Below, piece after piece: positions 1-64,000 of a stretch of 64,000 nucleotides of DNA. Under the pieces are notes generated by a model, which was not told the origin of the DNA, made no database searches, and was given only the letters and a program-made list of their open reading frames with translations. Source of the stretch: Oricola nitratireducens (GTDB taxonomy: Bacteria > Pseudomonadota > Alphaproteobacteria > Rhizobiales > Rhizobiaceae); NCBI RefSeq assembly GCF_014904745.1, contig NZ_JACZCS010000021.1, forward strand, positions 1-64,000, written 5' to 3'. How positions within the stretch are numbered: position 1 is the stretch's first letter; the number at the start of each line of letters is the position of its first letter. Both the position numbers and the translations under genes were made by a program.

Positions 1-139
1 CGGCAACGGCATCTCCGAGGAGTTCCAGGTGTTCCGGCACATGGCCAATCTCGAGACCGTCAACACCTATGAGGGCACGCATGACGTGCATGCGCTGATC
101 CTCGGCCGCGCGCAGACCGGATTGCAGGCGTTCTTCTGA
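1..139 (+). CDS. gcdH: Glutaryl-CoA dehydrogenase, C-terminal end (partial)
   Basis: Only the last 45 codons are inside the window, in the frame that starts at base 2, with TGA at 137-139. The peptide runs through [20 protein letters not shown] and then [14 protein letters not shown], which is the characteristic C-terminus of glutaryl-CoA dehydrogenase. It contains the [16 protein letters not shown] segment that lines the FAD/acyl site in the acyl-CoA dehydrogenase fold. The enzyme oxidatively decarboxylates glutaryl-CoA to crotonyl-CoA in lysine, tryptophan and cadaverine breakdown. An aldehyde dehydrogenase gene follows about 75 bp downstream on the same strand, so the two may be co-transcribed. 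The assignment rests on the C-terminal motif only. Confidence 0.8.
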
Positions 140-215
140 GATGACGGCGAGCAAAATGCCGCCGGGCGACCGGTGCGCCGGCGGTGGTTGCCTATATGCG
201 TGGGAGACTGAGACC

Positions 216-1649
216 ATGATTCACGAAAACCTGATCGGTGGGGCTTGGGTGGCCGGCGCAGGCACGTCCGAAAACCGCAATCCCGCGGACGCGAGCGACC
301 TCGTGGGAATCTACGCCCACGCCGACGTGTCCCAGGTGGCGGAGGCCGTCGAGGCGGCGCGGCAGGCGCTCCCCGGCTGGGAAAGAGCCGGTTCCCAGTT
401 CCGGGCGGATCTGCTCGACAGGGTCGGCGCCGGGATCCTCGCCCGGAAAGACGAGATCGGCAGGATCCTCGCCCGCGAAGAGGGCAAGACGCTCGCCGAG
501 GCCGTGGGCGAAACGGTGCGTGCCGCGCAGATCTTCCGCTTCTATGCCGGCGAGGCGCTTCGCGTGGCCGGCGATGCGGTCGCCTCGGTGCGACCGGACG
601 TGGATGTGGAGATTACCCGCGAACCCGTGGGCGTTGTCGGGCTCATAACGCCCTGGAACTTCCCCATCGCGATCCCCGCATGGAAGATCGCGCCCGCTCT
701 CGCCTATGGCAATACGGTGGTCTTCAAGCCCGCCGACCTTACGCCGGCCTGCGCCCATATCCTGGCCCGCTTGCTCCACGAGGCCGGTGCGCCGGCCGGA
801 GTCTTCAACCTCGTGATGGGTCGCGGCTCGGTCGTGGGCGATGCGATCCTGAGCCACCCGGACGTGGATGCCGTCTCGTTCACGGGCTCGGTCCCGGTCG
901 GCCGTGCGCTCGCCGTCAAGGCCGCCGGGGGACTGAAAAAGGTCCAGCTCGAAATGGGCGGCAAGAACCCGATGGTGGTCCTCGATGACGCCGATCTCGA
1001 TTTGGCCGTCGCGGCCTGTCTCAACGGCGCCTTCTACTCCACCGGCCAGCGCTGCACCGCATCGTCGCGGCTGATCGCCGAGGCCGGGATCCACGACGCG
1101 TTCGTGGAGAAGTTGACGGAGGGCGCCATGGCACTCAAGGTCGGCGACCCGCTCGATCCGGGCACGCAGATCGGGCCGGTTGTCTCGGAAAGCCAGCTAC
1201 GGTCCAATCTCGCCTATGTGAACCTCGCGTGCGAGGAAGGTGCGGAGGTTTTTGGCGGGGAGACGATCAACGGCGAGACGGAAGGCTATTTCCAGCGTCC
1301 CGCCGTCTTCGTTGGAGCCACAAACGGCATGCGCATCAGTCGGGAGGAGATCTTCGGACCCTGTGCCAGCGTTATCAAGGCCGCCGATTTCGAGGAGGCG
1401 CTCGCGCTCGCCAACGACACCGAGTTCGGCCTTTCATCGGGCATCTGCACCTCGAGCTTGAAATACTCGCGTGAGTTCAGGAAGCGCTCTCAGGCCGGCA
1501 TGGTGATGGTCAATCTACCGACGGCGGGCGTCGACTATCACGTGCCGTTCGGCGGGCGAAAGGGCTCGTCCTACGGCTCGCGCGAGCAGGGGCGCTACGC
1601 GGCCGAGTTCTATACGACCGTGAAGACCGCCTACAGCTTTGCCGGGTGA
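216..1649 (+). CDS. NAD(P)-dependent aldehyde dehydrogenase (semialdehyde type)
   Basis: The product is a 477-residue aldehyde dehydrogenase. I use the ATG at 216 because family similarity begins at MIHENLIGGAWV; the upstream in-frame extension to 141 has none. The catalytic Cys280 lies in STGQRCTASS and the general-base Glu246 in QLEMGGKNP. The N-terminal NPAD..DLVG stretch and the PFGGRKGSS C-terminal region resemble 2-oxoglutarate-semialdehyde or succinate-semialdehyde dehydrogenases. It would oxidise an aldehyde to its acid in the cytoplasm. Its neighbours (gcdH, buk, ptb) suggest an acid intermediate that is activated or cleaved as a CoA or phosphate ester. The exact substrate is not readable from sequence. 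Confidence 0.85.
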   Translation: MIHENLIGGAWVAGAGTSENRNPADASDLVGIYAHADVSQVAEAVEAARQALPGWERAGSQFRADLLDRVGAGILARKDEIGRILAREEGKTLAEAVGETVRAAQIFRFYAGEALRVAGDAVASVRPDVDVEITREPVGVVGLITPWNFPIAIPAWKIAPALAYGNTVVFKPADLTPACAHILARLLHEAGAPAGVFNLVMGRGSVVGDAILSHPDVDAVSFTGSVPVGRALAVKAAGGLKKVQLEMGGKNPMVVLDDADLDLAVAACLNGAFYSTGQRCTASSRLIAEAGIHDAFVEKLTEGAMALKVGDPLDPGTQIGPVVSESQLRSNLAYVNLACEEGAEVFGGETINGETEGYFQRPAVFVGATNGMRISREEIFGPCASVIKAADFEEALALANDTEFGLSSGICTSSLKYSREFRKRSQAGMVMVNLPTAGVDYHVPFGGRKGSSYGSREQGRYAAEFYTTVKTAYSFAG

Positions 1650-1653
1650 CGCG

Positions 1654-2760
1654 ATGGCCGACGTGATCCTCGCCATCAACCCCGGCACGACGACGACGCG
1701 TTGCGCGCTGTTTGCGCTAGACGGCGCGGGCGTCGAGCCGGTGTCCGAGCAGACGCTCGACCATGACGAGGCGGCGATGGCCGGCTTCCCGACCGTCGCA
1801 TCACAGCTCGAATTCAGATCCGGACACGTCGCGGCCTTTCTGGAGGCGCATCTTTCGCCTGAACACCGTCTCGCGGCCTGTGCCGGGCGGGGCGGGATGC
1901 TGACCCCGGTGCCCGCCGGCGTGATCGCCGTCAACGACGCATTGGTTGAATTCGCCCTCGAAACGCCGGTCTATCAGCATGCGAGCAATCTCGGAGCGCC
2001 ACTGGCGCACCGGATCGCCTCGGCCAGGGCGGTTCCCGCCTTCGTCGTTGATCCCGTGAGCGTCGATCAGCTGGCGCCGGTCGCGCGGATATCCGGCGTG
2101 GCCGAGTTGCCGCGCTTCAGTTTCGTTCACGCACTGAATATCCGGGCCTGCGGTCGCCGGCTGGCGCGAGAGACCGGCAAGCCCTTCGAGCGGCTGCGCG
2201 CCGTGATCGCCCACATGGGGGCGGGGTTTTCGATCGCCGCGCTCGTCGACGGACGGCTCGTCGACAGTTCCAACCGGATGGAAATCTCACCTTTCACGCC
2301 CGAACGCGCTGGCGGCTTGCCGCCCCTGCCTCTGATCGAGCTCTGCTACTCGGGCAAGTATACCCGCGAGCAGCTTCTCAAGAGGCTTTACGGACATGGC
2401 GGCGTCTGCGGGCTCATCGGGACGAAGGATATCCGCAAGGTCGAGGCGATGGTCGAGGCGGGGGACGAAACCGCCGCACTCGTCTACGAGGCGATGCTCT
2501 ACCAGACGGCCAAGGCCATCGGAGCCATGGCTTCCGTCGCCTCCTTCGATCTCGACGGGATCGTGCTGACCGGCGGGCTTGCCAACAGTACGCGGGTGAC
2601 GGGCTATCTCACCGGGCGGCTGTCGCGCATCGCGCCGCTCTGTGTCTATCCCGGGTCTGACGAATGCCGCGCGCTCGCCGAGGGCGCGGCCCGTGTGCTT
2701 TCGGGGCAGGAGAGGCCCATGAGCTGGCCCGTCGCGGCGGCACTCGAGGCTGCTGAATGA
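1654..2760 (+). CDS. buk: Butyrate kinase (acetokinase family)
   Basis: A 368-residue protein with the acetate/butyrate kinase fold. The N-terminal phosphate-binding segment is ILAINPGTTTTRCALF, later segments are HALNIRACGRR and AHMGAGFS (near 190), and the adenosine-binding IVLTGGLANS sits near residue 310. Its length matches butyrate kinases (about 355) rather than acetate kinases (about 400). The enzyme interconverts an acyl phosphate plus ADP with the acid plus ATP. The start is set at ATG 1654, five codons inside the longest reading frame, because family similarity begins there. The stop overlaps the next gene, ptb, by the ATGA arrangement, indicating translational coupling. The natural acid could be butyrate, a branched acid or another short acid. 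Confidence 0.88.
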   Translation: MADVILAINPGTTTTRCALFALDGAGVEPVSEQTLDHDEAAMAGFPTVASQLEFRSGHVAAFLEAHLSPEHRLAACAGRGGMLTPVPAGVIAVNDALVEFALETPVYQHASNLGAPLAHRIASARAVPAFVVDPVSVDQLAPVARISGVAELPRFSFVHALNIRACGRRLARETGKPFERLRAVIAHMGAGFSIAALVDGRLVDSSNRMEISPFTPERAGGLPPLPLIELCYSGKYTREQLLKRLYGHGGVCGLIGTKDIRKVEAMVEAGDETAALVYEAMLYQTAKAIGAMASVASFDLDGIVLTGGLANSTRVTGYLTGRLSRIAPLCVYPGSDECRALAEGAARVLSGQERPMSWPVAAALEAAE

Positions 2761-3671
2761 CGGTGCGTAGCTTTGCCGAATTGCGCAAGGCCGCCGGCGC
2801 CATGCCGCCGCTCCGGGTGGCCGTCGCTGGGGGCGAGGCGCCGGAAATCGCCCGCGCGCTCGAGCGTCTGATTGCCGAGGGCATTCTTGCCGAGGCCCTG
2901 GTCGCGGGCGATCCCGCGACGGTTTCGGCGCAGTTCGAGGGGGCGTTGCCCGCCGGCGTGACGCTCCTGCAGGCGAATAGTGCGCAGGCCTGCGCGAGCG
3001 CCGCGGTGGCGGCAATCCGCGCCGGCGCGGCCGATATCCTCATGAAGGGCCATGTCGACAGCACCATCTATCTGCGCGCGGTGGTCGACCGCGAGACCGG
3101 ATTGCGCGCCGGCGGCGTGCTTTCGAACGTGACCGTGGCGGAGATGCCATCGGTCGGCCGGCTCATCGCGGCGACGGACAACGGCATTCTGCCGCTGCCC
3201 GATCTCGACCAGAAGCGCCAGATCGTGCTGAACACCGCGCCGCTTTTCCGGGGGCTGGGCGTGAACCCGGTGCGCGTGGCAGCCATCTGTGCGACAGAAA
3301 AGGTCTCCGACGCCATACCGGCCACGCGCGATGCCGCGACCCTCGCTCAGGAAGCCCGTGAAGGCAAACTGCCGGGTTTCGAGCTCGGCGGGCCCATGGG
3401 CTATGACGTGGCCGTCTCCGCCGAGGCGGCCCGGATCAAGGGACTCGGCAATATGCCCGCCGCCGGCGCCGCCGATCTCCTGCTCTTTCCCAATATCGAT
3501 GCCGCCAATGCGGTGGCGAAATCCTGGAAGTATCACGGCGGGGCCGAGACCGGTTCCATCGTGCTCGGCGGGCGTTGTCCGATACTCCTCAACTCCCGTT
3601 CCGACGGGGCGGGGCGGCGCATCAACGCGTTTTTGCTCGCCGCCGCGGTGCTGGCGGGCGAGCCTGCATGA
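2757..3671 (+). CDS. ptb: Phosphate butyryl/acetyltransferase
   Basis: A 304-residue PTA_PTB-family enzyme. Visible signatures are ADILMKGHVDSTIYL (about residue 92), GGVLSNVTVAE, and the C-terminal GAADLLLFPNIDAAN and VLGGRCPILLNSRSD motifs. It exchanges CoA of an acyl-CoA for phosphate. Together with the overlapping kinase gene it makes ATP from an acyl-CoA or, in reverse, activates an acid. The ptb-buk pair after glutaryl-CoA dehydrogenase and an aldehyde dehydrogenase could deal with C4 acyl-CoAs derived from crotonyl-CoA, but that link is inference. The gene ends 414 bp before the next gene, which has its own promoter region, so the operon probably ends here. Confidence 0.88.
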   Translation: MTVRSFAELRKAAGAMPPLRVAVAGGEAPEIARALERLIAEGILAEALVAGDPATVSAQFEGALPAGVTLLQANSAQACASAAVAAIRAGAADILMKGHVDSTIYLRAVVDRETGLRAGGVLSNVTVAEMPSVGRLIAATDNGILPLPDLDQKRQIVLNTAPLFRGLGVNPVRVAAICATEKVSDAIPATRDAATLAQEAREGKLPGFELGGPMGYDVAVSAEAARIKGLGNMPAAGAADLLLFPNIDAANAVAKSWKYHGGAETGSIVLGGRCPILLNSRSDGAGRRINAFLLAAAVLAGEPA

Positions 3672-3792
3672 CAGCGCAGCCGGCGGAAGCGACCGGCCCG
3701 AGCGCTTCGCGCATCTCCAACTCGTGAATGTGTTCCGAATGCGCTCAATGCCCGTTTCCCGATGGGCAAGCCGCCGTTCTTTTAGTCTGTCC

Positions 3793-3825
3793 GTGATGCG
3801 GAAATGTGATGTAAAATCTCATCAC
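3793..3825. promoter_or_regulatory. Candidate activator-binding repeats (UAS)
   Basis: The six-base element GTGATG occurs at 3793-3798 and 3806-3811, and its inverse CATCAC at 3820-3825. The last two form the inverted repeat GTGATGTAAAATCTCATCAC. The cluster ends about 90 bp upstream of the -24 element at 3917, the usual distance for an enhancer-binding-protein site. The Fis-type regulator encoded at 5290-6696 is the obvious candidate ligand. This is inference from position and symmetry only. Confidence 0.35.
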
Positions 3826-3840
3826 TTCCCCGGCCGTTGG

Positions 3841-3870
3841 CGACCGGGGCGGAAATTGCCGTCCCGGTCG
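3841..3870. other. GC-rich stem-loop downstream of ptb
   Basis: CGACCGGG (3841-3848) pairs perfectly with CCCGGTCG (3863-3870) across a 14-base loop. There is no T-run after it, so it is not a canonical intrinsic terminator. It lies about 170 bp after ptb and could help end the buk-ptb message. It also lies between the candidate activator repeats and the sigma-54 promoter. Confidence 0.35.
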
Positions 3871-3916
3871 CGGGGCGGCGCGCGTCGAGATAGGGAGAAG
3901 ATAACTTGTCCGGAAC

Positions 3917-3932
3917 TGGCACGAGAGTTGCA
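3917..3932 (+). promoter_or_regulatory. Sigma-54 (-24/-12) promoter upstream of PAS/activator/transporter operon
   Basis: TGGCACGAGAGTTGCA matches the sigma-54 consensus TGGCACG-N4-TTGCW at every defined base, with correct spacing between the GG and GC dinucleotides. It lies about 150 bp upstream of the TTG start of the PAS-protein gene (4085). That gene runs into the sigma-54 activator gene and then the ABC importer without a visible terminator, so the activator would control its own operon. Confidence 0.85.
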
Positions 3933-4084
3933 TTTATATCAACGAGGGCGGCGACGCACGTCGTCGGCAAAAACGAGAGGTGCGGAATGTTCCGGACCAG
4001 GATCGACAACTGCATAACCGGTTTGCCCGCCGCCGCCGGCACGAGCGAACCGGTGCGCGCCGGAATTCCGGGAGGTGCAAGGCC

Positions 4085-5275
4085 TTGACGGAGAAAACCA
4101 CCGGACCGCACGCCGTTGGGGCAGCCAGCATATACGAGATCGCCCAGGATGGTACGATCCTCGCTTGCGAAGCCGACGCCGCGCTAGCTTTCGGATACGA
4201 ACCCGAGGCGCTCGTCGGTGCGCCCTGGTCTATCCTTTATCCGATCTCGTCTCGACGCGTGCTTGAGGCCCATTTTATCCGGGCGCGGAGCGGGCCCGCG
4301 CCCGAGACCCTGCAGATCAAGGATGCCGGCGGGCAGATCCATGACGTCGCAGCGATCGTCGAACTCCGTGAAGATGGCGCGGGGCGGCGTATTATCCGGA
4401 TATTCAAGTGGCTGGAAGCCGATTTCATCACCCGCGCCGATGTCTTGGCCGAGGACAAGGAAATTCTCGCGGATATCGTTGAAGCGTCCGACGATCCGGG
4501 CTGGTGTATCCAGTTTCTGGAACCCGTCGACCTTTCGGCGCCCGAGCAGGAAATCGTCCGTCAGGTCTTCGGCAACAAGCGGCGCTGGCGTTGCTGCAAC
4601 TCTGCCATGGCGCGGTTCTATCGCCTGCCCGACGGCGAGGATCTTAATGATCGGCCGGTTGATGAGATCTTTGCGCTGAATCCGGACAATGAAGAATTCG
4701 TCAGACTGCTGATCCGCTCGAATTTCGACGTTGTCCGCGCGGTCTCTTTCGACACCCGCTACGACGGTGTGACCCAGGCGGTTGAAAACGATGTGCGCGG
4801 GCTCATCCGCAACAACCATCTCTACAGGATGTGGGGCACGGTGCGGGACGTCAGTCAGCATCACCGACGGACCGAAGAGCTCAAGCGCCGGATCGCGGAC
4901 CTCGAGACCTATCTCTCGGCGGTGCCCGATGCGTTGGTGCTTCTCGACCATAACGGTGCGGCGATCCACGCCAACGCGATCGCCCAGTCTCTTTTCGGGA
5001 TGGCCGCAGCCGAGATCGACGGCGCGTCCTGCAGTCGCCTCCTCGCCGATGACATCAGTATCGAGGATCTGTTTGCGCTTGCTTCGGACAGGTCGGGCGA
5101 GTTCGCGGGCCGCATACTTACGACACGGGCCCACGGCCGCGCCGGGCCCGTTCCGGTCGAGATCAACCTGAGAACTTTCGGGCTCAACGGCGAGACCCTT
5201 CTCGCGATGAGCCTGCGTCCGGCCAATGCGCCAAGCCGGCCCGCCCGGCCCGCTCAACTTTGGGCAACGTCGTGA
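4085..5275 (+). CDS. PAS-only sensory protein, no output domain
   Basis: A 396-residue soluble protein. The TTG at 4085 is chosen as start because GGAGGTG (4071-4077) precedes it by eight bases. At least two and probably three PAS-like domains can be seen: residues about 15-110 (SIYEIAQDGTILACEADAAL), a divergent middle domain at about 130-270 containing FGNKRRWRCCNSAMARFYRL, and a C-terminal PAS at about 285-385 (VPDALVLLDHNGAAIHANAI) preceded by a short helix. No kinase, GGDEF, AAA+ or DNA-binding segment follows. The gene ends at the start of the sigma-54 activator gene (TGA overlaps a possible GTG at 5272). It probably senses a ligand or redox state and modulates that activator; the partner assignment is inference. 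Confidence 0.7.
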   Translation: MTEKTTGPHAVGAASIYEIAQDGTILACEADAALAFGYEPEALVGAPWSILYPISSRRVLEAHFIRARSGPAPETLQIKDAGGQIHDVAAIVELREDGAGRRIIRIFKWLEADFITRADVLAEDKEILADIVEASDDPGWCIQFLEPVDLSAPEQEIVRQVFGNKRRWRCCNSAMARFYRLPDGEDLNDRPVDEIFALNPDNEEFVRLLIRSNFDVVRAVSFDTRYDGVTQAVENDVRGLIRNNHLYRMWGTVRDVSQHHRRTEELKRRIADLETYLSAVPDALVLLDHNGAAIHANAIAQSLFGMAAAEIDGASCSRLLADDISIEDLFALASDRSGEFAGRILTTRAHGRAGPVPVEINLRTFGLNGETLLAMSLRPANAPSRPARPAQLWATS

Positions 5276-5289
5276 GCGGGGTGGTGCGC

Positions 5290-6696
5290 ATGACAGATCC
5301 AAAGCAGGGACAGGGGCAGCTTGCGGCCGCAACAGAAATCATGTTGCGCTCCATGACGGCGCTGCCCGACGGCGTAATCGTGATCGGTCCCGACCGCAGG
5401 ATCGTATTCGCCAACGGCGAGGCCGGCTCTATACTCGGCACCACCGTCAAGGACCTCGCAGGGCTCGACCTCGGCCGGCTGTTCAATCTCGGCGATTACG
5501 ACTGGGGCGATGCCCTCGAGGCGGCCGCCGACGGGGTCAATGGCGAGTTCATCATTCGCGGCGGAACGCGCGGCTCGGTCTTTGCGACCGTGCGGCGGGT
5601 GACGGGTGTCGACGGCGCCATGCTTCTCTGCCTGCGCGACCTCGAAGTGTTCGATCACATGCGCCGGTCGGCGACGGGACTTCCGAATCCCGCCGAGTCG
5701 CCCGGCACGGTACGAAAGGTCCGGCCCAATTTCGCGCGTCAGCGCCAGATCAGCCCGTATCTCGATCGTATCATCGCCCGCGGCGAGCGTGCCCTCGTAC
5801 AGGGCGCGCGGGTCATCATTACCGGCGAATCCGGTGTCGGCAAGACGGAAATCGCCCGCCATCTGCACCACTTCGTCTCCGACGCGAGCGATCCCTTCAT
5901 CGTGGTCAACTGCGCCGCAATCCCCGATACGCTCTTCGAGTCCGAACTCTTCGGCTACGAGAAGGGAGCCTTCACCGGAGCGCTTTCGGGCGGCAAGCCG
6001 GGGCTGATCGAACAGGCGGAGGGCGGTACGCTCTTTCTCGATGAGGTGGGCGAGATACCTGTCCATCTCCAGGCCAAGCTCCTGAGCTTTCTCGAAGACG
6101 GCACCGTGCAGCGTGTCGGCGGGGCGAAGCCGAAACAGGTTCATGTGCGGGTCATCTCGGCCACGAACCGCGATCTCGAGGAGATGGCGGCCGACCGGCT
6201 TTTCCGGCGCGATCTCTACTACCGGCTTGCCGTGGTGCGCCTGCCGATCAAGTCCCTGCGCGAGACGCCGGAACTCATCGTCCACCTTGTCGACCGGTTC
6301 CTCGCGTCGATCAATCAGCGGCGGCCTGCGCCCCTGGAACTGTCGGAGGACCTGCGGTCGCGGCTTCTGGCCTACGACTACCCGGGCAACATCCGCGAGC
6401 TCTACAACCTCATGCAGCAGATATCCGTTCTGGCGGAGGAAGACGAACTTCCGCGCCGTCTGAACCGGCGGGCCCGGCGGGATCCCGATTCCCAGAGGCA
6501 GATGACGACTGCTTCAGTCGAGGACGGGCGCGGGCTCAAGGACATCGTTGCGGAATTCGAACGCGGGGTGATCGAGGCGGCCATCGCCAAATACGGAAGC
6601 AAACGCAAGGCCGCCGCAGCACTGGACGTGGATATCGGAACCATCGTCCGGAAAACCAAGAACGTTCCGAGTGAATCCGAACTAACACAGGAGTAA
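5290..6696 (+). CDS. Sigma-54-dependent transcriptional activator (PAS-AAA+-Fis)
   Basis: A 468-residue bacterial enhancer-binding protein. An N-terminal PAS domain (about 15-110, LPDGVIVIGPDRRIVFANGE) is followed by a central AAA+ domain: Walker A GESGVGKT at 179-186, the sigma-54-contacting GAFTGA loop at 226-231, and Walker B LFLDE with Asp251/Glu252. A C-terminal Fis-type helix-turn-helix follows (about 425-460, YGSKRKAAAALDVDIGTIVR). No phosphorylation receiver domain is present, so input probably comes through PAS and the PAS-only protein next door. Start is ATG 5290; a GTG at 5272 overlapping the previous stop is the alternative. It lies between a sigma-54 promoter and a second rpoN gene, and is the likely activator of the promoters at 3917, 12113 and 20766. 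Confidence 0.9.
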   Translation: MTDPKQGQGQLAAATEIMLRSMTALPDGVIVIGPDRRIVFANGEAGSILGTTVKDLAGLDLGRLFNLGDYDWGDALEAAADGVNGEFIIRGGTRGSVFATVRRVTGVDGAMLLCLRDLEVFDHMRRSATGLPNPAESPGTVRKVRPNFARQRQISPYLDRIIARGERALVQGARVIITGESGVGKTEIARHLHHFVSDASDPFIVVNCAAIPDTLFESELFGYEKGAFTGALSGGKPGLIEQAEGGTLFLDEVGEIPVHLQAKLLSFLEDGTVQRVGGAKPKQVHVRVISATNRDLEEMAADRLFRRDLYYRLAVVRLPIKSLRETPELIVHLVDRFLASINQRRPAPLELSEDLRSRLLAYDYPGNIRELYNLMQQISVLAEEDELPRRLNRRARRDPDSQRQMTTASVEDGRGLKDIVAEFERGVIEAAIAKYGSKRKAAAALDVDIGTIVRKTKNVPSESELTQE

Positions 6697-6704
6697 ACAG
6701 AGAG

Positions 6705-7742
6705 ATGCTGAAGAAGACCATGACAGTCACCGCGGTAGCCACGCTGATGGCCAGCACCGTGTTGGCCGACGAAGTGAATGTGCTGACCTGGGAAGGCTAT
6801 GCCGACGACAGCTTCATTAGCCAGTTCGAGGCCGAATCCGGCTGCAAGGTCACGGCGACATATGTCGGCTCGAACGACGACTTCGCACCGAAGCTCGCCG
6901 CCGGCGGCGGGACCTATGATCTCATAACTCCCTCGATCGACACCACCCAGCTGATGATAGACGCGGGCTTTGTCGAGCCGATCGACACATCCCGGATCGA
7001 GAACTGGGACAGCATTTACGAGAAGTTCCGCAACCAGGAAGGCATCCAGTCGAACGGCGAGTACTACGGCATGCCCTACACATGGGGCGCGATCGCCTTC
7101 ATGTATCTGAACGACGCATTCGATACTCCGCCGACCTCGCTTGCGGCGCTCTGGAGCGAAGAGAATGCGGGCAAGATCTCCCTTTGGGACGACAAGAGCG
7201 CCCTTTTCGTCGCCGCACGCCTCAACGGCGACTACAACATTTACGACCTCTCCGACGAGCAGCTCGCCGCCGCTCAGGAAACCCTCCTCAAACAAAAACC
7301 GCTCGTGCGTAAGTACTGGGCGACCGCAGGCGAGCTGGTCGATCTCTACGCGGCCGGGGAAGTGACGATTTCCAATACCTGGGCCGGTTACCAGTCTTCG
7401 CTTCTGGCCGAGAAGGGTATCAACGTGACCGAATTCATCCCCAAGGAAAACGCCGAGGGCTGGATGGATAGCTGGATGATCGTCAAGGGCACCCCGAACC
7501 AGGAATGCGTCTACAAGTTCCTCAACATGCAACTCAGCGAACTCGGCCAGTGCGGAGTCGCCAATGTCAACGGATACTCAGTGGCCAATCCGGTCGCTGC
7601 CCGCAAATGCATGCCCCAGGAACAGTTCACCAAGCTGCACCAGGACGATCCCGACTACCTCGACGGCCTGCTCCTCTGGAAGCCGCTGGGAGAACGTCTC
7701 GAAGCGTACACCAACGCATGGAATGCCGTTAAGGCGCAGTAA
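6705..7742 (+). CDS. Polyamine-type ABC transporter substrate-binding protein
   Basis: A 345-residue periplasmic binding protein of the PotD/PotF class. A Sec signal peptide (about residues 1-21, ending VLADE) precedes NVLTWEGYADDSFISQFE, the usual first strand of this family. The start is eight bases after the activator stop, with AGAGAG-like Shine-Dalgarno bases, so it is co-transcribed with the regulators. It would capture a polyamine, amine or amide outside the inner membrane and hand it to the two permeases encoded downstream. A stem-loop follows the gene, as often found after highly expressed binding-protein genes. The ligand is unknown; the downstream glutamylation genes suggest an amine. 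Confidence 0.85.
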   Translation: MLKKTMTVTAVATLMASTVLADEVNVLTWEGYADDSFISQFEAESGCKVTATYVGSNDDFAPKLAAGGGTYDLITPSIDTTQLMIDAGFVEPIDTSRIENWDSIYEKFRNQEGIQSNGEYYGMPYTWGAIAFMYLNDAFDTPPTSLAALWSEENAGKISLWDDKSALFVAARLNGDYNIYDLSDEQLAAAQETLLKQKPLVRKYWATAGELVDLYAAGEVTISNTWAGYQSSLLAEKGINVTEFIPKENAEGWMDSWMIVKGTPNQECVYKFLNMQLSELGQCGVANVNGYSVANPVAARKCMPQEQFTKLHQDDPDYLDGLLLWKPLGERLEAYTNAWNAVKAQ

Positions 7743-7748
7743 GCCGGC

Positions 7749-7776
7749 AGGGCGGGGCGTAGATGCGGCCCGCCCT
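7749..7776 (+). other. Intercistronic stem-loop after binding-protein gene
   Basis: AGGGCGGG (7749-7756) pairs perfectly with CCCGCCCT (7769-7776), with no T-run after it. Such hairpins between binding-protein and ATPase genes commonly stabilise the upstream message and lower downstream expression. That role is inferred from position. Confidence 0.5.
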
Positions 7777-7800
7777 TCAAACTCCAGGGATGGTTGAGTC

Positions 7801-8895
7801 ATGGCCAGCATCATCGAACTGAACGACATCAGGAAGGTTTACGGCGGCGTCATCGTCGGCGTGGACCACGTTTCGATGTCGGTCGAAGACGGGGAATTCG
7901 TTACGCTTCTGGGGCCGTCGGGCTGTGGCAAGTCCACACTTCTGCGCATGATTGGCGGTTTCGAGCAGCCGACCGCGGGCCAGATCGTACTGGCCGGGCG
8001 GGACGTGACCTACGAACCGCCGCACAAGCGCGACGTGAACATGGTGTTCCAGGACTACGCACTCTTCCCCCACATGACCGTGGGCGAGAACATTTCCTAC
8101 GGACTGCGGATGATGGGCCTGCCGAGAAGCGAGACGCGCAGCAAGGCTGTCGAGGCGCTCGATCTTGTCGGCCTGCCCGAAAAGATCGACCAGAAGCCGC
8201 ACGAGCTCTCGGGCGGCCAGCGTCAGCGGATCGCGCTCGCCCGCGCGATCGTGCGCAACCCAAAGGTGCTGCTGCTCGACGAGCCGCTCTCGGCGCTGGA
8301 CGCCAACCTGCGCGAACAGATGCAGGTGGAACTCAAGCACATGCATGAGAAAGTGGGGATCACATTCATCATGGTGACCCACGACCAGACCGAGGCGCTT
8401 GTCATGTCCGACCGCGTCATTGTCATGGAAAAGGGCAGGGTGGCCCAGGACGGCACGCCGGCAGAGCTCTACGATCATCCCGAGACGCCCTATGTGGCGA
8501 ACTTCATCGGTACGACGAATTTCCTGCCGGCGCGTGTCCTCAGCCGCGACGGCGGGAGCGTGGTCGTGGAGGCAGGCGGCACGCGGATCATCGCAGAGGT
8601 CGGCGGTGCGCTGCCCGAGGGAGAGCACATCAGGATCGGCATACGCCCCGAAAAGCTCCATTTCGCCGAGAGCGGTGCGAGCGGCCCGGGCAACACGCTC
8701 GAGGGCCGTATCGAAGAACAAATTTATTACGGCCTCGGCATGCGCACCGTGGTGCGCCTGGCCGAAGGGTCGACCGTGCTGGTCGACGGACTGTTGCCCG
8801 AGGCGGTCGCGCGTACCACGCTGCCGGAAATCGGTTCGAACGTACGGCTGAGCATCGCGCCGCACAATGTGCGCGTCTTTGCTGCGGAGAACTGA
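7801..8895 (+). CDS. Polyamine-type ABC transporter ATP-binding protein
   Basis: A 364-residue PotA-like ATPase. Walker A GPSGCGKST lies at 38-46, the signature ELSGGQRQRI near 140, and Walker B VLLLDEPLSALD follows, with the switch His in MVTHDQTEA. The C-terminal roughly 120 residues form a TOBE-like regulatory domain (IRIGIRPEKLHF). It energises import through the two permeases encoded next. It starts 58 bp after the binding-protein gene, beyond a stem-loop, and ends three bases before the next gene's start, so it belongs to the same operon. Confidence 0.92.
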   Translation: MASIIELNDIRKVYGGVIVGVDHVSMSVEDGEFVTLLGPSGCGKSTLLRMIGGFEQPTAGQIVLAGRDVTYEPPHKRDVNMVFQDYALFPHMTVGENISYGLRMMGLPRSETRSKAVEALDLVGLPEKIDQKPHELSGGQRQRIALARAIVRNPKVLLLDEPLSALDANLREQMQVELKHMHEKVGITFIMVTHDQTEALVMSDRVIVMEKGRVAQDGTPAELYDHPETPYVANFIGTTNFLPARVLSRDGGSVVVEAGGTRIIAEVGGALPEGEHIRIGIRPEKLHFAESGASGPGNTLEGRIEEQIYYGLGMRTVVRLAEGSTVLVDGLLPEAVARTTLPEIGSNVRLSIAPHNVRVFAAEN

Positions 8896-8898
8896 TCG

Positions 8899-9765
8899 AT
8901 GGCTGCATTTTCCACCCGGCGGCTTTCGAGCTACATGGTCCTCGGGATTCCGATCGCCTGGATCATCATCTTCATGTTGGTGCCTTATGGCGTCCTTCTG
9001 ACCTACAGTTTCTGGGTAAAGAAGTATCCCCTGTTCGTTCCCGCCTTCCAGTTCGGGAACTACATTACCGTCTTTACCGATCCGCAGTATCTGCGCGTGC
9101 TGCTGCGCACCCTGAAGATATCGGCGCTGGTCTCGCTCGCCTCCCTTCTGCTGGCATACCCTTTCGCGTATTTCCTGGTTTTCCGACTGAAAAACCAGTC
9201 TCTGAGGGTGTGGCTCTACATGGCCGTGATCGCGCCGCTGTGGGTGTCCTATCTCCTGCGGGCCTACACCTGGAAGTCGATTCTCGGGACGCAGGGCGTC
9301 CTGAATTCCTTCCTGATGTCGACGGGAATCACGACGGAGCCGTCGACGATCTTCCTGTACAATCAGTCCGCGATGGTGGTCACGCTGACCTACATCTTCA
9401 TCCCGTTCATGGTGATGCCGATCTACGCGGCGCTGGAAAAGATACCCAATAATCTGAGCGAGGCCTCGGCCGACCTCGGGATGGGGCCGATCCGGACCTT
9501 CCTGCGAATTACTCTGCCCCTGTCGCTGCCGGGAATCGTCGCCGGCTTCACGCTGACCTTCTGCCTGAGCTTCGGCGACTTCATCGCGCCATTCCTGGTG
9601 GGCGGGCCGGACGGCCTTCTCGTGGCCAACGTCATCGTCTCGCAATTCGGGGCGGCGCTGAACTGGCCGCTCGGCTCGGCGCTTTCCGTCGTGATGCTCT
9701 TCATCGTTCTCGCCATCATCACGGCCTCGGACCGGCTGGAACGCTTCGGCCAGCAGGGACACTGA
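8899..9765 (+). CDS. ABC transporter permease (PotB/PotH type)
   Basis: A 288-residue inner-membrane permease with about six hydrophobic segments, starting at WIIIFMLVPYGVLLTYSF. The EAA loop that docks the ATPase is EASADLGMGPIRTFLRITLP (about residues 191-210). It forms half of the translocation pore with the product of the next gene, which begins two bases after its stop. The length and the LSFGDFIAPFLVGG segment match the spermidine/putrescine permease family. Confidence 0.9.
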   Translation: MAAFSTRRLSSYMVLGIPIAWIIIFMLVPYGVLLTYSFWVKKYPLFVPAFQFGNYITVFTDPQYLRVLLRTLKISALVSLASLLLAYPFAYFLVFRLKNQSLRVWLYMAVIAPLWVSYLLRAYTWKSILGTQGVLNSFLMSTGITTEPSTIFLYNQSAMVVTLTYIFIPFMVMPIYAALEKIPNNLSEASADLGMGPIRTFLRITLPLSLPGIVAGFTLTFCLSFGDFIAPFLVGGPDGLLVANVIVSQFGAALNWPLGSALSVVMLFIVLAIITASDRLERFGQQGH

Positions 9766-9766
9766 C

Positions 9767-10630
9767 ATGAGCACTGCCTCGACCGACACCGCGATGATCT
9801 CGACTGTCAGCCGCGCCAGGAAACCGGGCCTGGTCAGCCGATATGCCGCCGACATGGCCTTCATGGCCTTCGTCGCGCTGCTGATGGCATTTCTTTACGT
9901 CCCGATCTGGGTGCTCATCATCTTCAGCTTCAACGACAGCCGGACGCTGACCTGGCCGCTCTCGGGCTTCACGCTGGACTGGTACGGCACGCTCTTCAGC
10001 AACCAGGATCTGCTCGCCGCCATCGGCAACAGCTTCTACGTGGCTACTTCCGCGACGATTCTGACCCTGATCGTGGGCATCCCGGCCGCCATGGCGATCA
10101 ACAAGTTCCAATTTCCCGGCAAGGCTCTCTTCCGCCGGCTGATCCTGCTGCCGATTACCTTGCCCGGGATCGTCACGGGTATCTCCATGCTGAACATGTT
10201 TCGGCTGTTCGGTTTCAACCTGAGCCTCGAGACCGTTATCCTCGGCCACGCGACGGCACTGCTGAGTGTCGTGGTGACGCAGGTCTATTCTCGACTCCAG
10301 CGGCTGCCGCGTTCGCTCGATGAGGCTTCGGCGGATCTGGGTGCGAAGGGCTGGCAGACGTTTCTTTACGTCACGCTTCCGAACCTCAAGACCGCGATCA
10401 TCGGGGCCGCGCTGTTGTCATTCGTGCTGTCTTTCGACGAGATTCCGGTGACCTTCTTCCTCACGGGCCGGGAGAATACCCTGCCGATGTATATCTACTC
10501 CACCATGCGTCGCGGCGTGACGCCCGAAATCAACGCTGTGGGCACGCTGATCGTGCTCGCCTCGCTGGTTCTTATCGTGATTTCGGTGATCATGTCTCGC
10601 GAGGCGAACCGATCTCGTCAAAGCCTCTAA
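9767..10630 (+). CDS. ABC transporter permease (PotC/PotI type)
   Basis: A 287-residue inner-membrane permease. It has an N-terminal cytoplasmic tail, about six membrane segments, and the ATPase-docking loop EASADLGAKGWQTFLYVTLP (about residues 186-205). LSFDEIPVTFFLTG is typical of PotC/PotI proteins. It is the last gene of the importer operon and is followed directly by a strong intrinsic terminator. Confidence 0.9.
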   Translation: MSTASTDTAMISTVSRARKPGLVSRYAADMAFMAFVALLMAFLYVPIWVLIIFSFNDSRTLTWPLSGFTLDWYGTLFSNQDLLAAIGNSFYVATSATILTLIVGIPAAMAINKFQFPGKALFRRLILLPITLPGIVTGISMLNMFRLFGFNLSLETVILGHATALLSVVVTQVYSRLQRLPRSLDEASADLGAKGWQTFLYVTLPNLKTAIIGAALLSFVLSFDEIPVTFFLTGRENTLPMYIYSTMRRGVTPEINAVGTLIVLASLVLIVISVIMSREANRSRQSL

Positions 10631-10634
10631 GACC

Positions 10635-10671
10635 GGCGGGCCGGGCAATCTGCCCGATCCGCCTGGTTTTT
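10635..10671 (+). terminator. Intrinsic terminator after importer operon
   Basis: A GC-rich hairpin whose arms are GGCGGGCCGGGCA and TGCCCGATCCGCC, with a 3-base loop and one pair of mismatched bases, is followed by TGGTTTTT. It separates the importer operon from the rpoN-like gene that begins at 10691. Confidence 0.75.
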
Positions 10672-10690
10672 CGATCGTTGCACGGACGAA

Positions 10691-11998
10691 ATGGAACTCA
10701 AGCCGACGCTCTCCCTCAGCCAGAAACGGCTTCTGGCGATCACGCCGGAACTGCGGCAGGCAATCGGCCTGTTGCAGATGGGGGCGAGCGACCTGAGGCG
10801 ATTCATCGCCGAGCAGTGCGATAAAAATCCCTTTCTGAGGGCTCATGTTCCGGTCGGGAGCCGGTACCGTGCGCGGCCGGCGGGCGACAGGACAGATCCG
10901 ATCGATAAGCTGGCCTACCGCCCCAGCCTGATTGACCACGTAACCGCGCAGATCGGCACCTGCGATCTGACGCCGGCCGAACGACCCATCGCGGTTGCCT
11001 TCATGGAAGCGCTGGAACCCAGCGGCTGGCTTGGCGTCGAAGTTGAGGAGGTCATGGCGCGCACAGGCGCGTCCGGGGCCGCCTGCGAGGCGGTATTGGG
11101 AAAACTCCAGGAACTGGAGCCCACCGGCCTGTTCGCACGCAACCTCTCCGAATGCCTGCGCCTCCAACTCGCCGAGCGGGATGCGCTGGATCCGGCGATG
11201 GAGATGATCCTCGGCGCGCTGTCGGAGCTTGTGGAGTCGGGGCCGGCGCGGTTCGCCGCGCGGCTGGGTTTGTCGGGAGCGGAGATTTCCGAGCGTCTCG
11301 CGCGGATCCGGACGCTCGATCCGAAGCCGGGCGCCGCATTCGGATCCGGCCGCGCGGAGGCGATCGTGCCCGACATCCTGGTCGAGCGGCGCGCCGGCAA
11401 GTGGGTGGTCTCTCTCAATGCCGGCGCATTGCCCGGCATCGAGGTCGATACGCGGCTTCACAGGACGCTGAGGGAAACGGAAGCGGCCGATACGGATATC
11501 GCGCGTTTTCGCGAGGCCTTCGGCACGGCGAGATGGATCGTCAAGGCGATAGAGCGACGCCAGGAGACGTTGCTGCGCATCGGGACCGAACTCGTGTGCC
11601 ACCAGGCGGCCTTCCTGGATCACGGCCCGGCCGGGCTCCGACCGTTGCTGCAAAAGGACATCGCGCGGTTGCTCAAACTCAGCGAAAGCACCGTCAGCCG
11701 GGTGGCGAACGCGACCTATATCCAGACGCCCGCCGCCGTTTTCCCTCTCAAGCGCTTTTTCTGCACCGGCCTTCCGACGGACGGCGGCGGCGCGCTCTCC
11801 CCGGCTCAGATACAGCAGCGCATCGTCGAAATCGTGCGCTGCGAAAATCCGGACCGGCCCCTCTCTGACGGGATTATCGCGGAACGCCTGAACGGCGAGG
11901 GCATCCCGATCGCGCGGCGCACGGTCGCTAAATATCGTGTCAGCGCGCGTATCCCCGGCCATAGCCTCCGCCGAAAAACAGCGGCCCCGTACCTCTGA
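10691..11998 (+). CDS. rpoN: RNA polymerase sigma-54 factor, accessory paralog
   Basis: A 435-residue sigma-54. Region I is intact at the N-terminus (LSLSQKRLLAITPELRQAIG, followed by LLQMGASDLRRFIAEQCDKN). The acidic region II is very short, which explains the reduced length compared with usual RpoN (about 480-500). The core-binding and helix-turn-helix regions follow, and the DNA-binding RpoN box ARRTVAKYR is at 408-416 with an unusual basic tail. It directs polymerase to -24/-12 promoters, with activators supplying ATP hydrolysis. None of the genes usually beside a housekeeping rpoN (hpf, ptsN, lptB) is present. It sits instead among a sigma-54 activator and three matching promoters, so it looks like a dedicated sigma factor for this cluster. 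The start follows a terminator by 20 bp, so its own promoter must overlap that region or readthrough must occur. Confidence 0.9.
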   Translation: MELKPTLSLSQKRLLAITPELRQAIGLLQMGASDLRRFIAEQCDKNPFLRAHVPVGSRYRARPAGDRTDPIDKLAYRPSLIDHVTAQIGTCDLTPAERPIAVAFMEALEPSGWLGVEVEEVMARTGASGAACEAVLGKLQELEPTGLFARNLSECLRLQLAERDALDPAMEMILGALSELVESGPARFAARLGLSGAEISERLARIRTLDPKPGAAFGSGRAEAIVPDILVERRAGKWVVSLNAGALPGIEVDTRLHRTLRETEAADTDIARFREAFGTARWIVKAIERRQETLLRIGTELVCHQAAFLDHGPAGLRPLLQKDIARLLKLSESTVSRVANATYIQTPAAVFPLKRFFCTGLPTDGGGALSPAQIQQRIVEIVRCENPDRPLSDGIIAERLNGEGIPIARRTVAKYRVSARIPGHSLRRKTAAPYL

Positions 11999-12112
11999 GC
12001 GGGTCTCGTTGACGCTCTCCTGCTGCAAAATTTCAGCGCACATCGCATCAATCGGCACATGCGGCGGGGGTTGTCCTCCGGCCGCCATTGATCCGCCCGT
12101 TCCCGGAAGCGC

Positions 12113-12128
12113 TGGCATGTCGATTGCA
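12113..12128 (+). promoter_or_regulatory. Sigma-54 promoter of P450/glutamylation operon
   Basis: TGGCATGTCGATTGCA matches TGGCACG-N4-TTGCW except for one base (T for C at the sixth position). It ends 36 bp before the P450 start codon at 12165, which leaves room for a +1 about 12 bp after the -12 element and a short leader carrying AGGAGG. Confidence 0.82.
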
Positions 12129-12164
12129 TAAGGGAAGGTGAAAGCGCAGCCAGGAGGAAGATCC

Positions 12165-13367
12165 ATGACCGCCAGCATTGACGACGCCCCGTTCCTTGAC
12201 ATTACCAAGCCGGACTTTTCGATGCGATCGCAAGAGGTATCCGACGCCCGCGAACGCAGCTGGTTTGCACGCACGCCCTATGGGGTGGCCGTCCTGCGAT
12301 ATGCCGAGGTTGCGGCTCTGATCCGCGATCCCCGGCTGCGGCAGGGCAGCTATGCGTGGCCCGCCCACAACAACGCCAGCGGGAGCTGGGCGGACTGGTG
12401 GCTCCGGATCATGCTCAACCGCGAAGGCGCCGACCATATCCGCCTGCGCAAGCTCGCCAATCCGGCCTTCGCCCCCAAGCTGGTCAAGGTTCTCAGGCCG
12501 AAATTCCAAGAACTGGCCAACGAGCTCATCGACAAGTTTGCCGCAAAAGGGCGATGCGAATTCGTCCGCGAGTTTTCCGAACCTTACGCCACGCGGGTAA
12601 TCTGCCTGTTGCTCGACGCCGACCAGAACGACTGGGAATATCTGGTCGACCTCGCGATGCAGATGGGTATGGCCCTCGGCACCACTTACGAGCAGGACCA
12701 GGACGAGATCAACGAAGCCACAGACAAGATGTTCGACTATTGCCGCAAGGTGGTGAGCGACGTCCGGGCGCGCGGACTTGACGACGGCTTCATCGCCTCG
12801 CTGATCCGCGCAAACGAGGCGGGCGAGGAGGCGCTCAGCGAAGAAGAGCTCTACGACATGATCGTGCTCGCGATCTTCGGCGGCATCGACACGACCCGCA
12901 ACCAGATCGGGCTGGGCATGGACACGTTCATCAAGCATCCCGATCAGTGGGCGCTTCTGGGCGACCGACCCGAGCTTGCGCGGGCAGCGGTTGAGGAGAT
13001 CATGCGCGTCCGCCCGACCGTCACCTGGGTCACGCGCGAGACGCTCGAAGATCTGGATTACCAGGGCATAACGATTCCCGGGGGCACCACGGTTCACATG
13101 TTCAGCCAGGCCGCGTGTTCCGATCCGCGCGCCTTCGACAATCCCGGCTTCGACATCACGCTGGAGCGCAAGAACCATTTCGGCTTCGGCCTCGGGCCTC
13201 ATCACTGCATCGGTCATTTCATCGCCCGGGGCGACATGACGGAAGCGATGGCGCTGCTGGCGCGGCGGATGAAGAACCCCCGTTACGAAAACGAGCCGAA
13301 ATTCCTGCGCGACAGCGGCAATACCGGCCCCCTCACGATGCCCGTCGTGTTCGACCCAGAAGCCTGA
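12165..13367 (+). CDS. Cytochrome P450 monooxygenase
   Basis: A 400-residue soluble bacterial P450. ATG 12165 follows CAGGAGGAAG at ideal distance. The I-helix oxygen-activation motif is GGIDTT, the K-helix ExxR is in EEIMRVRP, and the heme-binding loop FGLGPHHCIG supplies Cys348. It is the first gene of a sigma-54-driven operon with two glutamine-synthetase-like enzymes, an aldehyde dehydrogenase and an amidotransferase-type hydrolase. I infer that it hydroxylates an alkyl group of the amine or of its gamma-glutamyl amide, as proposed for isopropylamine catabolism. Electrons probably come from the convergent flavoreductase (18606-20714), since no ferredoxin gene is nearby. Confidence 0.92.
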   Translation: MTASIDDAPFLDITKPDFSMRSQEVSDARERSWFARTPYGVAVLRYAEVAALIRDPRLRQGSYAWPAHNNASGSWADWWLRIMLNREGADHIRLRKLANPAFAPKLVKVLRPKFQELANELIDKFAAKGRCEFVREFSEPYATRVICLLLDADQNDWEYLVDLAMQMGMALGTTYEQDQDEINEATDKMFDYCRKVVSDVRARGLDDGFIASLIRANEAGEEALSEEELYDMIVLAIFGGIDTTRNQIGLGMDTFIKHPDQWALLGDRPELARAAVEEIMRVRPTVTWVTRETLEDLDYQGITIPGGTTVHMFSQAACSDPRAFDNPGFDITLERKNHFGFGLGPHHCIGHFIARGDMTEAMALLARRMKNPRYENEPKFLRDSGNTGPLTMPVVFDPEA

Positions 13368-13395
13368 ACTTTCTGTTCCCAAAGAGGATATCACC

Positions 13396-14706
13396 ATGGT
13401 CAACGGCCTTGCCCGGACCCTTGCCGATCTCGACTATGACATTGTCCATGTCGGCCAATTCGACCTGAACGGACTTTTCCGCGAACGCCGATTGCGGCGC
13501 GAGCAGTTTCTGGCTTGGGCGCGTGAGCCGCGCTTCGCGAATGTCATCGCCCATTGGGGCGCGGGCGAAAACCTATTTGGCGGCGGGCCCTATATCAGCG
13601 AGGAGGTGGCGATCGACGAAAATTCGCTCCGCCCCTTCGGCTTCGAGGAAAGGTCGGGCGCGGTTCTCGCCGATCTCGCCGGCTTCAGCGCGCCCTACAT
13701 GCCGCGCAATGTCCTGAAGACGCAGCTCGCCCGTGCTGCCGAGATGGGCTACGAGGTGCGCGCCGCCTTCGAGTTCGAGGCGATCTTCCTCGCGGAGACG
13801 GCCGAGAGCCTGCGAGCGAAGGGCTTTGCACCGCCCACCCAGTTCGCCGCCGACAACAAGTGCTGGTCCGGCACCACCGCTGCCGAAAAGGCCGAATTCG
13901 TGACGGCCTGGGAACAGGCGCTGATTGCCCACGGGATCGACGTGTTCGCCGTGGCGGGAGAGCTCGGCCCGGGCTGCTTCGAGGCGACGCTGGGCGTTGT
14001 GGACGGGCTCAAGGCCGCCGACGATGCCTCCTTCTTCCGTCTCGCCAGCCGCGCGTTTGCCCGACAGCGGGGGCTCACGGCCTGCTTCATGCCGTCGCTC
14101 GGCCCCGGATTTCCGGGCATAGGCGGTCACGTCACGCTCTCACTCCGGGACGCCAAGACCGGGCAGAACCTGTTTTCCGACGCTAAAGGCCAGACCAACG
14201 CGCTGGCTCGCCAGTTCATCGCCGGTATGACCGCGACGGTTCCAGAGGCCTTCGCGATGAGTGCCCACACGGTGAACGCCTACCGCCGCTTCACACCGGG
14301 CAGCTGGGCGCCGAAATCCGTCGGCTGGTCGGAATGGGCCTTCACCACCGCCGTTCGCTCAGCGCCCTCGGCGACTGACACCGCGCGGCTGGAGTTCCGC
14401 CTTCCGGGCGCCGACTGCAACACCCACGCGACGCTCGCGCTGATGCTCGGCGCCGGGCTCGACGGGATCGAGCAGGGGCTCGTCGCGGCAGAACCCAACG
14501 AGAATGCCGGGCCCGACGACGTGGTGGGCATTCCGCTGCCGCGCGATCTCTTCGACGCGGCGACGCGGCTTCGCGCCAGCGACAACGCAAAGCGGCTCTT
14601 CGGGGAGCCTTTCGTGACCAACTTCGCAACGTTCTGCGAGGAGGAGTTCAAGTCACTCGCCCGCGAGGTCAGCGACGAGGAGCGTCGCCGTTACCTCGAA
14701 GGCTGA
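13396..14706 (+). CDS. Glutamine synthetase-like gamma-glutamylamide ligase (short form)
   Basis: A 436-residue glutamine-synthetase-fold protein. Metal-ligand motifs are recognisable: FEFEAIF (about 121), ELGPGCFEATLG (about 190), GGHVTLSL (about 236) and LEFRLPGADCN (about 330). Enzymes of this group ligate glutamate gamma-carboxylate to amines using ATP. It is distinct from the second ligase immediately downstream and shorter by 60 residues. It starts 29 bp after the P450 gene with an AAGAGGA ribosome site. It may activate a different amine, or work with the second ligase as a hetero-complex; neither can be decided from sequence. Confidence 0.82.
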   Translation: MVNGLARTLADLDYDIVHVGQFDLNGLFRERRLRREQFLAWAREPRFANVIAHWGAGENLFGGGPYISEEVAIDENSLRPFGFEERSGAVLADLAGFSAPYMPRNVLKTQLARAAEMGYEVRAAFEFEAIFLAETAESLRAKGFAPPTQFAADNKCWSGTTAAEKAEFVTAWEQALIAHGIDVFAVAGELGPGCFEATLGVVDGLKAADDASFFRLASRAFARQRGLTACFMPSLGPGFPGIGGHVTLSLRDAKTGQNLFSDAKGQTNALARQFIAGMTATVPEAFAMSAHTVNAYRRFTPGSWAPKSVGWSEWAFTTAVRSAPSATDTARLEFRLPGADCNTHATLALMLGAGLDGIEQGLVAAEPNENAGPDDVVGIPLPRDLFDAATRLRASDNAKRLFGEPFVTNFATFCEEEFKSLAREVSDEERRRYLEG

Positions 14707-14734
14707 AAACGCACGCAACGACAGGGAGAACCAG

Positions 14735-16225
14735 ATGGCATTCGACATCTCAGCAACCGACATCGGCCGAGACCTGGCCGACCCGATCCGCGAGGAACGG
14801 ATTGAACGGGTCCGCGCCAAGATCGACCAGCTCGGCATCAAATATATCTACTACCAGTACGTGACGATCACGGGCCGGGTGCTCGGCAAGGCCGTCCCGG
14901 CGCGGCACTGGGAGCGCAATGCCAGGAAAGGCATCCAGACCTGGCTGGGCGGCATCACCAACGTTGCAGCAGACATGCACGGCAATCTCTACGGCTTCTC
15001 GGCGAATGCTGGCGAGTCCCTCGCGATGCCGGACCCCGAGACCTTCGTCCAGCTGCCATGGGACAAGCGCATGGCGCGGGTGTTCTGCACGCTCTATCAC
15101 GGCCTTGAGGATGCCCACTCGCCGGGCATGTATTTCACCGCCGACGCGCGCGGCAACCTGAAACGCTTCGAGCGCGAGTTCCGCGACGCCCATGACGGGC
15201 TGCATCTGCGTCTCGGCCTCGAGCCGGAGATGGCTTGGCTACGCAAGACCGAGGATGGTGGTATCTTCCCCTATGAGGGGATCACGAAGACCTATGCCTA
15301 TCATATCGGTCAGTTCGAAGGCGCGCGCGACGTCTGGACGCAGGTCATGGAATACGCCGAGGCGATGGGCCTCGACATGGTTCAGTCCGACGTGGAGGAT
15401 GCCCCGGGCCAGATCGAACTGAACTACAGCTTCGACGACGCGCTCAAGACCTGCGACCGGCTCACCACCTACCGCCAGATCGCCAACGAGGTCGCGCGCC
15501 AGCACGGGCTTGTCGCCTGCTTTATGGCCAAGCCGTTCATGGGCGCGCCGGCAATGGGCTGTCACCACAATTGCTCGCTCTGGCGCGGCGACGACTACCA
15601 GGTTGTCCGGACCGTCGACGGCGAACTGCCGGGTATGGAGGAGATGTTCACCTACAACCGCGGCGGCGTGAACGAGTTCGAAAACAAGGAGGACGGCTGG
15701 ATCCCGACCGAACTCGGCCGCCATGCGCTGGGCGGCGCGCTCAAGCATATCGGCGCGCTCACGGCGCTCGGCGCCTCGACCGTGAACTCCTACCGCCGCT
15801 TTGCCGATGTGGGCCTCTGGGCGCCCATCGGAGCCAATTGGGGCCTGCAGAATCGCTCCTGCACAATCCGGATATCCTCGCCCGACCGGTTCGAGTTTCG
15901 CGCGGTCGACTCGATGGTCAACCCCTATCTGTTCTGCAGCGCCTTGCTGAAGGCGATCGACGAGGGCATCCGCGAAAAGATCGACCCCGGCGCGCCGGAA
16001 GACCGCAATGTGGTCGAGGTCATGCAGTCGGGCGAGGACGTGAAGCTGATCCCGATGACGCTGAAGGAGGCGCTCGATGCGCTCGCCGAGGACGACATCA
16101 TACGCGAAGCCATGCCGGGCAGGCTCTACGAGCTCTACGACCTCATGAAGCGCGACGAATGGCAGCGTTTCCTGAAGGAAGTGACGAACTGGGATGTCGA
16201 GCGCTATCTCGATTGCCTCCCCTGA
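14735..16225 (+). CDS. Glutamine synthetase-like gamma-glutamylamide ligase (GlnT/IpuC/PuuA type)
   Basis: A 496-residue glutamine-synthetase-family protein. It has LEPEMAWL (about 166), SDVEDAPGQIELNYSF (about 218), the histidine loop MGCHHNCSLW (about 275) and FEFRAVDSMVNPYLF (about 388), which hold the metal and nucleotide ligands. Members make gamma-glutamyl amides such as gamma-glutamyl-isopropylamide, N-methylglutamate precursors or gamma-glutamylputrescine rather than glutamine. It follows the shorter ligase gene by 28 bp. With the hydrolase at 17817 it brackets a pathway in which the amine is protected as a glutamyl amide, oxidised, and then released. Confidence 0.85.
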   Translation: MAFDISATDIGRDLADPIREERIERVRAKIDQLGIKYIYYQYVTITGRVLGKAVPARHWERNARKGIQTWLGGITNVAADMHGNLYGFSANAGESLAMPDPETFVQLPWDKRMARVFCTLYHGLEDAHSPGMYFTADARGNLKRFEREFRDAHDGLHLRLGLEPEMAWLRKTEDGGIFPYEGITKTYAYHIGQFEGARDVWTQVMEYAEAMGLDMVQSDVEDAPGQIELNYSFDDALKTCDRLTTYRQIANEVARQHGLVACFMAKPFMGAPAMGCHHNCSLWRGDDYQVVRTVDGELPGMEEMFTYNRGGVNEFENKEDGWIPTELGRHALGGALKHIGALTALGASTVNSYRRFADVGLWAPIGANWGLQNRSCTIRISSPDRFEFRAVDSMVNPYLFCSALLKAIDEGIREKIDPGAPEDRNVVEVMQSGEDVKLIPMTLKEALDALAEDDIIREAMPGRLYELYDLMKRDEWQRFLKEVTNWDVERYLDCLP

Positions 16226-16239
16226 GGCCCGGTTGAGAC

Positions 16240-16271
16240 GGACGGCGGCCGGTTCCGCCGCCGTCCCTTTT
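16240..16271 (+). terminator. Stem-loop with short T-run between ligase and aldehyde dehydrogenase genes
   Basis: GGACGGCGGC (16240-16249) pairs perfectly with GCCGCCGTCC (16257-16266), followed by CTTTT. It is a plausible partial terminator or processing site that lowers expression of the two distal genes. Confidence 0.55.
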
Positions 16272-16306
16272 CACACAGTATTCTTTTCCAGTCCGGAGGA
16301 CCGACC

Positions 16307-17815
16307 TTGGCCGCGCATATCCCGGCAACCCGTCAAGAATGGCACGACAGGGCGGTGAATTACCCGTTCGAGCCCCGCCTCTTCATCGACGGGGAACTCG
16401 TCGACGCGATCGATGGCGGCCGCTTCGAGAGCGTGAACCCGGCCACGGGCGACACGATCGCGACGCTGGCCGAGGGCAACGAGAAGGATGTTGAACGCGC
16501 CGTGGCCGCGGCGCGGCGCGCCTTCGAGGCTGGCGTCTGGTCGCGCATCGCACCGCGCATGCGGATGGATATCCTGCTGAAGTTCGCGGATCTCGTGGAA
16601 GGGCGCGCGGTCGATTTCGCGCTCCTCGATTCCCTTGAAATGGGTAAGCCGGTCAGCTCCATGATGGGGTTCGACGTGCCGAGCGCTGTGGCCAACCTGC
16701 GCTTTGCGGCCGAGGCAATCGACAAGATGGAAGGTGCGGTGACCAACACGCACCCCGATGTGCTCCACTACATTCTGCGACAGCCGCTGGGCGTCGTCAG
16801 CCTGATCGTGCCCTGGAACTATCCGATGATGATGGCCGCCTGGAAGCTCGGTCCGGCTCTCGCCATGGGCAATTGCGTTATCGTCAAGCCGGCGCAGCAG
16901 AGTTCGATGTCGGCCGTTCTCCTGGCCAGACTCTTCGCCGAGGCCGGCGGGCCGGCCGGCGTCTTCAGCGCGGTGCCCGGTAGCGGCGCCGTGGCGGGGC
17001 AGGCGCTCGCGCGGCACATGGACGTCGACAAGATCGGCTTTACCGGATCGGCGCCCGTCGGCGGGCTCATGATGCGCTATGCGGGGGAATCGAACCTCAA
17101 GCATGTCACGACCGAATGCGGCGGCAAATCCCCCCAGGTCGTTCTGGCGGATTGCGATCTCGACACGGCGGTCGAGATGGCCGTCCACGGTGTCTATTCC
17201 AATCAGGGCGAGGTTTGCGCCGCCGGTTCCCGCATCATGGTCGAGGAGCCGATCGTCGATACGTTCCTCGAACGCTTCCAGGCGCGGACGGTGGCACTGT
17301 ACGCGCCCGGCGACCCGCTCGATCCGGCGACTTCGATGGGCCCGCTCGTCGACGAACGCCAGCACCGGACGGTTTCCGGCTATGTCGAGGCCGGCAAGGC
17401 CGAGGGAGCGCGGCTCGCCTTCGGCGGAGGCGTTCCCGCCGGAATGGAGGGCGGCTACTATCTGGAACCGACGCTTTTCGCGGATGTTCGCAACGACATG
17501 AAGATCGCCGCGGAAGAGATATTTGGCCCGGTGGGCGCGGTCCTGCCGATTCGGGACATGGAGGAGGGCATCGTGCTCGCCAACGATTCGATCTTCGGCC
17601 TTGGCGCCTCGGTCTGGACGAAGGATCTTGCCAGGGCCCACCGCTTCGCGCGCGACGTCGAGTCCGGCATGGTCTGGGTCAATACCTATTTCGACCAGGA
17701 TCCGACCGCGCCGTGGGGCGGGGTGAAGCAATCGGGAAACGGGCGCGACAAATGTATGGAAGCGCTTTCGCATTATTCGCAGACAAAATCCGTCTGGATG
17801 TCGCTTGGAGGCTGA
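16307..17815 (+). CDS. Aldehyde dehydrogenase (PuuC/betaine-aldehyde type)
   Basis: A 502-residue NAD(P)-dependent aldehyde dehydrogenase. TTG 16307 is the likely start because CCGGAGGACC precedes it at good distance. The catalytic cysteine is in NQGEVCAAGSR and the general-base glutamate in HVTTECGGKSPQ. In the Puu pathway a similar enzyme oxidises gamma-glutamyl-aminobutyraldehyde; here it could oxidise the aldehyde formed from a P450-hydroxylated glutamyl amide. The overlap with the next gene's ribosome site indicates coupling. Confidence 0.87.
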   Translation: MAAHIPATRQEWHDRAVNYPFEPRLFIDGELVDAIDGGRFESVNPATGDTIATLAEGNEKDVERAVAAARRAFEAGVWSRIAPRMRMDILLKFADLVEGRAVDFALLDSLEMGKPVSSMMGFDVPSAVANLRFAAEAIDKMEGAVTNTHPDVLHYILRQPLGVVSLIVPWNYPMMMAAWKLGPALAMGNCVIVKPAQQSSMSAVLLARLFAEAGGPAGVFSAVPGSGAVAGQALARHMDVDKIGFTGSAPVGGLMMRYAGESNLKHVTTECGGKSPQVVLADCDLDTAVEMAVHGVYSNQGEVCAAGSRIMVEEPIVDTFLERFQARTVALYAPGDPLDPATSMGPLVDERQHRTVSGYVEAGKAEGARLAFGGGVPAGMEGGYYLEPTLFADVRNDMKIAAEEIFGPVGAVLPIRDMEEGIVLANDSIFGLGASVWTKDLARAHRFARDVESGMVWVNTYFDQDPTAPWGGVKQSGNGRDKCMEALSHYSQTKSVWMSLGG

Positions 17816-17816
17816 A

Positions 17817-18515
17817 TTGAGACTTTGCATCTTCGAGACGGGACTCACGCCGGAGCCCTGCCGCGACCGTTTCGGAATGTATCCCGAGATGGTCGAAGCC
17901 TGGCTCGGGCCCGGGTTGCCCGAGGCACGGTTCAGCTATGTCTCGGTGGTCGGCGGCGAAGATCTCCCGGACGTCCAGGCCTTTGACGGCTATCTCATCA
18001 CGGGCTCCAGGCATGGAGTCTACGAAAACCTTCCTTGGATGCGGAAACTGCGCGCCTTCCTTCTGTCCGCGCGGGAATCGCGCGTGCCCGTCTTCGGGAT
18101 ATGCTTCGGTCACCAGATCATGGCGGCGGCATATGGCGCGGATGTCCGCAAATCCGCCAAAGGCTGGGCGATTGGCGCGCAATCCTACGACTACGATGCC
18201 GATTACCGGCTGACGGGAAACGCCTCGCTGTTTTTCCATCAGGACCAGGTGGAGACCGTGCCGGAAGACGCGCGCGTGATCGGGGGCAACGCCTTTTGCC
18301 CGATCGGTGCGCTCGCCTACGACTTCCCGGCGCTTTCGGTTCAGTATCACCCGGAATTCGGCAAGGATTACGTCGCCGAATTGGCGACTCTCTACGGCGG
18401 AGACCGCATCCCGCGGGAGGCGGCGGATGCGGCGCTGGAGAGCCTCGCGACCGCGGAAGTCGACAACGCCGCTGTCGCGCGGAAAGTCGCGCAATTCTTC
18501 CGCGACAACGTCTGA
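17817..18515 (+). CDS. Class-I glutamine amidotransferase-type hydrolase (gamma-glutamylamide hydrolase)
   Basis: A 232-residue class-I GATase-fold protein. TTG 17817 follows GGAGG (17807-17811) by five bases and is preferred to TTG 17805. The nucleophile Cys96 is in FGICFGHQIM, and His178 and Glu180 are in QYHPEFG, completing the triad. No synthetase partner domain is present. Stand-alone members such as PuuD and IpuF hydrolyse gamma-glutamyl amides, so this enzyme probably releases the oxidised amine product and glutamate at the end of the pathway. It is the last gene of the P450 operon and converges on the reductase gene 90 bp away. Confidence 0.82.
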   Translation: MRLCIFETGLTPEPCRDRFGMYPEMVEAWLGPGLPEARFSYVSVVGGEDLPDVQAFDGYLITGSRHGVYENLPWMRKLRAFLLSARESRVPVFGICFGHQIMAAAYGADVRKSAKGWAIGAQSYDYDADYRLTGNASLFFHQDQVETVPEDARVIGGNAFCPIGALAYDFPALSVQYHPEFGKDYVAELATLYGGDRIPREAADAALESLATAEVDNAAVARKVAQFFRDNV

Positions 18516-18605
18516 CCGGCCCAGCCGGAGAAGGGCGGGAAGACTGACGCGCGCTTGCCATAGCGCGCGGCCGTCTCGCCGTGTCTCGCCCCCGGGGATA
18601 CCGCT

Positions 18606-20714
18606 TCAGTAGACGTCGCGCACGTAGCGCTTTTCCCTTTTCAGGGCCTCCACATAGGTCTGTGCGCCGCCGGCGTCGAAACCGCCCTCCCGGGCCACGA
18701 TCTCGTGGAGCGCCTCGTCGACATCGCCGGCCATTCGCGTCGCATCGCCGCACACGTAGAAATGCCCTCCCGCCTCGAGCGCGGCGAAGAGTTCGGCGGC
18801 GGCCGCGCGCATCCGGTCCTGCACATAGACCTTTCCGGCCTGATCGCGGGAGAAGGCGAGATCGAGCCGGGTTAGCACCCCGGCCGCCTCGAAGGCGCGA
18901 AGTTCGTCTTCGTAGATGAAGTCCTCCGCGCGGGTCCGATCGCCGAAAAAGAGCCAGTTCATGCCGCCCGCGCCCGTTGTCTGGCGCTCCTGAAGGAAGC
19001 CGCGAAAGGGAGCTATGCCGGTACCAGGACCGACCATTATCATCGGCGCGTCCGGATCTCGCGGCACGCGGAACGCCGAATTGGGGACAATAAAGACCCG
19101 GACCTTCGAGCCCACCTCCAGCCGGTCGGAAAGCATGGTTGAGGCGACGCCGCCATGCTCGCGTCCGTTTGCGATGTAGCGGATCGTGGAGACGGCGAGG
19201 TCGGCGAGCCGCGGATTCACCCGGGCGCTCGACGCGATGGAATAGGACCTGTGAGCAAGCGGGCGCAGAAGCTGTTCGGCGTCTCCCGGGTCGATCCGGT
19301 GGCCGGGCACCATGTCGAGCAGGTCGAGCGCGTCTTTCGACCAGAGCCAGGCGTCAAGCGCCTCGCGGTCGCCGTTGTCGAACAGGCGTGTCAGTTCCGC
19401 GTCGCCGGCCCGGTGTGCCACGTAGCGGATCAGCTCCCGGGACGGGGCAGAGATCTCGAAATGTCGCGCAAGCAGCGTCTCCAGGGGAGCGTCGAAACCG
19501 GGCAGGGAGCGTTCCCGGTCGAGCGCGATGCGGTCAAGCCAGGCCTCCACCAGTACGGGGTCGTTGACGGGCAGGATGTTGAGGGCGTCGCCCACCTCGA
19601 AGCGTGGGCCGTCCTCGCCGAGATCGAGCGTGTAGTGGCGGATTTCCTTGGCCGAACCGGGGCCGGAAAGGGGCCTGTTCTCCACCAACGTCGCCTCGTA
19701 GGGGTTCGATCGGGTCCACCTCGGGGCATCGCGGGCCGTACACGGCGCGGGCGCCGCGCCGGCGGACTTTCCAGCGGCGGCCGGCGCGGCCTTCAGCGCG
19801 GCGATGACGCCGGCCGTCCAAGCTTCGGCCTGCTCCTCGTAGACGATATCGCATTTCGCGAGGTCGTGGAGGCGGGTTGCGCCGAGTTCCGCGAGGCGAG
19901 CGTCGAACTTGCGCCCGGCGGCGCAGAAATCGGCGTAGGAGCTGTCGCCAAGTGCGAGGACCGAGAAGCGCAACGCTGAAAGATCGGGGGCGTCGGCCGC
20001 GGTAAGCGTCTCGTAGAAGGTTTGCGCGTTGTCCGGCATTCCGCCGTCGCCATAGGTGGAGCAGACGACGAGTGCGGTGCCGGCCCGGGCGAGGTCGGTC
20101 GGATCGATCTCGTCGAGTCCTGCGATCCGCTCGGGCACGATATCCGCGGCGGTCAGCGCGTCTTCCACGTCGGAGGCGACCATCTCGGCGGTTCCGGTCT
20201 GGGTGCCGAAGACAATAAGGGGCCGGGCCGGAGCTGCCCTGGCGGGCCCGTCGGCGGGGTCTTCCGGGGCGGTCAGAGCGGCGAGGATGCCTGCGGTCCA
20301 GCTTTGCGCGCCGTCCTCATACATGATGTCGCAATTTGTCCGGTCGTGGATCCGTATGGCACCGAGTTCGGAAAGCCGCGTATCGAGCTTGCGCCCCGCA
20401 GCGCAGAAATCGGCATAGGAGCTGTCGCCGAAGGCAAGGACGGAGAAGCGAAGCGATGAGAGACGGGGCGCGTCTTCGGCCATGATGGCGTCGTAGAAGG
20501 CCTGTGCGTTGTCGGGCATTCCCCCTTCGCCATAGGTGGAGCAGATGATGAGCGCAGTGCCGAGGCCCGGCAAGTCGGCCGCCTCGATCTCGTCGAGCCC
20601 GCGCACGCTCGCCGGCGCGATGCCTGCCGCGTTGAGGGTGTCATCGATGTCGGAGGCCACCATTTCGGTCGTGCCGGTTTGGGTGCCAAACAGGATATGC
20701 AGGTCAGGCTTCAT
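18606..20714 (-). CDS. Diflavin (CPR/sulfite-reductase-type) reductase with two tandem flavodoxin domains
   Basis: A 702-residue protein. Flavodoxin domain 1 spans about 5-150 and domain 2 about 165-310. The two are aligned with an exact 160-residue period and no gaps: FGTQTG at 9 and 169, CSTYG(E/D)GGMPDNAQ near 58 and 218, and GDSSYADFCAAGRK near 96 and 256. After a Pro/Ala linker comes a P450-reductase-like FAD/NADPH module with HRSYSIASS, GPGTGIAPFRGFLQER and YVCGDATRMAGDVDEAL, ending in an aromatic residue (Tyr). Normal family members have one FMN domain. Both copies keep the FMN loops, so both may bind FMN. It probably passes NADPH electrons to the nearby P450. It has its own sigma-54 promoter. 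Confidence 0.9.
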   Translation of the reverse strand: MKPDLHILFGTQTGTTEMVASDIDDTLNAAGIAPASVRGLDEIEAADLPGLGTALIICSTYGEGGMPDNAQAFYDAIMAEDAPRLSSLRFSVLAFGDSSYADFCAAGRKLDTRLSELGAIRIHDRTNCDIMYEDGAQSWTAGILAALTAPEDPADGPARAAPARPLIVFGTQTGTAEMVASDVEDALTAADIVPERIAGLDEIDPTDLARAGTALVVCSTYGDGGMPDNAQTFYETLTAADAPDLSALRFSVLALGDSSYADFCAAGRKFDARLAELGATRLHDLAKCDIVYEEQAEAWTAGVIAALKAAPAAAGKSAGAAPAPCTARDAPRWTRSNPYEATLVENRPLSGPGSAKEIRHYTLDLGEDGPRFEVGDALNILPVNDPVLVEAWLDRIALDRERSLPGFDAPLETLLARHFEISAPSRELIRYVAHRAGDAELTRLFDNGDREALDAWLWSKDALDLLDMVPGHRIDPGDAEQLLRPLAHRSYSIASSARVNPRLADLAVSTIRYIANGREHGGVASTMLSDRLEVGSKVRVFIVPNSAFRVPRDPDAPMIMVGPGTGIAPFRGFLQERQTTGAGGMNWLFFGDRTRAEDFIYEDELRAFEAAGVLTRLDLAFSRDQAGKVYVQDRMRAAAAELFAALEAGGHFYVCGDATRMAGDVDEALHEIVAREGGFDAGGAQTYVEALKREKRYVRDVY

Positions 20715-20750
20715 CTCGTCGTCCCGTGTGAATGCTTCTACCGGGAAGAA

Positions 20751-20766
20751 TGCAACTTCGGTGCCA
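20751..20766 (-). promoter_or_regulatory. Sigma-54 promoter of the flavoreductase gene
   Basis: Read on the minus strand the sequence is TGGCACCGAAGTTGCA, which agrees with the -24/-12 consensus apart from C for G at the seventh base. The -12 element is 37 bp upstream of the ATG at 20714, the same geometry as at the P450 operon. Confidence 0.83.
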
Positions 20767-20814
20767 GAGCGACGGTTGAGGCGCCCAATGTTCCGTCAGC
20801 TTTAAGTGACATCC

Positions 20815-21342
20815 GTTGCGAGCGTAGAGAGGGCGTCCTGGGGCGACCCGGCTGGCGAGGTGGTGCTGGGCGCGCTGGTCACCCCCGAGGCGGGCGCTAA
20901 GATGGAGGCGCTGATCTCCGACGCCCCCGCCAGGGGCGGCGCGTTGCGGCGAGCGGCACGGTCGAGGGCGCGCTCTGTGCAGAACCCTGCTCGACGGGGT
21001 AACGCCCGGAATGCGTCTATGCCGAGGAAAGCTTCGGTCCGGTCAAATCGGTCATCCGCGTTGCCGATACAGAGGAGGCGATCCGCATCGCCAATGACAC
21101 CGAATACGGGCTCTTCGCCGCGGTATTCAGCCAGAACATCACACGTGCGCTGGACGTGGCCAACCGGCTTCAGAGCGGGATCTGTCACATCAATGGGCCG
21201 ACCGTGTCGGACGAACCGCAGATGCCGTCGGTGGCGTCAAAGCCTCAGGTTTCGGGCGGTTCGGTGGCAAGGCCGCGATCCAGGAATTCGCCGTCCTGCG
21301 CTGGATCACCGTCGAGGATCCGAAACAGCATTACCCGTTCTG
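20815..21342 (+). pseudogene. Aldehyde dehydrogenase relic (benzaldehyde/vanillin-dehydrogenase-like C-terminus)
   Basis: Successive reading frames give recognisable aldehyde dehydrogenase segments: GDPAGEVVLGALVTPEAGAK, then YAEESFGPVKSVIRVADTEE, IANDTEYGLFAAVFSQNITR, and RLQSGICHINGPTVSDEPQM, ending WITVEDPKQHYPF before a TGA. Frameshifts near 21000 and 21235 break the frame, and the N-terminal half with the catalytic cysteine is missing. It is a decayed gene between the sigma-54 cluster and the microcompartment locus. Confidence 0.75.
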
Positions 21343-21480
21343 ATGGGCAAAGGGTCAGGGTCGGCGAGGGCGGCGGCGTTGATTACCAGGGCGTCGAGCG
21401 GACTCGGCGCGCATGTCGGTCAGGTGCTGGCGGGCGCGGGCTACTACGCTCTTGCGGCCGATGTCGTCCGCCAATGGTGC
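21343..21480 (+). pseudogene. Short-chain dehydrogenase N-terminal relic
   Basis: Right after the aldehyde dehydrogenase relic, one frame reads ALITRASSGLGAHVGQVLAG, a damaged TGxxxGxG Rossmann start (TRASSGLG instead of TGASSGLG). Similarity stops after about 45 codons near ADVV. It is a fragment, probably what is left of an aromatic or alcohol oxidation pair with the preceding relic. Confidence 0.55.
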
Positions 21481-21562
21481 GAAAAAAACCGGAAATACGG
21501 AACGTTCCTGACCGAGACGTAGTGATCATTGATTAGAGCGACACTGTCATTATGAACAACCT

Positions 21563-21584
21563 GCCGGCGCACAAGGCCGCCGGC
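21563..21584 (-). other. Stem-loop beyond the diol dehydratase operon
   Basis: GCCGGCG and CGCCGGC (21563-21569 and 21578-21584) form a 7-bp stem with an 8-base loop, about 50 bp beyond the pduE stop on the minus strand. There is no clear T-run, so it is only a weak terminator candidate. Confidence 0.3.
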
Positions 21585-21632
21585 GTTCGCAACGCGACCG
21601 ATGATACAGTCTCGCCTCCATGACCCGTATTG

Positions 21633-22061
21633 CTAAAAGCGTAGCTGAAACAGACCCCGGCGTTCGTAGAGAGCTGCCGCTTCTCTGACGAACGCGGCTA
21701 GCCGATGCGCCTGGTATTCCGAAGCAAAACGCTCCGCCATGCGCTCGAGCTCTGCAGCAGATCGCGCTCGGCCCGGACGCAACAGTTCATAAATCCGCAT
21801 GATCTCGTCTTGCGGCAGGCGGGTCATCTCCGCCGCGCGCTCGAAATTCTCCGCAAGGGATGCGCGCCCGACGGAACGGGCAATCTCGGCCTGCTGCAAG
21901 AGGGCTGCGGGCGTGATCCGAAGATCTTCCATGTGCAGGTCGCCATTCGCCGCCGCCTCGAGCGTAAGGGCGTCGAGCGATTTGCCCCGCTGCCCCGTAA
22001 TGCGTTCGGGTGACTTTTCGGCCATGGGGTAGTTACGGGCGGTCAGGGGAGGATTTCGCAT
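21633..22061 (-). CDS. pduE: Propanediol dehydratase small subunit
   Basis: A 142-residue gamma subunit of B12-dependent diol dehydratase. Characteristic segments are SLDALTLEAAANGDLHMEDL followed by RITPAALLQQAEIARSVGR (about residues 28-66), NFERAAEMTRLPQDEIMRIY, and near the end AAFVREAAALYERRGLF. Its ATG overlaps the stop of the fused large/medium subunit gene (TAATG), so synthesis is coupled. The N-terminal extension is short and lacks the hydrophobic helix that acts as an encapsulation signal in some small subunits. Confidence 0.9.
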   Translation of the reverse strand: MRNPPLTARNYPMAEKSPERITGQRGKSLDALTLEAAANGDLHMEDLRITPAALLQQAEIARSVGRASLAENFERAAEMTRLPQDEIMRIYELLRPGRARSAAELERMAERFASEYQAHRLAAFVREAAALYERRGLFQLRF

Positions 22062-24340
22062 TAGCCTTGCTCCAGAAAATCGATGGTGATCTCTTCGGGA
22101 GCGGCATCTGGCTCGGTCATCGCGGTTTCGATCGCGTAGGAAAGCGCGACGCGAGCGTGGTAGCGTGCGCCCAGCGCCTCGCCCCTGGTCGGCACGACGA
22201 CAGGTTCCGGCAGGCTGCCACTTGCGTGGACCGTCGCATTGAAACCCAATGTCTCGTAATGGGCGAGCGTGGTAATTGGCGCGTTGGAGAAAAGCTCCAG
22301 ATTGTTATGCGGCAACCGGTCCTTCTGGTGAATGACAGTGGTGCCCTTAGACTGGATGCCGATTCCGACACCCGAGCCCGACAACCGCGCCGCGCTGAGC
22401 CCGAGGAAGGAGGTGTCGGCGGTATGGTGCAATCGGACGACCCGCATGCTACCGCCGCCACGCGCGATTCCGTCGCCTATGGCGCGCACGACTTCGCTGA
22501 GGCGATGTCCAGCAAGCGTGCGGAAGATTTTCGTCCCGAAGCCCGGGCTAATCCCCACGACGATTTCGCCTCGATCTGTCCCGGGTACGGCTCGCCCCAT
22601 TATCCGGTACCGTATGGCGCGGGCTTCCATCTGCTCGCTCGCCGCTTCCGTGCGAAGAACCTCGTCGCGTGTCAGCACGTCGCGGATCGCGGCCAACTCC
22701 TTGCGCCGTGCATCGTTCAAGCGGTAGCCGGTGCCTGGCCCGACATAGTCGTTGGGATCGTTGATCGCGCTGAGCACGCGCCCTTCGCGCACGATCGCCG
22801 AGGTCTGCAGGTAGTCGCCCGAGATACGCAGCTTGACGAGGAAAAGGAGGTTCCGCGCCTCCTCGACGAAGCCGCCGCGATCGAGGGACCGGATGACATC
22901 GAGCACGGTGATACCCTTCGCCTTTATCTCCTCGCTGATGAGCGCCACATCGCGGGGCTGGAAGCTCTCGGTTTCGTTCGAGCCCGAGGCGACGGCGACC
23001 GAGCGCTTCATGGCTTCGGTCGTTTCGGCCAGCCCGAGATCCTTCAGCACATGGGACAGCGCATCGATGGCACGGCGGCGGAGGTCGAGCGCGCTCGCGT
23101 CCTCGATTGAGGTCAGCCCGCCATCGGCCTCGAAGTCGCGCTGCAGGACAAGAAACTCTTCCAGTTCCTCGCCGTTGAACGAGGACGGATTGAAAGAGTT
23201 GTCGTATTTCAGGATGCTTCCGAATCCCGAACAAATGAGATCCGATCCGCCGATGAGGAACGGCAGGATCTTGGCGGCTACGCGCATATCGGACTCGGAA
23301 TGCCGCGCATCGTTGCCCGAGGCGCATTCGAGATCGAGCCAGACCGCGATCAGGTTTTCAGCCATGATCTCGCGTACGCCGCCGGGGATCGAAGCGGCCA
23401 AGGGCGCGCCGTCGATGCCGCCGTTCTGCGTGCCTTGCGACCCCATCCCACGCTGCAAGCAAAGGCAGCGGGCCTCGAGGTAAAGTAGCGACTTCGCTTC
23501 GTGAAATCCCATCAGCAGTTCCGCCGCCGCGCCGGAGGTGCAGCGCATCTTGATACCGCGCGAGGCATAGGCGGCGGTTAGCCAGGCCTTGGACCACGGC
23601 GTATCGTCTCCGTCGATGAAGGCGCTTTCCGTACCATATACGGAAACCGTCTCGGCATAGGAGGTGAAGCCTGCCATGCCGATCTCGAGTTCTTCGGCCT
23701 CCTCGCTCGAGCACTGGAACAGCGTGCCAGCGCGGCCGACTGCGGAACCCACGCAACACGCGAGCGCGTTCGACCAGGAATTGCGCGCGACGCGCATCGT
23801 GGTCTCGATCTCGTCGAAGCCGAGCGCGACCGCGATCGCGGCGTCGGCGGCCAGTTGCAAGGGATCATCCTTAGCGTTCGTAACATGCGCCTGATTGCCG
23901 GGGGTGCGGCGCGCGCGCATCTTGGAATAGGCGAAAGCGATTTCCATCGCATTCAGTTCGGCTACCGCCTCGGCGAGTTTCGCGGGTGTCAGGCCGCGTG
24001 CGAGCCGGGTGAGCTCCGTACGCGGCACGTTCACGTCGACCAGCATCCGGGCAAGCTGAGTCGATGGGATCGCCATCGCCTCTTCCGCGATCGCGGGGTC
24101 GATATGATAGGTGGCGATGAAGGCGTCGATCATGTCGAAGTCCTTCGCGGCGACACCGTCCATTGCCATAACCTTACCGCCCGAGATCTTCAGTCCCGGC
24201 TTTGGATCCGCCGCGCCCGCAAACGCCGCGAAGCCGTTTTCGGGGTCTTCGGCGGCGAACTGGTCAAGTCGCAGGGCGCGATCGTCCCAATCGTCGAACC
24301 TTCTCCAGCGATTGGCAGCGAAGTTTCGGCTTTCGCTCAT
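22061..24340 (-). CDS. pduCD: B12-dependent diol dehydratase, large and medium subunits fused
   Basis: A 759-residue protein. Residues about 1-560 match the TIM-barrel large subunit (PduC) and about 590-755 the medium subunit (PduD; GISPGFGTK, then GSGVGIGIQSKGTTVIHQKD). Residues equivalent to the Klebsiella catalytic His143 (H152 in QAHVTN), Glu170 (E179), Gln296 (in TQNGG) and Asp335 (in ASGND) are all kept. The enzyme turns 1,2-propanediol into propionaldehyde by adenosylcobalamin radical chemistry. The fusion loses the free N-terminus of PduD, which normally carries the encapsulation peptide. No reactivase (PduGH) or adenosyltransferase gene lies in the window. It follows the deoR gene by 34 bp and faces away from the shell operon. 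Confidence 0.93.
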   Translation of the reverse strand: MSESRNFAANRWRRFDDWDDRALRLDQFAAEDPENGFAAFAGAADPKPGLKISGGKVMAMDGVAAKDFDMIDAFIATYHIDPAIAEEAMAIPSTQLARMLVDVNVPRTELTRLARGLTPAKLAEAVAELNAMEIAFAYSKMRARRTPGNQAHVTNAKDDPLQLAADAAIAVALGFDEIETTMRVARNSWSNALACCVGSAVGRAGTLFQCSSEEAEELEIGMAGFTSYAETVSVYGTESAFIDGDDTPWSKAWLTAAYASRGIKMRCTSGAAAELLMGFHEAKSLLYLEARCLCLQRGMGSQGTQNGGIDGAPLAASIPGGVREIMAENLIAVWLDLECASGNDARHSESDMRVAAKILPFLIGGSDLICSGFGSILKYDNSFNPSSFNGEELEEFLVLQRDFEADGGLTSIEDASALDLRRRAIDALSHVLKDLGLAETTEAMKRSVAVASGSNETESFQPRDVALISEEIKAKGITVLDVIRSLDRGGFVEEARNLLFLVKLRISGDYLQTSAIVREGRVLSAINDPNDYVGPGTGYRLNDARRKELAAIRDVLTRDEVLRTEAASEQMEARAIRYRIMGRAVPGTDRGEIVVGISPGFGTKIFRTLAGHRLSEVVRAIGDGIARGGGSMRVVRLHHTADTSFLGLSAARLSGSGVGIGIQSKGTTVIHQKDRLPHNNLELFSNAPITTLAHYETLGFNATVHASGSLPEPVVVPTRGEALGARYHARVALSYAIETAMTEPDAAPEEITIDFLEQG

Positions 24341-24374
24341 CTTTCCAGTTCCTTCGTAGTCGCGGCACGGCGAA

Positions 24375-25133
24375 TCAGTCCCAGATTACGTCGGCCCCGC
24401 GTTGCCGGATCGCATCGAGCAGCCAGGCCGTAGGTGCTTTTTCCGAAATCAGGCTGACGGTTCTGTCCCAGCCGACGATCTGTTGAAGCGACCTGTTTCC
24501 GTATTTCGACGAGTCTGCCAGAATCAGCGTCTCGTCGGCGCAGTCGATCATCGCGGAGTAGACCTGCGCCGCATGCAGAAGCGCCTCGCTCACACCTTCT
24601 TTGTCGATCCCGGACGCGCCCATGACAGCGATCGGAGTACGAAACTGCCGGATACATTTCAGTGTCTCGGCTCCGTGAACCAATCCTTCCTTCGGCTCGA
24701 CGATGCCGGGCAGGGCCATCACCTGGATGAGCGGGTTCGTTGACAGTTCGGTGGCGATGCTGAAGGCGGGGGTAAGCACGGTCAAAGGGCGCTCGATGGA
24801 ACGCAGGGCGCGCGCGAAATGCAGCGTCGTGGCGCCGCCGCCGACGAACAGGCTTCGCGCTTCGCCGATGCGCGCGATCGCGGTCCGGGCAATCTTCTCG
24901 CGCTCCTGGATGTGCAGCTTCAGGCGTTCCGCCAAGGCCGGCTCAAACGTCTTCGTGCGCACCGCGCCCCCGTAGGTGCGCTTGATCCGGCCGGTCTCGT
25001 CCAGTTCCGTCAGGTCCCGGCGGACTGTCTCCGCTGAAACGCCGAGTCGCTCGGCGAGTTCGTTCACGCGGATCGACGGATTGATTTCAAGCACGCTGAG
25101 AATCTGATCGTGCCTTCGCGTCTTTTTCGACAT
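24375..25133 (-). CDS. DeoR-family transcriptional regulator of the microcompartment locus
   Basis: A 252-residue DeoR/GlpR-type regulator. The helix-turn-helix is at about 18-45 (VNELAERLGVSAETVRRDL) and a sugar-phosphate-isomerase-like effector domain follows, with FVGGGATTLHFA and, later, SKYGNRSLQQIVGWD. Start is ATG 25133, where the family begins. Effectors of this family are usually phosphorylated compounds; 1-amino-2-propanol phosphate, made by the kinase in this locus, is an attractive but unproven candidate. It probably binds the 16-bp palindrome in the divergent intergenic region and controls both arms. Confidence 0.87.
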   Translation of the reverse strand: MSKKTRRHDQILSVLEINPSIRVNELAERLGVSAETVRRDLTELDETGRIKRTYGGAVRTKTFEPALAERLKLHIQEREKIARTAIARIGEARSLFVGGGATTLHFARALRSIERPLTVLTPAFSIATELSTNPLIQVMALPGIVEPKEGLVHGAETLKCIRQFRTPIAVMGASGIDKEGVSEALLHAAQVYSAMIDCADETLILADSSKYGNRSLQQIVGWDRTVSLISEKAPTAWLLDAIRQRGADVIWD

Positions 25134-25201
25134 TTGGGGCCTGCCTTCTGATTCGTGCCTACCAACGATATTGGGTTTGATAAAAAATATCCAAAGAAAA
25201 A

Positions 25202-25217
25202 TGCCCGATATCGGGCA
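25202..25217. promoter_or_regulatory. Perfect palindromic operator between deoR and the shell operon
   Basis: TGCCCGATATCGGGCA is a perfect 16-bp palindrome centred between the two divergent operons. It lies 7 bp upstream of a plausible rightward -35 element TTGCAA (25225-25230). The neighbouring DeoR-type regulator is the natural ligand. Confidence 0.65.
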
Positions 25218-25224
25218 AAACATG

Positions 25225-25252
25225 TTGCAAGTCAAAAATTCGATGTTAGCAT
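25225..25252 (+). promoter_or_regulatory. Candidate promoter of the microcompartment operon
   Basis: TTGCAA and TAGCAT are separated by 16 bp, about 26 bp before the GTG start at 25278. It is a reasonable sigma-70-type promoter directly downstream of the palindrome, so a bound repressor would block it. Spacing fits but was judged by eye. Confidence 0.45.
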
Positions 25253-25277
25253 CCGGGTGACTTCACAGGGGAAGCGC

Positions 25278-26558
25278 GTGTTCAATTACGGATATTTCGC
25301 CTTTGACTCCAAGGAGGACCTGCTCCGGAAAGCGGCCGAGTTCTGGAATCCGGGCAAGGTCAATTTCTGGACGGAAGCCGGAACGCCGATGGTCATCGAC
25401 CGGCGCGAGGGCTATTTCCTTTACGACATGACGGGCAAGCGCCTGATCGACCTGCACCTGAATGGCGGGACCTACAATTTCGGACACCGTCATCCCGAAC
25501 TGGTGGAAGTGCTGAAATCCGGCCTCGACTATTTCGACATGGGCAACCACTGGTTCCCGTCCGTGGCGCGCGCCGCTTTCGCCGAGAAACTGGTCCAGAC
25601 CGCGCCGCACATGAAATACGCGATCTTCGGCGCCGGCGGCGCCGAGGCTGTCGAGATTGCGCTGAAGACCGCGCGCTACGCGACCAAGCGCAAGAAGATC
25701 GTCTCGATCATCAAGGGATATCACGGCCATTCCGGCCTGTCGGTCGCCACCGGCGACGAGCGGTTTTCCAAGATCTTCCTCTCCGACCGGCCCGACGAGT
25801 TCATCCATGTTCCCTTCAACGACGCCGATGCTCTCGAGGACGTGCTCAAGAAGGGCGATGTGGCGGCCTTCATCATCGAAACGATCCCGGCGACCTACGG
25901 CTTTCCGCTTCCCAAGGACGGCTATCTGAAGGCCTGTCAGGATTTGTGCCGCAAATACGGCACCAAGTTCATTGCCGACGAGGTGCAGACCGGTCTCATG
26001 CGCACCGGCGTGATGTGGGGCTGGCAGGGCTACGGACTCACGCCCGACATCTTCGTCTGCGGCAAGGGGCTTGGCGGCGGGATCTACCCGATCAGCGCCT
26101 GCCTCGTGAACGAGGAGTGCGGCGGCTGGCTGGTGGAAGACGGCGCGGCCCATATCAGCACCTCGGGCGGCGCCGAACTCGGCTGTCTCGTCGGCCATCA
26201 CGTGCTGGAGATGCTGCAACGGCCCGAGGTCATCTCGAACGTGCATTTCGTCGCCGAGTTCTTTGCGCAGGGCATGGCCGAAATGATGCGGCGGCACAGC
26301 GATGTCTTCGTCGGCGTCCGTCAAAGGGGCGTCGTGCTCGGGCTCGAATTCGACCATCCCGAGGGGGCGGTCGCCGTGTCGCGCGCGCTATATGAAAACG
26401 GGGTCTGGGCGATCTTCTCCTCGCTCGACAAGCGCGTGCTGCAGTTCAAACCGGGCGTCGTTCTGGACGTCGATCTCTGTCAGGAGATCCTCGACCGCTT
26501 CGACGCCGCGATGCCGCGTGCGCGGCAGCTTCTGAAATCGGGCAGGCGGGCGGCATGA
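25278..26558 (+). CDS. Class III aminotransferase-fold enzyme, probable 1-amino-2-propanol-phosphate phospholyase
   Basis: A 426-residue PLP enzyme. GTG 25278 is chosen because AGGGGAAG precedes it; GTG 25257 is an in-frame alternative. The PLP lysine is Lys263 (CGKGLGGGIYP) and the ring-nitrogen Asp234 lies in FIADEVQTG. In aminoacetone-utilisation (RMM/AAUM) loci this gene type removes phosphate and ammonia from (S)-1-amino-2-propanol O-phosphate to give propionaldehyde, rather than transaminating. The kinase, SDR and acylating aldehyde dehydrogenase in the same operon support that role. No clear encapsulation extension is seen. A role as ethanolamine-phosphate phospholyase cannot be excluded. 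Confidence 0.82.
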   Translation: MFNYGYFAFDSKEDLLRKAAEFWNPGKVNFWTEAGTPMVIDRREGYFLYDMTGKRLIDLHLNGGTYNFGHRHPELVEVLKSGLDYFDMGNHWFPSVARAAFAEKLVQTAPHMKYAIFGAGGAEAVEIALKTARYATKRKKIVSIIKGYHGHSGLSVATGDERFSKIFLSDRPDEFIHVPFNDADALEDVLKKGDVAAFIIETIPATYGFPLPKDGYLKACQDLCRKYGTKFIADEVQTGLMRTGVMWGWQGYGLTPDIFVCGKGLGGGIYPISACLVNEECGGWLVEDGAAHISTSGGAELGCLVGHHVLEMLQRPEVISNVHFVAEFFAQGMAEMMRRHSDVFVGVRQRGVVLGLEFDHPEGAVAVSRALYENGVWAIFSSLDKRVLQFKPGVVLDVDLCQEILDRFDAAMPRARQLLKSGRRAA

Positions 26559-28096
26559 ACGAACACGTGACAATGGATGCGCCGCGTCTGTCGGTCCCCG
26601 ACCGGGCTATCTCGAGTGCCCGCATGAAGGTCGAGCGCGCCGCCTGGGCCGCGCGCTACTACCGGAACTTCAGCCGCGAGGCCGTGCTGGCCATAGCCGA
26701 GGCCGTCGCGCGTGCCGGCTACGAGAAAGCGGGGCATTTCGCCGATCTCGCTGTCGCGGAAACCGGTTTCGGCGTGGTCGAGCACAAGAAGATCAAGAAT
26801 GAGCTCTGTACGCACGAGCTTCTGGACTACTACCGGGACATGGATCTGGTCACGCCCCGGATCGACAAGGAACGCAAGATCGTGGAGCTGCCAAAACCGG
26901 CAGGCGTCGTCTTTGCCTTGGCGCCCGCGACCAATCCGGTAGCCACGGTCTACTACAAGGCGATGCTGGCGATCCTGAGCCGGAATGCCATAGTCATAAG
27001 CCCGCACCCCGTGGCGAAGTCGGTTTCGGCCGCGGCCGCGCGGCTTCTGGCCGAGGCGGCTGAGGCGGCTGGCGCGCCCTCCGGCCTAATCCAGTGCGTC
27101 GAGGAGCCGTCGATCCCGCTGGTGCAGGACATCATGTCTTCCGACCGGATCAACGTCATCGTCGCGACGGGCGGCACCGCGATGGTCCGCGCCGCCTATT
27201 CCTCGGGCAATCCGGCGCTCGGCGTGGGGCCGGGCAACGCTGTCGCCTATGTCGACACCACCGCCCGCGCCGATGCCGCCGCGCGCTGCCTTGTGGAGAG
27301 CAAGAGCTTCGACAATTCGATCCTGTGCACCAATGAAAGCGTTGTCCTGACGCTGGATCAGAACCGCGGCAACATGGAGCGCGCGCTGCGTACCGCGGGG
27401 GCTCATGTCTGCAACGAGGCCGATACGGACCGGCTGCGCGACTATCTTTTTGGCGGACACGGGATCAACCTCGAAGCCATCGGAAAGAGCGCGGCCTGGA
27501 TCGCGGAACGCGCAGGCATCCGCGTCAGCCCCTCGGCCAAGATACTCGTCCCCGTCGTGGCCACGCCGGGGCAGGACGATTTTCTTTTCCGCGAAAAGCT
27601 TTGCCCGGTGCTGACGCTGACCTCGGCTGTCGATTTCCAGCAAGCGCTGACCTTCGCCAAGCACACCGCGCGGCGCGGTGCCGGTCACTCGGCGGCCTTC
27701 CACGGCGAGGACACCGCGAGGCTCGTCCGCTATTCACAGGAGATGCCGGTCTATCGCGTCGTCGTGAACGCACCCTGTTCGCAGGGCGCGGCCGGCTTCG
27801 CGACCTATCTGCCACCTTCTTTCACCATCGGTACGGGTTTCGCCGGACGTTCCTCGATCGGCGAAAATCTGGGGCCCCACCATCTCGTCCAGTGGACGCG
27901 GATCGCCTACGGTAAAGAGGTGCCGGCCGATCTGCACGAGATCGACCTGAGCACGGTCTCTTCCGACCGCTCAGCCCCGCGAGACCTTGCAGTCGCCACG
28001 CCTCCTGCCGGGCGGGAGCCTTCTGGTTTCAGTCGCGATGATCTGCGCCAGCTCATTCTCGAGGAATTGCGCAGCCTTAATGGGGCAGGGAAATGA
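26555..28096 (+). CDS. pduP: CoA-acylating propionaldehyde dehydrogenase with encapsulation tail
   Basis: A 513-residue PduP/EutE-type aldehyde dehydrogenase. Catalytic Cys258 is in SFDNSILCTNES, and the CoA-acylating subfamily segment GVGPGNAVAYVD precedes it. After the catalytic fold ends (about residue 470) comes a Pro/Ala-rich linker (APRDLAVATPPAGREPSG) and a predicted amphipathic helix, FSRDDLRQLILEELRSLN, at the extreme C-terminus. This matches the layout of C-terminal encapsulation peptides that load cargo into shells. It would convert propionaldehyde, NAD and CoA to propionyl-CoA inside the compartment. ATGA overlaps with both neighbouring genes. Confidence 0.92.
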   Translation: MNEHVTMDAPRLSVPDRAISSARMKVERAAWAARYYRNFSREAVLAIAEAVARAGYEKAGHFADLAVAETGFGVVEHKKIKNELCTHELLDYYRDMDLVTPRIDKERKIVELPKPAGVVFALAPATNPVATVYYKAMLAILSRNAIVISPHPVAKSVSAAAARLLAEAAEAAGAPSGLIQCVEEPSIPLVQDIMSSDRINVIVATGGTAMVRAAYSSGNPALGVGPGNAVAYVDTTARADAAARCLVESKSFDNSILCTNESVVLTLDQNRGNMERALRTAGAHVCNEADTDRLRDYLFGGHGINLEAIGKSAAWIAERAGIRVSPSAKILVPVVATPGQDDFLFREKLCPVLTLTSAVDFQQALTFAKHTARRGAGHSAAFHGEDTARLVRYSQEMPVYRVVVNAPCSQGAAGFATYLPPSFTIGTGFAGRSSIGENLGPHHLVQWTRIAYGKEVPADLHEIDLSTVSSDRSAPRDLAVATPPAGREPSGFSRDDLRQLILEELRSLNGAGK

Positions 28097-28704
28097 CTGA
28101 GTTGCGGGCCTCCATCTTCATTGACCAGCTTCAGCCGCAGACGCTGGCCTATATCGCCACCTGGATGCGCGGGACGCTGCCGCGGCTTCGAATGGCGGCG
28201 CAGATCGTCGAGATCGCGCCGGGCCTCGATGTCGAGGTGCTGACCGACACGGTGCTAAAAAGCGCCGATGTGCATGCCGGGCTTCTCGTGGTCGAACGCC
28301 AGTTCGGCACGCTGCAGTTCCATTCCCGCTCCACCGCAGAGGTGCAGGCAGGCGCGGCAGCGATCCTCGAAGCCCTGGGCAAGACCTCGGACGATGTCGC
28401 GCCGCCGAAGATACTCGCCTCCAAGCTCGTAACCAATGTGAGCGACCAGCACGCGTTTCTCATGAACCGCAACAAGCTCGGCTCGATGGTGCTCGGCGGC
28501 GACAGCATCTATCTGCTCGAATGCCAGTCGGCCGCCTACGCGATCCTCGCCTGCAACGAGGCAGAGAAAGAGGCGGACGTGAAACTTATCGACATGCGCA
28601 TGATCGGCGCCAACGGACGGCTCTACCTGGCCGGGACCGAGGCCGACGTGCGCAATGCAAGAAACGCGGCCGAAGGCGCGTTGCGCGATGCAGGAGCGTC
28701 TTGA
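28093..28704 (+). CDS. Microcompartment shell protein, BMC-T (first)
   Basis: A 203-residue tandem-domain shell protein. It begins TELRASIFIDQLQPQTLAYI, and the N-terminal half includes GLLVVERQFGTLQFHS. The second BMC half begins near ILASKLVTNVSDQHAFLMNR (about 108) and includes GSMVLGGDSIYLLECQSAAY, then ILACNEAEK. It should form pseudohexameric trimers in the facets, often gated pores for larger molecules such as CoA or nucleotides. It is paralogous to the second BMC-T at 29709 and overlaps the aldehyde dehydrogenase gene by four bases. Confidence 0.9.
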   Translation: MTELRASIFIDQLQPQTLAYIATWMRGTLPRLRMAAQIVEIAPGLDVEVLTDTVLKSADVHAGLLVVERQFGTLQFHSRSTAEVQAGAAAILEALGKTSDDVAPPKILASKLVTNVSDQHAFLMNRNKLGSMVLGGDSIYLLECQSAAYAILACNEAEKEADVKLIDMRMIGANGRLYLAGTEADVRNARNAAEGALRDAGAS

Positions 28705-29126
28705 TGTCGGCACTCAGGGACGAAATCCGCGCCATCCTGCGCGAGGAGATCGCTGCGCTGCGCGGAAATGCGGCGTCCCCGGCGCCGCAGGTCGAGCGGG
28801 TCCGCATTGGCTCGACCGCCGAGTTGAACCGTTTCGCGCAGGAACTCGTCCGGCGCGCTGCATCGGCCGATTTCGCGGCACGGGTAACGGGGGGCGAACT
28901 GACCTTCGAGTTGTCCGAAGCGCCGTTGATTGGCGCACCGATCGTCTCCGGCCCGGCGAGCAAGCCGCCTGGTACGATCGACAAGGCGCTCGTCACCGAA
29001 CGCGACATCGCCGGACTTGGCGATGGGGTACGCAGCCTGCGGCTCGGTCCGCGAAGCCGGTTGACGCCGCTCGCGCGCGACGAGGCCCGGCGCAGGGGCA
29101 TCAGGATCGAAAGGGCTGAGAAATGA
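28704..29126 (+). CDS. Small microcompartment-associated protein of unknown function
   Basis: A 140-residue basic protein encoded between BMC-T and BMC-P genes, overlapping both by a few bases. The N-terminus ALRDEIRAILREEIAALRG is a strong amphipathic helix followed by a short Ala/Pro linker (NAASPAPQ), the arrangement of an encapsulation peptide. The body contains RIGSTAELNRFAQELVRRAA (about 34-53) and ends with the basic segment ARDEARRRGIRIERAEK. As I recall it, a gene of this kind occupies the same slot in mycobacterial RMM loci. I recognise no enzyme motif. A cargo-scaffold or vertex-linking role is possible but unsupported. Confidence 0.75.
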   Translation: MSALRDEIRAILREEIAALRGNAASPAPQVERVRIGSTAELNRFAQELVRRAASADFAARVTGGELTFELSEAPLIGAPIVSGPASKPPGTIDKALVTERDIAGLGDGVRSLRLGPRSRLTPLARDEARRRGIRIERAEK

Positions 29127-29377
29127 TACAAGGCCGCGTCATAGGCAAGATCTGGTCGTCGCGCCGTGTCGACTCGCTACCGGCCGGAGCGCTTCTGGAA
29201 GTCGAAACCGAGGGTGGCGCCAAGCTGATCGCCTTCGACCCATTGGGCTGCAACACCGGGGAGGCGGTTCTCGTCACTCAGGGTTCGGTGGCCGCGGGAT
29301 ATTTCAAGGGCAAGACCGCGCCGGTCGACGCCCTGATCATCGGCTCAATCGACGAAGAAAATGTCAGCAAAGCATGA
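29123..29377 (+). CDS. Microcompartment vertex protein, BMC-P (EutN/CcmL)
   Basis: An 84-residue EutN/CcmL-family protein starting MIQGRVIGKIWSSRRVDSL, with KLIAFDPLGCNTGEAVLVTQ (about 32-51) and the VDALIIGSID end. These small beta-barrel proteins form pentamers that cap shell vertices. The gene overlaps the preceding unknown gene by four bases and is followed 12 bp later by the BMC-H gene. Confidence 0.95.
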   Translation: MIQGRVIGKIWSSRRVDSLPAGALLEVETEGGAKLIAFDPLGCNTGEAVLVTQGSVAAGYFKGKTAPVDALIIGSIDEENVSKA

Positions 29378-29389
29378 AGGAACAAACTC

Positions 29390-29674
29390 ATGGCTAACCA
29401 GGCAATCGGAATGATCGAAACCAAGGGCTACGTACCGGCGCTTTCCGCAGCGGATGCGATGGTCAAGGCGGCAAACGTGGAGATCGTTGCACGCAACGAA
29501 GTGGGCGGCGGGCTCGTGTCGGTCGTCGTGCGCGGCGATGTCGGCGCGGTCAAGGCTGCGACCGAAGCAGGCGCGGAGGCGGCAAGCCAAGTCGGCGAGG
29601 TGACCGCCGTTCACGTTATCCCGCGTCCGCATGCGGATCTCGGCAAGCACTTCACGGCTGCGGCCGTGAAGTGA
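29390..29674 (+). CDS. Microcompartment hexameric shell protein, BMC-H
   Basis: A 94-residue canonical single-domain BMC protein ([20 protein letters not shown], then KAANVEI and [16 protein letters not shown]). It forms the hexamers that tile shell facets. An AAGGAACAAACTC ribosome site lies before the ATG, and this is the first gene of the group not overlapping its neighbour, consistent with higher expression of the major shell component. Confidence 0.96.
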
Positions 29675-29708
29675 AACGGTACGGCGCGCACAGGGGGATG
29701 AACAGGAT

Positions 29709-30338
29709 ATGACCGAACTTCGCGTCTATCTGCCGATCGAGGATCTGCAGCCGCAGTTTGCGGCCTATCTTTCCTCGCCTCTGCGCGCGCGGGCTTACCC
29801 GCCGTTTCGAGGGCAGAACTCGCTTATCATCGAGGTCGCCCCGGCGCTCAGCATTCACCGCATCACCGATCTGGCGCTGAAGGTGGCGCCGGACATGGAA
29901 CCCGGCATTCTCTTCACCGAGCGCCAGTTCGGGCTTCTCGAACTGCATGCCGACGACATGGCCGATCTGCATTCCGCCGGACAGGCGATCCTGAAGGGAA
30001 TCGGCGCGAAGCCGGAGGACCAACTGGCTCCGAAGATTCTCTACCACGACATCATCGAGGACCTGTCGGATCAGCATGCGATCATTCTCAACCGCTCGCG
30101 CGACGGCTCGATCCTGGTGCCGGGCGTCGCGCTTCTGATCTACGAGATGACGCCCGCCCTGTTTGCCTGCGTCGCGGCCAACGAAGCGGAAAAGGCCGCG
30201 CCGAACGCCACGCTTAACGATGTCCAGATGATGGGCGCGACGGGAAGAATTTTCATGTCCGGCAAGCTCGAAGACATGAAGGCGGCCCGTGACCGTATCA
30301 CGGAGGCTCTAAAGAAAATCAAAGGCCGCTCCACCTGA
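29709..30338 (+). CDS. Microcompartment shell protein, BMC-T (second)
   Basis: A 209-residue tandem-domain shell protein paralogous to the product of 28093-28704. It shares TELR.....DLQPQ at the start, ERQFGLLELHADD, LSDQHAIILNRSRDGSI and NEAEKAAPN. The pore-facing loops differ (PFRGQNSLIIEVAPA against LRMAAQIVEIAPG), so the two trimers may carry different substrates. It ends the shell block, 57 bp before the importer genes. Confidence 0.9.
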   Translation: MTELRVYLPIEDLQPQFAAYLSSPLRARAYPPFRGQNSLIIEVAPALSIHRITDLALKVAPDMEPGILFTERQFGLLELHADDMADLHSAGQAILKGIGAKPEDQLAPKILYHDIIEDLSDQHAIILNRSRDGSILVPGVALLIYEMTPALFACVAANEAEKAAPNATLNDVQMMGATGRIFMSGKLEDMKAARDRITEALKKIKGRST

Positions 30339-30394
30339 TTGGAGTGCAAAAAGAAGGGGAGAACCCCCGAAAAAAACACAACAGGGAGAAGGAC

Positions 30395-31537
30395 ATGACC
30401 AACAAACTATCCAGAAGGCAATTTATCGGCCGGACCGCGGCACTTGCAGGTCTGGCCGCAGCCGGTCCGATCAGCCCCGCATTTGCCGGACGCACGGATC
30501 GTATGAACATCCTGTGCTGGGAAGGCTACAACTCGGACCAGGTTCTCGGCCCCTTCCGCAAGGCTCATCCCGCCGCGACGGTGCGTGCCGAAAGCGGTAC
30601 CTCCGACCCCGACATGATCAACAAGCTCCGTGCGGGGGAGACCTCAGTCTGGGATCTCATCAATGTCAACCAGCCCTGGGCACGCGACCAGCTCTACCCC
30701 GAAAAGCTCATCAAGCCGCTGAACAAGGAGCGGTTCTTGCCCTATTTTGAGAAGATGCTGCCCGATTTCTCGACCCCGCCCTATCGGCTGGCTTTCGCCG
30801 ACGACGGCAACCTGATCGGGATGCCGCAGCGTTACGGTCCGTTCAGCTTCGTCGTCAACACCGACGTTATCAGCCGCGAGATGGCCGAGGACCAGGGCTG
30901 GAACCTGTTCCTCGATCCGGCGATGAAGGACAGGTTCGGCGTGCTGACCTATGATAACTGGAACGTCATCCACATGTGCCTGACCGCGGGGCTGAATCCG
31001 TTCGCTCCGGTCGAAGGCGCTGATGTCGAGAAGTTCCGCGAGACGGCGAAGACCATCTTCGGCGGCTCCAAGCTCCTGACCGACGACCTCGTAGCGATGA
31101 ACACCGCGCTCATCAACGGCGAAATCGACGCCTACTTCACTGGCGGCACATATACCGCTTCGCCCGCCCGGTTCGACGGGGCGACGAATGTCCGCGGCAT
31201 CACGCCAAAATCAGGCCCGGTCGACGGCAAGGGCGGTTGCGTCTGGATCGAGCTGACCTCGGCCGTCAACAATCCCGACCCGAGCGATCTGGCCGAAGAA
31301 TTCCTCGAATTCGTACAGACGCCCGAGATCGCCAAGGCCGTGGCCTTCACCGAAGGCACATACAATCCGGTCGCCCAGATGGGCAATCCGGAAGTGATGG
31401 CGCAGTTCGATAAGGACGAACTCGACGCGATCCAGATGGACAGCCTGGAAGAAGAGATGGCGCGCTCGCTCGATTACAGTGTCGTGGCCTCTTATGACAC
31501 GTTGATCGACATCTACACGCAAGAACGCCGTTCTTGA
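30395..31537 (+). CDS. ABC transporter substrate-binding protein, Tat-exported (PotD-like)
   Basis: A 380-residue polyamine-type binding protein. ATG 30395 follows CAGGGAGAAGG. It has a twin-arginine signal peptide (SRRQFIGRTAALAGLAAAG) with likely cleavage after AFA, then NILCWEGYNSDQVLGPF. Tat export suggests folding or cofactor binding before secretion, unlike the Sec-type protein at 6705. It probably binds an amino alcohol or amine that feeds the microcompartment pathway. It follows the last shell gene closely and belongs to the same operon. Confidence 0.85.
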   Translation: MTNKLSRRQFIGRTAALAGLAAAGPISPAFAGRTDRMNILCWEGYNSDQVLGPFRKAHPAATVRAESGTSDPDMINKLRAGETSVWDLINVNQPWARDQLYPEKLIKPLNKERFLPYFEKMLPDFSTPPYRLAFADDGNLIGMPQRYGPFSFVVNTDVISREMAEDQGWNLFLDPAMKDRFGVLTYDNWNVIHMCLTAGLNPFAPVEGADVEKFRETAKTIFGGSKLLTDDLVAMNTALINGEIDAYFTGGTYTASPARFDGATNVRGITPKSGPVDGKGGCVWIELTSAVNNPDPSDLAEEFLEFVQTPEIAKAVAFTEGTYNPVAQMGNPEVMAQFDKDELDAIQMDSLEEEMARSLDYSVVASYDTLIDIYTQERRS

Positions 31538-31544
31538 ATCGAAA

Positions 31545-31576
31545 GGCTCCGGGGCGTGTTTCACCGCCCCGGAGCC
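31545..31576 (+). other. Intercistronic stem-loop after binding-protein gene
   Basis: GGCTCCGGGGCG pairs with CGCCCCGGAGCC around a short loop (31545-31576). There is no T-run. As at 7749, it separates a binding-protein gene from the ATPase gene and probably stabilises the upstream message. Confidence 0.55.
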
Positions 31577-31612
31577 GCCGGAACGAAAACTGGAACTCTA
31601 TAAGGTTGGCGA

Positions 31613-32686
31613 ATGGGCTCTCCGGGACTTCTGCGCCTGCGCGGCGTTGTTAAGAGATTTGGATCCTTCACCGCAGTGAGGGATATCGATCTCGACATCG
31701 TCGAGGGTGAGTTTTTCACGATCGTGGGACCGTCGGGCAGCGGCAAGTCCACGTTGATCCGCCTGCTCGTCGGGATGGACGAGGTCACTGAAGGCGAAAT
31801 CTGGCTGCGCGACAAGCGGATCGACAAGACGCCCGCCAATCTCAGGCCGACCTGCATGGTCTTTCAGTCGCTCGCGCTGTTTCCGCACATGACAGTCGGG
31901 CAGAACATCGAATTTCCGCTCAAGCTCAGGAAGGAACCGCAAGACAAGCGGCGCGCCCGCGCCGAGGAACTGCTGGACCTCCTGCGCCTGCCGCGATCCT
32001 ACTACGACAAGCGAATATCCCAATGCTCCGGCGGTGAACGGCAACGTGTCGCCCTTGCGCGCGCGCTGGCCTTCGATCCGGAGATCCTGTTCTTCGACGA
32101 ACCCTTGTCAGCGCTCGACTACCGCCTGCGCAAGACACTGGAAAAGGAATTGAAGGACCTTCACGCCCGCACTGGCAAGACCTTCGTTTACATCACCCAT
32201 TCGCTGGAAGAGGCGATGGTGATGTCCGACCGGATCGCCATCATGAAAGAGGGCAGGTTCGAACAGATCGCGGTGGCCGATGAGATCTACAGCGCCCCGG
32301 TCAGCCGCTTCGTGGCGGAATTCATGGGCGAGGTAAATCTATTCCCGCTGAGCGCCGGCGCGGATGGCAGGATCGCGAGCGACGCGCTGTCGGTCCGTCC
32401 GGGCATGCGGCTGTCGCAACTGACGCCCGGGAGCGGCGGTCTTCTGATGGTGCGGCCCGAATATGTGCGACTGGCCGGCGACGCTGACGGATTCGACTTT
32501 TCGCTGAAGGGCATTGTGCACGGCGAATACGCTCTCGGCTCGCGGATTCAATATGAGATCGAGACGGTGAACGGTATGGTCACGGTCGAAAAGTTGCGGG
32601 AAGATCGCCTGACTGCGACCGAGGGGCAGACCTTAGTACTCGGATTCAACGCCGAAAACACTCACTTCATCGGTGAGGCGGCATGA
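31613..32686 (+). CDS. ABC transporter ATP-binding protein
   Basis: A 357-residue PotA-type ATPase with Walker A GPSGSGKST at 39-47, signature CSGGERQRVALARA, Walker B ILFFDEPLSALD, switch His in YITHSLEEA and a C-terminal TOBE-like region. The signature reads CSGGE in place of LSGGQ. It overlaps the first permease gene by four bases. It powers import for the microcompartment pathway. Confidence 0.9.
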   Translation: MGSPGLLRLRGVVKRFGSFTAVRDIDLDIVEGEFFTIVGPSGSGKSTLIRLLVGMDEVTEGEIWLRDKRIDKTPANLRPTCMVFQSLALFPHMTVGQNIEFPLKLRKEPQDKRRARAEELLDLLRLPRSYYDKRISQCSGGERQRVALARALAFDPEILFFDEPLSALDYRLRKTLEKELKDLHARTGKTFVYITHSLEEAMVMSDRIAIMKEGRFEQIAVADEIYSAPVSRFVAEFMGEVNLFPLSAGADGRIASDALSVRPGMRLSQLTPGSGGLLMVRPEYVRLAGDADGFDFSLKGIVHGEYALGSRIQYEIETVNGMVTVEKLREDRLTATEGQTLVLGFNAENTHFIGEAA

Positions 32687-33537
32687 ACAGGCTCGATGGT
32701 AGGCTGGGATTCCTGTCGGCGCTGCCACTAGTGCTCGTTCTGCTGTTGTCGTTCCTGGCGCCGATGGCGGTGGTCGCGCTTTTCTCGGTGATGCCGCAAA
32801 AAGTCTTTTCGATTGCGAATATGCCTGATTTCTCCGCCTATTCGCTGTTCTTTTCGCAAGGTTACTACAAGTCGCTGCTCTGGTCGCTCGGCATGGCACT
32901 TACCGCAACGATAATACTTTTGCTGATCTGCTGGCCGCTGGCTTATGCCATGGCCAAGGTCTTCGGGCGGTTCGGCTTAGTTCTGACGGTCGCCGTGGTG
33001 ATGAGCCTTTTCGTGTCGGAAAACATCCGGCTTTTTGGCTGGGTGCTGACGCTGATGAAGGGCGGGCTGATCGAAGGGCATCTGCGTGCCTGGACCGGTC
33101 TCAGCTTCGAAAGCCCGCTCTATGACGTGCCGATCATCATATTCGGGCTGGTCTATGTCTATCTGCCCTTTATGCTTTTCCCGCTCGCGCAGGGGATCGC
33201 AATGGTGCCGGACGACACGCGGCAAGCGGCCTATGACCTCGGCGCGTCGCGCTCGCAGGTGTTGTGGCAGATTGAGGTACCGTTGGCGGCTCCGGGCATC
33301 GTGGTGGGTTCGCTCCTGACCTTCGTCCTTGCAGCCGGAGCGCTGGCAGAATCCAAGATCCTTGGGGGGCAGGCGGTGATTGCAATCGCCGACGATATTG
33401 AGACCGCATTCACCTTCGGCCAGAACTGGCCGCTTGGATCTGCTCTGTCGATGATACTTATCGTCATCATCGGGGGGCTTGCGCTCTTCGGTGTGTCGAA
33501 AGTCGATCTCGACGCGATTATGGGGAGGAAACGCTGA
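32683..33537 (+). CDS. ABC transporter permease 1 of the microcompartment operon
   Basis: A 284-residue membrane protein with about six hydrophobic segments, the first being LSALPLVLVLLLSFLAPMAV. The ATPase-docking EAA-like loop reads QAAYDLGASRSQVLWQIEVP (about 182-201). It is of the PotB/PotH type, overlaps the ATPase gene at its start, and shares a base with the start of the second permease gene. Confidence 0.88.
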   Translation: MNRLDGRLGFLSALPLVLVLLLSFLAPMAVVALFSVMPQKVFSIANMPDFSAYSLFFSQGYYKSLLWSLGMALTATIILLLICWPLAYAMAKVFGRFGLVLTVAVVMSLFVSENIRLFGWVLTLMKGGLIEGHLRAWTGLSFESPLYDVPIIIFGLVYVYLPFMLFPLAQGIAMVPDDTRQAAYDLGASRSQVLWQIEVPLAAPGIVVGSLLTFVLAAGALAESKILGGQAVIAIADDIETAFTFGQNWPLGSALSMILIVIIGGLALFGVSKVDLDAIMGRKR

Positions 33538-34349
33538 TGCCAACCAGCCGCTCGACCCGGATTGTCCTTTACGTCTATGGCGTTCTGGTGATCGCGTTCC
33601 TCTACATCCCGCTCGTGTCGGTGGGCTTCGCCTCTGTCTCGAAGGCCCGCTACCTAACTTTTCCGATCAAGCGCTACTCAACGAAATGGTATGGGGAGGC
33701 GCTTGGAAGCAGCACTGTCAGCGAATTGCTGACGACTTCCATGACAGTGGCTGTCCTGGTGACCGTCATCTCTGTCGTCGTCGCCTTCTTTGGGGCGCTG
33801 GCCTTCGCCCGCTATCATTGGCGTTTCCGCACGACGTTCCAGAAACTGATCCTCCTGCCGATCTTCTTTCCGCAGACGGTTCTCGGGCTAGCGCTTCTGA
33901 TGTGGTTCAACTCGCTGGGCATCATTCCGACCTGGAAAACCGCGGTGGTGGCGCATCTGGTCTGGATCGCGCCCATCGCCACGCTGATCGTTGCAATACG
34001 CGCCTACAGCTTCGATCCCGCGCTGGAGGAGGCCGCCCGCGACATGGGGGCGGGCACCTTCACCATTCTGCGCGAGATCACGCTGCCGCTTCTCATGCCG
34101 GGACTGGTGTCGGCGGGTCTTTTCGCCTTCCTGCTCAGCTGGGGCAATTTCCCGTTGTCGCTGTTCACCACAGGCGCGGATTCGACGCTGCCGGAGTGGC
34201 TCTACGCCAAGATGGTATCGGGTTACTCGCCGCTGGTGCCGACACTCGGCGTCATGTCGGTCGTCGGATCCTTCGTCCTGATCATCGCGGCCTTCGCGGT
34301 GGCCAGGCTTCTGCGCGCCAACAAGGAAACGAGCGCCGTCCAAGACTGA
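33537..34349 (+). CDS. ABC transporter permease 2 of the microcompartment operon
   Basis: A 270-residue membrane protein with about six hydrophobic segments, beginning at TRIVLYVYGVLVIAFLYIPL. The docking loop is EEAARDMGAGTFTILREITL (about 164-183) and LLSWGNFPLSLFTTG follows. It is of the PotC type. TGATG coupling joins it to the first permease gene. It completes a binding-protein-dependent importer for the locus. Confidence 0.88.
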   Translation: MPTSRSTRIVLYVYGVLVIAFLYIPLVSVGFASVSKARYLTFPIKRYSTKWYGEALGSSTVSELLTTSMTVAVLVTVISVVVAFFGALAFARYHWRFRTTFQKLILLPIFFPQTVLGLALLMWFNSLGIIPTWKTAVVAHLVWIAPIATLIVAIRAYSFDPALEEAARDMGAGTFTILREITLPLLMPGLVSAGLFAFLLSWGNFPLSLFTTGADSTLPEWLYAKMVSGYSPLVPTLGVMSVVGSFVLIIAAFAVARLLRANKETSAVQD

Positions 34350-34379
34350 AACAGAGCAAACCGTTGGGAGGACATAAGC

Positions 34380-35150
34380 ATGCTCACGTCATTGCAAGGA
34401 AAAAGCGTCATCGTCACAGGCGGCTCCAAGGGCATCGGCCGCGGCATAGCCACGGTCTTCGCGCGCCAGGGGGCCAAGGTCACGATCGCGGCACGCCACG
34501 AAGACGAACTGAAGAAAGCCGCTGAAGAAATCGAGGGCGAGGTCCGCTACGAGATCTGTGATGTCTCTGACTGGGATTCGGTCAGAGAGATGGCGGACAG
34601 CGTCGCTGCGGCGCAAGGAGGGCTTTATGTGATGTGCGCCAATGCCGGCGCCTTTCCGCAAACCAAGATCGTCGACATGGATCCGGCCGAATGGGACCGC
34701 GTGATGGCAACGAATCTCCGCTCGGCCTTTCTTTGCGTAAAAGCGGCGATTCCGCATTTCGAGAAAGCCGGCAAGGGCCGCGTCGTGCTGACCTCGTCGA
34801 TCACCGGGCCGATCACCGGCTTTCCCGGCTGGTCGCATTACGGTGCATCGAAGGCCGGCCAGCTCGGTTTCCTCAAGACGGCGGCGATGGAGCTTGCGCG
34901 CTACAAGACGACGATCAACGCCGTGATGCCGGGCAACATTTACACCGAAGGGCTTCAGGATCTCGGGCAGGACTACCTCGACACGATGGCCGCCTCGATC
35001 CCCCTCAAGCGGCTGGGTGACGTGGAAGACATCGGCAATGCGGCGCTGTTCTTCGCCTCCGACGAGGCGGGCTATATCACCGGCCAGCAGATCGTGGTCG
35101 ACGGCGGTCAGATCATTCCCGAATCCCTGGAAGCCATCGCCGAAATCTGA
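34380..35150 (+). CDS. Short-chain dehydrogenase, probable 1-amino-2-propanol dehydrogenase
   Basis: A 256-residue classical SDR. The NAD(P) loop is TGGSKGIG at 13-20, the NAG motif is CANAG, and the catalytic Ser, Tyr154 and Lys158 lie in SSIT..YGASK. A GGGAGGACAT ribosome site precedes ATG 34380. In aminoacetone-utilisation loci an SDR interconverts aminoacetone and (S)-1-amino-2-propanol. Its place directly before the kinase gene fits that order of reactions. The substrate cannot be read from sequence alone. Confidence 0.8.
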   Translation: MLTSLQGKSVIVTGGSKGIGRGIATVFARQGAKVTIAARHEDELKKAAEEIEGEVRYEICDVSDWDSVREMADSVAAAQGGLYVMCANAGAFPQTKIVDMDPAEWDRVMATNLRSAFLCVKAAIPHFEKAGKGRVVLTSSITGPITGFPGWSHYGASKAGQLGFLKTAAMELARYKTTINAVMPGNIYTEGLQDLGQDYLDTMAASIPLKRLGDVEDIGNAALFFASDEAGYITGQQIVVDGGQIIPESLEAIAEI

Positions 35151-35168
35151 CCGTAGAAGGAGGACGCA

Positions 35169-36182
35169 ATGTCAGGTTCCGACATGCCGTTGGAAGAAAT
35201 GCTGCGCCATCTGGACCGGCTGGCCCAGTCCTCGCTGTCGCTTTGGGACATGCCGGAGGGGGCGAAGGCGCGGCTCATCAACGTTTCCGAGAACGCGACC
35301 TATCTCGTCGAGGCTCCTGGCGGCTACAAGTCGGTGCTGCGTATCCACAGGGAGAATTACCACACCCACCGGTCTATCGAATGCGAACTTGCCTGGCTCG
35401 AGGCGCTGGACAGCGCGGGTGTGGTGACGACGCCCGGCGTCCATATGGGGCGCAATGGCGACCCTATCCAGGAAGGGCATATCGACGGACTTCCTGCGCC
35501 GCGCTTCATGGTTCTCTTCCATTTCGTCGAGGGAGAGGCACCCGACGAGACGGGCGACTTGACTGCGGGCTACGAAGAACTCGGCGCGATCGCCGCGCGC
35601 TGCCATGACCACGTGATCAGTTGGCAGAAACCCGACGATTTCCGGCGCCTGACCTGGGATGAGGAAGCCGTCTTCGGTCGCAAGGCGACTTGGGGTGACT
35701 GGCGCGACGCGCCCGAAGTCACGCCGGATGTCGCCAGGGTGCTGGAAGAGGTGGAACGGACGGTGCGCGCCCGGCTCGATGGCTTCGGCAAGGCACCCGA
35801 CCGCTTCAACCTGATCCATGCGGACATGCGGCTTGCGAACCTGCTCATCGACGATACGGGCACCCGGCTCATCGATTTCGACGATTGTGGCTGGGGCTGG
35901 TTCCTCTACGACTTCGCCGCCTCGATCAGCTTCATCGAGGACGACCCGCGCATCCCCGAGCTCAAGGCCGCCTGGGTCCGCGGATATCGCTCGGTCCGGA
36001 CCTTGGGCGTGGTGGAGGAAGCCGAGATCGACACCTTCGTCATGATGCGGCGGATGGCCCTCCTGGCTTGGATCGGCAGCCATATCGAAGCGCCCGAACC
36101 TCAGGCGCTGGCCCCCGGTTTTGCAGCTACCACCGCGCGGCTCGGGCAGGACTACCTGGAAAGGATGGGTGTACCGGCCTGA
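35169..36182 (+). CDS. Aminoglycoside-phosphotransferase-like kinase, probable (S)-1-amino-2-propanol kinase
   Basis: A 337-residue APH-fold kinase. The catalytic loop is HADMRLANLL (His217, Asp219, Asn224) and the metal-binding Asp236 lies in IDFDDCGWG. The N-lobe has ENATYLVEAPGGYKSVLRIH. An AAGGAGGACGC ribosome site precedes the ATG. This kinase type in RMM/AAUM loci phosphorylates (S)-1-amino-2-propanol, giving the phospholyase its substrate. An antibiotic-resistance role is unlikely given the context. Confidence 0.82.
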   Translation: MSGSDMPLEEMLRHLDRLAQSSLSLWDMPEGAKARLINVSENATYLVEAPGGYKSVLRIHRENYHTHRSIECELAWLEALDSAGVVTTPGVHMGRNGDPIQEGHIDGLPAPRFMVLFHFVEGEAPDETGDLTAGYEELGAIAARCHDHVISWQKPDDFRRLTWDEEAVFGRKATWGDWRDAPEVTPDVARVLEEVERTVRARLDGFGKAPDRFNLIHADMRLANLLIDDTGTRLIDFDDCGWGWFLYDFAASISFIEDDPRIPELKAAWVRGYRSVRTLGVVEEAEIDTFVMMRRMALLAWIGSHIEAPEPQALAPGFAATTARLGQDYLERMGVPA

Positions 36183-36198
36183 AAGGGGAAACCGGAAT

Positions 36199-36363
36199 AT
36201 GCAGAACTGGAAGAAGGCGTTTCGCAGTTTTTACTACGAGACGGCCGAGGACCCCGAGGACATCGCGCTGGTCCGCGAGCGCACCGCGGTTCTCGTCATC
36301 GATATCCAGAATACCTATCTTGTGTTCCCCGTCAGCGCCTATGGCCCAGATTTGAGGTTGTGA
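36199..36363 (+). pseudogene. Isochorismatase-family hydrolase, truncated by IS insertion
   Basis: The frame opens with MQNWKKAFRSFYYETAEDPE and continues through TAVLVIDIQNTYLVFP, the first strand and catalytic Asp region of isochorismatase-like amidohydrolases. Similarity stops after SAYGPD, and four codons later the frame ends in TGA within the insertion-element end. The rest of the gene is not found on the other side of the element. The AAAGGGGAAACC ribosome site and position 16 bp after the kinase gene show it was the last gene of the microcompartment operon. Confidence 0.8.
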
Positions 36364-36407
36364 TTTAAGGAGGATTTGGGCTTCGTCGCAGTGACGAAGG
36401 AACGAAG

Positions 36408-36794
36408 ATGAAGCCCAAATCCTCCAATGCAAAATCGTCGACAAAGCCCCCCGCAGAGCGGGTGGTGAAGGACATCCGGCGACAGGCACGGCGCCACTTC
36501 TCTGCCGAGGACAAGATCCGCATCGTACTGGAAGGTCTGCGTGGTGATGACAGCATCGCCGAGCTTTGCCGCAAGGAAGGCATTGCCCAGAGCCTGTATT
36601 ACACCTGGTCGAAAGAGTTCATGGAGGCCGGCAAGCGGCGCCTTGCGGGTGACACCGCTCGTGCCGCCACCACCGGCGAGGTGCAGGACCTTCGCCGCGA
36701 AGCCCGCGCCCTAAAGGAATGCGTGGCCGACCTGACGCTGGAAAACCGGTTGCTGAAAAAAAGCATGATCGCGGATGGGGGCGACGACGAATGA
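36408..36794 (+). CDS. IS3-family transposase, OrfA
   Basis: A 128-residue DNA-binding subunit. The helix-turn-helix is at about 33-60 (FSAEDKIRIVLEGLRGDDSI, AELCRKEGI) and a C-terminal leucine-zipper-like helix (ALKECVADLTLENRLLKKSM) mediates multimerisation. A run of seven A residues (36756-36762, CTGAAAAAAAGC) is a -1 frameshift signal that would fuse it to OrfB, whose frame is -1 relative to OrfA. Confidence 0.9.
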   Translation: MKPKSSNAKSSTKPPAERVVKDIRRQARRHFSAEDKIRIVLEGLRGDDSIAELCRKEGIAQSLYYTWSKEFMEAGKRRLAGDTARAATTGEVQDLRREARALKECVADLTLENRLLKKSMIADGGDDE

Positions 36795-37771
36795 GGTATC
36801 CCGCATCCGAGAAGCTCGAGATCATCAGGATCGTCGAGCAGTCGCACCTGCCCGCCAAGCGCACGCTGGACCAACTCGGCATTGCCCGCCGAACCTTCTA
36901 CCGCTGGTACGACCGCTATCTCGAGGGCGGGCCGGAAGCGCTGGAGGATCGGCCATCGGCACCAAGCCGGGTGTGGAATCGTATCGCGCCCGAGGTGCAG
37001 GACCAGATCGTCGAGATGGCCTTGGAACACAGCGAGCTGTCACCGCGCGAATTGGCTGCGCGCTTCACCGACGAGAAACGCTACTTCGTGTCGGAAGCCA
37101 CGGTTTACCGTCTGCTCAAAGCCCATGATCTGATCACCAGCCCGGCCTACACGGTAATCAAGGCAGCCGATGCGTTCCACACCAAGACCACGCGCCCGAA
37201 CGAGATGTGGCAGACCGACTTCACCTACTTCAAGATCATCGGGTGGGGCTGGATGTATCTGTCGACCGTGCTCGACGACTTCTCGCGCTACATCATCGCC
37301 TGGAAGCTGTGTACCAACATGCGCGCCGAGGACGTCACCGACACGCTGGACCTTGCCCTCAAGGCCTCAGGCTGCGACAGCGTCACCGTACTGCACAAGC
37401 CCCGGCTGCTGTCGGACAATGGCCCGAGCTACATCGCCGGTGAACTGGCCGAATACATCGAGGCCCGGAAAATGAGCCATGTGCGCGGTGCCCCGTGTCA
37501 CCCGCAGACCCAGGGCAAGATCGAACGTTGGCACCAAACCCTGAAGAACCGCATCCTGCTGGAAAACTACTTCCTGCCCGGCGATCTCGAGGCCCAGATC
37601 GAGGCCTTCGTCGAGCACTACAACCACCAGCGTTATCACGAGAGCTTAAACAACGTGACGCCCGCCGATGCCTACTTCGGCAGGGCTCCAGCGATCATCA
37701 AACAGCGAGAAAGGATCAAGCGACAGACTATCGAATATCGGCGCTTGCAGCACCGCACGCTCGCCGCCTAA
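36791..37771 (+). CDS. IS3-family transposase, OrfB (DDE integrase)
   Basis: About 326 residues from the overlapping ATG at 36791; the frame is open further upstream, to 36719, for the fused OrfAB product. After an HTH_21-like segment (PASEKLEIIRIVEQSHLPAK) comes the rve catalytic core: Asp in WQTDFTYFKIIG, Asp in LLSDNGPSYIA and Glu in GKIERWHQTLKN. All three are intact, so the element may still be active. Confidence 0.92.
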   Translation: MRYPASEKLEIIRIVEQSHLPAKRTLDQLGIARRTFYRWYDRYLEGGPEALEDRPSAPSRVWNRIAPEVQDQIVEMALEHSELSPRELAARFTDEKRYFVSEATVYRLLKAHDLITSPAYTVIKAADAFHTKTTRPNEMWQTDFTYFKIIGWGWMYLSTVLDDFSRYIIAWKLCTNMRAEDVTDTLDLALKASGCDSVTVLHKPRLLSDNGPSYIAGELAEYIEARKMSHVRGAPCHPQTQGKIERWHQTLKNRILLENYFLPGDLEAQIEAFVEHYNHQRYHESLNNVTPADAYFGRAPAIIKQRERIKRQTIEYRRLQHRTLAA

Positions 37772-37839
37772 CATAAACCCCCAGACGAAGCCCGCACTCC
37801 GCTAATCTACGCCGCGAGTTGTGCCGAATGTTCTGACGA

Positions 37840-38616
37840 CGGACAAAGCCATATCAGGCCATCATCACGCCGACGCATGAGGAGTATTCCACGCTCAACA
37901 TGATGAACGCGCTGATGGCCTACCAGAATGCGGGCGGTCGACATCTCTGCCTCGGCGCGAATTCCTTCTACTGGCGCTGCGCCTTCCATCCTCAGGCGCC
38001 GCAGGCTCTCGAAGTTCGTCGAGGAATGGCCGGTACTCGAACATGGGAGTCGCAGTCAGGCGAGGTCCATTTGGCGGGTACGGGCGAACCCGGCTCGTTG
38101 TGGCGGCACAGCGGCTTTGCACCCCAGGCTCTGGTCGGCGTGGGCTTCGACGCAACAGTCTATGACCATGCCGGCTACTACATGACGACGCCCGAAGCGA
38201 GAGACCCGCGTGTTGCCTTCATCATGGACGGTATCTCCGATGGAAAGCCGATTGGCGACTATGGAGCTCGTGTCGGTGGAGCGGTCGGCATCGAGACTGA
38301 CCGGGCGGATTTCGATTTGGGCACACCCGAGCACGCCCTGGTGATCGCGACCTCGCATGGCCTTGGTCCAGGCGCTCTGCCGACGCTCGAGGAAATTCGG
38401 ACGATGTCGCATGGTCTTGACGGCGAACAGAATAACCTTGTCCGGGCGGACATGCTGTTCTTCGAGACAGCAAATGGCGGGGCCGTATTCTCAACGGGAT
38501 CGATCTCCTACGCCCTCTCCTTGAGCCACAACAATTACGACAACGAGATCCGCACGATAACGCGACGCGTCACGGATCGATTCCTGGATCCAACTCCCTT
38601 CTCCATTCCGGAGTAA
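37840..38616 (+). pseudogene. N,N-dimethylformamidase-like protein, 5'-truncated
   Basis: The open frame starts abruptly after a TGA at 37834 and reads TKPYQAIITPTHEEYSTLNM, then AGGRHLCLGANSFYWRC, the C-terminal domain of dimethylformamidase large-subunit-like proteins, ending FLDPTPFSIPE. The expected N-terminal part is missing at the insertion-element junction. An internal ATG at 37900 could give a 238-residue fragment, but this is not a native start. Its stop is 7 bp before the next, related gene, so the two formed an operon. Confidence 0.72.
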
Positions 38617-38622
38617 CGCAAC

Positions 38623-40296
38623 TTGGCAAGAAATTCCTCGTTCACCCCGCCCGAAATGGGTGATTTCAACCGGCGTCCCGCCAGGACCGTGCCGATGCAT
38701 GGCGATCATTCCTGGCAGGCCTTCCCCTGGTATGACGCGCCTCACAACGATCCGGCATTTCCTGAGGTGCACGTCTACACTGACGCCATGTCGTATGATC
38801 CGGGCGACGAGATTGCGTTTCACGCCAGCTCTACGGCCCAAACATGGTCCATGACGATCTACCGTGACGGCTACGAACCCCTCACGGTGATGGAAGAGCG
38901 TGAGTTTGCGGGGGTGTTCCACCCGATGCCGGAAGCCAGCTACCGCGATGGGTGCGGCTGGCCGGTAGCGTTTCGATGGAAGCTTCCCGACGACATCCAG
39001 TCGGGCTTCTACCGTGTCGTGTCGACATGCGACCGACCCAGTGGCGGGCGCTTTGTCCAGCACCACTATTTCGTCGTCCGTCCGTCCGATCGGATGCCGC
39101 GTGCGCAGATGCTGTTGATCCTGCCTACCAGCACGTGGATCGCCTACAATGACTGGGGTGGCGCCAACTATTATTTCGGCGCCGCCGGTCCGGATAAGGA
39201 CAGGCCGTCGCCGGTGCTCAGCACCCAGCGTCCCTGGACGCGCGGCATGGTTTGGCTGCCGCCCGGGGCTCCTCGGATCTGTGCGGACCCGACCCCTGAA
39301 ATGGGTGATGCGCCGCGCTACCCAATGAAGGAGTTCGCCTATGCGAACGGCTTCGGGCAGTTCTACGCCGCGGCCGGTTGGGCACAGTTCGACCGGCACT
39401 TCGTGGTGTGGGCCGAACGCGAGGGTTATACCCTCGACATGCTCACGCAGTCGGATCTGCACTTTAAGCCGGATCTGCTGGATCACTATTCCTGCGTTGT
39501 GATCGTGGGGCATGATGAATACTGGACGCGCGAGATGCGCCTGGCCATGGAGGCCTATGTCGAGAAGGGGGGCAACCTCGCACGCTTCGGCGCCAATTTC
39601 CTATGGCAGGTGCGGCTGGAGAACGACGGTACCCAGCAGGTATGCTACAAGTTCATGGCTGCGGAAGAGGATCCTGTCCGAGATACCGACCAGGCTCACA
39701 CGCTGACAACGGCCTGGGAAGACAAATCGATTGCCTGGCCCGGCGCATCGACAGTAGGCGTGAACGGCATGCATGGCATGTGTGTCTCCTGGGGAGGCTT
39801 TGCTCCAGGTGGCCAGAAGGGTTTCACCGTATACCGGCCGGAACACTGGGCTTTCGAAGGGACCGGGCTGCATTACGCGGATGTGTTCGGCGAGAAGGCC
39901 CGCATCTTCGCCTACGAGGTCGACGGGCTGGACTATACGTTCCGTCATGGCTTCCCCTATCCCGTGCCGGGTCCGGGCATTCCGGAATCGATTCAGATTC
40001 TCGCGATGGCACCGGCACTGCTTATGGAAGATGAGCCGGTGGGCGAGGGTTTTCGGTATTACGTGCGCGATTTCCAGCACAGGGGACTCGTCAAGGCCGC
40101 CACCGGTGGCCAGGAGCAGGCCGATCTGGACCGATACGCGCATGGGTCCGGGATGATGGTTCACATGACGCTCGGCGATGGAGAAGTATTGACTGCAGCA
40201 ACGTGCGAATGGGTCATGGGTCTGAAGCGGGAAGATCCCTACACGCAGAAGATCACGCGCAACATCCTCGATCGCTTTATCGCCAAAGGCGCCTGA
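38623..40296 (+). CDS. N,N-dimethylformamidase large-subunit-like protein
   Basis: A 557-residue protein, apparently complete. The N-terminal beta domain (about 45-160, VHVYTDAMSYDPGDEIAFHA) is followed by PTSTWIAYNDWGGANYYF and the diagnostic VIVGHDEYWTREMRLAMEAY (about 294-313). The C-terminal region has HGSGMMVHMTLGDGEVLTA. In Paracoccus dimethylformamidase the large subunit holds an iron bound by two Tyr and one Glu; matching tyrosines are plausible here but I cannot align them reliably. No small-subunit gene was seen. It may hydrolyse an amide other than dimethylformamide. TTG 38623 is the likely start. Confidence 0.75.
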   Translation: MARNSSFTPPEMGDFNRRPARTVPMHGDHSWQAFPWYDAPHNDPAFPEVHVYTDAMSYDPGDEIAFHASSTAQTWSMTIYRDGYEPLTVMEEREFAGVFHPMPEASYRDGCGWPVAFRWKLPDDIQSGFYRVVSTCDRPSGGRFVQHHYFVVRPSDRMPRAQMLLILPTSTWIAYNDWGGANYYFGAAGPDKDRPSPVLSTQRPWTRGMVWLPPGAPRICADPTPEMGDAPRYPMKEFAYANGFGQFYAAAGWAQFDRHFVVWAEREGYTLDMLTQSDLHFKPDLLDHYSCVVIVGHDEYWTREMRLAMEAYVEKGGNLARFGANFLWQVRLENDGTQQVCYKFMAAEEDPVRDTDQAHTLTTAWEDKSIAWPGASTVGVNGMHGMCVSWGGFAPGGQKGFTVYRPEHWAFEGTGLHYADVFGEKARIFAYEVDGLDYTFRHGFPYPVPGPGIPESIQILAMAPALLMEDEPVGEGFRYYVRDFQHRGLVKAATGGQEQADLDRYAHGSGMMVHMTLGDGEVLTAATCEWVMGLKREDPYTQKITRNILDRFIAKGA

Positions 40297-40312
40297 AAAC
40301 GCGCCCGAACCC

Positions 40313-40353
40313 AGCCGGCGGAGTTCAGGTTGTGACCTGAGGTTCCGCCGGCT
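40313..40353. terminator. Long stem-loop terminator after the dimethylformamidase-like operon
   Basis: AGCCGGCGGA (40313-40322) pairs perfectly with TCCGCCGGCT (40344-40353), and the inner bases CAGGTTGTGACCTG extend the hairpin. GTTTC follows, so the T-run is poor, but the stem is strong. It lies 17 bp after the stop codon. Confidence 0.65.
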
Positions 40354-40818
40354 GTTTCAAAGCTGAACGCAGGCTTCGGCCTCGACGCTCCCTTTACCTG
40401 CGCCGGAAACAGGTGCCCGCTTCGGGCTTCCAACGACGCCCGTCTCCTTAAGAAAAGCGTGTTTTGCACTTGCAGCAGACCGCGTGCGACAGCCTTGGTT
40501 CGACCCGGTCGTGCGGAACCTTCGTGCGAGACTTTTCGCACCGTCCTTCACAAAGAATTCGGATTCGCATCGCTCAGGGGCGTGCAATACGCTATCCGGA
40601 CTTCTGCTGACGTCTCTTTCGTTGATGCAAAAAGTGCTCGCAAATGCGGAACACTGTACGCAGCAGAGCAACGAATTTCGCCGACGCAATCATTAGAGGC
40701 CATGCTAAAACTTCGAGCATAAGTCAGTTATCGGTTGAACCCGATGTACTGCTCGAAGGTTCCCCGTAGCTCCGTCATGAACTCGTGTGTTGTCTGCAAC
40801 GCCGTTGCGAAAACGCGG
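40354..40818. other. Intergenic stretch, nothing recognised
   Basis: About 465 bp between the terminator and the dmdA stop codon. Short frames occur on both strands but none has a ribosome site, family motif or sustained codon bias. I see no RNA gene or repeat. It is the convergent end of two operons. Confidence 0.5.
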
Positions 40819-41922
40819 TTATGCCCAGAAATTTTCGTGAACTTTGGCCTGTTGCGGCCCGGCTGGCGTTTCCACTGTCAGTTCGGTGCCGTCGTCCCAA
40901 TGGGTTATGCGCACCATGCCGATGGCGACATTTGTCTTGAAATCCGGCGACCAGGCAGCCGACGAGACACGGCCAACAGTTTTTGTCCCGTGCTTCACGG
41001 GCCACCAGCGGTCGCAGCCGGGCACGGCGGGCCCGTCGATCTCCAGCGCGCGGATCTGCTTGACCGGTCCTTCCTTCGCCACACGCAACAGTGCATCACG
41101 TCCGATGCAGCCGATCGCGGTCTGGGTGTTGCAGAACCGGCCGAGGCCGCATTCATGCGGCGTATTGTCGTCGGTCATGTCGTTGCCGTAGGACAGCAGG
41201 CCGCTCTCGATCCGTTCGATCAGGTTGGGGCAGCCGGCATGAACGTCCATCGACGTGCCGGCCTCCATCAGGGCGTTCCAGAGCGGCATGCCGATGTCCT
41301 CGCCCTCGACGTAAATCTCGAACCCGCCTTGCTTGGAGTAGCCAGATCGGGCCACCACCATGTCGCGCCCCTGAAAGTCGAGATGCGTGAACCTGAAGAA
41401 GCGGATGTCACGCACCTTGTCGCCAAAGACCGCCGCCATAAGATCGTCGGCGCGCGGCCCCTGCACGGCGAGGGGCGACACGTCGGGCTCGTCCACCAGA
41501 ACGTCCAGCCGGTAGCCGTAGGCGAGCCCCTTAATCCAGTAGAGCAGGTCGCTGTCGGCAATGGAGATCCACCAGCGGTCCTCGGCCAGCTTTACCGCAA
41601 CGGGATCGTTCAGCATGCCGCCGGTCTCGTCGACGATGGGCACGTAGTAGCACTGGCCGGGCAGCATCCCGCGCAGATCGCGCGGTGTCAGCAGTTGCGC
41701 GAGGCGTCCGGCGTCCGGACCGCGCAGTTCGACCTGGCGTTCGCAGGCGACGTCCCAGATTTGCACCGCCTGTTTCAGATGGTGATAGTCCTCCTCGACC
41801 GACCGGAACACCGTCGGCAGGAGCATGTGATTGTAGACGGTGTAGGCTTTGACGCCAGCGGCTTCCACGCCTTCCGAGAAAGCGGTGCGACGAAGCCTGC
41901 GCGAGGGTGAGAGCAGTGCCAT
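40819..41922 (-). CDS. dmdA: Dimethylsulfoniopropionate demethylase
   Basis: A 367-residue GcvT-fold enzyme. It shares long stretches with Ruegeria DmdA: SRRLRRTAFSEGVEAAGVKA at the start, then YTVYNHMLLPTVF, GGMLNDPVAVKLAEDRWW, EPDVSPLAVQGPRADDLMA, and RSGYSKQGGFEIYVEG. It transfers a methyl group from DMSP to tetrahydrofolate, giving 3-methylmercaptopropionate. Several of the conserved blocks (for example YNHMLLPTVF and the VSPLAVQGPRADD run) separate DmdA from ordinary aminomethyltransferases. It is the last gene of a four-gene leftward operon and starts 6 bp after dmdB. Confidence 0.93.
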   Translation of the reverse strand: MALLSPSRRLRRTAFSEGVEAAGVKAYTVYNHMLLPTVFRSVEEDYHHLKQAVQIWDVACERQVELRGPDAGRLAQLLTPRDLRGMLPGQCYYVPIVDETGGMLNDPVAVKLAEDRWWISIADSDLLYWIKGLAYGYRLDVLVDEPDVSPLAVQGPRADDLMAAVFGDKVRDIRFFRFTHLDFQGRDMVVARSGYSKQGGFEIYVEGEDIGMPLWNALMEAGTSMDVHAGCPNLIERIESGLLSYGNDMTDDNTPHECGLGRFCNTQTAIGCIGRDALLRVAKEGPVKQIRALEIDGPAVPGCDRWWPVKHGTKTVGRVSSAAWSPDFKTNVAIGMVRITHWDDGTELTVETPAGPQQAKVHENFWA

Positions 41923-41928
41923 TCCAGC

Positions 41929-43539
41929 TTACTCCAGTTCTTTGGCGCGATTGCGAAGCTGGAACTTCTGGATCTTGCCGGTGGATGTTTTGGGGAGGGA
42001 TTCGAAGATGACAGCCTTGGGGGCTTTGAAGCCGGCCAGATGGGCGCGGCAAAAGGCGATGAGTTCGTCCGAAGTGACCTCGATCCCGTCGCGCAATTCG
42101 ACAAAGGCGCAAGGGACTTCGCCCCATTTCTCATGCGGCATCGCGACCACGGCGGCAGCCTGGACGGCGTCGTGGCGATAGAGCACAGCCTCGACTTCGA
42201 CCGAGGATATGTTCTCCCCGCCCGAGATGATCACGTCCTTCAGCCGATCGCGGATCTGGATATAGCCGCTCTCATTCAGGACGGCGACATCGCCGGACCA
42301 GAACCAGCCGTCTTCATAGGCCGTCGCGGTGGCCTCGGCGTCCTTGTAATACCCCGCCATGACCGTATTGCCCCGAATGGCGATCTCACCCTGTGTGGTG
42401 CCGTCGCGCGGGACAGGCTCACCACTGGCGCGATCAATCACCGTGACCTCCTCGACCATCGGGAAGGCCATGCCCTGTTGCGCCTGCAACTGGGCTTGCT
42501 CTGCGGGGGTGAGATCGTGCCAGTCGTCCTGCCAGAGACATTGCGAGATGTGGCCAAAGGTTTCCGTCAGGCCATAGACCTGCATGACGTCGAACCCCAT
42601 GGATCGGGTCTTTTCCAGGACCGAGGGCGGCGGCGGTGCCCCGGCCGTCAGCACGCGGATCGCGGGATCGAAGGGCGCAGCGCCGCACTCTGCTTCGGCC
42701 AGCATCTGCAACACGATGGGCGCGGCGCCGAAATGGGTCACGCCATGGGCACGGATCGCGTCGAGGAGCCGGCCCGCTGCCGGAACGCGGGTGAACACGA
42801 CCGTACCCCCGAGCATGGCCATCAGCCAGGGGTGGCCCCAACCGTTGCAGTGGAACATCGGGACCGCCGACAGATAGACCGGATAGTGCGGCATCTGCCA
42901 CGCGGTCCCGGTGCCAAGCGCCATGAGATAGGCGCCACGATGGTGATAGACGACGCCCTTTGGGCGCCCGGAGGTGCCGGACGTGTAATTCAGCGCAATC
43001 GCGTTCCATTCATCCTCCGGAAGGACGATCGGCAGGGGCTCGCTCGCCAGCAGGCTGTCGTAGGTCGGGCCGCCAAGGCTTTCGCCCGGCACGTCCGGAT
43101 CGGCAATCTCGACCATCGGCAGGACGTGGCCCAGATGGTCGAATGCTTTTGACAGGAGTGGCACCAGTTCCCGATCCACGATCACCAGTTTCGTGTCCGC
43201 GTGGTCCAGAATGTAAGCGATGGTCTCGGGTTCCAGCCGAGTGTTGAGCGTGTTCAGCACCGCGCCGGTCAACGGCAGCGCGAAATGCAGTTCGAACAGT
43301 TCCGGGATATTCGGGCTCAGCACCGAGACCGTATCGCCCTTTTGCACGCCAAGCCCGACGAGCCCCCCGGCCACCGCGCGAATGCGGGCGGAGGTTTCGA
43401 CCCAACTGCGCCGGATGGTGCCATAGATCACCGCCGTGCGCGCGCCGTGCAGAGTTTCGGCGCGGCGCAGGAAGGACAATGGCGACAGGGGCACATGGTT
43501 CGCCCGTGTCTTCTGAAGAGCCTCGAAATGGTGACGCAT
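41929..43539 (-). CDS. dmdB: 3-Methylmercaptopropionate-CoA ligase
   Basis: A 536-residue acyl-adenylate-forming CoA ligase. The phosphate loop is YTSGTSGRPKGVVYHH, the A5 motif YGLTETFGH, the hinge region SGDVAVLNESGYIQIRDRLK, and the catalytic lysine lies in PKTSTGKIQKFQLR. By its position between dmdA and dmdD it would make MMPA-CoA from MMPA, the second step of DMSP demethylation. Enzymes of this group also accept short fatty acids. Confidence 0.88.
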   Translation of the reverse strand: MRHHFEALQKTRANHVPLSPLSFLRRAETLHGARTAVIYGTIRRSWVETSARIRAVAGGLVGLGVQKGDTVSVLSPNIPELFELHFALPLTGAVLNTLNTRLEPETIAYILDHADTKLVIVDRELVPLLSKAFDHLGHVLPMVEIADPDVPGESLGGPTYDSLLASEPLPIVLPEDEWNAIALNYTSGTSGRPKGVVYHHRGAYLMALGTGTAWQMPHYPVYLSAVPMFHCNGWGHPWLMAMLGGTVVFTRVPAAGRLLDAIRAHGVTHFGAAPIVLQMLAEAECGAAPFDPAIRVLTAGAPPPPSVLEKTRSMGFDVMQVYGLTETFGHISQCLWQDDWHDLTPAEQAQLQAQQGMAFPMVEEVTVIDRASGEPVPRDGTTQGEIAIRGNTVMAGYYKDAEATATAYEDGWFWSGDVAVLNESGYIQIRDRLKDVIISGGENISSVEVEAVLYRHDAVQAAAVVAMPHEKWGEVPCAFVELRDGIEVTSDELIAFCRAHLAGFKAPKAVIFESLPKTSTGKIQKFQLRNRAKELE

Positions 43540-43555
43540 CGCGGTTCAGCCTGAC

Positions 43556-44365
43556 TTAGGTGTTGGGCCGCACGCGGGCAGCGGTCTTGTTGGCGAAGGC
43601 TTCGAGGCGCGCGCGGGCGGCTGGCTGGGTGTTGACGATGCCGCCCACGAAGGCTTCGGCATAGGCGGCATCCATACCGGACATGTTGTTCATGTGGCTC
43701 ACCGCAGAACAGATCGCGAAGTTCGTCAGCGGCAGGTTCTGCGCGACCTTTTGCGCCAGTTCCATCGCCTTGGCAAAGCTGCCACCGTCTTCGGTGATAT
43801 ATTGCGCCAGCCCCAGATCGACGGCCTCTTGTCCCTGGTAAACGCGTCCGGTGAGGATCATGTCGATCATGCGGTATTTGCCGATCATCTCCGAAACCCG
43901 GATCGTCGCGCCGCCGCCAGTGAAAATCCCGCGTTGGCCTTCCGGCAGGGCGAAATAGGTGCCGGGGTCGATCACGCGCACATGGGCGGCGCTGGCAAGT
44001 TCCAGGCCACCGCCGACAACCGCGCTATTCAGCGCGGCAATGATCGGCACGCCGCCATATTCCATTTTGTTGAAGGCCTCATGCCAGCGCAGGCAGACAT
44101 GCATGAAGTCATCGGCGCTGCGGTCGGCCTTCCAATGTTCGACCAGATCCAGACCCGCGCAGAAGTGATCGCCTTCGCCTGCCAGCAACACAGCCTTGAC
44201 GCCCGCCATCCGTGCGCCGCTGAAGAAGCGTATCAGTTCCTCGATCGTGGCCACATCCAGAGCGTTGCGTTTGGAAGGGCGGTTCAGCGTCACGACATAC
44301 AGGCCGTTCTCACGCGCAGAAATCGAGAGTCTTTCATAGGTGTCGGGGTTCACGACGCCGTTCAT
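43556..44365 (-). CDS. dmdD: Methylthioacryloyl-CoA hydratase
   Basis: A 269-residue crotonase-family protein. The oxyanion-hole segments are [13 protein letters not shown] and [13 protein letters not shown]. Glu122 and Glu142 match the two catalytic glutamates known for Ruegeria DmdD (Glu121 and Glu141), and the length matches. It hydrates MTA-CoA and hydrolyses the product to acetaldehyde, methanethiol, CO2 and CoA. It lies between dmdC and dmdB in one operon, which supports DmdD over an ordinary enoyl-CoA hydratase. Confidence 0.88.
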
Positions 44366-44386
44366 GGGTCGGGTCCTTTCGAGTAA

Positions 44387-46150
44387 TTATTCGGGGAAAG
44401 CTGTGTCTAACAGGCTTCGCGAGCCGTGCATGATGCGAGTTTGCTCGGTGGCACATTCGGGCAGAATGTGCTGGGCAAAAAACAGTGCGGTGGCGATTTT
44501 CCGGGTCATGAACCCAGTGTCCTGCCCGGCGTCGAGCGCAGTTTGCGCCGCCAGGGCGCCTTTGGCGAGTTTCCACCCCGCCGCCAATGTGCCCGCCAGC
44601 ATCAGGAAGGGGACAGAGCCCGCGAAGGCCGCGTCGATATCCCTGCGGCTGTTCTCCAGCATCCAGTCCAGCGCGGCTTCGAATGCGCCGCGCGCCTGCG
44701 CGAGCCTTGTGCCGATCGCCTGGGCGGAGGCGTCACCCTTTGCAAGCTGCGCCTCGGTCTCGGCAATTCGCGCGGCGAACAGGCGGGCGGTTTCGCCTCC
44801 GTCACGCACTACCTTGCGCCCCAGAAGGTCATTTGCCTGGATGGCCGTGGTGCCCTCGTAGATCGGCAGAATGCGGGCGTCACGGTAATGCTGCGCAGCG
44901 CCGGTCTCTTCGATGAAGCCCATGCCGCCATGGATCTGCACGCCCAGCGACGCGACCTCGACCGCGCGTTCGGTGCAAAATCCCTTGACCAGCGGAACCA
45001 TGAATTCGGCCAGCGCGAGGGTCTCGGGATCGCTCTGATGATGCGCGATGTCCAACAGCCCGGCGGTCGCCACCGCCATGGCCCGTCCGCCTTCGGTCAG
45101 GCTGCGCATCCGCATCAGCATGCGGCGGACATCCGGGTGGTCGATGATCGGGACGGCCTCCCTGCGCTGACCGTTCACCGGACGGCTTTGAACCCGGTCG
45201 CGCGCATAGGTCAGAGCACGCTGAAAAGCCCGCTCCGACAGCGCAATCCCCTGCACACCGACAGAGAACCGTGCGGCGTTCATCATGATGAACATGTACT
45301 CCAGCCCGCAGTTTTCCTCGCCGATCAGGAAGCCGGTGGCATCATCGTATTCCAGCACTGCCGTCGGACTGGCGCGCACGCCCAGTTTGTGTTCGATGCT
45401 CACACAGTTTACTGAGTTCCCGGTCCTCAGCGTCCCATCCGGATCCACCAGCTTCTGTGGCACGATAAAAAGGCTCAGCCCCTTCGGCCCGGTTGGCGCA
45501 TCAGGTGTGCGCGCCAGCACGAGATGGATGATATTCTCGGTCAGATCATGGGCGCCATAGGTGATGAAAATCTTCGTGCCGGAGATACCATAACTACCAT
45601 CCCCGCGCCGTATCGCCTTTGTCGCCACAGGGCCCAAATCGCTGCCCGCCTGCGGTTCGGTCAGGTTCATTGTGCCGGACCAGCGCCCTGCAATCAGCGG
45701 CTCGAGATAGGTGGCTTTCTGTTCGTCCGAGCCGGCCAGCAGCAGCGCCTCGATCGCCCCATCGGTCAGCAGCGGGCAGAGCCCAAAGCTCATATCGGCG
45801 GCATTCAGCATCTCCACCGCCGCCGCGCCAACGGCACGCGGCAGCCCGATGCCGCCATATTCCACCGGATGGGTCAGCGCCTGCCAGCCCATTTCGACAA
45901 ACTGAGCATAGGCCCGCGCGGCGCCTTCGTGCATGGTCACACGGCCTTTGTTAAACTGGGCCCCCAGCGTGTCCCCGATTTGAGACAATGGCGCGATCTG
46001 TTCGCGGCAGAACTTGGCATAGCCCTCAAGCGCGGCGCCAATATCCGACAGGTCGTGTTCGGAATACACCTCCAGCGCAGACACCTTTTCCCAGTGGGAC
46101 AGGTGTTCGATACAGAACATCAAATCCTGCACGGGCGGCTGATAGGACAT
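44387..46150 (-). CDS. dmdC: 3-Methylmercaptopropionyl-CoA dehydrogenase
   Basis: A 587-residue acyl-CoA dehydrogenase of the long DmdC type (ordinary members are about 380-400). It has the FAD segment TMNLTEPQAGSDLGPVATKA, the mid-region GLEYMFIMMNAARFSVGVQG, and the catalytic glutamate in RILPIYEGTTAIQANDL. A C-terminal extension of about 130 residues is typical of DmdC. It oxidises MMPA-CoA to methylthioacryloyl-CoA. It is the first gene of the dmdC-dmdD-dmdB-dmdA operon and diverges from an AraC-type regulator. Confidence 0.9.
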   Translation of the reverse strand: MSYQPPVQDLMFCIEHLSHWEKVSALEVYSEHDLSDIGAALEGYAKFCREQIAPLSQIGDTLGAQFNKGRVTMHEGAARAYAQFVEMGWQALTHPVEYGGIGLPRAVGAAAVEMLNAADMSFGLCPLLTDGAIEALLLAGSDEQKATYLEPLIAGRWSGTMNLTEPQAGSDLGPVATKAIRRGDGSYGISGTKIFITYGAHDLTENIIHLVLARTPDAPTGPKGLSLFIVPQKLVDPDGTLRTGNSVNCVSIEHKLGVRASPTAVLEYDDATGFLIGEENCGLEYMFIMMNAARFSVGVQGIALSERAFQRALTYARDRVQSRPVNGQRREAVPIIDHPDVRRMLMRMRSLTEGGRAMAVATAGLLDIAHHQSDPETLALAEFMVPLVKGFCTERAVEVASLGVQIHGGMGFIEETGAAQHYRDARILPIYEGTTAIQANDLLGRKVVRDGGETARLFAARIAETEAQLAKGDASAQAIGTRLAQARGAFEAALDWMLENSRRDIDAAFAGSVPFLMLAGTLAAGWKLAKGALAAQTALDAGQDTGFMTRKIATALFFAQHILPECATEQTRIMHGSRSLLDTAFPE

Positions 46151-46260
46151 ACCTGGCTCCCCGACGGAAACTATGGTTTCGCGTCATTTAGCCACGACAT
46201 AACTTGCCGATAAGCTCATCTTGCGCCAAAATGCTATCCGATTACGCCAAGCAAGCCTCC

Positions 46261-47274
46261 ATGACCAGTCATGACCCCATCTCTCTGACGACCGTATCGG
46301 CGGGTTTCATTCAGGACTGGCTTGATGCGCTGAAATCTCGATGCACGCCGGAAGCTATGACTTCCCTGCTGGAGCGCTCAGGGCTGCAATCCAGCCCGAT
46401 GGCATCCACGCAACGCGTCACGCTCGAAGAAATCGCCCGGCTGTATCAGCTTGCCACGCCAGAGACCGGGGATGAAATGATGGGACTCTGGAGCCGCCCG
46501 ATCCGGCCCCGCGCCCTGCAACATCTTGTAACCGTGCAGCGTGAGGCGAGCAGCCTGGTCTCGGCGCTGTATCGGTTCTCGACATTCTGGAACCTGCTAT
46601 TGGATGATTTTCATCTGGATTTGCAGAACGGACCGGAGGAGGTGGAACTGGCGTTGGTCCCTTACTCGAACGAAACCCACCCGCAGCGATTTGGTCACAT
46701 GCTGATCCTGAAATTGGCGCATGGGCTCCTGTCCTGGCTCGGCGGGTCGGAAACGACCGTGAAAGAGGTTCGCTTTGCCTTCTCTCGTCCGGATTTTGCC
46801 GCAGACTACGCCGTCGTCTTTCCTTGTCCGGTAGAATTTGACGCGCCGCAAACCAGCATCCTTTTTGATCCACGCCAATTCAACCGTCCGATCACTCGCA
46901 GTCCCGCCGAGGCATCCGTGTTCCTTGAACGCGCGCCGATTGACTGGATCTTCACCGGCTCGCGCGCGCATACGAACAGCCTGCGCGTCCGCGCCTTTCT
47001 TTACGGAACGGCGTGGCAGAGCTGCCAGCTTCCGGATGCGGCCCACGCCCTGAAAATGACGCCCCGGACGCTGAACCGTCGCCTGAAAGAGGAAGGGACA
47101 TCCTTTCAGGACATAAAGGACGCTCTGCGCCGCGACATCGCTGTCCGCGCGCTTCAGCAAGGCACGGACAGCATCGAACAAATCGCCTTTGACACCGGCT
47201 TTTCTGCCCCGGCGAACTTCCATCGAGCCTTTCGCAAATGGACCAAGCGGACGCCCGGATCATACCGATTGTAA
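46261..47274 (+). CDS. AraC-family regulator, probable control of the dmd operon
   Basis: About 337 residues from ATG 46261; ATG 46231 or 46204 are alternatives, and none has a clear ribosome site. An N-terminal ligand-binding domain of the OruR/ArgR-like (Arabinose_bd) type covers about 1-215. The C-terminal HTH_18 double helix-turn-helix includes AHALKMTPRTLNRRLKEEGT and TDSIEQIAFDTGFSAPANFH, ending KRTPGSYRL. It shares a roughly 110-bp intergenic region with dmdC, so it most likely controls that operon in response to DMSP, MMPA or a breakdown product; the ligand is inference. Confidence 0.82.
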   Translation: MTSHDPISLTTVSAGFIQDWLDALKSRCTPEAMTSLLERSGLQSSPMASTQRVTLEEIARLYQLATPETGDEMMGLWSRPIRPRALQHLVTVQREASSLVSALYRFSTFWNLLLDDFHLDLQNGPEEVELALVPYSNETHPQRFGHMLILKLAHGLLSWLGGSETTVKEVRFAFSRPDFAADYAVVFPCPVEFDAPQTSILFDPRQFNRPITRSPAEASVFLERAPIDWIFTGSRAHTNSLRVRAFLYGTAWQSCQLPDAAHALKMTPRTLNRRLKEEGTSFQDIKDALRRDIAVRALQQGTDSIEQIAFDTGFSAPANFHRAFRKWTKRTPGSYRL

Positions 47275-47276
47275 GT

Positions 47277-47640
47277 TCGGGTTTCGAAACATCGAAATCT
47301 CTTCGCGGATGATCTGATCAAGCACCGCTTTAATTGCCTGCACTCGGCGGGCCATGCGCAGGCTCTCGTGCCAGACCAATTAATAGCTGCCCATGACGAG
47401 TAGGTACGGTAATAGGCGCACAAAAAAGCATGATCCCGACACGCGCCTTGGCGGTTCTTCCCGCGCTTTAATTTGGATGAATGGCCGTTCTACCACTGCT
47501 CCGCAGCACAGAGCACCGAGATCTCGCAGAATTTCCCGTACTGCCAGCGAGCGCAGAAAGAAAATCGATACGGGTAGGCTCGAAATATCCGTTCGCTGCA
47601 GAGTGACCAAAGGTCCGCGATGGGCCGTGAGTCATACCGC
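47277..47640 (-). pseudogene. LysR-type regulator C-terminal relic
   Basis: On the minus strand one frame reads SIFFLRSLAVREILRDLG and later RLLPYLLVMGSY, then a TAA stop, and continues in the same frame with LVWHESLRMARRVQAIKAVL, DQIIREEISMF. The last part resembles the end of a LysR effector domain. The in-frame stop and the missing DNA-binding half mark it as decayed. The identification rests on about 50 residues. Confidence 0.4.
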
Positions 47641-48256
47641 GCTTGTCAATGCGGAGCGTCTGCTTCCCCGACTTCGTTCTAACAAGCTGCCTGACAGGTC
47701 ACGGCCCCTATTTGGTCATTCATCCAAACCGCTGCGGATGCCTTGCGGGGAACAAAGCGACGGTCCTTGGACGTTTCGTCATCGTCCTTCCACTGGTCCT
47801 CTTCGAACTCTACATCTGCGCGGGCGTCCGCTTCCAAAGGCGCTTTTCCGACACCAGCGGGAGCGAGATCATTTCGCGTTTCCGGTTCAAGCATCGGCTG
47901 CGGCCGAAAACTTTTCGGCGGCTTGCCTTGTCGGCGTCAGAGACGGTCGACACCGTCAGTATCGGCATGTCACATAGCGCTGCCCAAGCATGTCAACGTT
48001 TTCCCTGACCAGCGGATTCAGCCCTCGCCCCTAAAGGCGGGACTGCTCATTGGCGGAGAGGAAGGGATCTCTCCATAGCATTAGGTATCGGCATTTCTCG
48101 AGAAGGCGCTCCGCAAGAAGAATGTTTCCTCCGGCCTTTGAGGTTCGTGGCAAATGCTGCCCTTGCAGAGCTAAATGGATCCGTGTACGTGAGGACGTAT
48201 CCTGATTGGAGATAGACTCCGATTTTGCAATACTAAATCAATAGGTTAGCGAGTTT
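47641..48256. other. Gene-poor stretch, no supported feature
   Basis: Several overlapping frames of 60-190 codons exist on both strands, but none has a ribosome site, a recognisable family motif or consistent third-position bias, and they contradict each other. Base composition is visibly less GC-rich towards 48200-48440 than in neighbouring genes. It looks like decayed island DNA. Confidence 0.45.
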
Positions 48257-48284
48257 GGAGGTTCGAGTCCCTCCTCCGCTACCA
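48257..48284 (+). repeat. tRNA 3'-end fragment (T-arm to CCA)
   Basis: GGAGGTTCGAGTCCCTCC followed by TCCGCTACCA resembles the last 28 bases of the tRNA-Met at 49267-49343 (24-26 identical positions by eye). It is in opposite orientation and has no tRNA body upstream. It looks like an integration-site scar. Confidence 0.65.
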
Positions 48285-48599
48285 TTTCACCTATCTATGT
48301 CATTGATATCTTTATATGAAATACAGGCGCGCCGGCTGCACCTCAGCCGCAGATCGCGACCGACAACGACCAACAAATTGATTCTACTCAGGAAATCCTG
48401 TGTTGGTTCAATCCGAAGCGCTACCATCGTTTGTCGAGACAATCGTCTGGGACTAAGCCCGCAGTATGGCGCCCAATCCCGCTATTAAGTTTCGCGAATT
48501 CCATTCGGATTACCGGACCTCCGGGATAGACGCGCCTAGATTCCGATCGCCTCGTAGAGGCCCTTGATGCGGGTGAGGGCGAGAACATACCCGCTGCTG

Positions 48600-48806
48600 C
48601 ACCAGACGATCGGAGCGGACATGCTGCTCTCCGGTCTTGCAGGCGGCACCGCAAGGCGCGTGCATCGGCGTTTGCGGAAGGCGGAACGTCAGGCCCGGCG
48701 CATCGTCGCCTGGCACAGGCCAGCCGTGATCGATCTCGCCGCCCGGCTGCTGGAGGTGGAGACCTTGGAAGGCGAGGAATTGCGACGGCTGCTGCCGGAC
48801 CGTTAG
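48600..48806 (+). pseudogene. M41-peptidase (FtsH-like) C-terminal relic
   Basis: The frame reads SGLAGGTARRVHRRLRKAER, then QARRIVAWHRPAVIDLAARL, LEVETLEGEELRRLLPDR and a stop. This is like the C-terminal helix bundle of FtsH-type zinc proteases (AxxLLExETLxGEELxxLL). No ATPase or HEXGH part is present upstream. The assignment is by motif only. Confidence 0.45.
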
Positions 48807-48948
48807 CCCTCTCGTCCCGGTTCCGGTTTCCGCTCCGAGTTGAAACGCATTCCCGGCGACTTGCGTCGCCGTGCCCGCAGGTCATCTCGATTTGCAGTCA
48901 TTCGATTCCCAAGTGCGGGCGGGCGATTCCGGGTCCCAGACAAGCGAT

Positions 48949-49176
48949 TCATCGGGCGGCTTCGTTGCGGATTGATGCGTTCCGACGCGCCCACAAGTCT
49001 GCAAGAGCGTGTAGCGCCTGCTCGGCACCGGCCACGTCTCGTAAATCTAAATCGAGGGCCCTGACGAGCTGTTGGTTGTGATCAGAGAACCTTCCCTGAT
49101 CCCACCTAGCCTTGGCGAGATCCTCGAATACTGGGAGAACCCCTGACATCACATTGCCAATCACGCGCCGAGCCAT
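48949..49176 (-). CDS. Small hypothetical protein
   Basis: A 75-residue frame starting MARRVIGNVMSGVLPVFEDL, with a GGAG ribosome site seven bases before the ATG. It has no recognised motif. The predicted helices and the Asp/Gln-rich middle (WDQGRFSDHNQQLVRALDLD) look protein-like, but it may be a fragment of a larger lost gene. It lies within the relic zone next to tRNA-Met. Confidence 0.35.
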   Translation of the reverse strand: MARRVIGNVMSGVLPVFEDLAKARWDQGRFSDHNQQLVRALDLDLRDVAGAEQALHALADLWARRNASIRNEAAR

Positions 49177-49266
49177 GGCATCTCCGCGTACGTATCTGGG
49201 AGATGTCTCACAGCTTCCGGAACCTCTGTTCCTTACAAGCTATTGATTTTGCACGATAAATCAGAG

Positions 49267-49343
49267 TGGTAGCGGAGGAGGGACTTGAACCCCCGACACG
49301 CGGATTATGATTCCGCTGCTCTAACCGACTGAGCTACTCCGCC
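49267..49343 (-). tRNA. tRNA-Met (CAU anticodon)
   Basis: On the minus strand 77 bases form a full cloverleaf. The acceptor GGCGGAG pairs with CTCCGCT, the D-arm is GCTCAGTCGGTTAGAGC, the anticodon arm GCGGAATCATAATCCGC carries CAT, the T-arm is GGGGGTTCAAGTCCCTC, and CCA is encoded. It is probably elongator tRNA-Met, as it lacks the three G-C pairs of initiator tRNA; a tRNA-Ile2 (lysidine) cannot be fully excluded. It marks the border between the accessory region and chromosome-like genes. Confidence 0.95.
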
Positions 49344-49496
49344 AAGGCGGCAGGGCACATGGCCTGCCAAGTCGCGCGGATATAAGGTGCGGGCGTTCGT
49401 ACTGTCAAGCGCGTATGCGGCGTGATGTGCCTTGTTTTGATGGCGCAAACGCGCTTTAAGGCGCCCGCAGCCTCCAAACGCTTTCCGGACAGGACA

Positions 49497-50453
49497 ATGA
49501 CCCAGACCACAGGCCCCAGACTCGCGGTGATCGGCTGCGGCTATTGGGGCGCCAACCATGTTCGCACACTGGGCGAGATGGGCGTCCTGCATGCCGTCTC
49601 CGACGTCAATATCGAGCGCGCGGAAATGCTCGCCCAGCCCTTCGGCGCGAAAGCCTGCATGCCGGACGAGGTCTTCGCCGATAGCGGGATCGATGCGGTG
49701 GTGCTGGCGCTGCCGGCCCATGTCCATGCCGAATTCGCGTTGCGCGCGATCGCCGACGGCAAGCATGTCTTCGTCGAAAAACCGCTGGCGTTGTCGTCCG
49801 CCGACGGCGCGCATGTCGTCGACGAGGCGGCGACGGCGGGCCGCGTACTGATGACCGGCCATATCCTGCGCTATCACAATGCCTTCGTCGCGCTTGCGGA
49901 ACGGATCGCCGCCGGCGATCTGGGCGAAGTGCGCTATGTCCAGAGCCACCGGCTCGGCTTCGGCAAGTTCCATGCCCGCTTCGATGCGCTCTGGGATCTC
50001 GCGCCACACGATCTTTCGCTGATCCTGACACTGGCCGGCAGCGAGCCGGAGCGGGTGCGCGGCGTTCATCGCGGCGTGTCGATCGGCTCGACCGATCTTG
50101 CCCATGTGCATCTGGATTTCGATGGCGGGATCGGCGCGCATGTCCATGTCTCGCGGCACAGCCCCTATCGCGAACGCCGGTTCACGGTGATCGGGTCGCG
50201 AGGCATGGCGGTATGGGACGATCTCGCCGACTGGCCGCGGAAACTGGCGCTCTATCGCCACTCGATCGACCCCAAGGGCACCAACTGGGACTTCACGCTC
50301 AGCGAGCCGGAATATGTGGCGCTGGAGCCGAATATGGCGCTGACCGACGAACTCGCCCATTTCATCGATTGCATCGGCAGCGGCCAAGCGCCGCAGACGG
50401 ACGGCCGGCAGGGCGTCGCGGTGCTGCGCATTCTGGAACAGGCCGGCCGTTAA
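49497..50453 (+). CDS. Gfo/Idh/MocA-family oxidoreductase
   Basis: A 318-residue NAD(P)-dependent oxidoreductase. The Rossmann motif is LAVIGCGYWGANHVRTL at the N-terminus, EKPLALSSADG is the conserved EKP motif, and a C-terminal substrate domain follows. Start is ATG 49497, after AGGACA. With the DegT-type aminotransferase gene that follows, it resembles WbpB/WbpE-like pairs that make 3-amino sugars for surface polysaccharide, but the substrate is not proven. Confidence 0.85.
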   Translation: MTQTTGPRLAVIGCGYWGANHVRTLGEMGVLHAVSDVNIERAEMLAQPFGAKACMPDEVFADSGIDAVVLALPAHVHAEFALRAIADGKHVFVEKPLALSSADGAHVVDEAATAGRVLMTGHILRYHNAFVALAERIAAGDLGEVRYVQSHRLGFGKFHARFDALWDLAPHDLSLILTLAGSEPERVRGVHRGVSIGSTDLAHVHLDFDGGIGAHVHVSRHSPYRERRFTVIGSRGMAVWDDLADWPRKLALYRHSIDPKGTNWDFTLSEPEYVALEPNMALTDELAHFIDCIGSGQAPQTDGRQGVAVLRILEQAGR

Positions 50454-50605
50454 GGTTTTAGCGTTCACCGCACGTTACAATACGGCGCAGGGATTGATTC
50501 ACCGCCGTCTTTACCTTTGTGCCCGGTTCGGGTTAAGCGGCGCAGTTGGGCGAGAGGACATTTGCGCCGACGGCGATGCCCGAGGCGGCCATTTCTGGGG
50601 TAACC

Positions 50606-51751
50606 ATGCAATTCATCGATCTCGGCGCACAGCGCGCCCGCATTGAGGACAAGATCCAGTCCGCAATCAACGCCGTCATTTCGAGCGGCGCCTTTATCCT
50701 CGGACCCCAGGTGGGCGAATTCGAGCGCCAGCTCGCCGACTATGTCGGCGTCAAGCACGTGATCGGTTGCGCCAGCGGAACCGACGCGCTGCTGATCCCG
50801 CTGATGGCCAAGGGCATAGGCCCGGGTGACGCCGTCTTCGTGCCGAGCTTCACGTTCGCGGCCACGGCGGAGGTCGTCGCGCTGGCTGGCGCAGAGCCCG
50901 TCTTCGTCGATATCGATCCCGATACCTACAACATGGATCCGAAGTCGCTTGAGGAAACGATCGCGATGATCGAGGCCGAGGGCAGGCTGAAACCCCGCGC
51001 GGTCATTCCGGTCGACCTGTTCGGTCTGGCGGCCAACTATGTCGCCATCAACAAGATCGCGGCCAGGCACGGCCTGCTGGTCATCTCGGACGCGGCGCAG
51101 GCAATCGGCGGCGAGGCGGACAACAAGCGTTGCGGCAGTTTCGGTGACGTCGCCTCGACCAGTTTCTACCCGGCCAAGCCGCTCGGCTGCTACGGCGATG
51201 GCGGCGCGGTGATGACCGATGACGACGAACTGGCCGAAATCATGCGATCCGTCGCCTTTCACGGCAAGGGCGCGAGCCAGTACGACAATGTGCGCATCGG
51301 CCTGACATCGCGCCTCGACACGATCCAGGCGGCGATCCTGATCGAGAAACTGGCTATCCTCGAAGACGAGATGGTCGCGCGCCAGCGCGTCGCGGCGCGT
51401 TACCACGCCGGTCTCTCGGACATGGTCAAGGCGGCATCCAACCCGGCCGGCGCACGGTCGGCCTGGGCGCAATATGCGATCGAGCTGCCGGAACGCGACG
51501 CGCTGCAGGCGCATCTGAAGTCGCAGGGAATTCCGTCGGTGATCTATTACGTCAAGCCGCTGCACAAGCAGGTCGCCTATGAACGCTTCCCGGTTGCGCC
51601 GCGCGGTCTTCCCGTCACGGAAGCCAAGCCGAAGACGATCCTGTGCCTGCCGATGCACGCCTATCTGTCCGAAGAAGACCAGGACCGCGTGATCGGCGAA
51701 ATCCGCGCATTCGTGATGGCCAGCCCCGAGCGGCTGGCCGCGGCCGAATAG
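50606..51751 (+). CDS. DegT/DnrJ/EryC1-family sugar aminotransferase
   Basis: A 381-residue PLP enzyme starting MQFIDLGAQRARIEDKIQSA. The PLP lysine is in STSFYPAKPLGCYGDGG, with ISDAAQAIGGE and GCASGTDALLIPL also diagnostic. It transfers an amino group, usually from glutamate, to a keto sugar nucleotide. It follows the Gfo/Idh/MocA gene by 152 bp. In Rhizobiales such pairs are part of the surface polysaccharide gene complement; no further pathway gene is visible here. Confidence 0.9.
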   Translation: MQFIDLGAQRARIEDKIQSAINAVISSGAFILGPQVGEFERQLADYVGVKHVIGCASGTDALLIPLMAKGIGPGDAVFVPSFTFAATAEVVALAGAEPVFVDIDPDTYNMDPKSLEETIAMIEAEGRLKPRAVIPVDLFGLAANYVAINKIAARHGLLVISDAAQAIGGEADNKRCGSFGDVASTSFYPAKPLGCYGDGGAVMTDDDELAEIMRSVAFHGKGASQYDNVRIGLTSRLDTIQAAILIEKLAILEDEMVARQRVAARYHAGLSDMVKAASNPAGARSAWAQYAIELPERDALQAHLKSQGIPSVIYYVKPLHKQVAYERFPVAPRGLPVTEAKPKTILCLPMHAYLSEEDQDRVIGEIRAFVMASPERLAAAE

Positions 51752-51754
51752 GGA

Positions 51755-52939
51755 TCAGCCCGCTTCCGCCATCGCCGTTTCGAGCCGGGCGAGCATGCGC
51801 TCGGCTTCTGGCACGCGTTCGGTCCGGTCGATGAAGCCGCCGCCGAGGACGCGGGCGCCTTCGCCTTCGCCGTCATAGAGCACGCAAGCCTGGCCGGGGG
51901 CGATGCCGCTTTCGCCGACGGACAGTTCCACCCATGTATTGCCGCCATCCGAAAACAGCCGCGCCGGCGCGGGAGAACTTGTCGAGCGGACGCGCGCCAA
52001 CACTTCGAGCCCGCCCGCGCCGATGGCATCGAGCGGACCGCCACCGAGCCAGTTCACATCGCGAAGATGCACGATGCGGGTGTCGAGTGCCTCGCGGGGG
52101 CCGACGATAACGCGGCGCGCGCGCGCATTGAGCTTGACCACATAAAGCGGTTCGCCGGTGGCGACGCCGAGGCCCTTGCGCTGGCCGATGGTGAAACGAA
52201 GGATGCCGTCATGGCGCCCGAGCACGCGGCCGTCGATATGGACGATATCGCCGGCGAGCGCCGCGTTCGGGCGCAGCCTGGTGATGATGTCGGCATAGTT
52301 GCCGTTCGGCACGAAACAGATGTCCTGGCTGTCCGGCTTGCCGGCGACCGCCAGTCCCATCTCGGCGGCGAGCGCGCGGGTTTCGTCCTTGGTCAGGTCA
52401 CCGAGCGGAAAGCGCAGGAAATCGATCTGCTCCTGCGTCGTGGCGAACAGGAAATAGCTCTGGTCGCGATCGGCGTCGGCCGGCCGGTAGAGGGCGCGGT
52501 GGGCGCCGTTTTGGCGCGAGCGGATATAGTGACCCGTCGCCAGCACGTCGGCGTCGAGTTCGCGCGCGGTCTTCAGGAGGTCGGCGAACTTGACCGTCTG
52601 GTTGCAGGCGACGCAGGGGATCGGCGTTTCGCCGGCGAGATAGGAATCGGCGAAATTGTCGATTACCGCCTCGCGGAACCGGCTCTCGTAGTCGAGTACG
52701 TAGTGCGGGATGCCAAGTGTTTCGCACACGCGGCGCGCGTCGTCGATATCCTGTCCGGCGCAGCACGAGCCTGTCTTGCGCACCGCTTCGCCATGATCAT
52801 AGAGCTGCAGCGTGATGCCGATGACCTCGTAGCCCTCGCGGTGGAGCATGCCCGCGACGACGGACGAATCCACCCCGCCCGACATGGCGACGACCACGCG
52901 GGTTGCTTCAGGCGGCTTTGCGATATCGAGCGAGTTCAT
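51755..52939 (-). CDS. mnmA: tRNA-specific 2-thiouridylase
   Basis: A 394-residue protein. ATG 52939 is chosen since similarity begins shortly after it. The PP-loop is [18 protein letters not shown], the catalytic cysteines are in VACNQTVKF and [12 protein letters not shown], and the [13 protein letters not shown] segment lies in the C-terminal barrel. It puts sulfur on U34 of tRNA-Lys, -Glu and -Gln. It is convergent with the aminotransferase gene, their stops three bases apart. Confidence 0.96.
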
Positions 52940-53068
52940 CGGTTTTATCTTCGGCTTTCCGCGCCGCATATAGCGGCATAACCGGCAATCTTCCAGTCGT
53001 GACGTTCCGCAACGCCGCAAAAAGCCCGGCGCCCGGGCGCCAAGCCTTACCAAATGCCTACCGCGCCT

Positions 53069-53083
53069 TTAGGTGTTTTTTAA
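53069..53083 (+). promoter_or_regulatory. CtrA-like box upstream of sciP
   Basis: TTAG-GTGTTTT-TTAA matches seven of the eight defined bases of the CtrA site TTAA-N7-TTAA, 55 bp upstream of the sciP start. CtrA control of sciP is established in Caulobacter; here it is inferred from the motif. Confidence 0.45.
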
Positions 53084-53137
53084 AGCTGTGGCCGTAATGT
53101 GGCATCGTTAATGGTCCTTGAGTGTGTAGTGAGTGCA

Positions 53138-53413
53138 ATGACCGACCAGATCCGACCACGAGTCAAATATGTGATCGGGCCCGATGGCAGCCCTTTGACG
53201 ATAAACGATCTTCCGCCTGCAACGACAAGGCGGTGGGTCATCCGGCGCAAAGCCGAAGTCGTTGCCGCAGTTCGCGGTGGATTGCTGAGCCTGGAAGAAG
53301 CATGCCAGCGCTATACGCTGACTGTTGAAGAATATCTTTCCTGGCAGGCCTCGATCGACGAGCACGGCCTTGCGGGACTGCGCACGACGCGCATCCAGCA
53401 ATACCGGCACTGA
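53138..53413 (+). CDS. sciP: CtrA inhibitor SciP (DUF1153)
   Basis: A 91-residue small helix-turn-helix protein. It has RVKYVIGPDGSPLTINDLP, RWVIRRKAEVVAAVRGGLLS (about 30-50) and LSWQASIDEHGLAGLRTTRI. SciP blocks CtrA-dependent transcription by contacting CtrA at its promoters. ATG 53138 matches family length; an in-frame start at 53099 would add 13 unconserved residues. It lies 1.4 kb before ctrA in the same direction, with two minus-strand genes between. Confidence 0.93.
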   Translation: MTDQIRPRVKYVIGPDGSPLTINDLPPATTRRWVIRRKAEVVAAVRGGLLSLEEACQRYTLTVEEYLSWQASIDEHGLAGLRTTRIQQYRH

Positions 53414-53506
53414 GGGCTCGCGGCCCGACGGCCACGGTCTTTCGTCCGTATCAATGAAATCCGCAAACGGCGTCCGCAGGGGCGCCTTTTCGCGTTTGGC
53501 CGGTGG

Positions 53507-53980
53507 TTAGCGGAGCAGCACGGTAGCCATGGCTGCCGATGCCACCGATGTCGCGTAGAACCACAGTCCGGGCTGGGTGAAAGCGTCGGCGAGCCCCGAT
53601 GTCTTGGCGGCGACAATCACCAGCGCGACCAGAAGGACGTCCATCATCGACCATTTCGAAACGGCACCGAGCAGGCGGTGCATGCGTTCATGCACGACCG
53701 GATCGCCGTCGTTGCGCGCCAGGATAGCCTGGGCGACGAGGATTTTCGCGGCTGGAAACACGATGGAAAACGATACGACGAGAAAGGCGAGAAACGCGTC
53801 ACCCGATGTCCACAACTCGCCGATCATTCCGATCAGCGACGGTGTCCGGTCGAAAAACACGAGGTGCTCGAACCGCAGCAGCGGCTGGGTAATGCCCAGG
53901 GCAAGGCAAAAAGCCGAGATCGCGAGCAGCGTTGCGGTGAGTGTGCGCATGGCGCGCAGGTAATCTGCCTCGGGCGTCAA
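53507..53980 (-). CDS. PqiA-like inner-membrane protein
   Basis: 157 residues from TTG 53980 (147 from ATG 53950). Four hydrophobic segments are visible, beginning LTATLLAISAFCLALGITQP, with the paraquat-inducible-protein-A hallmarks FPAAKILVAQ and KWSMMDVLLVALVIV. Single-domain PqiA-like proteins are poorly characterised and are linked to envelope lipid transport or stress. It is transcribed opposite to sciP. Confidence 0.8.
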   Translation of the reverse strand: MTPEADYLRAMRTLTATLLAISAFCLALGITQPLLRFEHLVFFDRTPSLIGMIGELWTSGDAFLAFLVVSFSIVFPAAKILVAQAILARNDGDPVVHERMHRLLGAVSKWSMMDVLLVALVIVAAKTSGLADAFTQPGLWFYATSVASAAMATVLLR

Positions 53981-54014
53981 GGCAAGTGCGGGTTGCGGGG
54001 CCGGCTGCGGCCCG

Positions 54015-54398
54015 TCAGCCGATCATGGCCTTGTGGTGGTCTCCGGCGTGGGCGCCATCGTCACCGCGCGCTTCGCGAACTTCCAGCCGCTCGGCCTTCT
54101 GAAGTTCGGTTTCCGCTTCGAGCAGTTCCGCCTCGGCCGATTCCTTCTGCTGTTTGAGGTCGCGGATCGATGTCGCCAGGTTGTCGCGGCGGGTCCGCGC
54201 GGCTTTCGCGAAGGTCGGATAGGCGAAATGGCTCTGATCGGTGATGCCGGATTTCTTTTCCTCGGCGACGATCTGGGCGTCGAGTTCGTTCGCCATGCGC
54301 TCGAATTCACCGATCATGGTTTCGAGTTGCATGACCTGACGATGCTTTTCGGCCACCTTGAACTGACGGAGGCGGATCATATTGTCCCTTGGCTTCAT
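54015..54398 (-). CDS. fliJ: FliJ-like coiled-coil protein
   Basis: About 127 residues from the ATG near 54398, which follows GGGAG; the longer GTG frame to 54461 is less likely. The whole protein is predicted coiled coil (IRLRQFKVAEKHRQVMQLET, and later RDLKQQKESAEAELLEAETE). FliJ-type flagellar export chaperones have this make-up, and a fliJ-like gene next to ctrA is usual in Rhizobiales. It diverges from ctrA over a long regulatory region. Confidence 0.72.
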   Translation of the reverse strand: MKPRDNMIRLRQFKVAEKHRQVMQLETMIGEFERMANELDAQIVAEEKKSGITDQSHFAYPTFAKAARTRRDNLATSIRDLKQQKESAEAELLEAETELQKAERLEVREARGDDGAHAGDHHKAMIG

Positions 54399-54539
54399 AC
54401 TCAAAACTCCCAGAACCAAAAAACGCAAACGGCCGCCCGGGTTGAGCGGACGCGGCTTCACGAATTGTAAACCAAACCGCCGAAACCGGCTTCTGGTAAC
54501 ACTTCGTTTACGTCCTCCGTTAATGATAGGCCGTAACCT

Positions 54540-54554
54540 TTAAGGCAGAGTAAA
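54540..54554 (+). promoter_or_regulatory. CtrA-like box in the ctrA upstream region
   Basis: TTAA-GGCAGAG-TAAA fits seven of the eight bases of TTAA-N7-TTAA, 263 bp before the ctrA start. CtrA autoregulation is known in Caulobacter and relatives. A further TTAACC sits at 54723. Confidence 0.45.
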
Positions 54555-54586
54555 CCCGAACCGCTTATCCGGGGCGAAATTTTGGT

Positions 54587-54762
54587 GAGTCATTTGAATC
54601 ACTTAGGGCGAATTCTTCATGCAGAGATTCCGATTCTGCGGTTGAAAAAGCAATGTGATTTCATACGCCTGAAGGAATGGATTAATAAGGAATGAAGTCT
54701 TGCCGAACCGGAATATGTTTTGTTAACCATTCCATGCCAGCCTAGGCGCGGATTATTGATTC
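54587..54762. promoter_or_regulatory. Cluster of GANTC (CcrM) sites in the ctrA promoter region
   Basis: Five GANTC sites occur at 54587, 54596, 54626, 54632 and 54758, four of them within 50 bp. CcrM methylates this sequence, and methylation state controls the ctrA P1 promoter in Caulobacter. Such density in a non-coding stretch is far above chance for a site expected about once per 256 bases. Confidence 0.7.
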
Positions 54763-54816
54763 TGCCCCGGGGCTGAACGGGGGACGGGATAGCCGGCGCG
54801 GGAAAAGGGGAAAGAA

Positions 54817-55518
54817 ATGCGAGTATTGCTCATCGAGGATGACAGCGCGATTGCGCAGAGCATCGAGCTGATGCTGAAGTCCGAAAGCTTTAACGTCTAT
54901 TCCACCGATCTCGGAGAAGAAGGCGTCGATCTCGGCAAGCTGTACGATTACGACATCATCCTCCTGGATCTCAATCTGCCCGACATGTCCGGCTACGAAG
55001 TGCTTCGCACTCTGCGCCTGTCGAAGATCAAGACGCCGATCCTGATCCTTTCCGGCATGGCCGGTATAGAAGACAAGGTCCGTGGCCTCGGTTTCGGCGC
55101 CGACGACTACATGACCAAGCCGTTCCACAAGGACGAACTGGTTGCCCGCATTCATGCCATCGTGCGCCGCTCGAAGGGCCACGCGCAATCGGTCATCACG
55201 ACAGGCGACCTGGTCGTGAACCTCGATGCCAAGACCGTCGAGGTCGGTGGACAGCGCGTGCATCTGACGGGCAAGGAATACCAGATGCTCGAGCTGCTTT
55301 CGCTGCGCAAGGGAACAACGCTGACAAAGGAAATGTTCCTGAACCACCTTTATGGCGGGATGGACGAGCCGGAACTGAAGATCATCGACGTCTTTATCTG
55401 CAAGCTGCGCAAAAAGCTCGACGCGGCGTCCGGCGGCGTGAACTATATCGAAACCGTTTGGGGTCGCGGATATGTGCTGCGCGAGCCAGATCAGGTTTCG
55501 ATGGCGGAAAGCGCCTGA
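54817..55518 (+). CDS. ctrA: Cell-cycle response regulator CtrA
   Basis: A 233-residue OmpR-type regulator. The receiver domain has the acidic pair in LLIEDDS, phospho-acceptor Asp51 in [13 protein letters not shown] and Lys in TKPFHKDEL. The winged-helix DNA-binding domain includes [20 protein letters not shown] and [16 protein letters not shown]. It is the master regulator of cell cycle, division and motility in alphaproteobacteria. The ribosome site GGGGAAAG precedes the ATG. A perfect terminator follows. chpT and a receiver protein are encoded next on the other strand. Confidence 0.98.
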
Positions 55519-55551
55519 TCGGTACTGTTTTCACCGGAATTCAATTAAATG

Positions 55552-55580
55552 AAAAACCCGGCCGATCGGCCGGGTTTTTT
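55552..55580. terminator. Bidirectional intrinsic terminator after ctrA
   Basis: AAAAACCCGGCC-GAT-CGGCCGGGTTTTTT: a GC stem flanked by an A-run and a T-run, so it can act on both strands. It separates ctrA from the convergent receiver gene. Confidence 0.93.
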
Positions 55581-55611
55581 CGTGATTAGTGAAAGCGCTG
55601 CTGCGGCCGGA

Positions 55612-55980
55612 TCAGGCCGCGCGCTTCAAATCGTGCAGGCGGCGCGTCAGCTGGGTGCGATCGAACGGCTTTAAAAGGTAATCATTCGCACCGGCGCGTT
55701 TCGCCTTGGTCATCAGCGCCAGGTTCATTTCCGTCATCATCACAATAATCGTCGGCTGTGTCATGTTGCGCATCGAGCGAATATTGCGGATGAATTCGGT
55801 GACTTCCATATCCGGAAGATCGCCGTCCACGATGACGATGTCCGGATGGCCCGAAACAAGGGCGCCAAGCGCCGAATTGGCGTTATCCGCCTCTACGACA
55901 AGATCAGACGGCGTGGTGAGAATTCGTTTCGCCACCTTGCGAACCACACTCGATCCGTCAACAATCAAACACCGTGTCAT
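55612..55980 (-). CDS. Receiver-only response regulator (CheY/DivK-like)
   Basis: A 122-residue stand-alone receiver domain. The phospho-acceptor is Asp52 (IVIVDGDLPDM), with switch Thr in IVMMTEMN and Lys in YLLKPFDRTQL. The N-terminal metal-binding acidic pair is reduced to Asp-Gly (CLIVDGSS instead of VDDS), so phosphorylation kinetics may differ from typical family members. It is encoded between ctrA and chpT, which suggests a part in the CckA-ChpT-CtrA phosphorelay, but no direct evidence exists. Confidence 0.85.
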   Translation of the reverse strand: MTRCLIVDGSSVVRKVAKRILTTPSDLVVEADNANSALGALVSGHPDIVIVDGDLPDMEVTEFIRNIRSMRNMTQPTIIVMMTEMNLALMTKAKRAGANDYLLKPFDRTQLTRRLHDLKRAA

Positions 55981-56129
55981 CCGTTTCTTCCTTCTTATTC
56001 TTCCGCAGATGCGGATCGTCCCCCAAGATGGAGGAGACCATAGCCGGAAAAATTGAAAGAAGCCGAAAACCGGTATCGGGGATTCTAACGTTGTGCTTAA
56101 GGGACTGTTAACGCTGTTCGCCTCGCGCT

Positions 56130-56771
56130 TTAGTCGGCTGCGAACACGATCTTCTCGTCATCGGCGATAATATCGATCGTCATGTCGCCTTCGGAGGCGA
56201 GCAACAGCGTATAGTAGGCCTGCACGGAATGGGCGTCGATCGGTTCGTCGAGCGGCGCGCCGTATTTGGCGGCCGTGTGCAGTTCGTCGAACTTCGGCGG
56301 CACCCGCAGCATCTTGCCTGCTGCCGTGAGGGTGAATTTCGGTGATCCCGAAAGGTCGTCCAGAACGACATCGAGCGTGCCGCCGCGCGGGATGGCGCCA
56401 TTTCCGACGAGGATCAGATTGAGCAGCAGCTTGACCTTGTTTTTCGGCAGATAGGCGCGTTCGCCCGTCCAGGTAAATTCCGGCTTTTCGCCCTGCATGT
56501 ATCCGGTGGCAACCGACTGGGCATCGCCGGTATCGATCTGAACACCGGCCGAGCCCGCCGCGCCGAAGGCGATGCGCGCGAATTGCAGCCGCGCCGATGC
56601 GTTGCGGGCGCTGGCCCTTATCAGGTCCATCGCCGCTTCGTCGGCTCCACCCTCGTCGAGCAATTCCAGTCCGTTATTGATGGCGCCGACCGGCGAAATG
56701 ATGTCGTGACAGACCTTGCTGCACAGCAGAGAGGCAAGGTCAGACGGCGTCAGGGTGAAAATCGACGGCAT
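56130..56771 (-). CDS. chpT: Histidine phosphotransferase ChpT
   Basis: A 213-residue pseudo-histidine-kinase phosphotransferase. The phospho-accepting His22 lies in CSKVCHDIISPVGAINNGLE. The C-terminal half resembles a degenerate ATPase domain (YLPKNKVKLLLNLILVGNGA) without nucleotide-binding boxes. ChpT carries phosphate from CckA to CtrA and CpdR. Its closeness to ctrA fits this role. Confidence 0.93.
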   Translation of the reverse strand: MPSIFTLTPSDLASLLCSKVCHDIISPVGAINNGLELLDEGGADEAAMDLIRASARNASARLQFARIAFGAAGSAGVQIDTGDAQSVATGYMQGEKPEFTWTGERAYLPKNKVKLLLNLILVGNGAIPRGGTLDVVLDDLSGSPKFTLTAAGKMLRVPPKFDELHTAAKYGAPLDEPIDAHSVQAYYTLLLASEGDMTIDIIADDEKIVFAAD

Positions 56772-57057
56772 GTGGCGTGCTCCGGTTTGTCGCGTCGCGG
56801 CGAATCATTCTCCTGTCCCGATACTTGGGTACCACCGGCTGTTTGGATCAGGCAAGAAAGCGTGAAACTGCCGGTGAGAAGCGGGGCGCCGCGTTTTACC
56901 GCAATCAGGCCTTAATGGTGCGTAAACTCCGGCGCGGTAATGCTAACGAAACAGAAATGAGTCCGCGAAACGGACCAGAATCGACACCACAGCGGCAGGC
57001 GCAGAACAAGGACGGCAATGACGAAATGCAAAACGCAAAGCGTTGGAAGGAACCGTC

Positions 57058-57672
57058 ATGACCCATAAATACAGGACGACGTCGAGCGCCTCCGTCGCCA
57101 GCTATCCCCGAATTCTTCCGCTCCTGATGGCATTCGCCGTCGTGATCATGGCTGCGGTCATGCCGGTCAAGGCGCGCGCACAGGCCAGCGAGGCATACAC
57201 CGCCCAGGAAATTGTCGATGCCGGCCACACATTTTTCGGCGCGACGTCGGGTGGTCTTGCCTCGGTGATCGAAAAGATATTCTCCACCTACGGGCTGCCG
57301 AACGGATACGTACTCGGTCAGGAGGGCGCCGGTGCATTCGTTGGCGGCCTCACCTATGGCGAAGGCACGCTCTACACCAAGAACGCCGGCGATCACACGG
57401 TGTTCTGGCAAGGGCCGTCGCTTGGATGGGATTTCGGCGCGGACGGCAACCGCACGATGATGCTGGTCTATGATCTCGACAGCATCAACGGGCTCTATGG
57501 CCGTTATGGCGGCATCGCGGGTTCGGCCTATCTGGTGGCCGGCGTCGGCTTCAACGTGCTGAAACGCGGCAATGTGCTGCTGGTGCCGGTGCGCACCGGA
57601 GTCGGGGCTCGTCTCGGCGTGTCGATCGGGTATCTCAAGGTTACGCCGATGCCGACCTGGAACCCTTTCTAA
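57058..57672 (+). CDS. eipA: DUF1134 envelope integrity protein EipA
   Basis: A 204-residue exported protein. ATG 57058 follows GGAAGGA. A long signal peptide (LLMAFAVVIMAAVMPVKARA, cleavage about residue 44) precedes a compact domain with YTAQEIVDAGHTFFGATSGG, YGEGTLYTKNAG and VLLVPVRTGVGARLGVSIGY. EipA in Brucella is a periplasmic protein that supports cell-envelope integrity, and the family is conserved in alphaproteobacteria; its eipA promoter is CtrA-regulated there, so the vicinity of ctrA is notable. Confidence 0.9.
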   Translation: MTHKYRTTSSASVASYPRILPLLMAFAVVIMAAVMPVKARAQASEAYTAQEIVDAGHTFFGATSGGLASVIEKIFSTYGLPNGYVLGQEGAGAFVGGLTYGEGTLYTKNAGDHTVFWQGPSLGWDFGADGNRTMMLVYDLDSINGLYGRYGGIAGSAYLVAGVGFNVLKRGNVLLVPVRTGVGARLGVSIGYLKVTPMPTWNPF

Positions 57673-57695
57673 GGGGTTTACCACGTAAACAATTT

Positions 57696-57720
57696 GCGGC
57701 GGGCCTTTTCCGTCCGCCGC
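57696..57720 (+). other. Stem-loop downstream of eipA
   Basis: GCGGCGG (57696-57702) pairs with CCGCCGC (57714-57720) around GCCTTTTCCGT. No T-run follows; a possible weak terminator. Confidence 0.4.
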
Positions 57721-57798
57721 CGAATTCACCATAAAGCAGACTGGATTGTTGGCCGTTTCCGTGGCAGATGCTAGCCTTCTGCCCAAGGAACACGGATC

Positions 57799-59070
57799 TT
57801 GGTCCAGTCGATACTCATATTCACGCTCGGTTTTCTCGCAGCCGCGCTTCTCGCGCTCATGGTCGCCCCGGCCATATGGAGGCGTGCGGTCTATTTGACG
57901 CGCAAGCGCATCGAGGCAGCCCTTCCGCTCACAGCCAATGAACTGAATGCCGAAAAGGACAAGTTGCGCGCCGAACACGCGATGGCGGTCCGGCGCGTCG
58001 AGATGCGCGTGCGCAAATTGCGCGAGGAGGGCGCGGGCCAGAAGATTGCGTTCGAGGAACAGGCCGACAGGCTGCGCAAGGTCGAAAAGGAACTCGCCGA
58101 AAGCGCGGCGAACGGTGTCCGCCTGGAAGGTGAACTCGACGATCTGACCGGCCGGTACCATGAACAGACGACCAATCTTTCCGAAATCTCGATCCTGCTT
58201 GAATCGACGCGTACCGAACTGGAGATACGTACCGACGAGTTGAAATCAGCCAATCGAGAGCTGCGGGAACGGGCCCGGCTTCTGGAGGAAAAGGACCAGG
58301 AACTGGAGGCCGCGGCGCGGCGGATGGAGGTCTACAAGACCGAGATCGCCGAGCGCGACGCCTATATCGAGACCCTTAAAACGACGATCAAGGGCCTTAA
58401 GGAAACACGCAAGCAATTGCAGCGCGAAATCAATACGTCGCAAACGGAAGGCCGGGCGACCGGCGACATGCTGAAGACCGAGCGCAAGCGCTTCGCCCAG
58501 ATGGAAGCCAAGCTGGAACAGTCGATCGCGCAGATTTCGGTGCTCGAGGAGAAACTCGAGCGGCGCGAAAAGGAACTGAAGCGGGCGCGCGAGCAGGGTG
58601 GCATCAGCGAAACCGAATTCCAGGCGCTGGAAGGGCGCGCGCTGGCTGCCGAGAAGGACCGGGAGAAGCAGGAAAAGCAAATCGCCGAAATGACGACACG
58701 GATCGACCGGCTGATGTCCGCGACATTCGGCGAAAAGGAGCAGGGGGCGATGTTCGAGGAATTGCAGGCCAAGATGGCGCAACAGTCGGTCGCCATGAAG
58801 ACCCTGGAAGCAGAGCGCGACAGGTTGAAACAGGAGCTTGCTTCCGCGACGACAGGCGAAACGGGGGGCGGCGACGCGGAATTGCGCGAGAAACTCAACC
58901 AGTTGGCCGCTGAGGTCGTCGCCATGGCGGCGCGGCTCGAAGGGCCGCAGTCGCGGATCAACACGTTGCTCGCCGACGAAACCATGCCGCCGCCGGGCGG
59001 TGTCATCAGCCTCGCAGAACGGATCAAGGCGCTGCAGCGCAGCGCCAACGCCCAGCGCAACAGCGCCTGA
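57799..59070 (+). CDS. Membrane-anchored long coiled-coil protein, function unknown
   Basis: 423 residues from TTG 57799 (AAGGAA upstream). One N-terminal membrane segment (ILIFTLGFLAAALLALMVAP, about 5-24) is followed by nearly continuous coiled coil to about residue 370, rich in Glu, Lys, Arg and Leu (for example LRERARLLEEKDQELEAAAR). The C-terminal 50 residues (LPPPGGVISLAERIKAL-like) are non-coiled. I recognise no catalytic motif. It resembles rod-like proteins that organise envelope or polar structures. It is convergent with the RNA methyltransferase gene. Confidence 0.75.
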   Translation: MVQSILIFTLGFLAAALLALMVAPAIWRRAVYLTRKRIEAALPLTANELNAEKDKLRAEHAMAVRRVEMRVRKLREEGAGQKIAFEEQADRLRKVEKELAESAANGVRLEGELDDLTGRYHEQTTNLSEISILLESTRTELEIRTDELKSANRELRERARLLEEKDQELEAAARRMEVYKTEIAERDAYIETLKTTIKGLKETRKQLQREINTSQTEGRATGDMLKTERKRFAQMEAKLEQSIAQISVLEEKLERREKELKRAREQGGISETEFQALEGRALAAEKDREKQEKQIAEMTTRIDRLMSATFGEKEQGAMFEELQAKMAQQSVAMKTLEAERDRLKQELASATTGETGGGDAELREKLNQLAAEVVAMAARLEGPQSRINTLLADETMPPPGGVISLAERIKALQRSANAQRNSA

Positions 59071-59072
59071 AC

Positions 59073-59894
59073 CTAGGCCTTGGCGCGCCGCAGTTGCAAC
59101 TGGTGCAGCGCGACCGCGCCGGCTGTTGCGACATTGAGGCTGTCGAAGCCCGGCGCCATCGCGATCGACAGCGTTTCCAGCCGTTCCAGCCATTCGCTTG
59201 CCAGCCCGTGGCCTTCGCTGCCGAGCACGAGCGCCTGGCGTTCGGAAGGCTGCCAGTCGCCGATGCCGATACGGCCGGCGGGCGAGAGGGCGGCGATCGC
59301 AAAACCGTTTGCATCCAGAGCCGACACCGCCTTTTCCATTGACGCGGCCCGGTAGAAGGGGATGCGCAACACGCCGCCGACCGACACGCGGATCGCCTTG
59401 CGATAGAGCGGATCGCAGCATTCCGGATCGATCAGGACGGCATCGACGCCGAAGGCGGCGGCATTGCGGAAGATACCGCCCATATTGTCATGATTGGAAA
59501 TCGCCGACAGCACCAGCACGGTCTTCCATGCGGCCGGAAGCAGTTCCGGCAGGACCGCGATCCCGGCGGGAACGCGGGCAGCGGCGAGGATGCCGCGATG
59601 CATGTGAAAGCCGGCGATCGCATCCATCGCGGCCTGTGTCGCGCAGTAGACCGGGATTTCCGCGGGCAGGGCTTCGATCAGGGGCGCGATGCCGGCAAGG
59701 CGGTTTTCGAGCACCAGCAGCGAATGGACCGGAAAGCGGTTCTGTCTCACCAGAACCTGCAGCACCGTCTTGCCCTCGGCGATGAAATGTCCCTGCCGGC
59801 GGACGAGATCGCGCTCGCGGATGTCGCGGTAGATCTCGATCCTCGGATCCAGCGGATCGACGATCCGGGTCAGGCGGTCGTCAGGAAGCGTCAT
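59073..59894 (-). CDS. TrmH/SpoU-family RNA 2'-O-methyltransferase
   Basis: A 273-residue SPOUT methyltransferase. An N-terminal L30e-like substrate domain (about 15-105) precedes motif 1 NHDNMGGIFRNAAAFG, motif 2 ALVLGSEGHGL and motif 3 IAMAPGFDSLNVATAGAVAL, which make the knotted SAM site. The target (tRNA or rRNA) is not determinable. The gene overlaps the PEP-mutase-family gene upstream by 14 bases, so it is translated from the same message. Confidence 0.9.
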   Translation of the reverse strand: MTLPDDRLTRIVDPLDPRIEIYRDIRERDLVRRQGHFIAEGKTVLQVLVRQNRFPVHSLLVLENRLAGIAPLIEALPAEIPVYCATQAAMDAIAGFHMHRGILAAARVPAGIAVLPELLPAAWKTVLVLSAISNHDNMGGIFRNAAAFGVDAVLIDPECCDPLYRKAIRVSVGGVLRIPFYRAASMEKAVSALDANGFAIAALSPAGRIGIGDWQPSERQALVLGSEGHGLASEWLERLETLSIAMAPGFDSLNVATAGAVALHQLQLRRAKA

Positions 59895-60720
59895 CTGCGC
59901 CCTTGAGCAGCAATGCGTCGGTCTCGCTTCCCGGCGTCACGGCGAGCAACGGGGAAAAATCGCCAATGCCGAGCATGGCAGTCGTGGCGTCGACGATGAC
60001 CTTGTGCGTGGCGCGGGCGACGGCCGATCCGACGCTGATTCGGCGCACGCCGGCTGCAGCGAATTCGTCTTTCGAAAATTTGGCGAACCGGCCTGCAGCG
60101 AGCCCATTGACGGGCCGAGAGACGCTGTCGACGATCCGTTTCAGGCTCGCCATGTCCGGCGGCATGGGGACATAGAGAAGATCGGCGCCGGCCGCTTCGA
60201 ACGCCTTGATCCGGCGGATGGCCTCGCCGGTATCGTAGGCGCCGTTCATGACGCCGTCGGCGCGAGCGCAGAACACGAAAGGCCGGCCGAGCGCCCTGGC
60301 CGCGGCGGCCGCGGCGCGTACGCGTTCGACGGCGAGATCGAATTCATAGGCCGGATTGCCGTCGACCATCATCGTGTCCTCGATCGAACAGCCCGACAGG
60401 CCGATCTCGGCGGCAAGGCGGATCGTTTCGGCAACGCCGTCGGGATCGTCGGTGAAACCGTTCTCGAAATCGCCGGAGACGGGCAATGGCGTCGCCGCGA
60501 TGATGGTTTCGGCGTGCGCAAGGGCCTCGTCGCGGGTCACATGACCCATGTCGGGCCGGCCGAGCGTGAAGGCAAATCCGGCGCTGGTGGTCGCAAGCGC
60601 CTTCGCGCCAAGGGCGGCCATGATACGCGCGGAGCCCACGTCCCACGGATTGGGAATGACGAAACAGCCGCTCTGATGCAGGGCGTGGAAATTCTCGTGG
60701 CGGGCGGCAAGCGGTGTCAT
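59881..60720 (-). CDS. Isocitrate lyase/PEP mutase-family protein
   Basis: A 279-residue TIM-barrel enzyme; ATG 60720 fits the family start (MTPLAARHENFHALHQSGCF). Conserved segments are NPWDVGSARIMAALG, SGDFENGFTDDPDGVAETI, GCSIEDTMMV and FCARADGVMN. The family splits or forms C-C and P-C bonds next to carboxylates (oxaloacetate, 2-methylisocitrate, phosphonopyruvate); the loop Cys motif of true isocitrate lyases is absent. It overlaps the HugZ-like gene by ATGA. Confidence 0.85.
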   Translation of the reverse strand: MTPLAARHENFHALHQSGCFVIPNPWDVGSARIMAALGAKALATTSAGFAFTLGRPDMGHVTRDEALAHAETIIAATPLPVSGDFENGFTDDPDGVAETIRLAAEIGLSGCSIEDTMMVDGNPAYEFDLAVERVRAAAAAARALGRPFVFCARADGVMNGAYDTGEAIRRIKAFEAAGADLLYVPMPPDMASLKRIVDSVSRPVNGLAAGRFAKFSKDEFAAAGVRRISVGSAVARATHKVIVDATTAMLGIGDFSPLLAVTPGSETDALLLKGADDAS

Positions 60721-61505
60721 GTGTTTCCTCCGAGTTTCTCGCGCGCGTCCTTGGCCATTTCGGCGAGAACCGTGCGCAGTTTGGCGGCGGTTTCGAGCGG
60801 AGCCGAAAACCAGACCCGGCATGTGCGGTCGCCGTCGACCAGATCGAGGCCTTCGGCATCGAGCGCCGCCAGCCGCCAATAGCCCGATCCGGCCCTGGCG
60901 AAGCATCGCGCATAGAGGTCGAGCGCGGATTTGTGGTCTTCGTTCATGTGGTCGATGGCGCTTTCCTCGATCTCGGCGATGCCGGCATTGTCGCCCTTCG
61001 GCGCGAGATCGGCGGCGGTCAGTTCATAGGCCTTGCCGAAACCGCCATTCAGGCTGGCGCGGACGATATCGAGCCTGAAGAAGGAAAAGTCTCCGAAATC
61101 GACATAGAGCGCGGCCTTCGGATGGCGGGCGAGGTAGCGGCGGCGGATGCGGGCATGTTCGGCGCCGCCGCGTTCGACCTGGCGGGCGCGCGCGAAAAGC
61201 GAGATGCGCGGATGGGCGAGCGGGTCGCCCTTGCCGACTTCGCCGACCAGCAGCGAACAGCGCGGTTCCTCGACGATGGCCCGGGTGTGCCAGGACAGCG
61301 TCGAGACGAGAATGACGGGCGTGCCGTCGAAATCGGTTGCGAGCGCCACGCGGCTGGCGCTGGGGAAACCGCTTTCGGGCACGATGACCGCGAGCGCACC
61401 GTGGCGCGCGGTTGCAACAAGCGTGCGGGCTTGCCGGATCGCCTCGTCGTCGGTTTCGCGGATCAGCTGTTTCGGCTTGTCGGTTCTGTCTTCGCTGGCG
61501 CCCAT
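60717..61505 (-). CDS. HugZ-like heme/flavin-binding split-barrel protein
   Basis: A 262-residue protein. An N-terminal pyridoxamine-phosphate-oxidase-like split barrel (about 18-150: GALAVIVPESGFPSASRVAL, SLLVGEVGKGDPLAHPRISL) is fused to a C-terminal DUF2470 domain (about 170-255: ESAIDHMNEDHKSALDLYAR). This layout is that of HugZ/HutZ heme utilisation proteins and their relatives. ATG 61505 is the likely start. It heads a three-gene operon with the PEP-mutase-family and RNA methyltransferase genes, and diverges from tdk. Confidence 0.85.
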   Translation of the reverse strand: MGASEDRTDKPKQLIRETDDEAIRQARTLVATARHGALAVIVPESGFPSASRVALATDFDGTPVILVSTLSWHTRAIVEEPRCSLLVGEVGKGDPLAHPRISLFARARQVERGGAEHARIRRRYLARHPKAALYVDFGDFSFFRLDIVRASLNGGFGKAYELTAADLAPKGDNAGIAEIEESAIDHMNEDHKSALDLYARCFARAGSGYWRLAALDAEGLDLVDGDRTCRVWFSAPLETAAKLRTVLAEMAKDAREKLGGNT

Positions 61506-61619
61506 GACAGTCGTTCTTTCATCTGTTGTTGATTGCCTCGTCAGGCGCATGGCCGCTTGCGCCGATTGCGTTTATGTCATCGAAATCGGGACAGCGAAAG
61601 GCAAGCCGGAACCGCGCTC

Positions 61620-62234
61620 ATGGCCAAGCTCTATTTTCACTACGCGACCATGAATGCCGGCAAGTCGACCATGCTGCTGCAGGCCTCCTTCAACTACCGC
61701 GAACGCGGCATGCATACGCTCCTGTTCGTCGCCGGCCATTACCGCAAGGAAAGCGACCTCGGCTATATCTCCTCGCGGGTCGGACTGGAAACGGACGCCG
61801 AGATGTTTCGCGACGGGGACGACCTTTACGAGCGCATCCGCGAGCATCACGAGTCGAAGACGACGCATTGCGTGTTCGTCGACGAGGCGCAGTTTCTCGA
61901 AGAAGACCAGGTGTGGCAGCTTGCCAGGGTGGCCGACCGCCTTGGCATCCCGGTCATGTGTTACGGATTGCGCACCGATTTCCAGGGCAATCTCTTTTCC
62001 GGCTCGCAAGCGCTGTTGGCGCTTGCCGATGAATTGCGCGAGGTGCGCACGATCTGCCGTTGCGGCCGCAAGGCGACGATGGTCGTGCGGATCGGTCCGG
62101 ACGGAAAGGTGGCGCGCGCCGGCGACCAAGTGGCGATCGGCAAGGATGCCTATGTCTCGCTGTGCCGCCGGCACTGGGAAGAGGAAATGGGCCGCGTCAC
62201 AGCGGAAGACCTGATCGGCTTCTCCCGGTCCTGA
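61620..62234 (+). CDS. tdk: Thymidine kinase (type II)
   Basis: A 204-residue enzyme starting MAKLYFHYATMNAGKSTMLL, which contains the P-loop. VFVDEAQFL is the Walker B/catalytic region. The zinc-binding cysteines lie in TICRCGRKATMVVR and VSLCRRHW. It phosphorylates deoxythymidine for salvage. ATG 61620 is chosen because the P-loop must be close to the N-terminus; the longer frame from 61533 is not supported. Confidence 0.96.
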   Translation: MAKLYFHYATMNAGKSTMLLQASFNYRERGMHTLLFVAGHYRKESDLGYISSRVGLETDAEMFRDGDDLYERIREHHESKTTHCVFVDEAQFLEEDQVWQLARVADRLGIPVMCYGLRTDFQGNLFSGSQALLALADELREVRTICRCGRKATMVVRIGPDGKVARAGDQVAIGKDAYVSLCRRHWEEEMGRVTAEDLIGFSRS

Positions 62235-62333
62235 CGCGCCGGGCTTGATACTTCAAATCGTCACCGCCTCGGTCTATATCCTATGACGCGACCTGGCCGG
62301 ATATTCACGGCGGCGCATAAGGAGAGGGCATAA

Positions 62334-63422
62334 ATGGCGACCTTGCAGAACTTTGACGCCGAGATCGAGAAAACCAGGCAGGTCGTCGATGACATGCGCT
62401 CGAAGATCGAGCAGTCGGGAATCGTGCTGGAGAAATTCTCCAAGGCCGACCAGGCCATCGGCGACGCCGATTTCGACATCGAAAACGCCCGTATCCAGGA
62501 CGTATTGCGCCAGCAAAAGGTGATGGAAGGCAATATCGCCGACCTGATCATCGGGCTGGAGGACGCGACGAACGTGTTCGGCGCGGAATTCGAGAGCATG
62601 AAGTCCTATTCCGGCTTCGAAAAGCTGATCGGCCTGTTTTCCAGGCAACGCATGCAGCGCATGCGCTCCGACCGGGTGCGCAACATGTCGCTGGCCGGCA
62701 ATCTGCAGGAACTCCTGGCCAAGTCAGACACGATCGTCGGTATCCTGACCAACCAGAAGGATATTCTCGACCAGCGCTACTCGACGTCGGAGGACAGCCT
62801 GCGTTCCGTGATCGAGCGGCGCAAGAGCACGATGTCCGAACTGGAGACGACGCAGAAACGCATCGAGGAACTGAACCCGATGCTGCTCGACATGGAAAAC
62901 AGGATCGCCGCGACGACCAACCAGAAGGACCGCACGGAACTGGAAGGCGAACGCTCGAAACTGGCAACCGAATACAACGAGATGCAGGCCAGGGAACAGA
63001 CGATGCTGGCGGAAAGCCAGACGCTGGAACGCTACACCTCGATGTTCCAGACCTTCGTCGACTCGCTCAACAACCAGATCGCCGCACAACAGACGCTGAT
63101 CAACAAGCTGACCATCGACACCGAGCAACGCATCGTCCTCTACAAGTCGCTGGAAGATTCGCTGAAGACCGCCGCCCAGCAGGATGTCGCGCACAAGATC
63201 AACACGCTCGGAAGCCAGGTCGACACCGCCGCCGAGACGACGATGGCCGGTATCGGGGCTGCAGCGCAGAAACACATCGGCGACCTGCTCGAAATGCACG
63301 AGAAGAACATGGTCGCGACGCAGGATATCCAGCGGCGCAAGAAACTCGCCGACGAGGCGTTCGCGCGCCGCTTCGACGAGGTGATGAAGAAGCACGACGC
63401 CGCCAATTATGTGCGCCAGTAG
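62334..63422 (+). CDS. Coiled-coil protein of unknown function
   Basis: A 362-residue soluble protein, largely alpha-helical and coiled coil, rich in Gln, Glu and Ser. It has a helix-rich N-terminus (LQNFDAEIEKTRQVVDDMRS), a long middle helix (TTQKRIEELNPMLLDMENRI, NQKDRTELEGERSKLATEYN), and a C-terminal region TLGSQVDTAAETTMAGIGAA with HIGDLLEMHEKNMVATQDIQ. No membrane segment or enzyme motif is seen. It superficially resembles TelA-type or chemoreceptor-like helical rods, but I cannot assign it. It is encoded 27 bp before another unknown gene, likely in one operon. Confidence 0.75.
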   Translation: MATLQNFDAEIEKTRQVVDDMRSKIEQSGIVLEKFSKADQAIGDADFDIENARIQDVLRQQKVMEGNIADLIIGLEDATNVFGAEFESMKSYSGFEKLIGLFSRQRMQRMRSDRVRNMSLAGNLQELLAKSDTIVGILTNQKDILDQRYSTSEDSLRSVIERRKSTMSELETTQKRIEELNPMLLDMENRIAATTNQKDRTELEGERSKLATEYNEMQAREQTMLAESQTLERYTSMFQTFVDSLNNQIAAQQTLINKLTIDTEQRIVLYKSLEDSLKTAAQQDVAHKINTLGSQVDTAAETTMAGIGAAAQKHIGDLLEMHEKNMVATQDIQRRKKLADEAFARRFDEVMKKHDAANYVRQ

Positions 63423-63449
63423 GCGCCGCGGACAGGGGGCGGGTGAGCC

Positions 63450-64000
63450 GTGACACCACAGGCATCCGCGACATCGCCGGTCGACCGTTATTTCGCCTCC
63501 ATCGGCGCGGCGCTGGACGGGCTCGACATCTTCCTGCGCGACGATTCCTCGCCGCTCTACAAGCACGGTCTCGTCGCCCAGATCGTGACCGAATATGTCG
63601 ACCGGCTGGCGACCTCGTTCAATTGCTGGCGGCATCACCTCGACTACGCGAAATCGTTCCGCATCTCGCGCGCCGAGAGCGGCTTTCCGGTGTTCCAGAA
63701 CGTGCTCGAACTGGAAAACGACCGCCGCACCGCCAAGGCCCGGCTCGGGGAGATCCCGGCGCCGGCCGCGCTGCGCGAGGACATGGCCGACTTCATCTTG
63801 CGCCACAAGGCCTTTCCCAAGGACCTGCAGCGCTCGATGGCCGAGCGACTCTACCTGGAAAACGTGCAGGAAGGCCATGTCTTCTCGCCGCTGGTGCTGC
63901 CGGAGACGGTCAAGGTCTCGGTCAATCCAAAGACCATGCGGCCCTATTACCTCGTCCACTGGGGCGCGTTCGACGGGGCGTCGAACCTGCCGCTGGTCTA
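63450..64000 (+). CDS. Uncharacterised protein, 3' end cut by window
   Basis: An open frame from GTG 63450 (GGGGGCGGGTGAG upstream) to the window end, 183 codons seen. It begins TPQASATSPVDRYFASIGAA, then LDGLDIFLRDDSSPLYKHGL and IVTEYVDRLATSFNCWRHHL. Later it has LQRSMAERLYLENVQEGHVF and SVNPKTMRPYYLVHWGAFDG. Codon use matches neighbouring genes. I do not recognise a family. Its closeness to the coiled-coil gene suggests a functional pair. Confidence 0.65.
   Translation, partial: MTPQASATSPVDRYFASIGAALDGLDIFLRDDSSPLYKHGLVAQIVTEYVDRLATSFNCWRHHLDYAKSFRISRAESGFPVFQNVLELENDRRTAKARLGEIPAPAALREDMADFILRHKAFPKDLQRSMAERLYLENVQEGHVFSPLVLPETVKVSVNPKTMRPYYLVHWGAFDGASNLPLV

Follow-up and report, generated by a model that had tools for sequence, protein, structure and literature searches.

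The window, that is, the whole stretch of 64,000 nucleotides of Oricola nitratireducens DNA that was analysed, contains two operons that diverge from a common promoter region. Profile searches of the 64-kb window recovered every gene named in the preliminary description, with family matches far above chance; the set that it claimed (SDR, APH-like kinase, PLP enzyme, acylating aldehyde dehydrogenase, two BMC-T, BMC-P and BMC-H) is present by family and PDB matches, and so is the RMM/AAUM-type arrangement in which a B12 dehydratase lies on the opposite strand, preceded by a divergent deoR gene. Leftward, the order is deoR, the alpha-beta fusion of a diol dehydratase and its small subunit; rightward, it is a class-III PLP enzyme, the acylating aldehyde dehydrogenase (AldDH), BMC-T, BMC-P, BMC-H, BMC-T, an ABC transporter, SDR and APH-like kinase. 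Two features of the rightward operon had been overlooked: the four genes of the transporter, which is of the polyamine type (30344-34349), and a 140-aa gene (28704-29126), here labelled EPX, whose product starts with an encapsulation-peptide-like helix. The features are as follows.

21633..22061, minus strand: small (gamma) subunit of diol dehydratase (PF02287, 2.8e-43); no encapsulation peptide visible at its N-terminus on cross-locus comparison
22061..24340, minus strand: large and medium (alpha-beta) subunits of diol dehydratase fused in one frame (PF02286, 3.6e-208; PF02288, 1.1e-19)
24375..25133, minus strand: DeoR-family regulator (PF00455, PF08220)
25134..25277, no strand: divergent promoter region; alignment of 36 intergenic regions shows a motif that is conserved in part
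25278..26558, plus strand: class-III PLP enzyme, presumed amino-alcohol-phosphate phospholyase (PF00202, 4.8e-71)
26555..28096, plus strand: CoA-acylating AldDH (PF00171 and NCBIfam)
28093..28704, plus strand: BMC-T (CcmP-like) shell protein (PF00936, 1.9e-8; NF053796, 1.3e-55, below the model cut-off)
28704..29126, plus strand: EPX, 140-aa RMM-associated protein (sequence comparison)
29123..29377, plus strand: BMC-P vertex protein (PF03319, 1.3e-19)
29390..29674, plus strand: BMC-H shell protein (PF00936, 7.7e-27)
29709..30338, plus strand: second BMC-T (CcmP-like) shell protein (PDB relatives 5suh and 5l39)
30344..31537, plus strand: ABC substrate-binding protein, weakly PotD-like (profile searches)
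31613..32686, plus strand: ABC ATPase (PF00005, 5.2e-31)
32683..33537, plus strand: ABC permease, PotB-like (profile searches)
33537..34349, plus strand: ABC permease, PotC-like (profile searches)
34380..35150, plus strand: SDR, presumed 1-amino-2-propanol dehydrogenase (PF13561, 7.3e-60; best PDB match 6ci8, 5.8e-91)
35169..36182, plus strand: APH-like kinase, presumed (S)-1-amino-2-propanol kinase (PF01636, 2e-27; best PDB match 6ef6, 3.5e-79)

The start of deoR was taken from the sequence as ATG 25133, and the listed TTG 25235 was set aside; likewise, GTG 25278 was used for the PLP enzyme, in agreement with the start in aligned relatives, the listed GTG 25155 falling in the promoter region. 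This region carries a palindrome, TGCCCGATATCGGGCA, at 25202-25217, which was discarded as an operator because the perfect palindrome is not conserved in relatives; a weaker motif is partly conserved among the 36 aligned intergenic regions, which come from loci with and without dehydratase. Between 14000 and 42000 no Rfam match reached the gathering score that would indicate a riboswitch. The divergent promoter linked to DeoR was found in the window and in six close relatives. DeoR and the promoter motif are kept in loci devoid of dehydratase, and the close relative L033 has no dehydratase within its flank, as would be expected if the dehydratase were an unrelated hitch-hiker that lies here by chance. 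This explanation is very improbable, given that the association recurs in the order sample, the class sample and the actinobacterial loci.

Counts that are all inflated by the relatedness of the genomes place the fused dehydratase, among 397 genomes of the host's order, in 18 of the 21 with an RMM shell versus 9 of the 376 others, and in 18 of the 22 with the PLP enzyme versus 9 of the 375 without it; in the class sample they place it in 7/8 genomes with the PLP enzyme (window included) versus 2/359, one of these two being a 43-residue fragment; and at the level of neighbourhoods they place it in 18 of 47 with a shell versus 6 of 9 without, which gives no link between shell and dehydratase. 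The coupling of the dehydratase to this kind of locus is thus real, as had been claimed. In nine genomes of the order the fused dehydratase occurs without any PF00936 match; kinase and SDR lie beside it in five of these, and in the other four they are not near it (only a hydrolase and a transporter in G004, and no core genes in G336, G077 and G256). On the dehydratase tree the shell label changes nine times, at least seven of them forced by starred branches; even so, almost every shuffle of the label gives less clustering than is observed.

The genes for the shell and AldDH form a single cassette that adjoins the gene of the PLP enzyme, immediately 3' of it in 72 of the 75 loci with a shell. 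In 21 loci without cassette genes, the kinase follows the PLP gene directly in 16 and is found elsewhere in 2, with none seen in 3. Moreover, the cassette is missing from otherwise collinear alphaproteobacterial and mycobacterial loci that retain the dehydratase. Among named strains, Defluviimonas denitrificans DSM 18921 (L035) has both shell and dehydratase, and Azospirillum halopraeferens DSM 3675 (L083) shows no shell gene in the region retrieved. Since the dehydratase is present in collinear loci with or without a shell, its link seems to be with the amino-alcohol pathway and not with the shell. The preliminary description had made the shell what ties the dehydratase in, a view that does not agree with shell-less loci that keep the enzyme, with the lack of visible PDU-type peptides, or with loci in which DeoR persists without it.

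Both BMC-T proteins match CcmP-like models below their cut-offs; the second, which has no Pfam match, gives 6.6e-52 with the NCBIfam CcmP model, and its best PDB matches are 5suh (MSM0271, 6.2e-80) and 5l39 (RMM shell protein MSM0275, 5.5e-41). The top PDB match of BMC-H is 6ner, a BMC-H tandem fusion construct, followed in second place by the RMM shell protein 5l38 (MSM0272, 4.7e-37). By eye, AldDH ends in an encapsulation-peptide-like helix, a tail common to its relatives. EPX, which is unannotated, accompanies most shells (62/75). It matched no Pfam family, a PDB profile search gave nothing useful, and Foldseek returned no match at E<=0.001 with a query model of pLDDT 84.8 but pTM 0.40; its C-terminal segment weakly resembles the N-termini of EutT and EutQ (hhalign probability 18% and 30%, with single-sequence templates).

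With regard to the core enzymes, the best PDB matches of kinase and SDR, 6ef6 and 6ci8, are presumably the AAUM kinase and SDR of Mycobacterium smegmatis. Among solved structures, the PLP enzyme comes closest to aminotransferases, and 6tor, an ethanolamine-phosphate phospho-lyase, appears low in the list (E 1.6e-29); a role of the PLP enzyme as a phospholyase is suggested by the gene context, since sequence similarity does not decide between elimination and transamination. Relatives such as L064, L065, L070, L113, L117, L119, L120 and L131 have an amino acid permease where the window has the ABC transporter, and an isochorismatase-like hydrolase is a frequent partner in relatives' loci. The left-hand amine operon was considered as a supplier of the amino alcohol and dismissed, as none of the other loci compared has it as an operon. 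A match on a Phyllobacterium plasmid (H1) was also dismissed as an RMM, its neighbourhood being of the phosphonate type by annotation. In plasmid operons of Shinella and Agrobacterium, the SDR and class-III enzymes are distant relatives, with about 28-31% identity, and the APH protein gave no match with the window kinase at E<=1e-5; the link that these operons suggest is a loose one.

The dehydratase itself is an alpha-beta fusion in 54/54 loci, with a linker that spans 51-55 residues in each of the 37 loci in which it is readable. Its metal/catalytic positions, which we take to be Q141, H143, E170, E221, Q296, D335 and S362, are kept wherever readable; E170, E221 and D335 are given as such in the excerpted text of PMC7674605. 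The same source reports that Ser301 and Gln336 are two residues that tell glycerol conformations apart. From a PDB alignment and residue table, the Ser301 position is Asp in 53 of the 54 loci (Asp310 in the window protein), and Gln336 is replaced in all 54 (Ala345 in the window protein). With changes at both of these residues, which respond to the substrate's third carbon, the earlier statement that both branches yield propionaldehyde is unproven. Instead of 1,2-propanediol, the substrate could be, for instance, an amino-diol or glycerol, in which case the branches would not meet at propionaldehyde. The polyamine-type transporter and the frequent isochorismatase-like hydrolase agree with such a substrate; however, alanine mutants at both positions still work with lower activity (review PMC7674605, as excerpted), and Asp301 could simply bind a hydroxyl. 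We regard this as possible, if on the doubtful side, and it is compatible with the explanation preferred below.

No encapsulation peptide was seen by eye at either N-terminus of the dehydratase or in the linker, whether or not the locus has a shell, whereas PduD and PduE have clear peptides in 5/5 PDU loci of the same order, which served as positive control. Likewise, the reactivase family PF08841 reached the cut-off in 0/27 genomes of the order with the fused dehydratase, and in 5/5 PDU genomes; all five of the latter have Ser301, Gln336, peptides and reactivase. As alternative reactivases, the EutA family appears in the host's own genome only below cut-off (20 bits), and the medium-subunit/DdrB-like domain only within the fusion itself; neither was retained. 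In the 17 actinobacterial dehydratase loci the large reactivase subunit is present. In the loci compared, neither a peptide nor a shell-specific extension is seen on the PLP enzyme, the kinase or the SDR; therefore the absent peptides do not part the dehydratase from the presumed cargo, and were not kept as strong evidence against its encapsulation. The dehydratase could enter the shell without a classical peptide, for instance by binding EPX or AldDH, and feed the same luminal AldDH that the PLP enzyme supplies, as in a dual-substrate compartment. This alternative, raised in the excerpted PMC4207490, agrees with the dehydratase in most RMM-shell genomes, with the promoter shared through DeoR and with the peptide-less PLP enzyme and kinase; nevertheless, shell-less collinear loci retain the enzyme, dehydratases of the PDU type in the same order do carry peptides, and 29 of 47 shell neighbourhoods lack a dehydratase, so that we consider it unlikely. 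From its sequence, the fused enzyme appears to be B12-dependent and is probably not a PDU-like cargo.

The explanation that we prefer, with a little more confidence than doubt, is an RMM2-type amino-alcohol locus of three separable modules, whose dehydratase is tied to the core and probably does not enter the shell as PDU dehydratases do. The core (transporter, SDR, APH-like kinase and class-III PLP enzyme) would convert an amino alcohol, which homology suggests is (S)-1-amino-2-propanol, to its phosphate and then to an aldehyde. The cassette (AldDH, four shell proteins and EPX), in which AldDH and EPX carry peptide-like helices as seen in their sequences, would hold the aldehyde and make acyl-CoA; and the dehydratase, as a fused B12-dependent eliminase, would turn the matching vicinal diol into an aldehyde of the same pathway. 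A more tentative proposal is that the fused enzyme represents a distinct kind of B12 eliminase, reactivase-free in alphaproteobacteria because the fusion and the remade pocket (Asp301, no Gln336) resist suicide inactivation or fit a cationic amino-diol, and that the six-gene compartment cassette is a plug-in, repeatedly gained and lost, on its one amino-alcohol/diol pathway.

Whether RMM2 compartments use their dehydratase has been a question since 2014, and collinear loci with and without the cassette make it directly testable; they also bear on the more general issue of what a pathway gains from having a compartment. If the plug-in reading is true, nature supplies matched versions of one catabolic pathway with and without a shell. 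Inactivation is a critical drawback of known dehydratases for production of 1,3-propanediol or 3-hydroxypropionate (excerpted PMC7674605), hence a reactivase-free, naturally fused enzyme would interest makers of these compounds.

As compared with PduCDE of the PDU system, the dehydratase of the window belongs to the same family and has the same large-subunit catalytic residues; however, PDU has separate C and D subunits, peptides on D and E, Ser301/Gln336 and the reactivase G+H, and the window locus has none of these. The AAUM of Mycobacterium smegmatis, reportedly described by Mallette & Kimber in 2018, provides shell proteins that are among the best solved relatives of those found here, and presumably also the best kinase and SDR matches, but differs in organism, regulator and transporter. 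The alpha-beta fusion is shared with the glycerol dehydratases of Mesorhizobium loti and M. smegmatis, which are fused by nature (Liu et al. 2010, cited in PMC7674605); the excerpted text of that review does not report for them a link to kinase and PLP enzyme, these pocket residues or the absence of a reactivase. RMM/Aaum is mentioned in the excerpted PMC8007038. The hybrid that had been thought possibly undescribed is already known as RMM2, which in the excerpted text of Axen et al. 2014 (PMC4207490) is defined by this diol dehydratase, the stated discriminator from RMM1, and for which a bifunctional compartment was already suggested that year. With RMM2 as described there, the window shares the RMM shell set (BMC-H, BMC-P, BMC-T) with AldDH, a shell operon that also encodes the kinase, the SDR and the class-III aminotransferase-like enzyme, and dehydratase genes on the opposite strand. 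On the other hand, RMM2 has a GntR regulator and an amino acid permease as ancillary genes, in contrast with DeoR and an ABC transporter here, and the present locus is alphaproteobacterial, in a genome without an above-cut-off reactivase. By its gene content the locus appears to be RMM2-type, amino-alcohol degradation being assigned by homology. What is added here is the separability of the cassette, a dehydratase distinct from the PDU type, and EPX as a frequent companion of the shell.

Every gene named in the preliminary description was found in the window, and that observation is sound. The leftward genes (- strand) encode a DeoR regulator, the large and medium diol dehydratase subunits joined in one 759-aa fusion protein, and the small subunit. 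On the + strand, the rightward order is a class-III PLP enzyme, an acylating aldehyde dehydrogenase (AldDH), a BMC-T protein, EPX, BMC-P, BMC-H, a second BMC-T, a polyamine-type ABC transporter, an SDR and an APH-like kinase. A PF00936 profile search of the organism's own genome (4.93 Mb, 66 contigs) revealed no BMC gene beyond this locus, the second BMC-T being invisible to the model; the same genome encodes a cobalamin adenosyltransferase. The RMM shell proteins of M. smegmatis are among the best solved relatives of those in the window, and the locus belongs to a known type.

28704-29126 (+): EPX, our label for an unannotated 140-aa RMM-associated gene; encapsulation-peptide-like N-terminus, C-terminal segment with a weak resemblance to the EutT and EutQ N-termini
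36408-37771: transposase genes of IS3 type, immediately downstream of the kinase gene
37900-38616: partial dimethylformamidase-like gene with only the C-terminal part of the domain, after the transposase genes
38623-40296: near-full copy of the dimethylformamidase-like domain, after the partial gene

The shell is a cassette, which comprises AldDH, the shell genes and EPX. In 72 of the 75 shell loci that have the PLP gene, the series AldDH–BMC-T–(EPX)–BMC-P–BMC-H–BMC-T begins immediately downstream of it, some of these loci being cut by contig ends, and EPX was found in 62 of the 75. Where cassette genes are absent (21 loci, some on short contigs), the kinase gene directly follows the PLP gene in 16, with at most 172 bp between match ends; it lies elsewhere in L081 and L083, and none was seen in three. 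For example, the shell locus L131 and the shell-less L113 are collinear except for the cassette and DeoR (L131 only), and the mycobacterial loci L089 and L099 are collinear except for the cassette; the dehydratase is present in both members of each pair. On a dehydratase tree built by a quick method from 52 sequences (49 fused and three PDU outgroups; long branch L118 flagged), the shell label switches nine times, at least seven of which are forced by starred branches, and its clustering exceeds nearly all of 500 shuffles. In this tree L084 and L112 carry no shell label; among the 30 rows labelled 'shell', six (L132, L137, L139, L141, L144, L146) owe the label to a shell on a different contig of the same genome; and for the 17 shell-less rows absence is genome-wide by PF00936 in nine (L064 via G322) and limited to the fetched neighbourhood in eight. 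Five of the 54 fused loci were left out: L062 and L090 (partial), L125, L034 (on a short contig) and L119 (a duplicate of L064); L125 is the same organism as L062, hence that organism is absent from the tree. The cassette differences may stem from either gain or loss of the shell.

The co-occurrence of the dehydratase with the PLP enzyme and the shell was surveyed, and all the resulting figures are affected by phylogenetic non-independence. A scan with the PLP enzyme yielded 221 loci, of which the best 80 were used; these were taken as top matches rather than at random, and some of them repeat genomes of the order (L064/L119, L062/L125). From the 81 neighbourhoods with the PLP gene, 56 (55 loci and the window) had at least 6 kb on the left and 5 kb on the right; among these, 18 have shell and dehydratase, 29 shell only, 6 dehydratase only, and 3 neither. 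In the order, 397 genomes were scanned: 43 have BMC genes, 32 the dehydratase large subunit and 22 the PLP enzyme. Of the 43, tblastn of fetched loci assigned 21 to the RMM type and five to the PDU type, and five genomes without a fetched locus (G036, G037, G098, G133, G163) were set to other BMC types from gene spacing alone. The fused dehydratase occurs in 18 of the 21 RMM-type genomes, in 11 of them on the same contig and at most 20 kb away; some of the remaining seven are on short contigs. It is present in 18/22 genomes with the PLP enzyme, whereas only 9/375 without it have the dehydratase; within the 22, the proportion is 16/18 with a shell versus 2/4 without (Fisher P 0.14, not significant). 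Four of the nine order genomes with a fused dehydratase but no BMC gene lack an adjoining kinase and SDR, which weakens the case. The class-wide sample repeats the association seen in the order, since among its 367 genomes eight have the PLP enzyme, nine the dehydratase and seven both (window included). In five of the six other double carriers the two genes share a contig at a distance of approximately 5-10 kb, and all five have shell genes there; the sixth, G558, shows a partial dehydratase match on a different contig. Another genome of this sample, G571, has the PLP enzyme and a shell without the dehydratase.

The divergent control region is part of the core, because the DeoR gene and an intergenic motif of partial conservation occur whether or not a locus has the dehydratase. 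Of the fetched loci, the window and six of its close relatives (L034-L037, L039, L040) have the dehydratase immediately after DeoR. Many other alphaproteobacterial loci have it elsewhere in the cluster, often adjoining an isochorismatase-like hydrolase; such a gene is absent from the window neighbourhood, and the best match in the same genome is 34%, on other contigs.

Judged by its sequence, the window-type dehydratase is not of the PDU kind. The large and medium subunits are fused in 54/54 loci, with a linker of 51-55 residues in all readable cases (37/54 by pattern), and every readable locus retains the catalytic residues. The position of Ser301 in the PDU pocket is Asp in 53 of the 54 and Ser in L118; in further readable loci it is Asp in 5/6 and Ser in L183, and both plasmid copies (L172, L173) have Asp. 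At the Gln336 position, Ala, Asn, Thr or Cys was found in 54/54, and the PDU controls have Ser301 and Gln336 in 5/5. According to a published review (PMC7674605, where Gln336 is printed as Gln 335), these two positions distinguish glycerol conformations, alanine in them makes inactivation slower but lowers activity, one alpha-beta fusion variant showed slower inactivation in lysate, and natural fusions are noted in Mesorhizobium loti and M. smegmatis. The new evidence questions the assumed substrate of the dehydratase, from which the preliminary description had derived propionaldehyde. The more distant fused enzymes of L118 and L183 (46-47% identical) keep Ser301 and lack Gln336; their fetched flanks contain no kinase and no PLP enzyme. 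The plasmid copies, from Shinella and Agrobacterium, lie inside a sugar-ABC operon that also encodes an APH protein unlike the window kinase, together with an SDR and a class-III PLP enzyme, both distant. In the shell-less L120 and L121, a Shinella-type class-III enzyme (54-58% identical) adjoins the dehydratase in place of the RMM-type enzyme.

PDU loci of the same order carry encapsulation peptides on PduD and PduE (5/5). For the fused enzyme, inspection by eye from predicted starts showed no helix-like extension ahead of the conserved core of either subunit, in shell and shell-less loci. Comparison of 12 shell and 14 shell-less picked loci also gave no shell-specific extension on the PLP enzyme, kinase or SDR, and therefore a missing peptide alone cannot place the dehydratase outside the shell. 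Peptides were seen on AldDH and EPX only. The N-terminal helix of EPX, a protein that has no family in Pfam, resembles the AldDH tail, and both resemble encapsulation peptides; in nine mycobacterial loci the chosen EPX start missed the helix region.

The PF08841 reactivase exceeded the cut-off in the five PDU genomes and in no other of the 32 with a dehydratase, and gave sub-cut-off matches of 16-18 bits in three fused-type genomes, including that of the window. The large subunit and PduH are both present around the dehydratase in 4/4 PDU loci examined. In actinobacterial loci the large subunit lies near the dehydratase in 17/17 (duplicates included; e.g., L099:3934-5703), with no PduH match at E<=1e-3 nearby, and in 37 other dehydratase loci (duplicates included) neither subunit was found near the dehydratase. 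A large reactivase subunit without PduH is consistent with a fusion enzyme, in which the medium subunit cannot be exchanged.

Genes at 12138-18515 (a P450, two glutamine-synthetase-like genes, a PuuC-type aldehyde dehydrogenase and a glutamine amidotransferase) resemble an operon for gamma-glutamyl amine degradation, which might produce an amino alcohol; in other fetched loci they have scattered weak single-gene matches only. A sigma-54 factor gene (10691-11998) adjoins an ABC transporter and this operon. At 141-3671, an aldehyde dehydrogenase, a butyrate kinase and a phosphotransacylase lie in a row and could convert an acyl-CoA to acid with formation of ATP, a step for which the RMM operon has no genes.

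A literature search, covering mostly titles and the openings of abstracts, returned no work on the function of an RMM-locus dehydratase. The Sutter et al. 2021 catalogue (PMC8217296) includes RMM2 among 68 types and, in the passages considered, mentions two phylum outliers for it; alphaproteobacterial RMM2 loci may be reported already, and no novelty is claimed for them. In Axen et al. 2014 (PMC4207490), diol dehydratase genes on the opposite strand are the exact discriminator of RMM2 versus RMM1, and the RMM2 compartment is interpreted as not using the dehydratase, a bifunctional compartment being the named alternative. The dual chemistry proposed in the preliminary description is an old idea, and the evidence presented here shifts it from a dual-substrate shell towards a dual-substrate pathway with an optional shell.
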